Shown here in pieces: positions 1-44,539 of a DNA stretch of 44,539 nucleotides; within the stretch, counting starts at the first letter, position 1, and every line of letters starts with the position of its first letter. The stretch is from Singulisphaera sp. GP187 (GTDB lineage Bacteria; Planctomycetota; Phycisphaerae; Phycisphaerales; SM1A02), in contig CAMAXY010000017.1 of NCBI GenBank assembly GCA_945862215.1, positions 1 to 44,539 of the forward strand, given 5' to 3'. Position numbers and translations under genes: made by a program. The notes beneath the pieces are model-generated. The model was not told the origin of the DNA, made no database searches, and saw nothing but the letters and a program-made list of their open reading frames with translations.

Positions 1-575
1 TTTGCACATGGCGCAGTGCACTGCCCAATTGCATGAAGCAGACAAGGACGGAACGATCGATTCGCTGGGTTGTCCGCACGAATGTCGAGTTCGCATGTGC
101 GGTACTGAAAGACGCGCTGCAAAATTTGCACCGCGTGACGCAGTGATCCGCCGCTCAGAAATGGACCGAAGATGCGCGCTCCCTGAAAGCGCGTGTCTTG
201 CGGATTGCGCGTCACAAAGACTCCTGGAAATTCGTCGCGCATGGTGATCGCGAGATATGGAAACGTTTTATCGTCAAGCAGCCGCTCGTTGAATCGCGGC
301 TGAAGATCTTTGACAAGGCGCGCTTCCATCAACAACGCCTCCCATTCGCTCTCGCAGATGATCACATCAAAGTCAACGATCAGAGCAAGCATGGGCTGTT
401 TGCGAGGCCCCAAGTCGGTGCTCAAAATGAAGTAGGAACTGACCCGATCAGGCAAATGGAGGGCTTTCCCAACATATAACACCCCCCCTTGCTCGTCTTT
501 CATGAGATAGACCCCAGACTCTGGCGGCAATCCACGAGCTTTTTTCAGCAATTGCGAAGTCAAATTGTTGACCAT
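1..575 (-). CDS. uvrC: UvrC, excinuclease ABC subunit C, N-terminal part (cut by window edge)
   Basis: Reading the minus strand from an ATG at 575 gives 191 uninterrupted codons to the window edge, so the gene continues to the left. UvrC is the nuclease that makes both incisions in UvrABC nucleotide excision repair. The GIY-YIG nuclease domain is clear: GVY at residue 23, YVGKA at 34-38, Arg44, then SEWEALLMEARLVK with Glu84, and PRFN with Asn96, matching the family's catalytic positions. Further on is RIFGPF and the UvrC Cys signature RPCLLHAIGQCTAPC. No frameshift was seen, including through a run of seven G's. An in-frame TTG at 584 sits 10 bases after GGAG and is an alternative start. The UvrB-binding, RNase H-like and HhH domains lie outside the window. 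Confidence 0.93.
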   Translation of the reverse strand, partial: MVNNLTSQLLKKARGLPPESGVYLMKDEQGGVLYVGKALHLPDRVSSYFILSTDLGPRKQPMLALIVDFDVIICESEWEALLMEARLVKDLQPRFNERLLDDKTFPYLAITMRDEFPGVFVTRNPQDTRFQGARIFGPFLSGGSLRHAVQILQRVFQYRTCELDIRADNPANRSFRPCLLHAIGQCTAPCA

Positions 576-685
576 TTTGTGCAATTCTAGATAACTCCGA
601 CCGTTGAGCCGATATACTTTGTCTAACGATTTTCTGTTTCTTACACCAACCCGAACACAAGTTCACAACCAAAGGAATCAACATT

Positions 686-973
686 ATGAAGCGTTTCGCA
701 ATCATTACTGGAAGCATTCTCCTCCTCTCACTCGCTGCATGCGCAAACACCGACACCACCACGGCTCCAGGAGCTGTCAGTGGCAAGTCATCTGCATGCT
801 GCAAGGACAACAAGGCAGCCACCTGCGACAAGGCAGCCACCTGCGACAAGACAGCTACACCAGCTGCAGCATCGCCAGGCGCAGTCAGTGGCGAAAAGAA
901 GTCGGGTTGCGGCGCGTGCCCAATGTCCGGCGCAGCCACAGGTTGCCCAATGTCTGGCAAGACCAACGGCTGA
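686..973 (+). CDS. small Cys-rich lipoprotein with internal repeats
   Basis: A 95-residue protein of no family I recognise. It begins with a lipoprotein signal peptide (MKRF, hydrophobic core, lipobox LAAC, lipidated Cys at residue 19), so it is probably membrane-anchored in the periplasm. The mature part is built of short repeats: PGAVSG occurs twice, AATCDK twice (encoded by a perfect 18-bp duplication at 812-847) and CPMSG twice. Seven further Cys residues, including CC and CGAC, suggest metal binding or a redox role, which is inference only. AAAGGA lies about nine bases before the ATG. A strong hairpin follows 25 bases after the stop, so it is probably a single-gene unit. Confidence 0.8.
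   Translation: MKRFAIITGSILLLSLAACANTDTTTAPGAVSGKSSACCKDNKAATCDKAATCDKTATPAAASPGAVSGEKKSGCGACPMSGAATGCPMSGKTNG
812..847 (+). repeat. perfect 18-bp tandem duplication inside the Cys-rich lipoprotein gene
   Basis: Two identical 18-bp copies (812-829 and 830-847) each encode KAATCD, and a diverged third start follows at 848. The period keeps the reading frame, so the duplication adds one Cys-containing hexapeptide. Confidence 0.85.
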
Positions 974-997
974 TTTCGATAATCACCGAGATTGAAT

Positions 998-1036
998 GAA
1001 ACCGCAGAGCCCGATCAATCGGGTTCTGCGGTTTTC
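998..1036 (+). terminator. rho-independent terminator after the Cys-rich lipoprotein gene
   Basis: A 14-bp stem pairs 1002-1015 with 1018-1031, with one G-U pair and a very tight loop. It is extended by A's on the left (999-1001) pairing with the T run at 1032-1035. The GC-rich arm followed by TTTT and its place just after the stop at 973 fit an intrinsic terminator. The A-rich left side means it could also work for transcripts from the other strand. It ends 43 bases before the pyrC start, so pyrC probably has its own promoter. Confidence 0.8.
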
Positions 1037-1078
1037 ATTTGGTCTTCACGAACCAAGATTCGCTATTATGAAATCACC

Positions 1079-2434
1079 GTGAATAACACCTTTCTTCTTC
1101 GTGGAGGTCGGGTCATCGATCCTGCGAGTGGCTTTGATGCCACAGCTGACGTGTTGATTTCAGCTGGTGTGATCTGCGAAATCTCAAAGAAACCTGGAAA
1201 ACTTTCTGCGTCAGCAGGCGGTACGTTGATCGAATGCGAAGGCCGCTTGGTTGTTCCAGGATTGATTGATCCGCATGTTCATCTTCGAGAACCTGGAGCA
1301 GAGCACAAAGAGACAATCGCAACTGGAGCCGCAGCAGCTGTTGCAGGCGGATTTACCAGCGTGTGCTGCATGCCGAACACGACCCCGACCATCGACCTTC
1401 CAAGCACCGTTGAATTCGTGCAGATGCGAGCCGCAGCAAGTCGAAAGGCGCGTGTCTTTGTTGCAGGTGCTGCCACGGTTGGACGCGCTGGAGAACAACT
1501 CGCGCCAATGGGAGCGATGTCGCAAGTCGGCGCAGTCGCATTCACCGATGACGGTGACTGCATCGCAAGTGCGGGGATGATGGGAAAAGTTCTCGCAGTG
1601 TGTGCATCGCTGGACAAAGTGTTTATGCAGCACTGCCAAGATCCCACGTTGACGATGGGTGGAGTGATGAATTCTGGGGTGATCAGCGCGCGACTTGGAC
1701 TCGGCGGATGGCCTGCAGTCGCAGAAGAAGTCATTATTGAAAGAGATATTCGCTTAAACCGTGGGCATCGCTGTCGCTATCACGTGCAGCACATGACGAC
1801 TTGCGGTGGAGTGGACATTGTTCGACGCGCACGTGCGGATGGACAGCGCGTGACTGCAGAAGCATCGCCGCATCATCTGTTGTTGACTGAAGAAGCTTGT
1901 AATAATTATAACACGCAAGCCAAGGTCAATCCCCCGCTGCGAACCGACGAAGACATTCGTGCATTGATCGAAGGAATCGTGGATGGAACGATCACTGTGC
2001 TTGCAACTGATCATGCGCCGCATGCATCTGCGGAAAAAGCCCGCGATTTTACTGCTGCACCATTTGGAATGATCGGATTGGAATGCGCTTTTGCGCTCTA
2101 TGCCAAGGCACTCGTTGAGAGTGGCGCGATTGATTGGCCGCGACTGATTGCGCTGCTGACGATCGAGCCTGCGCGACTCTTGGGAATTGATTCCATCGGA
2201 CATGGCCAAATTGCGCAGGGCATCCCGGCGGATGTGACGGTGATCGATACCAACGCAACATGGAAGATCGATTCGGAAACTTTCCAATCGAAGAGTCGCA
2301 ATTGCCCCTTCGATGGTTGGCAAGTTCGAGGGCGAGCAACAGATGTCTTTGTCGCTGGGCGACATGTCCTCATAGGTGGCGCATTGCCAGCGACTCCAAC
2401 AATCACTGCACACGCAAGCTTTAATGTCCTTTGA
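1079..2434 (+). CDS. pyrC: dihydroorotase (class I type)
   Basis: Dihydroorotase closes carbamoyl-aspartate to dihydroorotate in pyrimidine synthesis. The GTG at 1079 is chosen because translation then starts right at the family's N-terminus (NNTFLLRGGRVIDP). The open frame further upstream runs through the terminator hairpin. From this start the metal ligands are all present: HVH (His66, His68), Asp158 in FTDDGD, His185 in MQHCQ, His238 in YHVQH and Asp311 in ATDHAPH. The SPHHL motif and CMPNT are also present. At 451 residues it is slightly longer than usual. The start overlaps the TGA of a four-codon mini-ORF (ATG at 1068). The stop overlaps the next gene by 11 bases, so the two are likely co-translated. 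Confidence 0.93.
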   Translation: MNNTFLLRGGRVIDPASGFDATADVLISAGVICEISKKPGKLSASAGGTLIECEGRLVVPGLIDPHVHLREPGAEHKETIATGAAAAVAGGFTSVCCMPNTTPTIDLPSTVEFVQMRAAASRKARVFVAGAATVGRAGEQLAPMGAMSQVGAVAFTDDGDCIASAGMMGKVLAVCASLDKVFMQHCQDPTLTMGGVMNSGVISARLGLGGWPAVAEEVIIERDIRLNRGHRCRYHVQHMTTCGGVDIVRRARADGQRVTAEASPHHLLLTEEACNNYNTQAKVNPPLRTDEDIRALIEGIVDGTITVLATDHAPHASAEKARDFTAAPFGMIGLECAFALYAKALVESGAIDWPRLIALLTIEPARLLGIDSIGHGQIAQGIPADVTVIDTNATWKIDSETFQSKSRNCPFDGWQVRGRATDVFVAGRHVLIGGALPATPTITAHASFNVL

Positions 2435-3911
2435 TCTCGCTCAACTTCAAGCGACCCACCGCGGCGCAGCACAGTCACTCCACCGTGACCATGTCAACCC
2501 GAAGTGGATGCAGGCTCTGAAACTGATTGGATTCGACCAAGAATATGTACGTGCGGAGTCGCAATATCTCTGGGATGCAAATGGAAATCGCTATCTCGAC
2601 ATGATCGGTGGATATGCGGTTTGCAATGTGGGGCGCAACCATCCTGTGATTCGAAAAGCGCTCACAGATTTTCTTGCATCACAAACTCCTTCGATGGTTC
2701 AGTTCGACGCGTCGATTCTTCCCGGTTTGCTGGCGCGGCAGTTGAAAGGTCGCGTTGGAAGGGATTTGGATCGAGTGTTTTTCACCAACTCAGGAACGGA
2801 AGGCATCGAAGCGGCAATTAAGTTTTCGCGCTGTGCAACTGGAAGACCCACAATGCTCTATGAAAAAGGCGCATTCCACGGACTTTCGACTGGTGCGCTG
2901 GCGATGAATGGATGCGAAAGTTTCCGTAGTGGGTTTGAACCGCATCCAAAAGATTTTCGCGCCCTGCCCTTCAATGATTTAGTTTCTCTCGAACGAGAAC
3001 TTGCCAGTGGGGATGTTGCAGGATTCGTCGTCGAACCAATTCAGGGAAAGGGAGTCAATGTGCACTCGTATGGTTTCCTTGCCGAGGCTTCCGCTCTCTG
3101 CCATCGACATGGTGCGCTCTTTGTTGTGGATGAAGTTCAGACCGGCGTTGGGCGAACAGGATCTTTCCTCGCGATCGATCAAGAAGGTGCTGTTGAACCT
3201 GACATCGTCGTGCTGAGCAAGGGACTTTCTGGCGGCTATGTTCCAGTTGGTGCGGTGATGACGAAGACTGTCGTCTGGGACAAGGTCTTTTCTCGTCTTG
3301 ATCGTGCGATTGTGCATTCTTCGACTTTTCATATGAGCGGACTTGCGATGGTTGCTGGCCTTGCGACTCTGAGCGTTTTAGAAGATGAGCGACTAGGGGA
3401 AAATGCGACACAAATGGGCGCACTCTTGCGCAATGGGCTCGAGGCAATGAAGCCAAGATTCGAGTTCATCGGTGCGATTCGACAGCGCGGGCTGATGATC
3501 GGAATCGAATTTGCAAAGCCCAGTAGTCTGACATTACGAATGGCGTGGCGAATGATTCATGCCCTCGACGACAATCTATTCACACAAGCGGTGACGATTC
3601 CATTGATGCAGGATCATCGAATTCTTTCGCAAGTCGCTGGGCATGCGATTCCTGTGCTCAAGTTGACTCCTCCATTAACGATCTCTTCGGATGATGTCAC
3701 TGATTTTCTTGGTGCTTTTGAGAAGATAATGCTTGGGATCCACCGCTTTCCTGGACCTGCGTGGGATGCACTGAGGCGAATTGCGCTCAACTCTCTTCGG
3801 CCAAATATTGCTGCACCGAAAATTGCACAAGAATTGGATGTACATCAGGCAGCGTCGGAGTGGCTTGGTGAAAGCGGCACAACTGATCAGCGAACAGACT
3901 CTCGAAAATGA
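2424..3911 (+). CDS. class III PLP-dependent aminotransferase (ornithine/acetylornithine or HpnO type)
   Basis: A fold-type I aminotransferase of 495 residues. The start ATG at 2424 lies inside the end of pyrC and is followed directly by sensible protein (MSFDLAQLQA). PLP-site features are FTNSGTEGIEAAIK near 120-133, VVDEVQTGVGRTG with Asp236, and VVLSKGLSGGYVPVGAV with the Schiff-base Lys266. STFHMSGLAM carries the conserved Thr after the lysine. The C-terminus is roughly 60 residues longer than ornithine aminotransferase. Class III members cannot be assigned a substrate by eye. An RND transporter resembling HpnN follows, and squalene genes lie 17 kb away. The hopanoid side-chain aminotransferase HpnO is therefore a real alternative to amino-acid metabolism. 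Confidence 0.85.
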   Translation: MSFDLAQLQATHRGAAQSLHRDHVNPKWMQALKLIGFDQEYVRAESQYLWDANGNRYLDMIGGYAVCNVGRNHPVIRKALTDFLASQTPSMVQFDASILPGLLARQLKGRVGRDLDRVFFTNSGTEGIEAAIKFSRCATGRPTMLYEKGAFHGLSTGALAMNGCESFRSGFEPHPKDFRALPFNDLVSLERELASGDVAGFVVEPIQGKGVNVHSYGFLAEASALCHRHGALFVVDEVQTGVGRTGSFLAIDQEGAVEPDIVVLSKGLSGGYVPVGAVMTKTVVWDKVFSRLDRAIVHSSTFHMSGLAMVAGLATLSVLEDERLGENATQMGALLRNGLEAMKPRFEFIGAIRQRGLMIGIEFAKPSSLTLRMAWRMIHALDDNLFTQAVTIPLMQDHRILSQVAGHAIPVLKLTPPLTISSDDVTDFLGAFEKIMLGIHRFPGPAWDALRRIALNSLRPNIAAPKIAQELDVHQAASEWLGESGTTDQRTDSRK

Positions 3912-3923
3912 TCATGAGCCCTC

Positions 3924-6647
3924 ATGCATAACGGTTCGCTCGATACCCAAACGGCATATCCAAACTGGCGAACGCGAATCATCGCGTCGCTGACCAACTT
4001 CGTGACTCGTGCGCCCAAGACCGTAGTGATTTGCGCGGTGCTCCTTTCGTTGATCAGTGCGTGGTATGCGGCCAAGAATCTCACGCTTGATGCAAACACC
4101 GATTCACTCATCAGCCCAGACCGCGCATTTATGCAGAAATACACTGCATATTGCAAGGAATTTGGCGACCTTGAATATCTCTATGTCGCTGTCGATGCCA
4201 AAGGAAATCCCGCAGCCGCAAAGGCCGCAGTGGACGAACTGAAGCTGGGACTTGAATCTCTTGCGGACCTTCCAGGGGTCTATGCGCGCATCGATGGAGA
4301 TGAACAGTGGCGACTCGCGCCTCGTGCGATGAGTACGACAGAGTTAAAATCGCTTCTCATCGCATCTGATGGATTTCAGCCGCTGCTCGCCACTGCGGAG
4401 ACAACTGCGAATGCATTCACGGTGCTCAGCGCCGCCGATGAACGCTTACAAAGGCTCATGAGCAACGGTCTTTCGATGAGTGTTGAAGAGCGCCAACGAA
4501 TCGGTGCTGGAGCAGCGCTCTTGATGAGTGCCGTCTCTGCACAACCAGACGATGGATTTGCATTCGCCCACGAACGCAAAAGTGAATATCTGGTTTCGTC
4601 GAGTGGGAATATGTTTTTCATTGAGATTCTCCCGCAGAAAGATTTCTCTGGGTTGGGAACCATCGAACCCGTCTTAGCAAAGATACGTGCCGTCATTTCC
4701 CAAGTGCAATCCCATTCGCCTGCAGTCGATATTGGGCTGACTGGAAAGCCTGTTCTGCAAGCGGACGAACTGCTGACAACAAATCAAGATATGACACGCG
4801 GAACGTTCATCGCAGCAATTCTTGTGGTGATCTTCACAATGTGGACATTTGGAAGTCTTGTGCGTCCAATTCTGGCATGCATCGTTCTTGCGATGACCTT
4901 TGCGTGCACTTATGGCACCGCCACGCTGCTCGTCGGTCGATTGAATTTGCTCAGCCTCGTCTTCATGTTGGTTCTGGTCAGCGCGGGAGTGGATTATGGA
5001 ATTCACACAATTGCGCGTTACACAGAGTTTCGCAGCAAACTTGGCACTTTTCAAGCAATGCGTTCTGGGATAGAGGCCAACACGATTCCCACCTGGGTGG
5101 GCGCACTCACCAGCGCAATCGTGTTCTTTATTGCTCTTGGTACAGAATTTGGAGGCTTGCAGGAACTTGGGATCATTGCTGGAAGTGGACTTGTTATCTG
5201 CGCATTGATGATGACGACTGTGCTGCCTGCGCTCATAATTCTGGTGGATGGTTGGCGTGAGAATCGTGCGAAGGATTGCGGCGTTTCTGAAAGTGTCATT
5301 TCACTACCTGCAGATGTACAGCCATCAAACCCATCGCGGAAAAGGTCAACGCGAATTCTCATCGGCTGTGGAATTGCGACGATCGCTCTTTGCTCTTTGA
5401 TTCCACAGATGAGATTCGAAAGCAACCTGCTGAAACTGCAGGCAGATGGGTTGGAATCTATCCAATGGGAACACCGAATTCTCGAAGACTCATTGAGTGC
5501 CTCATGGTTCGGCGCTGTGATTTGCAGAACTGAAGCGCAGGTCACAAGCACAGTGGAACGTGCGCGTGCGCAACCGCTTGTTGCCGAAGTTCGCAGCGTG
5601 CTGGATTTGGTTCAGCCCGACAGTGCGGAGAGAATCAAACTTCGCGCAGAATTGGCAACGGCGCTTTTACCCGACAAAGCAGCGGCCGTTGAAGGTTCTT
5701 TGAAAGCGACTCCTGTCCAACAACAAGAACTGACTGGCGCTTTCGTTGAGAGTGTTCGCAAGCGATTGGGGCAAATGCTCGCGCTTGCTTCACTACAAGC
5801 AAAGCCCGAAGAAATTGCACCTCTACGAAAAATCGCGGAAGCACTCACCCAACTTGAGCGAAAGTTGAACGATCCACAGCTGCGAGTAGTCGCACAGACG
5901 CAAGCCCAAAAGATGGTCGAGCACACTGGAAACGCACTGAAACAAATGGGAGTGGGGGCAAATGCGGGATTAAGAGAGAGTTTGCCGCTTGCCGTGCGTG
6001 CTCGATTTGTCTCACCGGAAGGCGGATTGCTTGTGTCGATTTTTCCAAAAATAGATCTCTGGGAATTCGCACCGCTTGAATCATTTGTGAAAACACTTCG
6101 CACGATCGACCCCGATGCGACGGGAGCGCCGATGACAGTCTTCGAGTCGATCGTCGACATGAGAGAGGCGTTCATACTTATGTCCACTTGGTCTGTTCTT
6201 GCAATAACGCTCCTCGTCTGGATCGATTTGCGATCTGTCGTATCAACAGCGACATGCATGGCATGCCTATTTATCGGCATGAGTTGGACCTTCGGACTGC
6301 TCGGATTGTTTGGGGTCTCGCTGAACCTTGCGAACTTCTTCAGTGTTCCGATGCTGCTTGGATTCGGTATTGATAGTTGCGTCCATGTCATGCACCGAGC
6401 ACGCGAGCAGGGAAATTCGTATGCGTTTGGATGGACAATGCGCGCAGTGATTCTCAGCGCGGTGACCACTGCAGTCGGTTTCGGAACATTGCTTTTTGCG
6501 TCACATCGCGGACTTCAAAGCCTGGGATTAATCATGTTTGTCGGCAGCTTTTCCTGCCTCATTTGCGCAGTGACTTTGCTGCCAGCGGCGCTCAGAATTT
6601 TCCCAAGATTGACTGGTTCTGATGGGGAAAAAGCAAGAAAGGTCTGA
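3924..6647 (+). CDS. MMPL/RND-family transporter, HpnN-like
   Basis: A 907-residue inner-membrane protein with the duplicated RND layout. It has one membrane helix near residues 33-51, a large periplasmic loop, a block of five helices at about 290-440, a second lone helix near 475-490, a second loop, and a second helix block at about 750-900. The sequence NTDSLISPD just after the first helix resembles the start of the first periplasmic loop in HpnN, the transporter that moves hopanoids to the outer membrane. VDYGIHTIARYTE and GIDSCVHVMHRARE are the matching intramembrane motifs of the two halves. It starts 12 bases after the aminotransferase stop, so the two are probably in one operon. Assignment to MMPL is firm; hopanoid as the substrate is inference. 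Confidence 0.85.
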   Translation: MHNGSLDTQTAYPNWRTRIIASLTNFVTRAPKTVVICAVLLSLISAWYAAKNLTLDANTDSLISPDRAFMQKYTAYCKEFGDLEYLYVAVDAKGNPAAAKAAVDELKLGLESLADLPGVYARIDGDEQWRLAPRAMSTTELKSLLIASDGFQPLLATAETTANAFTVLSAADERLQRLMSNGLSMSVEERQRIGAGAALLMSAVSAQPDDGFAFAHERKSEYLVSSSGNMFFIEILPQKDFSGLGTIEPVLAKIRAVISQVQSHSPAVDIGLTGKPVLQADELLTTNQDMTRGTFIAAILVVIFTMWTFGSLVRPILACIVLAMTFACTYGTATLLVGRLNLLSLVFMLVLVSAGVDYGIHTIARYTEFRSKLGTFQAMRSGIEANTIPTWVGALTSAIVFFIALGTEFGGLQELGIIAGSGLVICALMMTTVLPALIILVDGWRENRAKDCGVSESVISLPADVQPSNPSRKRSTRILIGCGIATIALCSLIPQMRFESNLLKLQADGLESIQWEHRILEDSLSASWFGAVICRTEAQVTSTVERARAQPLVAEVRSVLDLVQPDSAERIKLRAELATALLPDKAAAVEGSLKATPVQQQELTGAFVESVRKRLGQMLALASLQAKPEEIAPLRKIAEALTQLERKLNDPQLRVVAQTQAQKMVEHTGNALKQMGVGANAGLRESLPLAVRARFVSPEGGLLVSIFPKIDLWEFAPLESFVKTLRTIDPDATGAPMTVFESIVDMREAFILMSTWSVLAITLLVWIDLRSVVSTATCMACLFIGMSWTFGLLGLFGVSLNLANFFSVPMLLGFGIDSCVHVMHRAREQGNSYAFGWTMRAVILSAVTTAVGFGTLLFASHRGLQSLGLIMFVGSFSCLICAVTLLPAALRIFPRLTGSDGEKARKV

Positions 6648-6657
6648 GAATGCCAAT

Positions 6658-7062
6658 TTAGTTCGGCGCTGCAACGACCGTGACGGTGTAACCAAGCGAT
6701 CGAATTGCGGACTCCACCTTTGCGGCAAGTTCAGGGCTGGAAATTTTTATCTGAGCCGAATGCTTTTCGAGTGAAACCTGCGCGTCGCTGACGCCATCGA
6801 TCGACCTTGCTTCTGCATCGATCGCTTGGACACAACCATCGCAGTGCATCCCCTGCACATCCAAAAATAAAGTTGTTGTCGTCAATGAAATCGGGGTGAC
6901 TGCTTTCGCTGGATTCCCAACAGCATTCTGCGCGGACTCCTGCCCCGAATCCTGACAACACATTTTATCGCAGCCAGTGCAAGCGATGAAAGAAAAAATG
7001 GTGCTCGAACAAATGAAAGCATGAAGGAAACGGATGGAATTGCGAGAAGTGAATGAAAGCAT
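6658..7062 (-). CDS. exported heavy-metal-associated (HMA) domain protein, probable lipoprotein
   Basis: A 134-residue protein with a hydrophobic N-terminus ending in FSFIAC, which can serve as a lipobox, then a Cys cluster (ACTGCDKMCC). Residues 63-130 form an HMA/MerP-type ferredoxin-like fold with the metal-binding loop GMHCDGC and the strand pattern GVSDAQVSL and SLGYTVTV. It probably binds Cu, Hg or Zn at the outer side of the inner membrane. It is the last gene of a minus-strand operon after ribF and nrnA, starting 2 bases after the nrnA stop. It ends 10 bases from the convergent transporter gene, with no visible terminator between them. Confidence 0.82.
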   Translation of the reverse strand: MLSFTSRNSIRFLHAFICSSTIFSFIACTGCDKMCCQDSGQESAQNAVGNPAKAVTPISLTTTTLFLDVQGMHCDGCVQAIDAEARSIDGVSDAQVSLEKHSAQIKISSPELAAKVESAIRSLGYTVTVVAAPN

Positions 7063-7064
7063 GC

Positions 7065-8096
7065 TTAAACTCCAGTAAGAGAACCGATCGCCAATTCAAC
7101 GGTACGGCGCGCATCTGCCAAAGGCAACATCAATTTCGCACCCGCTGCCTGAGCATGTCCCCCGCCTCCAAATTGCGCTGCAAAATCGCTGACATTCACG
7201 CTTGGAGCACCTGATGGAGTGGGCTTGCTGCGAAAACTTGCCTTTGTAATTCCAGCGTGCGTTTCAGTCAACACGACAGACATTGCCACCGATCCAATTG
7301 TCAACGGAACATTCACAAGCCCACCAACGTCATCAGAATTTGCACCTGTTTGTGCAAAATCATCGTGAGAAAGAGCCATCACCGTCGCACGACCATTCAG
7401 ATGAAATGTCAATGATGAAAGTGCTCGGGCCATTGCAGCAAGACGAACTGGCCGTCCATTCTCGTCGAGCAATTGATATAGAGCCATCTTGTCTACGCCG
7501 TGTGAAAGCAAACGAGATGCGAGGGCAAAGACCGCAGCATCTGCACTTTGAAAACGGAACCAACCAGTATCAGTTGCCAGTCCAACAAAAATTGCTTCTG
7601 CAATCGAAAACTTTGCGCTCGCACCTACAGCGATGAGCGGCACGCCAAGTTCATCAATCAAGCGGACCACCAACTGCGTGGCTGATGCCATCGAGCAATC
7701 AACGACTCGATCCGATGCGATGTCGTCGCCGCGCGCATGATGATCAAGCCCGACAATTCGACCTGCCATCGATTTGAGCCAACCATCAAGCGGTTCAACC
7801 TGACTCCAAGCTCCAGTATCTACAAGTACGACAAGGTCGATTGCGGGATCTGGCGGCAAAACCGTCGCCAATTGAATTTCGCCCGGAACGGCAAGGGCTT
7901 GGATGTTTGGATCTACCACTCCGGTAAAAATTCCATCGACTCGCTTGCCCATCGAACGCAGTGCGCGTGTCATGGCGAGAATTGATCCCGCTGCATCTCC
8001 GTCAGGCTTGGCGTGACTGACGACCGCGATATGCGAAGCAGCCTGCAAACGCCGTGCAATTGAGGGCAAATCTGTTGTCGAGAGATAGGCGCTCAT
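7065..8096 (-). CDS. nrnA: DHH/DHHA1 phosphoesterase, NrnA-like nanoRNase/pAp phosphatase
   Basis: A 343-residue DHH-family hydrolase. NrnA degrades very short RNAs and pAp in bacteria lacking Orn. Motif I is SHAKPDGDAAGS, motif II is VVLVDTG, motif III is GLDHHA, a further Asp lies in ATDTGWF, and the C-terminal DHHA1 substrate motif is GGGGHAQAAG. All the manganese ligands expected in the family are present. The ATG at 8096 overlaps the ribF stop as ATGA and starts the protein at MSAYLST. A longer frame from 8114 adds only six residues. The same neighbourhood of nrnA-like and ribF genes is common next to translation genes in other bacteria (rbfA-truB), but those are not seen here. Confidence 0.88.
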   Translation of the reverse strand: MSAYLSTTDLPSIARRLQAASHIAVVSHAKPDGDAAGSILAMTRALRSMGKRVDGIFTGVVDPNIQALAVPGEIQLATVLPPDPAIDLVVLVDTGAWSQVEPLDGWLKSMAGRIVGLDHHARGDDIASDRVVDCSMASATQLVVRLIDELGVPLIAVGASAKFSIAEAIFVGLATDTGWFRFQSADAAVFALASRLLSHGVDKMALYQLLDENGRPVRLAAMARALSSLTFHLNGRATVMALSHDDFAQTGANSDDVGGLVNVPLTIGSVAMSVVLTETHAGITKASFRSKPTPSGAPSVNVSDFAAQFGGGGHAQAAGAKLMLPLADARRTVELAIGSLTGV

Positions 8097-8971
8097 GCGA
8101 CCACCTGTGCGCAATCACGTGCAATCTGTGAGACGAGCACATCGACAGAATCAAATCGGATCATGCCACGCAACCATTCGTGAAAAGTGATCCGCATACT
8201 TTGCCCATAGAGATCAGTATTTTTTGGCAGGTCGAGGACATGAACTTCAAGAGTACGTGGATACGCACCAAATGTCGGATTCGTTCCGATACTTGCAGCG
8301 CCGCGCCATTGACGACCTTGTGCATCTTCGACGCCAACTGAATAGACCCCATCGCTGGGAAGAACAGAAGTCAATTGTGCAAAATTCGCAGTGGGATATC
8401 CCAATTGGCGACCTCGCTGTTGACCAAGCACAACAACTCCAGTGACAGAATAGGAACGGCCGAGCACACGCTGGGCATCTGCGACGCGGCCGTTTGCCAA
8501 GAGCCAACGCACCATCGAGCTTCGTGCAGAGACGATTTGTCCATCGCGCAGGGCGACATCGACATCATCCGCAACGATCGTCTTAAAATTTCTTCGAAGA
8601 CCAATCTCGCCCAGCGTTTTCACATCGCCACTTCTTCGACACCCAAATCGAAAATCTGCACCTTCAACCACTGCGGAGAAATGAATTCGTGATTGCAAAA
8701 ATTCGACGAACGCATCTGGATCAAGAGCGAGCAAGTCTGGTGTGGTCTGTAAACATTCGACTCGAGCAACCCCAGAATCGATCAGCAAACGCTCGCGATC
8801 GTGATTTGTCGTAAGCATCGGAGGGGCTTCGCCTCGCGTCTGTAAGGCTGGGTGGGAATCAAAGGTCACGGCGACCACCTCGCTTGTCGGCGAGAGATCA
8901 CGTGCACTGCGAATCAGCCCTTGATGTCCAATATGGACGCCATCGAAATTTCCAATAATGATTGTGGTCAT
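8093..8971 (-). CDS. ribF: bifunctional riboflavin kinase / FMN adenylyltransferase
   Basis: RibF makes FMN and then FAD from riboflavin. The 292-residue protein has the N-terminal nucleotidyltransferase domain with GNFDGVHIGHQ (HxGH active site) and the VVAVTFDSHP strand. The C-terminal riboflavin kinase domain includes RGRQLGYPTANF, DGVYSVGV, SIGTNPTFG and the catalytic Glu in RTLEVHVLD, ending with the DLYGQ and IRFDSVDVLV segments. The length is normal for the family. It is the first gene of the operon ribF-nrnA-HMA and shares ATGA with nrnA. Its start is 49 bases from the divergent glutamate dehydrogenase gene. Nothing in the upstream bases looks like an FMN riboswitch. Confidence 0.95.
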   Translation of the reverse strand: MTTIIIGNFDGVHIGHQGLIRSARDLSPTSEVVAVTFDSHPALQTRGEAPPMLTTNHDRERLLIDSGVARVECLQTTPDLLALDPDAFVEFLQSRIHFSAVVEGADFRFGCRRSGDVKTLGEIGLRRNFKTIVADDVDVALRDGQIVSARSSMVRWLLANGRVADAQRVLGRSYSVTGVVVLGQQRGRQLGYPTANFAQLTSVLPSDGVYSVGVEDAQGRQWRGAASIGTNPTFGAYPRTLEVHVLDLPKNTDLYGQSMRITFHEWLRGMIRFDSVDVLVSQIARDCAQVVA

Positions 8972-9020
8972 TCGCTTGTATTGCTCACCGTGATTTGAGC
9001 AGAAAGGGTACTTTTAGGGG

Positions 9021-11975
9021 ATGACCACCGTTCGATCAAATGACGCTACCAAGGCCAGCCCCCAAACTGAAGGACTGCTGGACCAACTTTCAGCCGAATT
9101 TCATGCCACTGCTTGCGTGGTTGTACCGTGGTTTCTCGACAATATGCCAAAGATGTACTTCCAGGACACCTCTCCTGAAGCACAGCGCGTGCACCTTCGA
9201 TCGATCTTGGCTGCGAAAACTTCTGGCCGACCAATCGATGTCACGTTGAAAAGCGAAGATGGGCATTCGATCACTGCAATCCGCAGTGGCAATCGAGCTG
9301 GAGTTCTTGCAGACATCGTCCGCGACCTTCCAATGGATTCGTCACTTCGAGCGGCGAAGATTCACTCTTCAAAGGATGGCGAACTTGTCATCGATACTTT
9401 CGAGTTCGGAGAACAAGAACCATACGACAAATCGAATGCCGCGCAAAATGCTGCGATTGAAACCACAATTGAATTTTCGCGATCGCATCACCCAAGCCTG
9501 CAAGCGGATGCATTTCGCAAGTTTCTGATTGGAAGTTCAGCGCGGTATTTAACGACGCTGACCCCCTTGCGCATGTGCCGTCACTTCGAACTCTTCCGAC
9601 AGATTTCGGGCACGGATAAACCTATCGTGTCTCTCGAATCGGAAGATGATCCAACCACAAGTCGAATCACGATTGCAGTTTCGAACGCACGAACTCGGAC
9701 AATGCTTGAACGCGCCGCACGAATTCTGATGCGACACAATGCCAGCATTACACGTGCACATTTGGACATCGTGCAGGATGCGCCATACGGATCAGTTACA
9801 TTTGTGGGATTCATAGCCCAGTGGGCCGATCACACCAGAATTGAAGCAAATGACCCACGTTGGGCAACTCTGCACAGTGAGATCATGCGCTTGAAATGGC
9901 TCGATTTCCGCGTAGTTGAATTGATTGGAAGGCGCCCAGAGTTCACACTTCCCCAAGGCGAATTGATTTCCGCCTTTGCAGATCTTGTTCGACAGATGCT
10001 CGTGCCAACTGACGCTTTAGCGTTCAGCCGAGACCGGGTCACATCGACGATGGAATCGCGCTCTGCAATCACTTTGCCAATGCTGGAACTTTTCACTTCG
10101 CGCTTCGATCCAAAGAAACCACTTGCCGACGTCGAATTCAACGCACGCTCTGCGGCACTTCGAACCACGATCGATGCGATCAGCGACTCGGATGATGCGC
10201 GCGAAATTTTTTCCGCATTCCTGCGTGCCGTGCAAGCAGTGCTCCGAACCAACTTCTTTGTTGCAGATAGATTCTCCTTTTCTGTGCGGCTTGACCCTGC
10301 GCTGCTCGTCGGTCCGACTCGACCCGAATTGCCATTCGGCGTCTTCTTTGTCTATGGCCGAGGCTTTCACGGATTTCATGTCCGCTTCAAAGAAATTGCA
10401 CGCGGTGGACTTCGTGTCGTGAAGCCTGCAAATGCAGTGCTCTTTGACCGCGAATCTGAGCGACTCTTCGACGAGGTTTATGGCCTTGCGTTCGCACAAC
10501 AGCTTAAAAACAAGGACATTCCAGAAGGCGGCGCGAAAGCGGCAATTGTGCTCGAACCACCTGCAGAAACGAATCGCTGTGTGAAAGCTTTCGTGGATGG
10601 GATACTTGATCTGATCACCCCAGACCCTGTGACGCGCTCTCGAATTGTTGATCACTTGGGGCGCGAGGAATTTATTTTCTTGGGACCAGATGAAAACATA
10701 ACCCCAATGCACATCGACTGGATTGTGGCGCATGCAGCAGCACGAAAGTATCCACTTGCCAATGCGTTCATGAGTTCCAAGCCAAATGGTGGAATCAATC
10801 ACAAGGAATATGGTGTCACCAGCGAAGGGGTGAATGTGTTTCTGCGTATTGCACTTTTGTCACAAGGAATCGATCCAACAAAGCAGCGCTTCACGGTCAA
10901 GATTACTGGTGGACCCGATGGCGATGTTGCAGGCAACATGATGCGCATTCTTCACCGTGACTATGGTGCCAACGCATGCATCGTCGGTGTTGCTGACGGC
11001 AGCGGAGTTGGAGAAGATCCGCAAGGACTCGATCATGCAGAACTTGAACGACTCTTTGTTGCGGGTTTGGCAATTTCCCATTTCAATCCAAAGTCTCTTT
11101 CCGCAAAAGGACGCGTAGTCAAAGCCGATACGCCAGAAGGCGTTCAACTACGGAACTCACTGCATAATCGCCTAGTTTGTGATGCCTTCATCCCAGGAGG
11201 AGGACGACCTGCGACAATCAACGAAAGAAATTGGCGTGAATATTTGCAGCCAAACGGCACGCCGTCAAGCCCGCTGATCGTTGAAGGAGCGAATCTCTTT
11301 CTTACGCCAGACGCGCGCATTTCGCTTGCGAAGGCGGGAACACTGATCATCAAAGATTCGAGTGCAAACAAATGCGGCGTGATGTGTTCGAGTTTCGAGA
11401 TTGCATCCAGCATGCTGTTGAACGAAGAACAGTTTTTGAAGATCAAACCCACGTTCGTCGGACAGGTCCTGGAAAAATTGCGTGAAGCCGCTCGCCAAGA
11501 AGCAATCATCTTGCTTGGCGAGGGACGCAGACATCCGTCTGTGCCACTTCCAGAATTATCGACGAAACTTTCCTTGGCAATCAATGCAAGCGCAAACGCC
11601 ATTCAACCTGCCGTCGCAAGTTGGGCTGCCAACAATCGAGAAATCTTTCGCGAAGTCGTCCTCAATCACATGCCTCGTGAACTCTCCAAGACGGTTGGGG
11701 AACGCATCTTTGCTGAATTGCCAACCGCATATTTGGAATGGGTGGTCGCCAAAGGCGTGGCGAGCCGAATCGTCTACCGGGAAGGAATCGACTTCTTTGC
11801 TTCGATGGAACCATCTGCCGTTGCAGAAACTGCACTGAGATATCTACAAAAAGAGCTGGAAATGCGCGGCCTTATTCAAGAAGTTCAAGGAAGCAAGCTT
11901 CAACATGCGGCACGAATCGCAGCATTGCTTGAACGTGCTGGAATTCGAGCGGCACTGCTCGAGATTGAAACATAA
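9021..11975 (+). CDS. large NAD-dependent glutamate dehydrogenase (GDH2-like)
   Basis: A 984-residue enzyme that deaminates glutamate to 2-oxoglutarate. The first 400 residues form the long regulatory region seen in GDH2-type and larger bacterial NAD-GDHs. The catalytic part follows with FHVRFKEIARGGLRVVK (about 451-468), NKDIPEGGAKAAIVLEPP (about 497-514, with the lysine-rich substrate loop), KEYGVTSEGV (about 595-604), and the nucleotide-binding segment ITGGPDGDVAGNMM (about 628-641). Size places it near the yeast GDH2 class rather than the 450-residue hexameric or 1600-residue forms. AGGGG directly abuts the ATG, so the ribosome-binding site is unusual. The next gene begins 14 bases later, suggesting co-transcription. 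Confidence 0.9.
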   Translation: MTTVRSNDATKASPQTEGLLDQLSAEFHATACVVVPWFLDNMPKMYFQDTSPEAQRVHLRSILAAKTSGRPIDVTLKSEDGHSITAIRSGNRAGVLADIVRDLPMDSSLRAAKIHSSKDGELVIDTFEFGEQEPYDKSNAAQNAAIETTIEFSRSHHPSLQADAFRKFLIGSSARYLTTLTPLRMCRHFELFRQISGTDKPIVSLESEDDPTTSRITIAVSNARTRTMLERAARILMRHNASITRAHLDIVQDAPYGSVTFVGFIAQWADHTRIEANDPRWATLHSEIMRLKWLDFRVVELIGRRPEFTLPQGELISAFADLVRQMLVPTDALAFSRDRVTSTMESRSAITLPMLELFTSRFDPKKPLADVEFNARSAALRTTIDAISDSDDAREIFSAFLRAVQAVLRTNFFVADRFSFSVRLDPALLVGPTRPELPFGVFFVYGRGFHGFHVRFKEIARGGLRVVKPANAVLFDRESERLFDEVYGLAFAQQLKNKDIPEGGAKAAIVLEPPAETNRCVKAFVDGILDLITPDPVTRSRIVDHLGREEFIFLGPDENITPMHIDWIVAHAAARKYPLANAFMSSKPNGGINHKEYGVTSEGVNVFLRIALLSQGIDPTKQRFTVKITGGPDGDVAGNMMRILHRDYGANACIVGVADGSGVGEDPQGLDHAELERLFVAGLAISHFNPKSLSAKGRVVKADTPEGVQLRNSLHNRLVCDAFIPGGGRPATINERNWREYLQPNGTPSSPLIVEGANLFLTPDARISLAKAGTLIIKDSSANKCGVMCSSFEIASSMLLNEEQFLKIKPTFVGQVLEKLREAARQEAIILLGEGRRHPSVPLPELSTKLSLAINASANAIQPAVASWAANNREIFREVVLNHMPRELSKTVGERIFAELPTAYLEWVVAKGVASRIVYREGIDFFASMEPSAVAETALRYLQKELEMRGLIQEVQGSKLQHAARIAALLERAGIRAALLEIET

Positions 11976-11989
11976 TCGGAGAAAGAAAC

Positions 11990-13738
11990 ATGAAAATGGA
12001 ATTGCTTGCTGTTGGACTCTGCTGTATCGCTTTCGAAACAAATGCGAACTGCCAAGTGGATGCTTCGCAAATTGACCCAAACGTTCCCGAAGAACGATTG
12101 CTTAAAACCAAAATCGAATCGGTTGTGCTCTATCAGGGGCGTGCTGCAATCACCCGAGTTGCGACAACAAAGCTGACCGCTGGTCTTTGGAGACTTCGCT
12201 TTGAAGATCTCCCTGCGTCAATTCAACCTGAAACGCTTGAAGCAAAAAGTGGATCAGGCAGAATTCTCTCGGTTGATTTTTCAGAGCGTGCTTCGCCAGA
12301 GGCTGCTTCGACGCCAGACGCCGCCGTCCTGGATGCTGAAATTCGAAAGATCAACCAAGAGATCGCAACTACAACTGACACATTGACTGGAGCACAAAGC
12401 GAATTGAAAGTTGTCGAGTCAGTTGGAGTGCGAGCAGCAACAGATGCAACCAAAGATGGCGGTACCACGAAGCTTGACCTTGCAAGCCTCGATGGACAAC
12501 TTGCATGGATGGCGATTCAGCGCACACGAATTGGCGGACTCGTCCGCGTCGCAACTGAACGAGCAGAGATGCTTCAAAAAGACCTTGTTTCTGCGCAGAA
12601 TCGTCGAAATGCGCTTGGAGGTCGAGCGAAAACAACTCAGTCTGCAGAAGTCTTATTGGCGATGACCACCGAAGGCGAAGTCCCAGTGCGATTGTCATAT
12701 CTCGTGACTGATGCTCGCTGGGAGCCTGTCTATTCCATTCGCGCATCGCCTGATCGCAATGCCGTCGGCGTTGAATTTGACGCACTCGTCATTCAGAAAT
12801 CTGGCGAAGATTGGAAAGGCGTTCGACTATCGCTCTCGACCGCACGACCATCTCGTGCTGCGAGTCCGCCATCCGTCACACCATGGATTGTTGATGTACG
12901 CGCGCCATACGTTCAAGTGAGCGAAAGTTCGCAGCTTTACGCTGTGGATGCTACTGCCGCTCCAGCAGCTGAGAAAGCGACAGAAACGCTGGAAATGAAA
13001 GACGCTTCTGCTGGATTTTTGAGAATGCGAAAGTCAGCAGCAGAAAAGTTAAGCGAAGACGCTGTTGTTGGTGGGTCTGGACCGAGCGTGACGTACACAA
13101 TCGCATTGCCGTTTGATGCGCCAAGCGATGACCAAGTCCGACGCCGCGCACGCATCGCATCATTTGATGCGCCAACAAAGTTTGTCTTCCAAACTCAACC
13201 AATCGCATCCGAAGGAGTCTTTCTTCGAGGCACACTGTCCAACGCAAGTCCATTCCAACTGTTGCCAGGGCGCGCATCTGTTTTCGTGGGCGCCGACTAT
13301 GTAGGAGCAACTCCGTTCGTGGGTGCTGCGCCCAAGCAAGAGTTTGCTGTTTTCTTCGGGGCAGATCCCGCAGTTACTGCACGTCGAGAATTGATCAAGA
13401 AAGAAGATCGACAATCTGGTCTTTTCGGCGGAGGGCTTGATACTGTCAGCGATTATCGCGTAACGATCTCCAACGGAACAGGTCGATCGATCGATATGGA
13501 ATTGTTTGATCGGCGCCCCATCAGTCGCAGTGATAAGATTGAAGTCAATCTCACTGCAAGCAACTTGCTTCTTTCAAGAGATGCGGATTACATCGCGACC
13601 CAATTTCCTCAGGGAATTTTGCGCTGGGATCTTTCGATTCCTCCGACACCATCTGGAAACGAAGGAACTGTTGTCACTTGGACAGTCGTGGTCAGTCGAT
13701 CAAAAGATATTGAGATCACTCCGCTTCCTGAAAAATAA
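11990..13738 (+). CDS. exported DUF4139 (MuiA-like) protein
   Basis: A 582-residue secreted protein. A signal peptide (MKMELLAVGLCCIAFETNANC) precedes the conserved start of these proteins (KTKIESVVLYQGRAAITRV), a DUF4140 region. A heptad-rich coiled coil spans about 120-220, and the DUF4139 beta-rich domain fills the rest. LSYLVTDARWEPVYSIRA and KSGEDWKGVRLSLSTARPS are its hallmark segments. The family is annotated as mucoidy inhibitor A in some bacteria, but no biochemical role is established. GGAG lies 12 bases before the ATG. It probably shares a transcript with the glutamate dehydrogenase gene, although no functional tie is evident. Confidence 0.85.
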   Translation: MKMELLAVGLCCIAFETNANCQVDASQIDPNVPEERLLKTKIESVVLYQGRAAITRVATTKLTAGLWRLRFEDLPASIQPETLEAKSGSGRILSVDFSERASPEAASTPDAAVLDAEIRKINQEIATTTDTLTGAQSELKVVESVGVRAATDATKDGGTTKLDLASLDGQLAWMAIQRTRIGGLVRVATERAEMLQKDLVSAQNRRNALGGRAKTTQSAEVLLAMTTEGEVPVRLSYLVTDARWEPVYSIRASPDRNAVGVEFDALVIQKSGEDWKGVRLSLSTARPSRAASPPSVTPWIVDVRAPYVQVSESSQLYAVDATAAPAAEKATETLEMKDASAGFLRMRKSAAEKLSEDAVVGGSGPSVTYTIALPFDAPSDDQVRRRARIASFDAPTKFVFQTQPIASEGVFLRGTLSNASPFQLLPGRASVFVGADYVGATPFVGAAPKQEFAVFFGADPAVTARRELIKKEDRQSGLFGGGLDTVSDYRVTISNGTGRSIDMELFDRRPISRSDKIEVNLTASNLLLSRDADYIATQFPQGILRWDLSIPPTPSGNEGTVVTWTVVVSRSKDIEITPLPEK

Positions 13739-13766
13739 CCGGTTCTTCAGAAACTGATCTTCGGTG

Positions 13767-13792
13767 GTTTTCTGTCCGGCAGTTTTCTGTCC
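13767..13792. repeat. short direct repeat in the convergent junction
   Basis: The 11-mer GTTTTCTGTCC occurs at 13767-13777 and 13782-13792 (period 15) in the 61-base gap between the DUF4139 gene and the convergent isomerase gene. There is no convincing hairpin here. The function is unknown and it may be chance. Confidence 0.5.
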
Positions 13793-13799
13793 ACCAGCG

Positions 13800-14792
13800 T
13801 TAAGTCCACCAAGGCTTCGCCGGCGGTTCCTCGATAATCGCTTCTTTGAGAAATCGAACTGCTCTACGAAATCCTTCGTCGACACTAAGCAGCGCATCTT
13901 CATGTTCGATCGAAAGCACGTGGTCATACCCCTGCCGTCGAAGCATCGACACAAATGGCTTCCAGAACTCATGACCGTGACCATCGCCGCATGTTCTGAA
14001 ATTCCACGAACGATTATTCAATGCGGAATATGGTCGCGCGTCGAGATATCCATTGCGTGGTCCTTCGTGTCGATCGAGTTCGGTGTCCTTCGCATGCACA
14101 TAAAACAAAAGGCCTGCTTCTCCAAGCATTTGTGCTGAAAGAATCGGGTCGATCCCCTGCCAAAAGAAATGCGACGGATCGAGATTCGCGCCAAGAATGG
14201 GTTTGCCTTTGATGCCCGATGCCGCCATCGCACGCTGTGAAAGTTCGATCATTGTTCCTGGGTTGTAAGCGCAAAATCCAGGATGCCCTTCCCACGCTGT
14301 GCGAACTCCGTGCGTTCGACAGAGCTTCGCTTGCGATGCCCAATATGGAACAAGCACATCGTCCCATTGATATTTCAAAGTGTCGCTGAAGTCCGTTGGC
14401 CACGGGCAGGTCACCCAATTTGGAGTCTTATCACCCTTCGCTCCACCCGGACACCCAGAAAAAGTGATCACGATGTCAGTGCCTAATTTGGGAGCCAACT
14501 TTACTGCCGTGACAAATGCGTCATGATGAATCCTTGCGATTGCACGATCTGGATGAACTGGATTGCCATGAACAGCAAGTCCCGAGAGCTCTAAGCCATG
14601 GTCTTTCAAAAGCGACTTGATGCGATCTTGTGAACGGCGATCGGCCAAGACCTTCGAAGGCTCGAAGAATGGCTTCCCGGGATATGCACCAACAGGCAAT
14701 TCAATTGCAGCGAGTCCATTCTCTGCGCAGACCCGAACAACTTCCTCAAGTGGTCGCCCTGAAAAGAGCGCTGACATGACTCCAAGTTTCAT
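13800..14792 (-). CDS. sugar phosphate isomerase/epimerase (xylose isomerase-like TIM barrel)
   Basis: A 330-residue cytoplasmic TIM-barrel protein of the AP-endonuclease-2/xylose-isomerase-like superfamily. The start MKLGVMSALF is the first barrel strand. Likely metal ligands are the Glu in AWEGHPG, the Asp and His in NLDPSHFFWQG, the His in FYVHAKD and the Glu in LSIEHED. Segments FSGCPGG and NGYLDARPYS are typical of a subgroup annotated as inosose dehydratase- or IolE-like in planctomycetes and relatives. No other inositol or sugar genes lie nearby, so the substrate cannot be stated. No signal peptide is seen. It is divergent from the next gene, with 47 bases between the starts. Confidence 0.85.
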   Translation of the reverse strand: MKLGVMSALFSGRPLEEVVRVCAENGLAAIELPVGAYPGKPFFEPSKVLADRRSQDRIKSLLKDHGLELSGLAVHGNPVHPDRAIARIHHDAFVTAVKLAPKLGTDIVITFSGCPGGAKGDKTPNWVTCPWPTDFSDTLKYQWDDVLVPYWASQAKLCRTHGVRTAWEGHPGFCAYNPGTMIELSQRAMAASGIKGKPILGANLDPSHFFWQGIDPILSAQMLGEAGLLFYVHAKDTELDRHEGPRNGYLDARPYSALNNRSWNFRTCGDGHGHEFWKPFVSMLRRQGYDHVLSIEHEDALLSVDEGFRRAVRFLKEAIIEEPPAKPWWT

Positions 14793-14839
14793 AGTGCGAG
14801 CAGAGTATCCCGTACAATGCGCGAAGGGAATATGCCCTT

Positions 14840-16345
14840 ATGAAAGAGTGTTTTTCAACCATCCTCCGTCCTCTTCGCATTGGAGCGCTCCTTGGAGCCA
14901 TCCTTGCCGCAAACAATGATGGCTTTTCCCAAGACCCTTCCGCAACAAAGAGCGTTGATCCACCAGCGGTTGCTCCACATACGAATCCCGCAGTTGCGCC
15001 AGCGGTACCAACGACGACATCCGAACAAGTTGCGACTCCCACCACTCCTCAACCTCGACGCGTGCATTTAATCGTCGATCGCAAGACCGAAGCAGGTGGA
15101 TTCGTTGTGTACGAAGATGAGAATCGAATCACGATCGAACGCGATGGGAAGAAGCAGGATTTTAAAAAGGATGACATCATTGATGCGATTCAACTGATTG
15201 ACTTGAAACAACCTTCCATGGCAGTTCTGTATCGCCGAGACGGCAGTGCGATTCAGATCCAATTAGTTGCTGATGACTTTGATGAAGTCCGCTACATGCT
15301 CGGTACAACTGAACGATCCATACCACGCTCGGAGGTCTATCGAGTTGGGCTTATTCGTTCTTTTGAAGAAAGCTTTGCTGCTCTGAAGAAATCGATCCAT
15401 CCCGAAGACGCCATTCGAAGACTTTCATTCTGTGATTGGCTTGTCAGTGAAAAGAAATATGCACTCGCGCGAACTGAACTTGTTGCTCTCGTTGCGGACA
15501 CGAAACTGCCAGAAGCAGTCTTGCTTCTCAATCGTGTTGAGGCCCAATTGGCTCTCATGAAGGGAAATGCATCTAAAAAAATTAAATCCACCGAAAGAAC
15601 AATCCCTTCGGACGATTCGCCCAACACGAATTTATTGCCGACAAGAGTTCTGACAGATGATGAAGTGAATCTTATTCGGGTCTACGAAATCGATTTCGAT
15701 AATCCACCACGGGTCATCATCGATCCCGCGGACGCTCGGGCTTTCTTTGAGGACTTCGGTTCAAGTCCACGTATTCCACCGGATGCACCAAGTCGAAATG
15801 CTTTGGTCGTGGGAGATCCAATGAAGATCGTTCGTCTTGCCTTTGAATTAAAGGCTCGAGATTTTTACTCAAAGATTCGCGTCGTCGGCGACCCTGCAAC
15901 CCTCGGTCTCTTTCGCCGAAATGTTCACGATCTTTGGCTCATCCCAAATTGTGCGACCAGTCGCTGCCACGGTGGACCAGATGCTGGAAAGTTTTTTCTC
16001 ACAAACGAGAATCACGCAGAGGCAAGAGTGAGATATACAAATTTGCTCAATTTGCTCATGGGAAATTCGAACGATATTCCACTGGTCGACTTCACTGATC
16101 CAAACCGTTCAATCTTGATCCAATACGCACTGCCTAAAGAAGAGGCAACGACCCCTCATCCACCCGTGAAGGGCTGGCGGCCAGTTTTTGGGCGCAAATT
16201 GAATCCAGAAAAACTTGCAAATACACTTTCGTGGATCCGTTCGATGTATCAGCCGCGACCTGTTTATCCCATTGAGTACAAGCCTCCAGACTTGCGAACC
16301 CCTGCCCCAGGGACTCCTGCCGATGCTGGCGAGCCCACTCGATAA
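14840..16345 (+). CDS. secreted protein of unknown function with a CX4CH motif
   Basis: A 501-residue protein whose N-terminus (MKECFSTILRPLRIGALLGAILAANNDGFSQ) looks like a signal peptide, followed by a Pro/Thr/Ala-rich linker up to about residue 75. The middle part has a small beta-rich domain (HLIVDRKTEAGGFVVYED). The C-terminal half contains CATSRCHGGPDAG, Cys371 to His377. The CH-GG ending resembles a c-type heme site, but there are four residues between the Cys rather than two. AGGGA precedes the ATG by 9 bases. A four-codon mini-ORF starts at 14832 and its TGA overlaps this start. I do not recognise the family. An exported cytochrome-like protein of planctomycete type is a reasonable guess. 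Confidence 0.7.
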   Translation: MKECFSTILRPLRIGALLGAILAANNDGFSQDPSATKSVDPPAVAPHTNPAVAPAVPTTTSEQVATPTTPQPRRVHLIVDRKTEAGGFVVYEDENRITIERDGKKQDFKKDDIIDAIQLIDLKQPSMAVLYRRDGSAIQIQLVADDFDEVRYMLGTTERSIPRSEVYRVGLIRSFEESFAALKKSIHPEDAIRRLSFCDWLVSEKKYALARTELVALVADTKLPEAVLLLNRVEAQLALMKGNASKKIKSTERTIPSDDSPNTNLLPTRVLTDDEVNLIRVYEIDFDNPPRVIIDPADARAFFEDFGSSPRIPPDAPSRNALVVGDPMKIVRLAFELKARDFYSKIRVVGDPATLGLFRRNVHDLWLIPNCATSRCHGGPDAGKFFLTNENHAEARVRYTNLLNLLMGNSNDIPLVDFTDPNRSILIQYALPKEEATTPHPPVKGWRPVFGRKLNPEKLANTLSWIRSMYQPRPVYPIEYKPPDLRTPAPGTPADAGEPTR

Positions 16346-16398
16346 CGCATTTTGTGCTTTATCAGCGTAGACTTCCAAATCACTTTTCTTGGCAAAAT

Positions 16399-18402
16399 AT
16401 GAAACGAACATCTATACTTTTTATCTGCTCTCTTTCCGCATTGCTCGTGACTTCTGCTTGCGAAGATCCTTCAGTCGCGATGCAAGATCGTGCTGCGAAA
16501 CAGATTCGTGAAGGCGGCGAAAAGATCGCACAAGTCGCACATCAAGCAAGCATCGACCGAGTCGCGGCGGCAGAAGAGATGCGAAATGCAGGTTCGAGAT
16601 TAACGAATATTCCCGGTGCAAGCGAAATACAGAAACAAGTTGCTGCAAGTTTGTCTGCAAATGCATCGACCCAAGCAGCCTTGCTCGAAATTGGCAAGGC
16701 GGACCAGATTGAAAGCACGAACATATCCAGCAGAATGCTTGCGAATGGTTTGCTTCAGGTTGTCGACGATATTCATGTGATCCTCGCTGCCCAAGACACA
16801 GCGGGAATTGCAAATGAAACCAAAGACATTCAACCAAGTTTGGCAAAGGCTGTAAGCGAGCAACGCGAAAGCGAGTCGCAACAAATAGAACTCACGAGCA
16901 AATTGGCAGATTTACGCTCGGTCAATGAGGTCGCGCTCGCTGATGCCCAAACTTTGCTTGCCGAAGCAGAGGAAATTCGAATTCGAGGATTGAGTGCTCG
17001 GCGTGGTGAGATCTCAGTTCTTGCGGAAGAAGCAGGACGCAAACGTGACGAGGCTCTTGCAAGTCAAACGACAGCCGAAGATGCTGCGGTCAATGCAATG
17101 GCTCAGGAATCTGTCCTTCGACTGCGAACAGGTGAAGCACTCAGTGCTCAGCGTCGAGCGCAGGCATTTCAAGGGGCACTTGATGTGCTTGGTGAGTTGT
17201 CATCGAATCAAAATGCAATGGATGCGCAGGAAAATACGATCTCTGATGCGCTCAAAGTTTCAATTTTGAAACTTGTTGCAGCGTCGAACCCTGAGGAAGA
17301 TTTGGAGTTGAAGGGTTGCTATGAACGGACTTTCTCTGATCTAAAAAGTGCTGACGCTGCCGCGCGTCGAAGTGGACCAAATAATAGTTCCCTCTTTAGT
17401 ATTGCAGCAGCAAGAGCCCGAACTTTGCTGATGCGAGGTCAAGGAGAATTCCAGCAAGCGCTTCTGTTTCGTTCACTTGCGATGAGCCCCAGCATGGGTC
17501 AGTCTGAAGATGGTTTTAAAGGTAAAGCTGATGCTTGGCTAGCCAAGGCACAAGCCTCGACCAATGAAGCGATTGCTGCATACAAAGCGCTGCAAGAAGT
17601 TCTTGCCAACAGCGGATCTGAAAGTCCATCGAAGCAAGCACTTGTTGTCACCGTGGAGAGAGCGCTGAAGGTCGAGATGCCAACCTTTGATATGGCGGCT
17701 GCGGCACAAGCAGAATCTGTAGACAAAGATGAAAGCGCTGCGCCATCTGAAGCACCTGCTGAAACGGCTTCAACAGAAACGACCGCCGCAACTTCGGGAA
17801 ATTCTTCGGTGGCTTTTCCATTCGCCACCGTCGAGGATCTCGCTGCGTTCTTTGGTTCAACGAATCGAGATCCTGCAGCGACGGCTCGAATTGATGAACT
17901 CTTGGTCGCGGCCACACCAGAAGGACAAGCGCTCGCAATAACCGCATTTGGAGCTGTTCAAGCGATCGGGAAATTGCAAGTTGCGATGCAGGAAAAATTT
18001 GGAAGTTCCAATCTTGGTCCACTCTCTGCAATGATCGGGAAGGGTTCACAAGCAACTGTCACGGATGCGACAGAAAAAACTGCGACAATTGATATTAAGA
18101 GTGCACAAGGTGCTCTGTCATTTCAAGCAGCACTCACAGATAATGGATGGAAGCTTGACCTGGATTCAACCGCAAATCAAATGGATGAATCCATGAAAGC
18201 GCAAATGTCCGCAGTTGGTGCAATGATGGGGACACTCACACAAGGATTGACACAAGTCACAGAACGAATTGAAAACGGTCAACTCAAAAGCGCCCAAGCT
18301 GTTCAAGGTGCGCTGATGATGGCCATGCAAAAGTTAATGGGTGGTATGGGCGGCCCTGGTGGTGGCGCCCCCCAAGACGACAATACCCCAACCGAAAACT
18401 GA
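16399..18402 (+). CDS. large Ala-rich coiled-coil lipoprotein of unknown function
   Basis: A 667-residue protein. The ATG at 16399 is chosen because it starts a clean lipoprotein signal (MKRTSILFICSLSALLVTSAC, lipobox TSAC). Residues 30-300 are Ala/Glu/Gln-rich with long predicted coiled coils. Two or three tetratricopeptide-like helical stretches follow (about 325-400), then an acidic Ala/Glu/Thr linker near 435-470. A C-terminal domain (about 475-600) has alternating hydrophobic strands, resembling the DUF4878/lumazine-binding-like domains often found in exported proteins. The tail is Met/Gly-rich (MGGMGGPGGG). It starts 53 bases after the preceding exported protein gene. The function is unknown. 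Its 3' end abuts repeat array 1. Confidence 0.75.
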   Translation: MKRTSILFICSLSALLVTSACEDPSVAMQDRAAKQIREGGEKIAQVAHQASIDRVAAAEEMRNAGSRLTNIPGASEIQKQVAASLSANASTQAALLEIGKADQIESTNISSRMLANGLLQVVDDIHVILAAQDTAGIANETKDIQPSLAKAVSEQRESESQQIELTSKLADLRSVNEVALADAQTLLAEAEEIRIRGLSARRGEISVLAEEAGRKRDEALASQTTAEDAAVNAMAQESVLRLRTGEALSAQRRAQAFQGALDVLGELSSNQNAMDAQENTISDALKVSILKLVAASNPEEDLELKGCYERTFSDLKSADAAARRSGPNNSSLFSIAAARARTLLMRGQGEFQQALLFRSLAMSPSMGQSEDGFKGKADAWLAKAQASTNEAIAAYKALQEVLANSGSESPSKQALVVTVERALKVEMPTFDMAAAAQAESVDKDESAAPSEAPAETASTETTAATSGNSSVAFPFATVEDLAAFFGSTNRDPAATARIDELLVAATPEGQALAITAFGAVQAIGKLQVAMQEKFGSSNLGPLSAMIGKGSQATVTDATEKTATIDIKSAQGALSFQAALTDNGWKLDLDSTANQMDESMKAQMSAVGAMMGTLTQGLTQVTERIENGQLKSAQAVQGALMMAMQKLMGGMGGPGGGAPQDDNTPTEN

Positions 18403-18424
18403 TTCGATTTTCAACGCTAACGAA

Positions 18425-18556
18425 TGCATGGACTCAAAAGTGGTTCGTGCAGATTTTGGCATCGGACTGATTTGCCCCCGGGCTCAAACATGCATGGACT
18501 CAAAAGTGGTTCGTGCAGATTTTGGCATCGGACTGATTTGCCCCCGGGCTCAAACA
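18425..18556 (-). repeat. perfect 66-bp tandem duplication (module A)
   Basis: Copies 18425-18490 and 18491-18556 are identical over 66 bp, which points to recent duplication or strong homogenisation. On the minus strand the module ends in CACTTTTGAGTCCATGCA. The same segment forms the 3' half of the 104-bp repeats and a single copy at about 37200-37252 in array 2. Confidence 0.95.
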
Positions 18557-18693
18557 TGCTGCGCCTCGCCTACGCAGACTCCGGCTCGGCTTGCAAACTC
18601 GCCGGGGTTCAAATCATTCCGCTGCCCACGGTAGCGAATCAAATTCTCGCTCGAACGTTGTCCAGATCCGTCGCGCATCAGCTTGCGTCCCCA

Positions 18694-18816
18694 GCCGTTG
18701 GAAAGTTCTCTCGGGCGAGTTCCGCAGGCGGCCGACTGAACTTGCAAACAAATTTGTTCAACCGGATTGTGTCGGTCGCCGAGGACTGTCTGAGCCCCGA
18801 GAGGACTTTTCACGGC
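18694..18816 (-). repeat. 123-bp palindromic element, copy 5
   Basis: Full-length copy on the minus strand. The minus-strand 5' arm begins GCCGTGAAAAGTCCTCTCGG and the 3' arm is its imperfect inverse ending in CAACGGC. The central loop is more diverged than in the other copies, and one inner-stem arm is altered (CGACTGAACTTGC on the plus strand). Confidence 0.9.
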
Positions 18817-18872
18817 TGCTCACTCATGTATTTCAGTTGCTCGATTCCGTCGCGCATCAGCTTGCGTCCCCA

Positions 18873-18995
18873 GCCGTTGGAAAGTTCTCTCGGGCGAGTT
18901 CCGCAGGCGGCCGACGGCACTTGCAATAAAATTTCAAAAACCAGATCGTGTCGGTCGCCGAGGACTGTCTGAGCCCCGAGAGGACTTTTCACGGC
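18873..18995 (-). repeat. 123-bp palindromic element, copy 6
   Basis: Full-length copy on the minus strand, 56 bases from copy 5. The arms and the inner GGCGACCGAC/GTCGGCCGCC pairing are intact. The loop keeps the conserved AAATTTTATTGCAAG. Its outer edge carries ATGCAT and repeated ATTCCGTGG motifs leading to the queG stop. Confidence 0.9.
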
Positions 18996-19060
18996 TGCCC
19001 ACTGATGCATTTCCGTGGCTCGATTCCGTGGCTGAATCCATTGTTGATTCCGTGGAGAGT

Positions 19061-20209
19061 TCAATCCAACTTTGGTGGCTGACTCAGTCGATTCAAGACT
19101 TTACGCGCGGCTTCTCGAACCATTGCATTTTCATTTTCATCTCCAGCAATCCGCCGCACAATTCCTCCAACTGGATCATCGCTAGATCGCTGCAATACTT
19201 CCAGCGAACACCACACCGCATTGCGCCGAACATGCTGCGCAAGAACTCGGTTGAGCGCACTCGGTCCAAATGCTGCGCGCCGAGTCTGCTCGTCCCACCC
19301 AAGAACCGCACGCAAAGAAAACGCTGCATTTCGGCCGTCATACTCTGGATGAGTTCCCATTCGAAGCGACAATCTCGTCGGCTGATTATGCGGACAAACT
19401 TCTTGGCAAATATCACAGCCCAATAGCCAGTCCCCTACTTTTGCTGCGGATTCTGGATCAGGCCGCACGCGCTCTTCAAGCGTGATTCCACTGATGCACT
19501 TTGTTGCGTCAACCGACCATGGGGTGATTGCATTTGTTGGGCACGCATCAATACATCGCGTGCATGATCCACATGGATCACCTCGATGCGGCAAGTTTGG
19601 TGCGGTTACATTCAGCTTCGCAGTCGTAACATATGAAGCGAGCAAGACCCACGACCCAAGTTCTGGCAAGATGAGCAGCGTGTGCTTGCCGCATTGGCCA
19701 AGTCCCGCTCGCTCCGCCATTTCACGCTCCATGAAAGGTTCGATATCGCAGCAGACTTTTCCACGAGTTCCTGGAAGCGCCTCTTCCATTTCTCGCTGCA
19801 ATCTGCGCAATCTTTTCTTGATCCGTCTGTGATAATCGCGCCCACGTGCATAACGCGCCGTTCGTCCAGCAGATTCGAATTCGCCCGTTGAAGGATCGAC
19901 GACTTGTGCAGGACGTTGATCTGGTCGACCATCGTGATATCGATCAGCAACAACCACAATGCTCTGCGCGCCAGGAACAAGCTTGCGCGGATCAAGCCTG
20001 ACCGTAATATTTTTACTCATCCAGTCCATGGATCCATGATGCCCCGCTGCCAGCCATGCATGCAACTCTTCGCCGCGACTACTTGCTGCAGCATCACAAA
20101 TTCCCACTGCAGCAAATCCAAGCGAGCGACTTCGAGCGAGTGCCCATGCAGTCAAAGCCGAAGCATCAGATGGATCGATTGGACATGCGAACTCATTGTT
20201 TCCCGACAT
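19061..20209 (-). CDS. queG: epoxyqueuosine reductase
   Basis: QueG reduces epoxyqueuosine to queuosine in the wobble base of certain tRNAs, using cobalamin and two 4Fe-4S clusters. The ATG at 20209 is chosen, giving 382 residues, because the longer frame runs backwards through the end of hpnE. Diagnostic segments are ARYARGRDYH (about 118-127), CDIEPFMEREMAERAGLG with Asp155 as the likely proton donor, CGSCTRCIDACP (Cys213, 216, 219, 223) and GCDICQEVCPHN for the second cluster. A C-terminal helical-repeat tail follows. It starts 2 bases after the hpnE stop and is the last gene of the hpnC-D-E-queG operon. The join to squalene genes is probably one of convenience. Repeat array 1 begins about 50 bases after its stop. 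Confidence 0.94.
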   Translation of the reverse strand: MSGNNEFACPIDPSDASALTAWALARSRSLGFAAVGICDAAASSRGEELHAWLAAGHHGSMDWMSKNITVRLDPRKLVPGAQSIVVVADRYHDGRPDQRPAQVVDPSTGEFESAGRTARYARGRDYHRRIKKRLRRLQREMEEALPGTRGKVCCDIEPFMEREMAERAGLGQCGKHTLLILPELGSWVLLASYVTTAKLNVTAPNLPHRGDPCGSCTRCIDACPTNAITPWSVDATKCISGITLEERVRPDPESAAKVGDWLLGCDICQEVCPHNQPTRLSLRMGTHPEYDGRNAAFSLRAVLGWDEQTRRAAFGPSALNRVLAQHVRRNAVWCSLEVLQRSSDDPVGGIVRRIAGDENENAMVREAARKVLNRLSQPPKLD

Positions 20210-20211
20210 GG

Positions 20212-21618
20212 TCAAAGGCCCAACATTCGAGCGAGCCCCGCAGGCGGAACATCTGGGATCAATCCACGAATCTTCGCCGTTCCGTTGAACGCAGAGCATC
20301 CATCGGCGGCCAGATATCCGCTGCGAACAGCGCCCTCCATCGTTGCCGGCCAACCTGTATCGCACCAATCACCAGCGAGCAATAAATTGTCAATTCCTCC
20401 GCGGATTCCATCGCGAACAGCGCTTGGTCGCAGGTCATCAATCCCTGGCGTACATGCAAATGTTGCACGTTTTTCTTTGACCGCGCGAAATCCAACAGGA
20501 TCGAGCCCACGCGTTTTTGGCAGCGCCCACTGCACATCCTCCATCACCTTGACGACGATATCGGCCTCATCTAGTTCCATCCATTCATTGGCTGCACTGA
20601 TGACGGCATGAATGTGATATCGACCCTGCGAGTCCACGCCTTTATCGAAGAGCCACTGCGTCGCTCGGCCAGGCAAGACGAGGTGAGGTGTTTGCAGTAT
20701 TGGTTGATCGAAAAAAAGATGCACGCCAAGAATTGGACTGAATTGAATCTCTTCCAGACGTGCGAGTCGAATATCTGCTGTGCGCATTGTGTCCGAGCAA
20801 AGTTTTGCTAATCGATCAGGTGGAACAGCTGCGATCACTGAAGATGATTCGACCATTCCTTCATCGGTGACAACGCCTGTGACACGCCGACCGTCGAATG
20901 CAAGTGCGAGTGCACTCACTCCCATTCGAAGTTCACCGCCGCCTGTTCGCAGAATTTCTTCGGCAGGGTCATAGAGCGATAAAAGAGGAACTGACGAGAG
21001 CCCCATCACAGGACTCCACGAATCCTGCAGAAAACCCTGTTGAAACACATACATCGCATAGAACGCGTCGGTCCGATCGCATGGAACATTGCAGGCGCTG
21101 GTGATGACTGGTTCCCAAAAGAGTTCCCGCGCGGCACGCGTCTGCTTGGTATCTGTCAAGAATTCTCCGAAAGATTTTCCGCGCCATCGCTCTCGACCTT
21201 CGCGTCCGAGGCGAATCAATCTCCACATCGCTCGCGCAATCGATCGCTTGTCTGGCACACTAAGAAATTTCATTCGCAAGAAACTGATTGAAAAATGTCC
21301 TGGTGCTGGAAGACGCCCTGGCATCATGACATCTGGTTCGTATGGCGGATTTGCCCACCACACACGAGGATGCCACTGCACGCTCCCAAGAACTCCGAGT
21401 CGGTCATAGAGATCGAGCAAGTTTGTGCAACTTCCCATCAATACATGCTGACAGTTGTCCAGCATTTCTCCACTGCGAGGATCGACAAAACTCGTCGCTC
21501 GTCCGCCAAGTTTTTTTCTAGATTCCAAAAGCACCACCCGTTCGCCCGCATCCACAAGTCGAATAGCTGCGGCGATACCAGCGAGTCCGCCTCCGACGAT
21601 TGCAATTGGCGGCTTCAT
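20212..21618 (-). CDS. hpnE: hydroxysqualene dehydroxylase HpnE
   Basis: A 468-residue FAD-dependent amine-oxidase/phytoene-desaturase-like enzyme that reduces hydroxysqualene to squalene. The N-terminal Rossmann motif is AIVGGGLAGIAAAIRL, followed by ESRKKLGGRATSF. HpnE-type segments include DNCQHVLMGSCTNLLDLY, the central FWEPVITSACN and QQGFLQDSWSP, and the C-terminal FAD contact LLAGDWCDTGWPATMEGAVRSGYLAA. The start codon overlaps the hpnD stop as ATGA. Its place directly after hpnC and hpnD makes the assignment secure relative to general phytoene desaturases. Confidence 0.93.
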   Translation of the reverse strand: MKPPIAIVGGGLAGIAAAIRLVDAGERVVLLESRKKLGGRATSFVDPRSGEMLDNCQHVLMGSCTNLLDLYDRLGVLGSVQWHPRVWWANPPYEPDVMMPGRLPAPGHFSISFLRMKFLSVPDKRSIARAMWRLIRLGREGRERWRGKSFGEFLTDTKQTRAARELFWEPVITSACNVPCDRTDAFYAMYVFQQGFLQDSWSPVMGLSSVPLLSLYDPAEEILRTGGGELRMGVSALALAFDGRRVTGVVTDEGMVESSSVIAAVPPDRLAKLCSDTMRTADIRLARLEEIQFSPILGVHLFFDQPILQTPHLVLPGRATQWLFDKGVDSQGRYHIHAVISAANEWMELDEADIVVKVMEDVQWALPKTRGLDPVGFRAVKEKRATFACTPGIDDLRPSAVRDGIRGGIDNLLLAGDWCDTGWPATMEGAVRSGYLAADGCSAFNGTAKIRGLIPDVPPAGLARMLGL

Positions 21619-22535
21619 GACTTACGGCCCATACCACGTGCACGAAGTGCGATCATCACTTTGCGCAGTGTTGGCAATGAGACTCTCTTGCGCGAAATTT
21701 GCGATGGATCACGGGCAATTCGCTCCAGAAGTTCACGGTAAATCTCGGTGAGCGCCCAGAGCGTTGGACGACACATTGGATCGATCATCCCATCAAGTGG
21801 CTGACTGCGCACGAAATGTTCGCGTGCACGATCGATCATCGCACGCATCAACTGTTCGCACTGAGCGGGCTTTGACCATGCACACAAATCTTCGGCGGTG
21901 ATTCCAAATCGATCAAATTCTTCTTGCGGAAGATAGACCCTGCCAAGTCCAACATCCTCAACAACATCGCGCAAGACATTCGTCAACTGAAAGGCGATAC
22001 CTCGATCAACTGCAAGTTCGAGAGCAAGTGGATCTTCGTACCCCCACACACGGACACAAACTGTTCCCACAGTACTTGCGACCTGATAGCAATATGCGCG
22101 CAATTCATTCCAGTCTGCAATTCTCCGAGGCTGCAAGTCAGCAATCTGTCCATCAATCATTGAATGAAAGTCACTTGCATCAAGTGGGTATTCCCTTGCA
22201 ACGGCCGAAAGCGCGCGCCAAATTGGTTTGTCCGAAAGAGAACGCCCCGCAAGTGCATCAACTGTGGCAGATCGGAAAGCATGGATATCACTTGCGCTAG
22301 AGTTCGCCCTGGAAGTGGCGCCAGACTGCGCACCAAGCACTTGACCATCAACGATGTCGTCGGCTTCACGCATCCAAGCATAAATCGCATACATCGCAGA
22401 GCGCCGAGGTTCTGGGGTCAAGCGCAGCCCCCAATAGAAATTTCCTGCACGCGTTCGAGTGATTTCTCGGCAAACTGCAATTGCAGCGCAAGTCTCAGCA
22501 TCAGTTTGTAAAGAACTCTGCGCGATCAAGCTCAT
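21615..22535 (-). CDS. hpnD: presqualene diphosphate synthase HpnD
   Basis: A 306-residue squalene/phytoene synthase family enzyme that joins two farnesyl diphosphates to presqualene diphosphate. The first aspartate motif is ADDIVDG (Asp59, 60, 63), and the second is LTNVLRDVVEDVGLGRVYLP. Together with FQLTN and YCYQVASTVG these are typical of HpnD. The ATG at 22535 overlaps the hpnC stop as ATGA and is preferred over an in-frame ATG 33 bases upstream inside hpnC. Confidence 0.94.
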   Translation of the reverse strand: MSLIAQSSLQTDAETCAAIAVCREITRTRAGNFYWGLRLTPEPRRSAMYAIYAWMREADDIVDGQVLGAQSGATSRANSSASDIHAFRSATVDALAGRSLSDKPIWRALSAVAREYPLDASDFHSMIDGQIADLQPRRIADWNELRAYCYQVASTVGTVCVRVWGYEDPLALELAVDRGIAFQLTNVLRDVVEDVGLGRVYLPQEEFDRFGITAEDLCAWSKPAQCEQLMRAMIDRAREHFVRSQPLDGMIDPMCRPTLWALTEIYRELLERIARDPSQISRKRVSLPTLRKVMIALRARGMGRKS

Positions 22536-23494
22536 TTCACAACTACTCCGATATTGCGAGTCGCCCATCGAGCTCGCAACAACAGGGAGATTTTTGCAAA
22601 TTTAGAAAGTCGAGGACGAGAGAGACACGTTTCATAGTTCCATGTTTCAATCTGGCGAAGCGTTCCTGTGCCACCTGCGATAAAAAGCCATATCAATGGA
22701 CGGTGCTCTGGCTGAAGCATGGGCAGCAAAGAAGAACCTGATTCGAAAAGTTCCCACGTTCGAAGAGTCAGTTCGCGCACAGATTCTCGCCAAGATTGCA
22801 AAAACATTTGATCAGGAGCGTATCCCTGCCGACACGTCGAGACAAGCCGTTCCTCGAATTGGTCCACTTTCCAGAAATCACGAGGGATATAAATACGATC
22901 TCGTTCTAGGAGATCGCGACGCGCATCTTGCCAGTGATTGGTCAGTTGAAGCGCAGTGCAAACCGCATCGCTTGCGCGCAAGCATTCTTCGTCGCGCCGT
23001 TCACCGAGCAACATCAGAACGAGCCTTCCCACAGGATCTGCGCTCAATTTGCAATACCCGATGACTTCGTCCCATGTTTCGTATCGCGTCTTTGTCTGAT
23101 CCATCTCGAAGGCGCTGATTAAGTCATCGAACGGTTCTTGCGGAAGTGAATGGCGTGCGATTACAGGCATCAACGCAACAAAGATCGGGTGACTTGCGTG
23201 ACCTGCGAAACATTGATGCAATTGATCACGCCACCATGCCAACAACTCCGTGGAGCGCTTGCGACTTTCAGTTTCATCGCCCAGATCATCGGCTGCTCTA
23301 CAGAACGCATAGACAGCAGAAAAATCATCGACCAAAGATGCGTCAACGAAGCGACTAAGCACGCTGAAGTTCTCGCCGTGGCTCTGCGTCAGTTGCTTGC
23401 ACCACTGCTGGGATTCCGCAAGCGATGCGATTCGCGAACTCGTCGGTCCAAACTCCGCGAGCGCAACCGTTCGATCTGCCTTCGTCGCATTCAT
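22532..23494 (-). CDS. hpnC: hydroxysqualene synthase HpnC
   Basis: A 320-residue squalene/phytoene synthase family enzyme that converts presqualene diphosphate to hydroxysqualene. The first motif is AADDLGDE (Asp69, 70, 73), and the second is LTNHWQDARRDLLERDRIYIP. The H in LTNHWQD and the DLGDE form distinguish HpnC from HpnD. The short N-terminus with WCKQLTQSHGENF is typical. It is the first gene of the operon and is divergent from ispH, with about 50 bases between the starts. No convincing -35/-10 pair was found in that gap. Confidence 0.94.
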   Translation of the reverse strand: MNATKADRTVALAEFGPTSSRIASLAESQQWCKQLTQSHGENFSVLSRFVDASLVDDFSAVYAFCRAADDLGDETESRKRSTELLAWWRDQLHQCFAGHASHPIFVALMPVIARHSLPQEPFDDLISAFEMDQTKTRYETWDEVIGYCKLSADPVGRLVLMLLGERRDEECLRASDAVCTALQLTNHWQDARRDLLERDRIYIPRDFWKVDQFEERLVSTCRQGYAPDQMFLQSWRESVRELTLRTWELFESGSSLLPMLQPEHRPLIWLFIAGGTGTLRQIETWNYETCLSRPRLSKFAKISLLLRARWATRNIGVVVK

Positions 23495-23544
23495 GTGTAT
23501 TCATAGGCTACACCGACAAAAGAGGGACGAATGGCTATGATGCG

Positions 23545-24621
23545 ATGCTCGTGAAGATCCTTCTTGCCAATCCTCGTGGTTTCTGCGCAGGTGTCTATAT
23601 GGCCATCGATGTGGTCGACCAACTGCTCGATCTCTGCCCCGATGAGGTCATCTATGTCTTCCATGAAATCGTGCATAATCGACATGTTGTCGAACGATTC
23701 CAAAGACGAGGTGTCAAATTCGTGGAATCAATCGCCGAAGTTCCAGATGGTGCGATTGTTGTCTTCAGTGCGCACGGAGTCAGCCCGGCTATTCGCTTGG
23801 AAGCGAAGGCCAAGAAGCTTGCGGCAATTGATGCAACGTGTCCACTCGTCACCAAGGTGCACGCAGAAGCAATTCGATACGCCCGTAAAGGATTTCAGAT
23901 TCTTCTCGTTGGACATCGACATCATCAGGAAGTTGTCGGAACTCTCGGCGAAGCTCCTGAAGTTATGCAGGTCGTGGAAAAACCTTCTGACATTGCCAGT
24001 TTGACCATCTCCGATCCAGACAAGTTGGTCTATCTCACTCAAACAACTCTATCTCTCGATGATGCGAACACAATCATTGCTGCACTCAAGATTGCATTCC
24101 CCAATATCAAAGATCCGCCAGTCAGCGATATCTGTTATGCCACAACAAATCGCCAGATGGCTGTGCGTGCTATTGCTCCCAAGTGCGATTTGGTCCTCGT
24201 AGTCGGGAGCGCAAATTCTTCTAATTCAGTCCGCCTAACAGAAATCTCTATGAATCTCGGCACTCCAGCACGCTTGATCGATGATCGAAGCGAAATGAAA
24301 GCTGAATGGTTTGTCGGTGTCGAAACGCTTCTTGTCACTGCAGGCGCGAGCGCTCCAGAAGATCTGGTGCACGATTTGATCGAAGATCTCGTGCGAACTC
24401 ACGGAGCCGAAGTCGAGCAACACGATGTCTGCCACGAAGAAGTCGAATTTGGTTTGCCAGGAACACTGAAGACCATGATGCGTGCACGTGGAGTTGATCC
24501 CGCTGGTCGTCGAATCGTGCGCGGTGATGAAAGTTCTCGTTTGCACGCGTGGTTTGCCGAGCACAACATTCCTTTCCGTACAGTCGACCTGACCGTGCAG
24601 GGATCAGCGATTCAAAATTGA
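23545..24621 (+). CDS. ispH: 4-hydroxy-3-methylbut-2-enyl diphosphate reductase IspH
   Basis: The last enzyme of the MEP pathway, making IPP and DMAPP with a 4Fe-4S cluster. Cluster ligands are Cys in NPRGFCAGV, in DATCPLVTKVH and in DICYATTNRQ. Substrate-site motifs HEIVHN, GHRHHQEVVGT and ANSSNSVRL are present. From the ATG at 23545 the protein is 358 residues. A GTG two codons later (23551) would place the first ligand at Cys12 exactly as in E. coli, so the start is uncertain. It sits back-to-back with the squalene operon, supplying its C5 precursors. The stop overlaps a possible TTG start for the next frame. Confidence 0.95.
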   Translation: MLVKILLANPRGFCAGVYMAIDVVDQLLDLCPDEVIYVFHEIVHNRHVVERFQRRGVKFVESIAEVPDGAIVVFSAHGVSPAIRLEAKAKKLAAIDATCPLVTKVHAEAIRYARKGFQILLVGHRHHQEVVGTLGEAPEVMQVVEKPSDIASLTISDPDKLVYLTQTTLSLDDANTIIAALKIAFPNIKDPPVSDICYATTNRQMAVRAIAPKCDLVLVVGSANSSNSVRLTEISMNLGTPARLIDDRSEMKAEWFVGVETLLVTAGASAPEDLVHDLIEDLVRTHGAEVEQHDVCHEEVEFGLPGTLKTMMRARGVDPAGRRIVRGDESSRLHAWFAEHNIPFRTVDLTVQGSAIQN

Positions 24622-24734
24622 CCGCCCCTGACGAATCCATCCTGCCGACGAATCAGCCGACTGATCAGCCGACTGATCCGCCAACCGAACCATCTGCAGA
24701 TCAATCAAATTCTCGCAGTCATGCGACGTCCAAC

Positions 24735-25838
24735 ATGGTGCATTTCTTCGACTTCAATCAGGAGAGGCTTGCAGCATGGGTGATCGAACACGGAATGCCG
24801 CGTCATACAACCGATCAGATTCTTGATTGGGTTTATCGCAAGGGAGTCTCCGATCCAGCTCAGATGACCAACCTTTCGCGAGGTCAGCGGGCATACTTGG
24901 CAGAGCACATTGCATTCACTCGGGGTCGCACAGTTGCGCATCAATCCGCAAGCGATGGCACGCAAAAACTGCTCGTGTCATGGGCCGATGGTGCTCACCC
25001 AACCAAGACAACTGGGTCACTTCCGATTGTCGGCCAATCAAATGTTGCGCGCGGTCAAGAAACAGAATGTGTCTTGATTCCTGCGGAATCTCGGCGAACT
25101 GCATGCATTTCCAGCCAACTCGGCTGTCCAGTGGGATGCAAATTCTGCGCATCCGGCATTGGCGGGCTGGAAGGAAATTTGACCGCTGGACAAATTATCG
25201 AACAGGTTTTTCAACTTGGACAATTGAAAGGCGTTGATCGAATCTCGCATGTGGTCTTCATGGGAATGGGCGAACCACTCGCAAATTATGCGGCGGTCAC
25301 CGATGCGATTCGAACGCTCAATGCACCATGGGGATTTGGAATTAGTGCAAGACGCATCACACTCTCAACTGTTGGATTGCCCGTCGCTATTCGCAAGTTC
25401 TGCGACTTCGAGATTCCTGTGACCCTTGCACTGAGTCTTCATGCCCCAAACGATGCGCTTCGCCGCGAAATTATTCCGTGGGCAGAATTCAGCACCGTCG
25501 ATGAATTGCTTGATGCTTGCGACGAATGGTTCACGCGAACTGGACGCGAGATCACGCTGGAATACATCTTGCTTGGTGGAGTCAACGATCGACCAGAACA
25601 TGCTGAAGAACTTGCATTTCATGCGCAGCGCATACATGCCAACGTCAATCTGATTCGATACAACGAAGTGCGTGGCATGCCATATCAGCGCCCTTCGACA
25701 GAAGATGTCTTGCGCTTTCAAAATATTCTCCGTCAGCGCGAGGTCAATGTGCACATTCGAGCAAGTCGCGGCCGCGATATCGCAGCAGCTTGCGGACAAT
25801 TGCGACACGAACACGCAAGCAACGTGCGGGCTGTCTGA
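24735..25838 (+). CDS. rlmN: 23S rRNA (A2503-C2) / tRNA (A37-C2) methyltransferase RlmN
   Basis: A radical-SAM enzyme methylating C2 of A2503 in 23S rRNA and A37 in some tRNAs. The ATG at 24735 gives 367 residues, the usual size. The cluster motif is GCPVGCKFCASG. Other hallmarks are QTECVLIP-like ETECVLIPAESRRTACISSQLGC, MGMGEPLANY, ITLSTVGLP, SLHAPNDALRREIIPW, and the C-terminal Cys in RDIAAACGQL, which forms the methyl-Cys relay. The open frame extends upstream to a TTG at 24618 overlapping the ispH stop (TTGA), through a Pro/Thr/Asp repeat stretch. That longer form is possible but atypical. Confidence 0.94.
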   Translation: MVHFFDFNQERLAAWVIEHGMPRHTTDQILDWVYRKGVSDPAQMTNLSRGQRAYLAEHIAFTRGRTVAHQSASDGTQKLLVSWADGAHPTKTTGSLPIVGQSNVARGQETECVLIPAESRRTACISSQLGCPVGCKFCASGIGGLEGNLTAGQIIEQVFQLGQLKGVDRISHVVFMGMGEPLANYAAVTDAIRTLNAPWGFGISARRITLSTVGLPVAIRKFCDFEIPVTLALSLHAPNDALRREIIPWAEFSTVDELLDACDEWFTRTGREITLEYILLGGVNDRPEHAEELAFHAQRIHANVNLIRYNEVRGMPYQRPSTEDVLRFQNILRQREVNVHIRASRGRDIAAACGQLRHEHASNVRAV

Positions 25839-25846
25839 ATCAGCCT

Positions 25847-28800
25847 TTATTCGAGCGTTGTTTTCGATTCAAGGGGAGCAATTGCATGCGTTGGTAACGC
25901 CCCACAATTCACGGCAAATTGTTCAATTTCTGCAGCGTTGAGTTTACGAATACTTCCGTCGATTGCTGCATCGTGTACACGACGCGCGAATTCGATCCAG
26001 GCACTCCTTCGCACGATATCGACTGCAGCGCGAGCGAAAAGAGTCTGCATCATTTCTCGAACAGCGCGTGATTGAAAATTTCCACGCAGCCCCATTGGTA
26101 TGAACGGCAATGTGGTTCGTAAAATCTTGTCCGGCCAGTCGCTTGAACGAAACTCGACGACCCATCGATTGCTCGCCAATCGAATTTCCATTCGGTGCAA
26201 ATAGCGACGCCGAATTTCATCACCACGCGCAAGATGCACGCCGAGCGTTTCGCGAATGCGATGACTTTGATCGAGGCTTGTCGTGAGCGCTCCGACATAC
26301 CAGAGATCACGAATCAAAAAACACTCCGCTAAAGGCAGAATTGCTAGGCGCGACAACTCTCCGGTGTCGTCTGGAGCATCGTTGCGCCTTAAATCACTGA
26401 TGCATGCGGCATATTGAGTTGCGTATTCGAATCCCCCCCACATCTCGCATCGACGCATAGCCATCGCAAAGTCACGCATTGCTTCGCGTCCATGTCGAGT
26501 ATTCGAAAGTGGTGTCAACTGTGCCAACATTGCCGCGACCGCCTTGCGAAGTCTTCGACCTCGACTGCGATCCCGACGCCCACCGAGTTGGCGATCTGCG
26601 CTCACGCGTCTGGCAAGTCGCAGCGTGTCTTCAGTCGCCTTTGCTTGCGCAGTCATTTTTGCTGTCGCGCCGAGAGTTTGATCCGCTCTTGCCGCCAAGA
26701 TTCGACCAAGTTGAATTGCCTCGAAACTTCGTGCGAATCCGCGCAATTCCATGCGACGAGCGGCTTCTTCCAACGCATCGATCGAGACTGGAATGAATCC
26801 CTGCTGAAATGCAATTCCAAGTGCAACCAAATCGCAGAGCCGATCCGTCAAGAAGATTGCTCGCGATTCGGTGACGATATCGATGAGCACACGTCGATCC
26901 GGACGTGTCGTGACTGCCGCCACCGACGCGAGCCGATTCGCCGCTTGGCGAGCCTCATCATCGATTTGATCTTCGAGTGGACAACTGTTCGCAACGATTG
27001 CGGTGCGCAGTGGATCAGCAACTCGAAGTTGAGCATCAGTTGCAATAGCGCGAATGGTTTCTACAGGATCAATTCCAATGACAACATCTGCTTCGCCATA
27101 TGGAATTTGAGTCGTGAAACTTGACAACTCGGCAAGTGGCGCTGCCCCACCACCTTCCACACCACCAATCAATTCCTCTTCCATCCGTGTGAAGACCAAC
27201 TGTGTCCAAGCACGACGGCCAGGCCCAATTGGAACACCCAGATGCGTCCAATCAACTCGGAATCCCATCTTGCGTCCAGCTTCTGCCAACAATTGTCCCG
27301 CAACTCCTGGCGCATCGCCGCGGAATCCCGCGAGATGAATGCGCCACATTCCCTGCTCTGCGTGCAGCGGACGCGGCGGTGTCATCCGAACCGAAGTGCG
27401 CAACTCATCAATTCCAGCAGGTGGACGAGTTCGAATGATTTCGACTTGTTCTAACAACGATTCAAGCCGAAAAAAGACTCCTTTTGCACCAGGCACAATC
27501 GACTTTTCGACAAGCGGTTCGGATCGCAGTGGATCGGATCCACGCAAAAGTCCCCGAGCAACTTGCGTCGCAAGACCAGGATCTCGAAGTTCGCATGCAT
27601 TATCCGCAGGCAGAACGAATCGCTGAAATCGCAAAAAACCATCACGATCAATTTCTTGTGCTGTTCGATCCAGTGCTGCGACATTGCGACGTGGAGGCGG
27701 ACCATCACGCGCAATCACAATCGTCAACGCTGTGGACTCCGCCGCCAACACAATCCCATCTCGAAGAGCCTCGCTGTCGTTTATGTCGACGCGCAAAAAA
27801 GTCAAACTCGTCTCTCCCACAATGCCCGAAGCGGCTCGAGCAATCCGCTCAATGTCAAGATTTGCATCATCGCCAAAATCGCAGACAACGATGATTCTCG
27901 GGTTTGATTCGAAGTCTGCTTGTTTCACGGCGCCAATACCCTCGCGCTTGAAACGACGGCCATCCCATGTCTCGACTGTGCAGATGACATCTGCACTTGG
28001 CGGTGTTTGGCGATCGTTCACAATCACTCGGTGTAATTGATCTGGATACTGACGCGCAGCAACGATCGCTGCGGCTTCATCGACTGCAAATGCGATCACA
28101 TCGAACGCGGACCCAATGCCGATACCTGCACTTCTGCGAGGCAAAGCAATTGTTGCCACCCATGATGGAACTCGGGCGAGTCGTTCCGTCAACTGCAAAC
28201 CTGGCCGAATCTCGTGCAATAAGCGCACAACGCGACGCGTAAGCAAACTTGTCCTCAGTCCATCGTTGATTCCAAGTGGTTCAACATCACCTGCAGCGGG
28301 CGGCATCGCATTCCACCAGACTTGCGCAGGAACTCCTCCACTTCCACGCATCGCTTCAGCAATTGCGACAATTCGAGGGGCAACGGATCCTGGTCGTGCC
28401 TCGACAAAGATGACATGATGGCAACGCTCCAAAAGTCGAGAGACTGCAGCGTGATCGATCGGCTCGACGACCGTCAATCGAAGCACTGGTACTCGTCCCG
28501 TCATACTCAACTCATCGAGCAAATGTCGCACTGCAACTGCGCTTGCACCGACCGCAAGAAAACCATACTGCTCTCGTTCGCCGGGACTTGGAAGATGCTC
28601 GAGTCGATTCAGTTCGAGTCCTCGAATGATTCGCAGTGGATCCGCGGAGTCTCCCAATCGCGGTGCTTGCTTCCTGCGCAACCATGCGTCATGATCAATG
28701 CGAGAAACTTGACGATTCGGCGAGACTGAAAGCGTGGAGCCTGATCGCAAAATTGATACATGAACGATGAGCGCCGATGGACGACGAGTGGCGCGAGACA

Positions 28801-29326
28801 ATCGAAGAACTGCATCGCATCCACTGCGTAATCCAGCGACATCGCAAGGTTCGACTGCTGTGAAACCTGCACGGCGACAAACTCGCCGAGGGCAAGTGGC
28901 CGCGACGGCGAATGGGTTGTCCTCCATCACCACGCAAATTCCTGCGGATTCGCCAAGCGGTGTCTCGGATAATTGTGCGAGTGCCGAGACAACATTGTCT
29001 AAATCATCGTTGGGAATCAGAATCGCTACGCGCCGACCGCGCGCAGCTTCTTGTGCTGCAAGTTCGATTGCGCGTGAGGCATCCTGCACTTCAACAACTC
29101 GGACTCCATTGCGTTGTAGAATTGATTGATTCGCTTCCAACTCCGCAGCGCGGAAAACGGTATCGAATGGAGTGCGCCTGACACCGAAAATCACATGGAC
29201 ATCAAGTTCGGTTTCGAGAAAACCCTTCAACAGTGCTTCAGCCGCAGTACACAATGCCGATCCATCCACTCGTGCCAGTGGTGGAGACCATTGTGTCACA
29301 GCATTTACATCCTCCGACGCGTTCAT
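25847..29326 (-). CDS. indolepyruvate:ferredoxin oxidoreductase-like protein lacking the FeS motif
   Basis: A 1159-residue protein with the layout of the fused IorA/IorB-type 2-oxoacid oxidoreductases. It has an N-terminal pyrimidine-binding-like domain (about 20-215), a transketolase-C-like part (about 245-350), and a thiamine-diphosphate-like domain (about 390-560). A gamma-type domain (about 645-850) reads HLAGFRGDAPGVAGQLLAEAGRKMGF and PYGEADVVIGIDPVE. A C-terminal DUF6537-like region follows (about 900-1130). The usual clustered 4Fe-4S cysteines are absent, and the expected GDSTFFH-type thiamine loop appears as GIGSAFD. It is therefore probably not a normal ferredoxin reductase. It follows the HAD gene by 30 bases on the same strand and ends 8 bases from the convergent rlmN. 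The family call comes from domain pattern, not residue identity. Confidence 0.7.
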   Translation of the reverse strand: MNASEDVNAVTQWSPPLARVDGSALCTAAEALLKGFLETELDVHVIFGVRRTPFDTVFRAAELEANQSILQRNGVRVVEVQDASRAIELAAQEAARGRRVAILIPNDDLDNVVSALAQLSETPLGESAGICVVMEDNPFAVAATCPRRVCRRAGFTAVEPCDVAGLRSGCDAVLRLSRATRRPSALIVHVSILRSGSTLSVSPNRQVSRIDHDAWLRRKQAPRLGDSADPLRIIRGLELNRLEHLPSPGEREQYGFLAVGASAVAVRHLLDELSMTGRVPVLRLTVVEPIDHAAVSRLLERCHHVIFVEARPGSVAPRIVAIAEAMRGSGGVPAQVWWNAMPPAAGDVEPLGINDGLRTSLLTRRVVRLLHEIRPGLQLTERLARVPSWVATIALPRRSAGIGIGSAFDVIAFAVDEAAAIVAARQYPDQLHRVIVNDRQTPPSADVICTVETWDGRRFKREGIGAVKQADFESNPRIIVVCDFGDDANLDIERIARAASGIVGETSLTFLRVDINDSEALRDGIVLAAESTALTIVIARDGPPPRRNVAALDRTAQEIDRDGFLRFQRFVLPADNACELRDPGLATQVARGLLRGSDPLRSEPLVEKSIVPGAKGVFFRLESLLEQVEIIRTRPPAGIDELRTSVRMTPPRPLHAEQGMWRIHLAGFRGDAPGVAGQLLAEAGRKMGFRVDWTHLGVPIGPGRRAWTQLVFTRMEEELIGGVEGGGAAPLAELSSFTTQIPYGEADVVIGIDPVETIRAIATDAQLRVADPLRTAIVANSCPLEDQIDDEARQAANRLASVAAVTTRPDRRVLIDIVTESRAIFLTDRLCDLVALGIAFQQGFIPVSIDALEEAARRMELRGFARSFEAIQLGRILAARADQTLGATAKMTAQAKATEDTLRLARRVSADRQLGGRRDRSRGRRLRKAVAAMLAQLTPLSNTRHGREAMRDFAMAMRRCEMWGGFEYATQYAACISDLRRNDAPDDTGELSRLAILPLAECFLIRDLWYVGALTTSLDQSHRIRETLGVHLARGDEIRRRYLHRMEIRLASNRWVVEFRSSDWPDKILRTTLPFIPMGLRGNFQSRAVREMMQTLFARAAVDIVRRSAWIEFARRVHDAAIDGSIRKLNAAEIEQFAVNCGALPTHAIAPLESKTTLE

Positions 29327-29356
29327 TAGGGAGATCGTAGTGCGAAGAGGCTCGAG

Positions 29357-30232
29357 TCATCGTCTGCGTAAAATTTCCGCGACGACGAATGCCAATGCAT
29401 TTTCGTCGTGATCTGGGGCACGTTGCTTTGCAAGCGCGGCGACAGCGGAATCCGCGTTCGCGACTGCGAAAGATTGCGTCGCGTTGCTGAGCATTCCAAC
29501 ATCATTCAAACCATCGCCAACCGTGACAACTTGCGACTCATCAACTCCGCGCAACTTGCAAAGCCTCTGAATCATTGACCATTTATCAACATCCGCATCG
29601 AAAATTTCGAGCAAATGCGTGTCGATGCCAGCAGTGCCGAGTGCGACTAATGCAGGCCAATGCTTGATTGCAAGTCGTTCTGGAACTTCTTTGCGAATTG
29701 CATCTGCGACGAGAGCCAAGTCACTCGCCATCGCTACTGTCCCAACACGCAGAACATGTTCCAACTGTGCAGAGCGTTCGCTCGCATCGTTATTCAATTG
29801 CGGCACAGAGCGAGTTGTGACTGGATGCACTCCGAACCACCAACGACTTGCTGCATCGAGCTGTGCGTCGCCCACTAATAAATAGTCATATCCCGCTTGA
29901 GTCGAATCTTTCAAGAGATGAGCGAGATGCCCATGCCGAATGAGACTTTCCGTGCAGTGGCTGACGAGATCATGGGAAATGACTATTCGATCTTCGCAGC
30001 GACCGCTTTCGATGTCGTGAAGAGCGGCGCCACCAGCCGAAATCACCATCCCGGTTCCAAGAACGTCTTGAGAAATACTTCGACATTCAAGCCAAGAACG
30101 GCCAGTTGCGAATACGACTTCGATTCCCGAATCTCTCGCCAAAGCAATCGCTTGTCGGTTTGCGAAGGAAACAGAACCACTGCGATCAAGCAGTGTTCCA
30201 TCGAGATCAGTCACAAGAATCTTGCAGCACAT
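29357..30232 (-). CDS. HAD-superfamily phosphatase, Cof/YbiV type (subfamily IIB)
   Basis: A 291-residue hydrolase. The ATG at 30232 starts MCCKILVTDLDGTLLD, with nucleophile Asp9 and acid/base Asp11. Motif II is FATGRS, motif III is the Lys in VDKWSMIQRL, and motif IV is VGDGLNDVGML. A large insert between motifs II and III is the type IIB cap. Such enzymes dephosphorylate sugar phosphates or flavin mononucleotide, and substrates cannot be read from sequence. It is probably co-transcribed with the oxidoreductase-like gene downstream. Its start lies 34 bases from the divergent membrane protein gene. Confidence 0.88.
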   Translation of the reverse strand: MCCKILVTDLDGTLLDRSGSVSFANRQAIALARDSGIEVVFATGRSWLECRSISQDVLGTGMVISAGGAALHDIESGRCEDRIVISHDLVSHCTESLIRHGHLAHLLKDSTQAGYDYLLVGDAQLDAASRWWFGVHPVTTRSVPQLNNDASERSAQLEHVLRVGTVAMASDLALVADAIRKEVPERLAIKHWPALVALGTAGIDTHLLEIFDADVDKWSMIQRLCKLRGVDESQVVTVGDGLNDVGMLSNATQSFAVANADSAVAALAKQRAPDHDENALAFVVAEILRRR

Positions 30233-30266
30233 TGAATTCCTACAGAATGCTACACTTCGACCCCTT

Positions 30267-31151
30267 ATGGACCGCAAACGACTTGGTAACGTTCAACAAA
30301 CCGATTTGACCGAAGGTCGAATCAACGACGACTTTCTTTTCTGGCTCAAGACCAGCGGACCGAATTGGCTTCTCGCCGTATTGGTTGTTGCATGTTTGGT
30401 GATGGGATGGAACTGGTGGCAGAATCGCTCGGCGCAAGCGCGCGATCTCGCATGGGCGGAACTCGACGCTGCAGATCTTCCTTCCTCGCTAAAAGATGTC
30501 GCAGTCAAGCATGCTGATGTAGGTGCTGTTGCATCGTTTGCACTGTTGAATGCTGGAGATCGTTATCTGCAGAGTGTCGTCACAGGGCAACGATTTGATC
30601 GCGAAGCAACAGCGACTGATGCGCAGTTGACACCAGCTATGAGATTGGAATGGCTCAATGAAGCAGACGGTCTGTATACACAAGTCCTCAAGAATGCTCA
30701 GGCAAATCCTAAGGCTGCTTCCAGTCGAGGATTTGAAGTGAGCGCACTCTTCGGTCGCGCTGCAGTCGCTGAATCAAAGGGTGATGTTGCTACTGCGAAG
30801 ACCTCGCTCGAAGCTGCGCAAGCTCTTGCAGGAACTCAATATCCATGGGTTGCGGGTCAAGCAAAGGCTCGCATCGAAACTCTCGGAGTGATTTCATCTC
30901 CATATCCGATTCCTCCTGCACCACCTGTTGCAGTGCTTCCTGATGGATCGCCTATGAAGCTTCCCAGCGGTTCTTCCCTAACAGATGCAGATGCGATGCG
31001 ACTTCTCATGAGTGATGTTTCGAAGAGTGCTGCTCAACCTGGAAATGCGCCTGAACCAACTGCAGTTACGCCAGCAGAACCTGCGCCTGCTGCTGAGCCA
31101 GTTCCAGTACCTGCACCTGCGCCTGCACCTGCGCCTGCGCCTGCGCCATAA
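30267..31151 (+). CDS. membrane-anchored TPR-like protein with Pro-Ala tail
   Basis: A 294-residue protein. The ATG at 30267 is chosen over an upstream ATG that overlaps the divergent gene. Residues 33-51 form one membrane helix, and the rest should be periplasmic. Helical pairs at about 60-205 look like weak TPRs, in the manner of the YfgM/tol-pal-linked family. The tail ends in (PVP/PAP)n, encoded by a CCTGCR hexamer repeat at about 31108-31148. A TG-n-TACACT extended -10-like element at 30248-30256 would start transcription only a few bases before the ATG. The role is unknown. It is followed after 17 bases by the pseudouridine synthase gene. Confidence 0.7.
   Translation: MDRKRLGNVQQTDLTEGRINDDFLFWLKTSGPNWLLAVLVVACLVMGWNWWQNRSAQARDLAWAELDAADLPSSLKDVAVKHADVGAVASFALLNAGDRYLQSVVTGQRFDREATATDAQLTPAMRLEWLNEADGLYTQVLKNAQANPKAASSRGFEVSALFGRAAVAESKGDVATAKTSLEAAQALAGTQYPWVAGQAKARIETLGVISSPYPIPPAPPVAVLPDGSPMKLPSGSSLTDADAMRLLMSDVSKSAAQPGNAPEPTAVTPAEPAPAAEPVPVPAPAPAPAPAPAP
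31108..31148 (+). repeat. hexanucleotide repeat encoding Pro-Ala tail
   Basis: Consecutive CCTGCR hexamers encode alternating Pro and Ala up to the stop codon. This is a slippage-prone tract that could change tail length in frame. Confidence 0.8.
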
Positions 31152-31168
31152 GACTGTGAAGATTTGAA

Positions 31169-32392
31169 TTGCTCTCCAACAGTCCCAGCGACGAAGCGAG
31201 CAATTTTTCTGGTGAAGTTCCCGGCGAAGTTCCAGGCGAAGTTCCCGGCCAAGTTCCCAGCAATATTCCCGCCGATATTGCTGAAAATGATCCGCAGAAT
31301 CTTCTGACCACTGCGGGAACTGTGAATCGCGAAGCTCTCTTCGCACTCTACGAAGAATCTGCGGCAGCGGACGATGATCATCCCGTCCAAGTCACTTTCA
31401 CCCTCAGTCACGATCTTGAAAAGCGCCTGGATCGCTATCTCGTCGACCGCGTTCCATTTCTCAGTCGCACTGCGCTCCAGAAATTGATTGAAGAAGATGC
31501 GGTGCTTGTCAATGGACGCATTGCCAAAGCCAGCACGAAGTTGCGAAGAGGCGATGTGGTAATCGCAACTCTTCCTCCACCGCCAAGCAGCGAAATTCCT
31601 GCGGAAGAAATGCCTCTCGATATTCTTTTCGAGGATGACGAATTGATCGTCATCAACAAACGGCCTGGACTGATCGTTCACCCCGCACGCAGTCACAAAT
31701 CTGGAACATTGATCAACGGACTTGCGTGGCATTTTCAACATCGATCAAGCGGACAACTTTCGACCGTCGGCAAAGACTTTGCGCGACCAGGAGTCGTTCA
31801 CAGACTTGACAAGCACACCAGCGGCGTGATGGTTGCAGCGAAAACAGACACCGCACATTGGCGACTCGGCAAGCAATTCGAACTTCGTCAAACACGCAAG
31901 CGATACATCGCATTGGTGCAGGGTCATCCGGAACCGCATGTCGATCTGATCGATCTTCCACTTGGAAAACATCCGACAATTCGAGAGAAATACGCAGTGC
32001 GGCATGACGACACAGGAAAGGCATCGCAGACTGTGTATCGCGTGCTAGAAGAATATGAAGGTTGCTCGTTAGTCGAACTCGAACTGCTCACTGGTCGCAC
32101 GCACCAGATTCGAGTGCATTTAGCGCATCTTGGATATCCGCTCGTGGGCGATGACATGTACGGCGGGAAACATGTGACTGAACGAGATTTCGGCGGCAGC
32201 AGCGACGCGCCACTTCTCACACGACAGGCGCTCCATGCGGCACTGCTCGGTTTTAAGCATCCCATCTCCAACGAGCCCATGACATTTCAAGCGCCGCTCT
32301 GGAGCGACTTGCAACGAGCAATTCAATTGCTCCGCACGCACCGATTTCAAAAACGCATTGATGCTGTTGGCACGCTTGTCAGCGTTCCCTGA
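31169..32392 (+). CDS. rluD: 23S rRNA pseudouridine synthase, RluD type
   Basis: An RluA-family enzyme. It has an S4 RNA-binding domain (RLDRYLVDRVPFLSRTALQKLI, about 92-113), then the catalytic domain with GVVHRLDKHTSGVMV containing the nucleophilic Asp. NKRPGLIVHPA, LLTGRTHQIRVHLAHLGYPLVGD and RQALHA are the other family motifs. A TTG start at 31169 gives 407 residues, against about 326 for RluD. The extra N-terminus contains four GEVP-like tetrapeptides encoded by 12-bp repeats. An in-frame GTG at 31321 would give a 356-residue protein without them. Third-position variation between repeats hints that they are translated. RluD makes pseudouridines 1911, 1915 and 1917 in helix 69; RluC-type targets are possible. 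Confidence 0.88.
   Translation: MLSNSPSDEASNFSGEVPGEVPGEVPGQVPSNIPADIAENDPQNLLTTAGTVNREALFALYEESAAADDDHPVQVTFTLSHDLEKRLDRYLVDRVPFLSRTALQKLIEEDAVLVNGRIAKASTKLRRGDVVIATLPPPPSSEIPAEEMPLDILFEDDELIVINKRPGLIVHPARSHKSGTLINGLAWHFQHRSSGQLSTVGKDFARPGVVHRLDKHTSGVMVAAKTDTAHWRLGKQFELRQTRKRYIALVQGHPEPHVDLIDLPLGKHPTIREKYAVRHDDTGKASQTVYRVLEEYEGCSLVELELLTGRTHQIRVHLAHLGYPLVGDDMYGGKHVTERDFGGSSDAPLLTRQALHAALLGFKHPISNEPMTFQAPLWSDLQRAIQLLRTHRFQKRIDAVGTLVSVP
31215..31262 (+). repeat. 12-bp tandem repeat encoding GEVP units
   Basis: About four imperfect 12-bp units (GGCGAAGTTCCM) encode GEVPGEVPGEVPGQVP and fade into SNIPADI. The differences fall mostly at third codon positions. The tract lies in the N-terminal extension of the pseudouridine synthase frame. 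Confidence 0.8.
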
Positions 32393-32438
32393 AACTGTGA
32401 GTGAACGCGCATAAAAATCTTGCCACGCTTTACAAGAA

Positions 32439-33431
32439 TCAGATTCGCTCTTCGCCAGAATTGCGACGCATCAATTCTTGCAGCGCACTTCGGGGAGAAA
32501 GGCCAGAGAACAAGACTCCGTGAACTGCATTTGCAATCGGCATCTCAACTCCATGCTGCTGGGCAAGCTGCACCACGACTCTGCAAGTCTCAACCCCTTC
32601 CACAACAGATTCCATCGAGTTCACAGCAGAATCGCATGATTCTCCACGACCGATTCTTTCGCCAAGCGTGCGATTTCGTCCATCCATACTGAAGCAAGTT
32701 GTTGCAAGATCTCCCACTCCCGCCACGCCGAAAAATGTTTCTCTGCGACCTCCAAGAGCAATTCCCAAACGAGAAATCTCCGCAAGCCCTCGCGCGAGCA
32801 ACGTCGCCTTGGCATTCATTCCAAGTTCCATTCCATCAACCATTCCCGCAGCAAGAGCGATAACATTTTTTATCGCCCCCGCAGCTTCGACTCCCACCTG
32901 ATCCGTCGTGCAATAGATACGCCACGAATCCGTCGCAAGCGCTTTTTGCACATGCATCGTCGCAGATTCAGAACCTGCCGCGACAAGGGCTGTCGGCAGT
33001 CCACGAGCCGCTTCAGTTGCAATCGTCGGGCCAGAAAGGGTGACGATTTCTCCGCCAATGTTCAGAGACGCAAGCACCTCACTCGGTCTCATTTTGGATT
33101 CGACTTCAAACCCTTTCGCAACAGTCACGACACATGCACTCTTTGGACAATCCTTGCCAAGAACTTTCCAAATGGAACGGGCGTATTGAGCCGGTATGGC
33201 TGTGATGACCAAATCCGCTCCCGACATCGCATGTCGCCCATCGATGGTGATGGCGATCGATTCCGCAATTCGCAGCCCTTTGATTCTTGGACTTTCGCGA
33301 TTGGCCAAGAGTGGCGCAATCTCTTGCGCATCGCGTCCCCATAGCGAAACCTTGTGCCCCGCTTTCGCACAGTGGCACGCAAGAACGGTTCCAAATTGCC
33401 CACATCCAATGACTGCAATCTGCTGTGCCAT
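32439..33431 (-). CDS. gpsA: NAD(P)-dependent glycerol-3-phosphate dehydrogenase
   Basis: GpsA makes sn-glycerol-3-phosphate for membrane lipids from dihydroxyacetone phosphate. The 330-residue protein starts with the Rossmann motif AVIGCGQFGTVLACHCAKAGHKVSLWGR. It has VTVAKGFE, LSGPTIATEAARGLPTA, then GAIKNVIALAAGMVDGMELGMNAKA with the catalytic Lys, and FFGVAGVGDLATTC followed by GRNRTLG. The length and all key residues are normal. It is convergent with rluD (46 bases between stops, no clear hairpin). Its start is 69 bases from the divergent P-type ATPase. Confidence 0.95.
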   Translation of the reverse strand: MAQQIAVIGCGQFGTVLACHCAKAGHKVSLWGRDAQEIAPLLANRESPRIKGLRIAESIAITIDGRHAMSGADLVITAIPAQYARSIWKVLGKDCPKSACVVTVAKGFEVESKMRPSEVLASLNIGGEIVTLSGPTIATEAARGLPTALVAAGSESATMHVQKALATDSWRIYCTTDQVGVEAAGAIKNVIALAAGMVDGMELGMNAKATLLARGLAEISRLGIALGGRRETFFGVAGVGDLATTCFSMDGRNRTLGERIGRGESCDSAVNSMESVVEGVETCRVVVQLAQQHGVEMPIANAVHGVLFSGLSPRSALQELMRRNSGEERI

Positions 33432-33455
33432 CCAATCACCCTACCACGACTTCGA

Positions 33456-33484
33456 TTGGCAAGCGTGCTAACCTAAAATACAAT
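33456..33484 (+). promoter_or_regulatory. candidate sigma-70-type promoter for the metal ATPase operon
   Basis: TTGGCA at 33456-33461 and TACAAT at 33479-33484 are separated by 17 bases, each one mismatch from consensus. The predicted transcript would start near 33491, about 10 bases before the ATG. The message would then be almost leaderless, and GGAGA (33486-33490) would not serve as a ribosome-binding site. Confidence 0.45.
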
Positions 33485-33500
33485 TGGAGACCCATCAATT

Positions 33501-35540
33501 ATGACCACGATAAATGCATCAACCTCAACAACTCGAAATGACCGCGATGCGGAGGCAGCACAAGGCGGCATTCGACTTGAACAGAGACTTTTTATTGCAC
33601 TCTGCGGTGGCATGATGCTCTTGGTTGCGTGGTTGGGCTCTGCGCTTTTTGGTATTGAACCTTCCGTCGCTCAAATTCCTGCTGTGATCGGCGCGATCAT
33701 TCTGACTGTACCGATGGCTGTCGGTGCGCTGAAAGAATTGAAAATGGGTCGTGCGTCGAGCGATTCGCTTGCCACGTTGGCAGTGCTTGCAGCGATGGCG
33801 AATCATCTGTATCTCGCCGCAGGATTTCTTGCTTTCTTTCTCTGGCTCTCAGAACTGATTCTCTCGCGAACTGCTTGGGGTGCGCAACGCGCAATTCGTG
33901 ATCTTCTGGAATTGACTCCAGATATGGCGCGTATCGTCGATGCTTCTGGAAGTGAGCGTGAAGTCAGTCGCAATATTGTGAAAGTTGGAGATGTACTTCG
34001 TGTTCGACCTGGAGAAAATCTTCCTGCCGACGGTCGTGTTGTGCGCGGCACAAGCAGCATTAATCAGGCTTCGTTGACCGGTGAAGCTGTGCCAGTTGAA
34101 GCGCAGCCTGGACTTGATGTGTATGCGGGAACCACGAATTTGACGGGACAATTGGACATAACTGTGACTGCTGTCGCAGGAGAGACCACCATCGGTAAAG
34201 TCGAAACGCTGATTCGAGAAGCCGAAAATTCTCGCAGTGATCGCCAAGAACTCATCGAACGATTGGCTGCGTATTACGTGCCAGTCGTGTTGATGGTCGC
34301 TGGATTAGTTTGGTTCTTCACCAGCAAGAGCGTGGTTGCAGAAATTCGCGATCAAGCAGCCGTGCGTGCGATCACCGTCTTGGTCGTGACTTGCCCAGGT
34401 GCGCTTTTGATTGCATACCCAACTGCAATGGTTGCAGCATTCGCTGCAGCGGCTCGATTGGGAATCATGATTAAGCAAACGCGAACATTGGAAGCCGCTG
34501 GACGAATCGACACCGTCGTCTTGGATAAGACTGGAACTCTCACCACTGGAAAATTCAGCGTCAGCAGACTTGCTCCTGCAGAAGGATGTGAAGGCGCCGC
34601 GCTTCTGCAAGCTGCCGCGGACTGCGAACAATCGTCCAACCATCCACTTGCACGCAGCATTCTTGAAACTGCAACGCGCGCACGAATCCAACCCACCGCT
34701 CTTACCGCATATGAAGAAATTCACGGGCGCGGAGTGCTTGCAAAAACTGCAACCGGATCCACAATTCACGCCGGAAGATCTCAGTGGCTTCGAGAACTCA
34801 ATCCAAGCGTCGCAGAACAAGTCGCCAAGGTTGAAGAGCGCATCGAAGGCATGTCGAGCGTGCATGTCATGGTCGACAACAAATATTTAGGCGCAGTCGG
34901 ACTTGAAGACAAATTGCGCCAAAATGCAGCGGAAACTGTCACTCGCCTGCGACAATTGGGAGTTCGGCGCATCTGCATCTTCACAGGTGATCGATTGGCT
35001 GTCGCCCGTCAAGTGGGCGAAGCTGTAGGTGTCGACACCATCGAAGCTGAATGCCTTCCAGAAGAGAAGCACGAAGAATTGAAGTATCTGCTGCAACGCG
35101 GCCATAAGGTTCTTGTTGTCGGCGACGGAATCAACGACGGACCAATTCTCGCAAGCGCAGATGTTGGCGTTGCCATGGGACTTTCAGGTTCGGATATTGC
35201 GACCAACAGCGCAGGCGTTGCTTTGATGAATGAAGATCTTCGACACATTCCATTTTTGCTCGAACTTGCAGCGAAGACGCGCGGAATCATTGCGGTCAAT
35301 ATCGGAGCGAGTTTGTTGTTGGCAACAATCGGTCTTGCATTGGCAGCAACTGGCCAGATCGATATTTGGGTCACACCTTTCTATCAAGCAGCTGCGTATA
35401 TTTTCGTTATCGCCAACAGTCTCAGACTTGTGAGATTCGGCGAGGAATTTGCCGACGCAGAAGAAGTACGGCGGTTGATGGAATCGAATCGCGCACAAAA
35501 GCCTGTCCGCGCTGCGCAGCGGCTTGCAGCAACAGCATGA
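33501..35540 (+). CDS. P1B-type heavy-metal-transporting ATPase with CPG motif
   Basis: A 679-residue metal-pumping ATPase of the inner membrane. Helices occupy about 27-130, then the actuator domain with SLTGEAVPV, the helix carrying TCPGALLIAYP (Cys298-Pro-Gly), the phosphorylation motif DKTGT (Asp342), the nucleotide-binding SNHP signature, GDGINDGPILASADVGVAMG, and two C-terminal helices. There is no N-terminal HMA domain. The membrane motif is CPG where Cu and Zn pumps have CPC, and the hinge reads NDGP instead of NDAP, so the metal cannot be assigned from known rules. The stop overlaps the start of the next gene (ATGA), an exported heme/copper-type protein. That suggests metal supply to it or a shared response. 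Confidence 0.9.
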   Translation: MTTINASTSTTRNDRDAEAAQGGIRLEQRLFIALCGGMMLLVAWLGSALFGIEPSVAQIPAVIGAIILTVPMAVGALKELKMGRASSDSLATLAVLAAMANHLYLAAGFLAFFLWLSELILSRTAWGAQRAIRDLLELTPDMARIVDASGSEREVSRNIVKVGDVLRVRPGENLPADGRVVRGTSSINQASLTGEAVPVEAQPGLDVYAGTTNLTGQLDITVTAVAGETTIGKVETLIREAENSRSDRQELIERLAAYYVPVVLMVAGLVWFFTSKSVVAEIRDQAAVRAITVLVVTCPGALLIAYPTAMVAAFAAAARLGIMIKQTRTLEAAGRIDTVVLDKTGTLTTGKFSVSRLAPAEGCEGAALLQAAADCEQSSNHPLARSILETATRARIQPTALTAYEEIHGRGVLAKTATGSTIHAGRSQWLRELNPSVAEQVAKVEERIEGMSSVHVMVDNKYLGAVGLEDKLRQNAAETVTRLRQLGVRRICIFTGDRLAVARQVGEAVGVDTIEAECLPEEKHEELKYLLQRGHKVLVVGDGINDGPILASADVGVAMGLSGSDIATNSAGVALMNEDLRHIPFLLELAAKTRGIIAVNIGASLLLATIGLALAATGQIDIWVTPFYQAAAYIFVIANSLRLVRFGEEFADAEEVRRLMESNRAQKPVRAAQRLAATA

Positions 35541-36739
35541 TTTACTGGGCAGAGCGATTGGGTCGCTCTTGCTTTCTTTTTTGCGTGTCGACTCTGGCTG
35601 TTTGCGCATCTGCTGATCAGCACATTCATGCTGAAAATCTGCAGATTTCGAATGGAGCTCAAGTATTTTCCAAGTCTTGTTTGCCATGTCATGGCGCAAA
35701 CAGTCCAGCAGCACTTGACTTGACTGATCCAATTTCGCTGCGCCGCAGAGCGACAACTGCAGCACAAGTTGTTCGAGATGGATTGATGCCACCATGGCTT
35801 CCAAGCGAATCGGGTGCTCCGTTGAAGCATTCACGCAAACTCTCTGCAACAGATCGCGCATCCCTTTTGGAATGGCTAGATCAGAGTGCACAAGGCAAAG
35901 TTCCCAGCGCAGTTGTCACCCCCCGCCCTTCGCAGGAGAGCGAGATCGCCTTTCGTGTCGCAGATGATTTGCAAGTCGGAGGAGATCCTGGGATGACGCT
36001 CAGATCTTTCGCCATCAAACAGGATCCAACGATGAATCCTGACACACCGAAGTTTTTCAATGCGATCGAATTTGTTGCGGATGCACCTGGAGTTGTTCAC
36101 TCAGTTTCTTTTCTTTGGGATGAACTGGGTTATGCCGCACGGTTGGATGCTTCCGATCCTGCACCGGGTTATGACGCCGTCGGAGATATCGGGTTGGAAG
36201 TTTCTGGTTCGAGCGGTTGCGTTTCGCGCTTGTCAACACTCTGGCAATTGCCGAAGGGTTATGCAATGAAAATTCCAATCGATGCGGTACTGGTCGCAGA
36301 GGTCCATGCTGAAGGACGGGGAAAGATGGAATCTACCGCAGGAAATGTCTGTTTTCTCGCGCCAGAATTTCCCTGCAAACTGGTTCATGCCATCGCAATA
36401 AGTCCTTCGCGTCCGGCCAAAGTCGCATCTGCATGCGAGGCAGTTTCAATTTCAATTCGCGCGGGATCGAGGGTGCAATCGATTGATGTTTTCGCAAAGG
36501 ATGCGAAGGGACAATTGCAATGCGTGCTGAATATTCCAAAGTGGAATGAGAGATTGAGCGAGCCGTGGATGTTTGATCCTCCGCTTGCGCTAGAAGCTGG
36601 AACAGAGTTGATTGTGCAATCGACTGTGAATGCAGATGCCCAGAAGACGCCGCTTGATGCACATGCTGCTGCGATGAGTCAGCCGATGATTGTTGTGCTT
36701 GTCGCTGACAACGATGCGGATCTGATTCGTGAGAAGTGA
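35537..36739 (+). CDS. secreted cytochrome c fused to a copper-monooxygenase-like domain
   Basis: The ATG at 35537 overlaps the ATPase stop and begins a signal peptide (MIYWAERLGRSCFLFCVSTLAVCASA). The longer upstream frame is inside the ATPase gene and is rejected. The N-terminal part carries a c-type heme site, SCLPCHG (Cys48, Cys51, His52), and a probable axial Met in DGLMPPWLPS. The C-terminal 250 residues follow the pattern of copper type II ascorbate-dependent monooxygenase-like domains common in planctomycetes. However, the usual HY..TGK segment reads AEVHAEGRGKM and few other His/Met pairs remain, so copper binding is doubtful. Repeat array 2 begins about 30 bases after the stop. Confidence 0.75.
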   Translation: MIYWAERLGRSCFLFCVSTLAVCASADQHIHAENLQISNGAQVFSKSCLPCHGANSPAALDLTDPISLRRRATTAAQVVRDGLMPPWLPSESGAPLKHSRKLSATDRASLLEWLDQSAQGKVPSAVVTPRPSQESEIAFRVADDLQVGGDPGMTLRSFAIKQDPTMNPDTPKFFNAIEFVADAPGVVHSVSFLWDELGYAARLDASDPAPGYDAVGDIGLEVSGSSGCVSRLSTLWQLPKGYAMKIPIDAVLVAEVHAEGRGKMESTAGNVCFLAPEFPCKLVHAIAISPSRPAKVASACEAVSISIRAGSRVQSIDVFAKDAKGQLQCVLNIPKWNERLSEPWMFDPPLALEAGTELIVQSTVNADAQKTPLDAHAAAMSQPMIVVLVADNDADLIREK

Positions 36740-36776
36740 GATCTGGATTCGAGCGGAAGAAATGCATAAGTGGGCA

Positions 36777-36831
36777 GCCGTGAAAAGTCCTCTCGGGGCT
36801 CAGACAGTCCTCGGCAGAATTTTTCAACGGC
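36777..36831 (+). repeat. 55-bp internally deleted derivative of the palindromic element, copy 1
   Basis: The left arm is intact through CAGTCCTCGG and then joins directly to the right-arm variant GCAGAATTTTTCAACGGC, which also ends copy 4. Exactly 68 bp of the centre are missing, leaving a minimal hairpin. Confidence 0.85.
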
Positions 36832-36900
36832 TGGGCACGCATACAGATTCGAGACTGAATTCGAGCCACGGAATCGAGTCACAGAAATGCATAGTGGGCA

Positions 36901-37023
36901 GCCGTGAAAAGTCCTCTCGGGGCTCAGACAGTCCTCGGCGACCGACAAGATCCGATTTACGAAATTTTATTGCAGGTGCCGTCGGCCGCCTGCGGAACTC
37001 GCCCGAGAGAACTTTCCAACGGC
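36901..37023 (+). repeat. 123-bp palindromic element, copy 2
   Basis: Full-length copy. The left arm begins GCCGTGAAAAGTCCTCTCGG and the right arm is GCCCGAGAGAACTTTCCAACG plus GC, its imperfect inverse. The inner stem is GGCGACCGAC against GTCGGCCGCC. The flank before it (36865-36900) matches the flank of copy 6 in array 1. Confidence 0.92.
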
Positions 37024-37149
37024 TGGGCACGCAAGCGCGACTGATCTGAAAAACGTTCGAGCGAGAATTTGATTCGCTCACGTGGGCAGCAGAATGATTT
37101 GAACCCCGGCGAGTTTGCAAGCCGAGCAAGTCTGCGCAGTTGTCTTGGC

Positions 37150-37167
37150 GCGCGCCGGAGGGCGCGC
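37150..37167. repeat. GC-rich hairpin inserted in a linker module
   Basis: GCGCGCC, loop GGAG, GGCGCGC makes a perfect 7-bp stem, and the second arm can alternatively pair with GCGCGC at 37177-37182. The matching linker in array 1 lacks this stretch of roughly 40 bases. Confidence 0.75.
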
Positions 37168-37262
37168 TGGATTTCAGCGCGCAGCATTTTTGAGCCCGAT
37201 TGCAAATCAGTCCGCTGCCAAAATCAGCACGAACCACTTTTGAGTCCATGCATAAGTGGTCA

Positions 37263-37385
37263 GCCGTGAAAAGTCCTCTCGGGGCTCAAATAGTCCTCGG
37301 CGACCGACACGATCTGATTTATGAAATTTTATTGCAAGTCCCGTCGGCCGCCTGCGGAACTCGCCCGAGAGAACTTTCCAACGGC
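37263..37385 (+). repeat. 123-bp palindromic element, copy 3
   Basis: Full-length copy with both arms and the AAATTTTATTGCAAG loop intact. It is followed by a 65-base flank shared with the flanks of copies 2 and 5. Confidence 0.92.
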
Positions 37386-37456
37386 TGGAGACGCAAGCGA
37401 ATTCGCGACGGATCTGAAGAACGTTCGAGCGAGAATTTGATTCGCAAACGTGGGCA

Positions 37457-37579
37457 GCCGTGAAAAGATCCCGCCGGGCTCAAACAGTCCTCGGCGACCG
37501 ACACGATCTGATTCACGAAATTTTATTGCAAGTCCCGTCGGCCGCCTGCGGAACTCGCCCGGCAGAATTTTTCAACGGC
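37457..37579 (+). repeat. 123-bp palindromic element, copy 4
   Basis: Full length, but with altered arms: the left reads AAAAGATCCCGCCGGGC and the right CCCGGCAGAATTTTTCAACG. Both arms changed together: GCCGGGC still pairs with GCCCGGC, which hints that base pairing is maintained. Confidence 0.9.
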
Positions 37580-37583
37580 TGGG

Positions 37584-37603
37584 CACGCAAATCGATTTGC
37601 GTG
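37584..37603. repeat. perfect 20-bp palindrome
   Basis: CACGCAAATCGATTTGCGTG is its own reverse complement and lies just after palindromic element copy 4. It could be a binding site for a dimeric protein or simply a hairpin. It is not present in the other flanks, which read differently after CACGCAA. Confidence 0.8.
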
Positions 37604-37692
37604 TGCGCCGTCGGGACCATGTCCTGCGCGAGTTTGCAAGCCGAGCCGGAGTCTGCGTAGGCGAGGCGCAGCATGTTTGAGCGCCAGGGCAT

Positions 37693-38000
37693 GCGTCCCG
37701 CGGCGTTCGCGTCAAACTGTTCCGTATTTGTTTGAACGTTGGGGGCAAATCATTCCGCTGCCAAAATCTGCACGAACCACTTTTGAGCCCATGCATGCGT
37801 CCCGCGGCGTTCGCGTCAAACTGTTCCGTATTTGTTTGAACGTTGGGGGCAAATCATTCCGCTGCCAAAATCTGCACGAACCACTTTTGAGTCCATGCAT
37901 GCGTCCCGCGGCGTTCGCATAAAACTGTTCTGTATTTGTTTGAATGTTGGGGGCGAATCAGTCAGCTGCAAAAATCTGCACGAACCACTTTTGAGCGCAT
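37693..38000 (+). repeat. 104-bp tandem repeat, three copies
   Basis: Units start at 37693, 37797 and 37901 with GCGTCCCGCGGCGTTCGC, an exact period of 104. Units 1 and 2 differ at about one position, while unit 3 is more diverged and stops just before the cbpA stop codon. The last half of each unit (CAAATC to CCATGCAT) is module A of array 1. Confidence 0.92.
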
Positions 38001-38001
38001 T

Positions 38002-38943
38002 TCAAACCCAGCGATTTTCTCTTGGATTCGGCAACTTTTCGCCCAGCACCTTCAATGCGTCAGCGTCCGCAGGTTCAAGATCTGTCGGCGCAATAATTTG
38101 AATCACGGCAAAAAAGTCGCCTGCAGTTTTGTTTGCGGGAACAATTCCCTTTCCAGTCACTCGAAGTTTTTTCCCGCTTGGTGTTCCCGCAGGAATTTTC
38201 AACTTAACGGTCCCCTTCAGCAAGGGGACATCAATCGAAGTTCCAAGCGCCGCCTCTGCAATCGTGATTGGCACATCGATCGAAACATCCATGCCATCGC
38301 GATAAAACCAAGAATGCGGCGCAACTCGAATCACAAGCATCAGATCTCCAGGCGGACCGCCGCCAGTTCCATCATGGCCCTTGCCTGCAACTCGCATTGA
38401 TCCGCCGCTGGCGATCCCAGCAGGAATCCGAACGTCGATCGCGGAATTTTTCCCTTGGGAATCTCGAACAGAAACATTGCGAGTGCCTCCCACCGCAGCA
38501 GTCATGAAATCGACCGTCACTTCGATTTCCATATTCTGTCCCGCTTGTGCTGCGGAGCGACCCGATCGCCCGCGCTGCGTTCCACCACCGCGGAAAAAAT
38601 CTCCAATACCGCCAAGACCGCCCATCATTTCTTCGAGGTCTTCGGGGTTGACATTCTGCCAAGGAGCACCACCTTGACCGCCGCCAGCTTGACTGCGACC
38701 CCCTCGGCCACTGAATGGATTTGCGCTGGATCCCACGTGTCCGAATTGATCGTATTGCGATCGTTTCTCGGGATCCGAAAGTGCGTCATACGCTTCTTGC
38801 AATTCTGAAAAACGTTTTGGAGCCTCTGGCGATTTATTTTTGTCTGGATGAAATTCCTTTGCAAGCTTGCGATGAGCACGACGAACTTCGTCGGCTGTTG
38901 CCGTTCGTGCAATTCCTAAAATTTCGTAGTAGTCCCGCGCCAT
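38002..38943 (-). CDS. cbpA: J-domain co-chaperone, CbpA/DnaJ type II
   Basis: A 313-residue Hsp40. The ATG at 38943 gives MARDYYEILG. An ATG four codons upstream is less likely. The J domain ends its helix II with HPD (32-34) and is followed by a Gly/Phe/Gln-rich linker (FSGRGGRSQAGGGQGG) and the two beta-sandwich substrate domains (IEVTVDFMTAAVGGTRNVSV, IPAGIASGGSMRVAGKG, IPAGTPSGKKLRVTGKG). The Cys-rich zinc finger of DnaJ is absent, hence CbpA-like. It stimulates DnaK, and no dnaK lies in the window. Its stop codon is flush against repeat array 2. Confidence 0.9.
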   Translation of the reverse strand: MARDYYEILGIARTATADEVRRAHRKLAKEFHPDKNKSPEAPKRFSELQEAYDALSDPEKRSQYDQFGHVGSSANPFSGRGGRSQAGGGQGGAPWQNVNPEDLEEMMGGLGGIGDFFRGGGTQRGRSGRSAAQAGQNMEIEVTVDFMTAAVGGTRNVSVRDSQGKNSAIDVRIPAGIASGGSMRVAGKGHDGTGGGPPGDLMLVIRVAPHSWFYRDGMDVSIDVPITIAEAALGTSIDVPLLKGTVKLKIPAGTPSGKKLRVTGKGIVPANKTAGDFFAVIQIIAPTDLEPADADALKVLGEKLPNPRENRWV

Positions 38944-38976
38944 AGAGAATGGCAAGTATAGGACGAGCCGTCACGA

Positions 38977-41007
38977 ATGAGGGTTATGATTGCACCGATG
39001 TCCCACGCACCTGTCTCGCTGCCGCTTCTCGCAACCCAAAGAGTCTGTTCGATCCCCGCGAATCAGCCGATTCGCAAGTCGCGAATGACCGTGCGACGAT
39101 TCACGATTCTTGTCATCGTTCAATTATTGATGATCGTCCATGTTGTTCAGTGGCTTGCAGTGGGCGTGACTCTTGCACCGATCGAACCGAGCGAATCGAT
39201 GGAGACGATCAAGCATGGAGCAGTCACAGTTGGATTTATCTTCTTCGCTGTCGCAATTCTTTCGACGGCAATCTTGGGTCGTTGGTTCTGCGGATGGGGT
39301 TGCCACATCTTGATGCTGCAAGATTTCTGCGGTTCGTTGCTGCACAAAAGCGGAATTCGCCCGAAGGCATTTCGATCGCGTTTACTGCGCTGGATTCCCG
39401 TTGCACTCGCCGCATATATGTTTGTTTGGCCATTGGTCTATCGATTCGCAATTGCCCCAATCTTGCAGCCAGATCTTGTTCCCATGGCGCTCTCGTGGAA
39501 ATTGACGACGACGGACTATTGGACAACTTTTCCTGGACTGATGATGGCGATACCATTTCTCTTGGTTTGCGGATTCGTGACTGTTTGGTTTCTTGGTCAA
39601 AAAGGATATTGCACGTATGCCTGCCCGTATGGTGGCGTGTTCGCGCCAGTCGATGAATTGGCCATCGGACGCATTCGCGTTTCGGATGCGTGCGAAGGAT
39701 GCGGTCACTGCACTGCTGTCTGCACTTCCAATGTTCGAGTGCATGAAGAAGTCGCGCTCTATGGAATGGTGGTTGATTCTGGCTGTATGAAGTGCATGGA
39801 TTGTGTTTCGGTTTGTCCCAAAGAAGCGCTTTCATTTGGATTTGGAAAAACCGCACTGGGAATTCCTCAAGCGCCTACCGCAGTCAAGAAGTGGGATCTT
39901 TCCTGGACTGGCGAATTCGCTCTTTTGGCGGCGGCATTTTTTGCTTTCTATGCCGTCTATTTTCCATTTGGAGAAAGTGCAGCCAAGGCGACAGTTCCGC
40001 TCTTGTTCGCATCAGGAATTGCCGCTTGCTTCGCATTCATGGCGTGGAAGTCATGGCACATTTTTCTACGATTGCCGACGGGATTTCATCGCATAAGTTT
40101 GGTTCGTCAACATCGCATCCAGCCGCTGGGATTTGCATGGATCGCAATCACCGTATGCCTCTCTCTGGGTCTTGCTGACAACTTCGCAGTCAATGTCAGT
40201 GGATGGATGGCCTATCGAAGTGATTTGATCGTTCAGTTGCCAGAGTCGCAAGTTTTCTCTCAAAAGCCAAGCGAGGTCTCACCAGCGATGCAGTCTGCCG
40301 CGCGTGATGGACTGAAGTGGTATGGCCTCACCCGTTCGATCAATTCAGGCGGCTTGGCACTCTTCGCTCCCAGAAACGAAAATGTTCTCACGCGCATTGT
40401 TTGGCTGCACGCAGTCCTCGGGGAGTTTCCACAAAGCGAAGCGTTACTGCGTCAAGCGTGGAATGAAAATCCGCAAGAGTGGATCGCCACGGTTCTCTCT
40501 CGCGTTCTTGATGCGCAGCAGAAAGACCAACAATCTGCGGAGTGGTTTCGCTCGGTTGTCGCAGCGCATCCGACATGGATCACAATCGTCGACGAGCAAG
40601 TTGGTCGTTTGCTTCAAGAGGAACGCCTCGAGGAAGCGATCGTAATCGCACGAGATGTTGCGAAGAGTCAGACAGGTTCGACGTTTCCGATCCGTAGACT
40701 TTCAATGTTGCTGATCGAACACGGCACCACCAATGATGTCGAAGAGGGGATCGCCATCGCCAGAAATTCTCTTGCGAATGATCCGAAGAATGTCGCGATC
40801 AGTGCTGCGATTGCACTCGGTCAGTTGCGGCTTCAGCGTCCAGCGGATGCCATAGCAACACTGACTCCTGCGATCGAGCTTGCGCCAAATGAAGCAAAAC
40901 TTTTCGGACTTCTCAGCGAGGCTTATCGGCAAATTGGTGACGAGACACAGCAGAAAATTGCGGAAGATCGTGCTGAATTGATCCGATCGAGTATGCCAAG
41001 TAATTGA
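38977..41007 (+). CDS. polyferredoxin membrane protein (NapH/CcoG-like) with TPR C-terminus
   Basis: A 676-residue inner-membrane protein. Helices lie at about 33-55, 78-100, 142-162, 188-208, 308-330, 338-358 and 385-400. The CX3C-type motifs FCGWGCH (about 104-110) and YCTYACPYGG (about 210-219) are those of NapH/NosR/CcoG proteins. Two 4Fe-4S ferredoxin motifs follow, CEGCGHCTAVC and CMKCMDCVSVCP. From about 430 on, the protein consists of TPR-like helices in the periplasm or cytoplasm. It probably carries electrons across or along the membrane; partners are unknown. The start is uncertain among ATGs at 38977, 38986 and 38998. The stop overlaps a TTG in the ptsN frame. Confidence 0.85.
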   Translation: MRVMIAPMSHAPVSLPLLATQRVCSIPANQPIRKSRMTVRRFTILVIVQLLMIVHVVQWLAVGVTLAPIEPSESMETIKHGAVTVGFIFFAVAILSTAILGRWFCGWGCHILMLQDFCGSLLHKSGIRPKAFRSRLLRWIPVALAAYMFVWPLVYRFAIAPILQPDLVPMALSWKLTTTDYWTTFPGLMMAIPFLLVCGFVTVWFLGQKGYCTYACPYGGVFAPVDELAIGRIRVSDACEGCGHCTAVCTSNVRVHEEVALYGMVVDSGCMKCMDCVSVCPKEALSFGFGKTALGIPQAPTAVKKWDLSWTGEFALLAAAFFAFYAVYFPFGESAAKATVPLLFASGIAACFAFMAWKSWHIFLRLPTGFHRISLVRQHRIQPLGFAWIAITVCLSLGLADNFAVNVSGWMAYRSDLIVQLPESQVFSQKPSEVSPAMQSAARDGLKWYGLTRSINSGGLALFAPRNENVLTRIVWLHAVLGEFPQSEALLRQAWNENPQEWIATVLSRVLDAQQKDQQSAEWFRSVVAAHPTWITIVDEQVGRLLQEERLEEAIVIARDVAKSQTGSTFPIRRLSMLLIEHGTTNDVEEGIAIARNSLANDPKNVAISAAIALGQLRLQRPADAIATLTPAIELAPNEAKLFGLLSEAYRQIGDETQQKIAEDRAELIRSSMPSN

Positions 41008-41036
41008 ACATTGCTATCCTGCGACTTCAAGTGATC

Positions 41037-41513
41037 ATGAACTTCTCCATTGCTGACATCCTCGATCCAAAAGCGATTCGAGTTCCGCTGCTTGCGACTG
41101 ATCGTCGCGGCGCGCTGGAAGAATTAGTCGATGCACTCGCAAGCATCGGCGCGGTGACCGATCCAGAACTTTTCAAGAAGTCAGTCTGGGAACGAGAACA
41201 ACAGAGATCGACGGGAATCGGCGAAGGCTTGGCAATTCCCCACGGAAAATGTGCGAGCATTCTGCGCCCCGCGATCGCAATCGGTCGACCCTCTGTGCCG
41301 ATCGAATTTGGCGCGATCGATCGTCGGCCAGTTCGATTGATTGTGCTGCTCGCTTCTCCACCGGACAAGATCACAGAGCACATTCAAGTTCTGCACCGTG
41401 TGAGTCGGATTTTCTCGAACATCGCAACGCGTGAGCGAGTGTGTTTGGCGCCGGATGCTGCGACTTTGTTCGAAGAGTTGCGTATTGCCGACAGCGCGAT
41501 CGTCGAACGCTGA
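41037..41513 (+). CDS. ptsN: PTS IIA-like nitrogen-regulatory protein
   Basis: A 158-residue PTS EIIA (fructose/mannitol fold) domain. The phospho-acceptor His69 sits in GLAIPHGKC. The N-terminal ADILDPKAIRVPLLATDRRGALEELVDAL and LVLLASPP-like LIVLLASPPDKITEHIQVLHRVSRIF are typical of PtsN. The ATG at 41037 gives the normal family start. In-frame TTG 41004 and GTG 41031 are alternatives, the first overlapping the preceding stop. No sugar-transport IIB/IIC genes are nearby, so a regulatory role is likely. Confidence 0.9.
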   Translation: MNFSIADILDPKAIRVPLLATDRRGALEELVDALASIGAVTDPELFKKSVWEREQQRSTGIGEGLAIPHGKCASILRPAIAIGRPSVPIEFGAIDRRPVRLIVLLASPPDKITEHIQVLHRVSRIFSNIATRERVCLAPDAATLFEELRIADSAIVER

Positions 41514-41588
41514 CCAATCATCACAAAAGTCTTCGTCCAAGCCATATCAAGCCTGTCGTACTCTGTACACATCTTGTACTGGACGACC

Positions 41589-42698
41589 ATGATGGTTCTC
41601 GTTTGCGCAATCAGTGGATCGTCAGCTTCGTCCCAGAACGTAAACACTACCCCACAAGAACTCTCTGCGTCAGTCGCTGAGATTCGTGTACGAAACAAAA
41701 TACCAGGTTTGGTTGTGGCGATCGTCACAAAAAGTGGTGTCGAGTCGATCGCATTCGACGGTATTCGTCAACAAGGCAAGAGCAACTTGATCACCGCCAC
41801 CGATCGAATGCATCTTGGATCGTGCACAAAAGCATTCACCGCCACGCTGTGCGCAGTGCTTGTTGCGGATGGAAAATTAAAGTGGACGAGTACCGTTGAA
41901 GAGTTGCTCGGCAGTGATGTTCCTGGAATGCATGCCGAGTGGAAAACCGTGACACTCGAAGAACTTCTGCGTCATCGAAGTGGAGCGCCATCTGCGCCTT
42001 CGCCCGAAGATTGGAAAGAAGCCTTTTCCTGCGCTGATTCGCCCAAAGAATGTCGCGCGACATTTGTACGCAGCATGCTTGTGCGCGCGCCTGCACCTAC
42101 TCGTGTGACATTTGCATATTCCAATCAAGGTTATGCAATTGCTGGACGCATGATCGAGATCGCGAGTGGGAAAGATTTTGAATCCCTGCTTGCAGAGCGC
42201 TTGCTGTTGCCGCTGACAATCAAAGATTTCGGATTTGGAATTCCTATGAAGTCAAATGAAAATTCGCCAAGTGGACATGCAGCAGATGCAACGCCGCGCG
42301 ATATGGATAATCCAAATGCGATCGCACCAGCTGGCACGCTCCACATGCCGGTTGGCGAATGGGCGAAGTTCATCGCGTTTCATCTTGGTGCAGAGCCACC
42401 TGCGGCGCTTGCAGGAGCGACATCCCAGCTTGCGCATCTTCAAGCGCGCGGAGACATCGAACCGTTTGAAGCTCTCGGATGGATGACAGCCGATCGCGCT
42501 TGGGGCGGCAAGGTCTTGACTCACTCAGGTTCAAACACACTGTGGTATTGCGTTGCTTGGCTCTCGCCTGAGAAAGGTTTTGCAGTTCTCGCCGCGAGCA
42601 ATCAAGGTGGTGATGCTGCGGCGAAAGCATGCGATGAGGGTTGCGCTGCTGCGATCCGCGAGTTTTTGAAGAATGGCGTTTCCGCCACGAAACATTGA
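41589..42698 (+). CDS. serine hydrolase, class C beta-lactamase-like, exported
   Basis: A 369-residue protein with a short signal-like start (MMVLVCAISGSSASSQ). The ATG at 41589 is preceded by TGGA and preferred over a TTG at 41574. The penicillin-binding-like catalytic motifs are present: SCTK (Ser78, Lys81), YSN in FAYSNQGYAIAG, and HSG in LTHSGSN replacing KTG. GTLHMPVGEWAKF is typical of the family. Members include esterases, D-aminopeptidases and lactamases, so a resistance function should not be assumed. It stands alone between ptsN and umuD. Confidence 0.88.
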   Translation: MMVLVCAISGSSASSQNVNTTPQELSASVAEIRVRNKIPGLVVAIVTKSGVESIAFDGIRQQGKSNLITATDRMHLGSCTKAFTATLCAVLVADGKLKWTSTVEELLGSDVPGMHAEWKTVTLEELLRHRSGAPSAPSPEDWKEAFSCADSPKECRATFVRSMLVRAPAPTRVTFAYSNQGYAIAGRMIEIASGKDFESLLAERLLLPLTIKDFGFGIPMKSNENSPSGHAADATPRDMDNPNAIAPAGTLHMPVGEWAKFIAFHLGAEPPAALAGATSQLAHLQARGDIEPFEALGWMTADRAWGGKVLTHSGSNTLWYCVAWLSPEKGFAVLAASNQGGDAAAKACDEGCAAAIREFLKNGVSATKH

Positions 42699-42785
42699 GT
42701 CATAATTCAAATCGTTCAAGCAGGGTGGGAGGATAAGATTCAAGCTCTGTTCGAAGTCAATCGTCTGTTTCCTCGCAAGGAAAAA

Positions 42786-43229
42786 TTGGAGCAAGACAAA
42801 GTGCCAAGTTCAACAAAGAAAAAATCTGCGATCAAGCCAAGCGTGCGACTTCCATTCTTTGGATGCGCGGTCTCATGTGGTTTTCCAAGTCCTGCAGATG
42901 ACTATATAGAAAAGAAGCTTGACCTGAACGAATATCTGATCGACAAACCATCCGCAACATTTTTTGTGCGCGTGGCTGGAGACTCGATGATTGGCGTGGG
43001 CATTCATCCCGATGATTTATTGATTGTGGACCGATCAAAAGAACCTCGCAACAAATCGATTGTGCTTGCAATAGTCAACGGAGAATTCACGGTGAAGCGT
43101 TACATCTGCCGCAATTCGAAAATCACTTTGAAAGCAGAAAATCTCGCATATCAGGACATCGTGATCGTGGAAGGAATGCAGTTCGAGGTTGTGGGCGTCT
43201 GCACGAATGTGATCCACAGTCTCAAATGA
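42786..43229 (+). CDS. umuD: UmuD, self-cleaving subunit of DNA polymerase V
   Basis: A 147-residue LexA-like S24 peptidase. The self-cleavage site is Cys31-Gly32 in AVSCGFPSPADDY, and the catalytic pair is Ser67 (GDSM) and Lys104 (FTVKRY). This is a constant offset of seven from the E. coli protein, so all functional spacings are kept. The TTG start at 42786 has AAGGA five bases upstream. GTG at 42801 is an alternative. The stop shares ATGA with umuC. No LexA-type operator I know is recognisable in the 87 bases upstream. Confidence 0.94.
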   Translation: MEQDKVPSSTKKKSAIKPSVRLPFFGCAVSCGFPSPADDYIEKKLDLNEYLIDKPSATFFVRVAGDSMIGVGIHPDDLLIVDRSKEPRNKSIVLAIVNGEFTVKRYICRNSKITLKAENLAYQDIVIVEGMQFEVVGVCTNVIHSLK

Positions 43230-44539
43230 GCACGCCGCGCGTTCCTTCTCCCGCAACACCAAATGTGTTTGCACTTGTAGACGGCAATAGTTTTTATTGC
43301 TCGTGCGAACGCGTCTTCAATCCGTCGCTCAACAATCAACCCGTGATTGTGTTGAGCAACAACGACGGATGCGCTGTTTCACGCAGCGACGAGGCAAAGG
43401 CGTTGGGCATCAAGATGGGCGATCCATTGCATTTGATCAAGGACATCGTCAAGCGCAATCGAGTTCGGGTGTATTCATCGAACTATGCGCTCTATGGCGA
43501 TCTTTCAGCGCGCATGATGTCCACTTTGGCGCAGTTCACTCCAGAGATGGAGGTATACAGCATTGACGAAGCGTTCTTGTCGCTCGACGGTTTTGGAAAT
43601 CGTGACTTGAGCGAATACGCACGCGAGATTCGCCGAGTGGTGCGGCGTGATACTGGTATCCCAACTGCAATTGGAATTGGTCCAACAAAAGTATTGGCGA
43701 AGGTCGCAAATCGCGTCGCAAAGAAAAATAATAGAAACGATGGCGTGTTGAATCTGTGCGACCGTGCGACGCAGGAAGAAGTTCTGCACGCATTGCCTGT
43801 CGAGGATGTGTGGGGGATCGGCGCACGCAGTGCTGCCAAATTGAATCATGCCGGTGTGCGCACTGCCAAACAACTTCGCGATGCAAATTTGGATGAGATG
43901 CAAAAGTTGCTCACGATTGTTGGACGGCGCATCGTCTTGGAATTGCGCGGCGAATCATGCTTGGCGCTTGAGATGATTCAAGAGGATCGCAAGCAAATCG
44001 TTTGTTCGAAATCGTTTGGACGGCCGGTGTGCACGCTGGCAGAATTGCAAGAAGCTGTTGCGAACTATGTCACGCGTGCATGCGAGAAACTGCGTCGCCA
44101 AGACGGCATTTGCCACACAATGAGCGTGTTTTTTCAGACCAATCGATTCAAAGATGGACCGCAGTATTACAACTCGGGCATGATCAAGATGGATGCAGGT
44201 ACATCGTCCACAATCCGGTTGAGCGCAGCAGCCAACCGTGTGCTTGAACAGATTTTTCGCGAGGGCATTGAATACAAAAAAGCTGGCGTGATTTTTTCGG
44301 ATATTCGTCCAAGCGCGTCAGTGCAGTTTTCGCTCTTTGACGATCAGGGTCAACATTCCCAAGATGCAAAGGTTATGAAAGTGATGGATGCGATCAATGC
44401 ACGCATGGGAAGGAACACTCTGAAGATTGGCGCGTGCGGGAACACAAGTCCAAGCGAAGCTCCGGCATGGGAAATGCAAGCCAAAATGCGCACGCCTTGT
44501 TACACAACCCGCTGGGCAGATCTTTTGAAAGTGAAGTGA
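43226..44539 (+). CDS. umuC: UmuC, catalytic subunit of translesion DNA polymerase V
   Basis: A complete 437-residue Y-family polymerase ending exactly at the window edge. Catalytic segments are ALVDGNSFYCSCERVF (first Asp) and YSIDEAFLSLDG (Asp-Glu). NNDGCAVSRSDEAKALGIKMG, the helix-hairpin-helix part EDVWGIGARSAAKL and the little-finger domain follow. The C-terminal MDAINARMGRNTLKIGACG is typical of UmuC rather than DinB. It overlaps umuD by ATGA. UmuC copies damaged DNA together with cleaved UmuD. Confidence 0.95.
   Translation: MSTPRVPSPATPNVFALVDGNSFYCSCERVFNPSLNNQPVIVLSNNDGCAVSRSDEAKALGIKMGDPLHLIKDIVKRNRVRVYSSNYALYGDLSARMMSTLAQFTPEMEVYSIDEAFLSLDGFGNRDLSEYAREIRRVVRRDTGIPTAIGIGPTKVLAKVANRVAKKNNRNDGVLNLCDRATQEEVLHALPVEDVWGIGARSAAKLNHAGVRTAKQLRDANLDEMQKLLTIVGRRIVLELRGESCLALEMIQEDRKQIVCSKSFGRPVCTLAELQEAVANYVTRACEKLRRQDGICHTMSVFFQTNRFKDGPQYYNSGMIKMDAGTSSTIRLSAAANRVLEQIFREGIEYKKAGVIFSDIRPSASVQFSLFDDQGQHSQDAKVMKVMDAINARMGRNTLKIGACGNTSPSEAPAWEMQAKMRTPCYTTRWADLLKVK

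Follow-up and report, generated by a model that had tools for sequence, protein, structure and literature searches.

Large extragenic hairpins with a conserved internal core at convergent gene junctions of Planctomycetota

Introduction

What kind of element is a long palindrome that recurs, at one length, in two intergenic gaps of the same genome? The question is raised by a 44,539-nucleotide stretch of DNA from Singulisphaera sp. GP187, a freshwater planctomycete; the whole of this stretch is called the window here. A preliminary description of the window reported five such palindromes and suggested selection on structure or spread as a non-autonomous mobile unit. Both suggestions are supported by the present analysis, through paired changes in the arms, lineage-specific amplification and an orthologous gap that is free of any array in 11 congeners. 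The family is probably a lineage-amplified, non-autonomous palindromic repeat, BIME-like but much larger, with a core that is read by a putative factor.

Two hairpin arrays in the window

Both arrays lie between convergent genes, the limits of which come from a simple gene-calling script and not from a curated annotation. The first occupies a gap of 658 bp (18403..19060) between genes 16441-18402 (+) and 19061-20215 (-). It contains two hairpins of 123 bp (A type) on the plus strand, at 18694..18816 and 18873..18995. Strands are given throughout as the model strand, which has the G-U pairs and the core GCGAGTT...TGTCTGAGC. A shorter hairpin (C type) at 18520..18630 (-; R2 covariance model 37.6 bits, E 1.6e-5) is inverted with respect to the A copies and separated by 55 bp from the first A-type match of the model. 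Two identical 66-bp tandem units, each starting with ATGCAT, are found at 18424..18555.

The second array occupies a gap of 1262 bp (36740..38001) between genes 35681-36739 (+) and 38002-38943 (-), the latter coding for DnaJ domains. Two A-type copies of 123 bp are located at 36901..37023 and 37263..37385 and a third at 37457..37579, all on the minus strand; the outer stem of the third has the second type of sequence (model strand TGCCGG/CCGGCG). A further A-type copy at 36769..36839 (-) carries an internal deletion (R2 29.6 bits, E 0.0017; BLAST match at 36777-36815). In this array as in the first, the shorter type has the opposite orientation. One C-type hairpin at 37600..37711 (+; R2 57.3 bits, E 1.6e-10) is inverted and 12 bp away from the last A model match; another at 37085..37219 (+), with a 3' limit set by eye and absent from the R2 list at E<=0.01, has the core pattern at 37109-37194 and a left arm (37085-37106) that is a member of an inverted-repeat pair. 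Two 104-bp tandem units, 99% alike, follow at 37689..37896, and then the start of a third.

The coordinates first given for the five A copies were right, as were their length of exactly 123 bp, their GCCG...CGGC ends and the pairing of arms and inner stem, which was borne out by folding. The loop string AAATTTTATTGCAAG, said to be kept in all five, is present in three and missing from the other two.

Dispersal in the source genome and beyond

Confinement to two intergenic arrays holds inside the window and fails genome-wide, as the family is dispersed over the 2.79-Mb source genome (G000) with 56 BLAST matches; a first scan gave 60 candidates. The genome-wide count of copies called for in the preliminary description amounts to 49 full-length copies by BLAST and 83 non-overlapping R2 matches, the latter in 44 clusters and 58 of them of A size. 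Fixed length likewise stops at the window: 36 of the 49 full copies measure 123 bp, 11 measure 124 bp and two measure 122 bp. Two types can be distinguished, A of about 123 bp and C, in which the core is a variant one and the length about 108 bp. Among 39 neighbour pairs, 19 are in '-+' arrangement, 4 in '+-' and 16 in the same orientation, and a spacer of 55-56 bp separates the partners in 11 of the 19 '-+' pairs.

In the genus, 16 of 19 genomes carry the family, with 1 to 103 R1 matches each, numbers in which one palindrome may be counted twice, once per strand. At the level of the taxonomic family 6 of 81 genomes were positive and in the phylum sample 4 of 294, the source genome being included in both counts. 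Occurrence is thus patchy in other genera and far families, and the same short core is found with other arms in hairpins of distant bacteria. In one congener, G015, the inverted long/short pair is maintained with other stems and a spacer of 4-5 bp, and the copy number of arrays varies between species. Neither the exact core pattern in viral contigs nor BLAST against plasmid and phage records gave a match, and a literature search brought up no paper that we recognised as describing this hairpin family.

A local duplication or assembly artefact of no wider meaning could account for the tandem copies in both arrays and for some contigs starting or ending in copies; as dispersed copies with paired changes occur in numerous MAGs, those of far families included, it is extremely improbable. 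Copies limited to these loci and stems free of compensatory change, which the preliminary description had linked to a duplication without function, are not what was found.

Structure, core and paired changes

Each unit spans about 93-157 nt and consists of a variable outer helix with strong pairing, a nearly constant core in an internal loop, a second helix further in and a free loop. Unpaired conserved positions lie amid variable stems. Between lineages the arms are replaced and their pairing is retained, and the core, which reads GGGCGAGTT...GAGGACTGTCTGAGCCC on one of the two strands, is largely conserved; in loci L119-L210 this retention holds by construction because they were drawn from the matches listed for the exact core pattern, and the divergent loci L081-L117 and L236-L250 come from model searches, which likewise favour the core. 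The model 5' end reads CGTGCCCAGCCG in most copies and CGTC in a minority, as read from the alignment without counting.

Among 34 divergent copies (alignment A3), 31 of 38 pairs are changed on both sides, with 244 double-changed cells vs 71 in shuffles; these counts lean towards the model structure because A3 was fitted to it. A3 sources were 31 of the 43 searched; the 56 matches included reverse-strand ones, and sources having these were excluded. Compensatory change in the stems, the check originally proposed, is strong between lineages and weak among close copies. All 34 copies fold better than their own shuffle mean (z -2.4 to -10.4), in folds that are independent of the alignment yet use the same 34 sequences as A3, eight of them from pattern-chosen loci (L129, L155, L168, L173, L178 twice, L180 and L191).

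The two strands are not equivalent. For copy 36901-37023 the complement of the strand first described folds better (-62.0 vs -46.7 kcal/mol; z -5.8 vs -2.4), and the model strand is the better-folding one in 31 of the 34 divergent copies, the three exceptions being all three copies of a single MAG, G395. On the model strand G-U pairs exceed A-C mismatches, 197 vs 19 in alignment A1 and 63 vs 30 in A3, and the GA steps flanking the core on both sides could form sheared pairs. These asymmetries would suit non-coding RNA genes that form a family, or a protein-bound RNA, transcribed from the model strand. Against such an origin, one to about 100 matches per genome within one genus, together with tandem copies, would be unusual, G395 departs from the folding rule in every copy, and Rfam gave no family above the gathering score, with matches far below it only; we regard it as improbable.

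Placement between convergent genes

None of the 44 clusters of the source genome overlaps a called gene. Convergent junctions make up 26 of 34 junctions with clusters vs 7 of 65 hit-free ones (Fisher 7e-11, optimistic like the other P values on copy and species counts because copies and species are related). In five other groups the corresponding numbers are 25 of 42 with hairpins vs 7 of 68 without. Where the nearest hairpin is within 70 nt of the facing stop codon, it has one polarity in 28 of 30 cases in G000, and within 120 nt this polarity is kept in 29 of 41 cases in the five other groups.

Convergent placement with one polarity also fits a selected function at the 3' end, where the hairpin would end or protect the transcripts of convergent genes and selection would keep core and pairing. 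At single loci of G395 and G322 (L336 and L349), inverted pairs with one hairpin per gene end point in the same direction. However, the G000 copies have no U-run after the hairpin, the strand that folds better is antisense with respect to the nearest gene, and four of the six convergent junctions of the window are devoid of an array. Polarity also falls to 49 vs 18 in G000 when no distance limit is set, and is weak in G217 (13 antisense vs 8 sense within 120 nt).

Orthologous gaps and gene order

Orthologous gaps bear on the same alternative from both sides. At locus L111 of G015, the gap orthologous to C12_40386 of G000 has hairpins of its own with other stems, as a conserved 3'-end function would lead one to expect. 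On the other hand, the gap that separates the dnaJ-like gene from its convergent neighbour, which holds hairpins in G012 (563 bp) and G002 (750 bp), measures only 2-62 bp in 11 congeners (G008, G018, G001, G015, G005, G017, G014, G004, G009, G011 and G013), with no R2 match at these loci. The identity of the neighbour was confirmed by homology, including in G011 and G013, where the gene-calling script had missed it. A 3'-end function as the reason for the family appears rather unlikely, and spread of a non-autonomous repeat is preferred. In the comparison for target-site duplications, the array-free gaps were too diverged for exact alignment.

Gene partners have changed between species at 20 of 40 array junction sides vs 4 of 91 elsewhere, both sides of each junction being entered and two relatives compared, so that P values on these counts are optimistic too. 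G012 joins C19L to C6L (L203) and C19R to C6R (L157), which is reciprocal to the arrangement in G000, and the C19L-C6L join is also present in G010 (L207). This exchange of partners at arrays is seen in assemblies, the changes being read from MAGs that are fragmented and whose assembly is broken by repeats of this kind; we infer that the exchanges reflect real recombination and not assembly joins.

A possible mechanism and relation to known repeats

The hairpin units are probably large extragenic palindromic repeats that amplify within lineages as non-autonomous DNA. A and C types are often joined in inverted pairs whose spacer is fixed at 55 bp, which recalls the BIME mosaic of E. coli. A trans-acting enzyme or factor would read the core on the folded strand, in single-stranded DNA or RNA, and so drive their spread. 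Units would settle at convergent gene junctions because disturbance is least there, and once dispersed could act as recombination sites that invert chromosome segments.

ERIC, at about 127 bp, is similar in size to these hairpins. It is a dispersed intergenic element classed among MITEs, with 30 to 711 copies (PMC10969869). The paired hairpin ends provide the terminal inverted repeats of a MITE but, unlike in ERIC and MITE-like palindromes, the arms are here replaced between lineages and the core is retained. REPs are described as frequent between convergent genes and active in recombination (PMC1525189), and as sited between convergent and co-directional genes (PMC3733652). Like BIMEs and REPs, these hairpins are dispersed extragenic palindromes, mostly between convergent genes, that form composites of alternating orientation. 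In contrast to the 20-40 bp of REPs, with their end tag GTAG or CGTC, the units are far longer and carry their core halfway along the stem. By their description, the repeated stem-loop families of intergenic space surveyed in 40 genomes by Cozzuto et al. 2008 (PMC2267715) are also similar.

In lake Planctomycetota, long reads are reported to give disproportionately many structural variants, and non-coding deletions often occur at intergenic tandem repeats (PMC9426551). The present arrays resemble these repeats in varying in copy number between species and may be identical with them, although the relevant parts of that paper describe the repeats without hairpin, core or convergent placement. 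The arrays would also be a possible cause of intergenic structural variation and of gene-order change in lake bacteria. If the proposed reading is true, it adds a family of extragenic palindromes that is recognised by its internal core, its arms being replaced, and a search for the core-reading factor is therefore feasible across phyla. With this family one could also test whether repeats of this kind find a refuge at convergent gene ends or have a function there.

Search for a mobilising enzyme

Architecture, alternating orientation and location between convergent genes all recall REP/BIME elements moved by a RAYT, an IS200/IS605-like tyrosine transposase, and a partner of this kind had been envisaged in the preliminary description. 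Y1_Tnp is nevertheless missing from G000 and from 14 of the 16 carriers, which are incomplete MAGs with single-genome losses of a RAYT possible; it was found in the other two carriers only, and the four Y1 loci examined lack a hairpin (best E 0.33). A RAYT partner is therefore rejected for most carriers and, with units far exceeding 20-40 bp, this origin is highly improbable.

The 123-bp unit length also resembles that of Vibrio repeats. Integron attC-like recombination sites would share the variable stems around conserved unpaired positions and the exchange of partners at arrays. However, the copies within G000 clusters are spaced 12-296 bp apart with no gene cassettes between them, and the integron integrase model gave only partial matches in G000, the best at 77.3 bits vs a cut-off of 265. 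Matches below the cut-off occurred in all 14 control genomes too, so the integrase was discarded as a candidate and an attC-like nature is hardly credible.

Reverse transcriptase, detected in 9 of 16 carriers, was rejected as mobiliser, being present in one of three non-carriers as well and having no hairpin beside it at E<=0.01 at the 10 loci fetched. The searches with Y1_Tnp, RVT_1 and integron integrase thus yielded no mobilising enzyme. More tentatively, the hairpins may form an unnamed class of large mobile hairpins, present in Planctomycetota and in at least one MAG labelled Proteobacteria. This class would be defined by its conserved two-strand core and not by its arms, be served by a putative conserved enzyme that is neither a RAYT nor an integron integrase, be placed at convergent gene ends and drive inversions of segments in which the tail-to-tail order of genes is preserved. 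The reverse transcriptase of G000, with an adjoining sulfatase-modifying-factor-like ORF, may be part of a diversity-generating retroelement.

Copies and fold of the hairpin

The five copies in the window, at 18694-18816 and 18873-18995 in a first array and at 36901-37023, 37263-37385 and 37457-37579 in a second, were confirmed exactly in position and in their length of 123 bp. The preliminary description had confined the family to these two arrays and held its length to be fixed; neither claim survived examination of the host genome, G000 (2.79 Mb in 112 contigs, the window being one entire contig), where BLAST revealed 56 matches across the whole genome and where the 49 full-length copies measure 123 bp (36 copies), 124 bp (11) or 122 bp (2). 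On the strand with the better-folding hairpin (the model strand), which at the second array is the complement of the one first written out, the outer stems of the G000 copies are of two kinds, TCTCGG/CCGAGA and TGCCGG/CCGGCG. Three of the 49 copies (L018, L028 and L060) combine one arm of each kind and therefore form fewer pairs.

Two covariance models were built, R1 from 68 copies and R2 from 34 divergent copies. The compensatory stem changes proposed as a check were found among the latter: both sides have changed in 31 of 38 pairs, standard pairs occupy 93.8% of cells, and 244 cells are double-changed versus 71 in shuffles and 22-54 with the partner slid. Covariation is weak among the 68 close copies (5 pairs). 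When folded singly, the 34 divergent copies reached z values between -2.4 and -10.4. Stability was greater on the model strand in 31 of them, the exceptions being all three copies of G395, a MAG labelled Proteobacteria. One strand of the core reads GGGCGAGTT..., followed by the inner helix and then GAGGACTGTCTGAGCCC; variants occur, such as GCATGTTTGAGC in a shorter hairpin of about 108 bp (type C, as opposed to the type A of about 123 bp). GA steps adjoin the GGGC/GCCC helix on both strands and could, we infer, form sheared pairs.

Tandem units of 66 and 104 bp lie at 18424-18555 and 37689-37940 of the window; they start at or beside ATGCAT and include stretches of the short-type hairpin. This hexamer, present 26 times in the window for about 10 expected, stands before many A copies across G000. 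Many copies also have degenerate repeats upstream, each roughly 12 bp long and exemplified by GCCACGGATACA (e.g. at loci L026, L065 and L068).

Distribution

R2 found 83 non-overlapping matches in G000, 58 of them of A size. Within the genus, 16 of 19 genomes were matched by R1: G002 103 times, G000 98, G016 72, G012 71, G010 41, G008 29, G015 12 and a further nine genomes 1-10 times each; these numbers derive from no more than 150 scored candidates per genome and may count both strands of one palindrome. Covariance-model searches matched 6 of 81 genomes and 3 of 45 genera in a family sample. At the level of the phylum, R2 with stricter filters matched 4 of the 294 genomes sampled, namely G000, G217 (28 matches in a closer search), G322 (4) and G285 (2). 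Eleven matches were found in G395. Named records among the core-pattern matches listed are MAGs, with titles mostly of planctomycetes or uncultured bacteria.

The hairpins of three MAG contigs labelled Betaproteobacteria or Verrucomicrobia (L129, L168 and L180) cluster with hairpins from two members of the genus, G003 and G006, which suggests that these bins are mislabelled.

Placement relative to genes

Overlap of the 44 G000 clusters with called genes never exceeds 30 bp. Among the 34 clusters with genes on both sides, 26 lie between convergent, 6 between tandem and 2 between divergent genes, versus 7, 46 and 12 among 65 hit-free junctions of the same loci. Five further groups were examined, the congener G015 together with G217, G395, G322 and G051/G087. 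In these, a called gene is overlapped by a single cluster out of 44, and 25 of 42 junctions are convergent versus 7 of 68 hit-free ones; the convergent share is not high in G395 (2/5), G322 (1/3) and G051/G087 (2/5).

Where the nearest hairpin of G000 lies within 70 nt of the facing stop codon, the model strand is antisense to the gene in 28 of 30 cases (49 of 67 without a distance limit). In other groups the figure is 29 of 41 within 120 nt, the polarity being weak in G217. Inverted pairs in G000 are made of A and C hairpins, and 11 of 19 '-+' neighbours are spaced by 55-56 bp.

In nine G217 loci (L236, L241 and L243-L249), the hairpin is succeeded by an AT-rich tail, roughly 45 bp long and conserved in most of the nine, and then by short GCGCC-type repeats.

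Gene order at the arrays

The dnaJ-like gene to the right of the second array was located in 16 of the 19 genus genomes; in G016 and G006 its locus is interrupted by contig ends. In eleven genomes (G008, G018, G001, G015, G005, G017, G014, G004, G009, G011 and G013), its convergent neighbour, a homologue of one 208-residue protein, ends 2-62 bp away, and R2 found no hairpin match at these loci. The same neighbour lies 563 bp away in G012 and 750 bp away in G002, with A and C hairpins between. The gap in the window is 1262 bp and the gene on its left is a different one, the neighbour found in congeners being sited in G000 at another array, C15. The number of A copies also varies at orthologous arrays (e.g. 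two versus one at C18, C1 and C8).

In G012 and G010 taken together, 18 distinct arrays had both flanks among the examined G000 loci and 4 more had only one; nine of the 18 join genes sited at two different G000 arrays. The partner was lost at 20 of 40 junction sides at arrays versus 4 of 91 elsewhere. Chance misassembly could produce such joins; it is the less favoured, if still conceivable, explanation because the joins at L203 and L157 are reciprocal and L207 repeats one of them in another species.

Over positions 170-1721 of L037 and 1-1575 of L068, G015 and G000 are 90% identical, while two orthologous gene-end pairs compared elsewhere are 68-77% alike; a transfer is possible.

Possible mechanism

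A palindromic repeat that amplifies non-autonomously would fit the data; it would be mobilised by a putative enzyme, would persist at convergent gene ends and would recombine. REPs are described, in the portions consulted of PMC1525189 and PMC3733652, as common at convergent gene ends and active in recombination. The G000 family works like BIMEs; it differs from REPs in length, tag and RAYT. Searches of the genomes for RAYT, integron integrase and reverse transcriptase gave no consistent partner enzyme, RAYT having been suggested earlier as a candidate. Excerpts of PMC9426551 report many structural variants in lake Planctomycetota, often at intergenic tandem repeats. No publication recognised as describing this hairpin family was retrieved in a literature search.

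A selected role of the hairpin at the 3' ends of genes is the strongest rival to the amplifying repeat, owing to the polarity near stop codons, which recurs with unrelated arms.

At L306 (G000:C16), a reverse transcriptase ORF (1105-2364) stands beside a sulfatase-modifying-factor-like ORF (2802-3542), a pair which, read by eye, is possibly a diversity-generating retroelement. The coding fraction of the window is 91%. With 2.6 Mb and 92.9% coding in the excerpted account (PMC6461901), the freshwater Phycisphaerae Nemodlikiaceae resemble G000 in both size and coding fraction, and we infer a placement of G000 near them.
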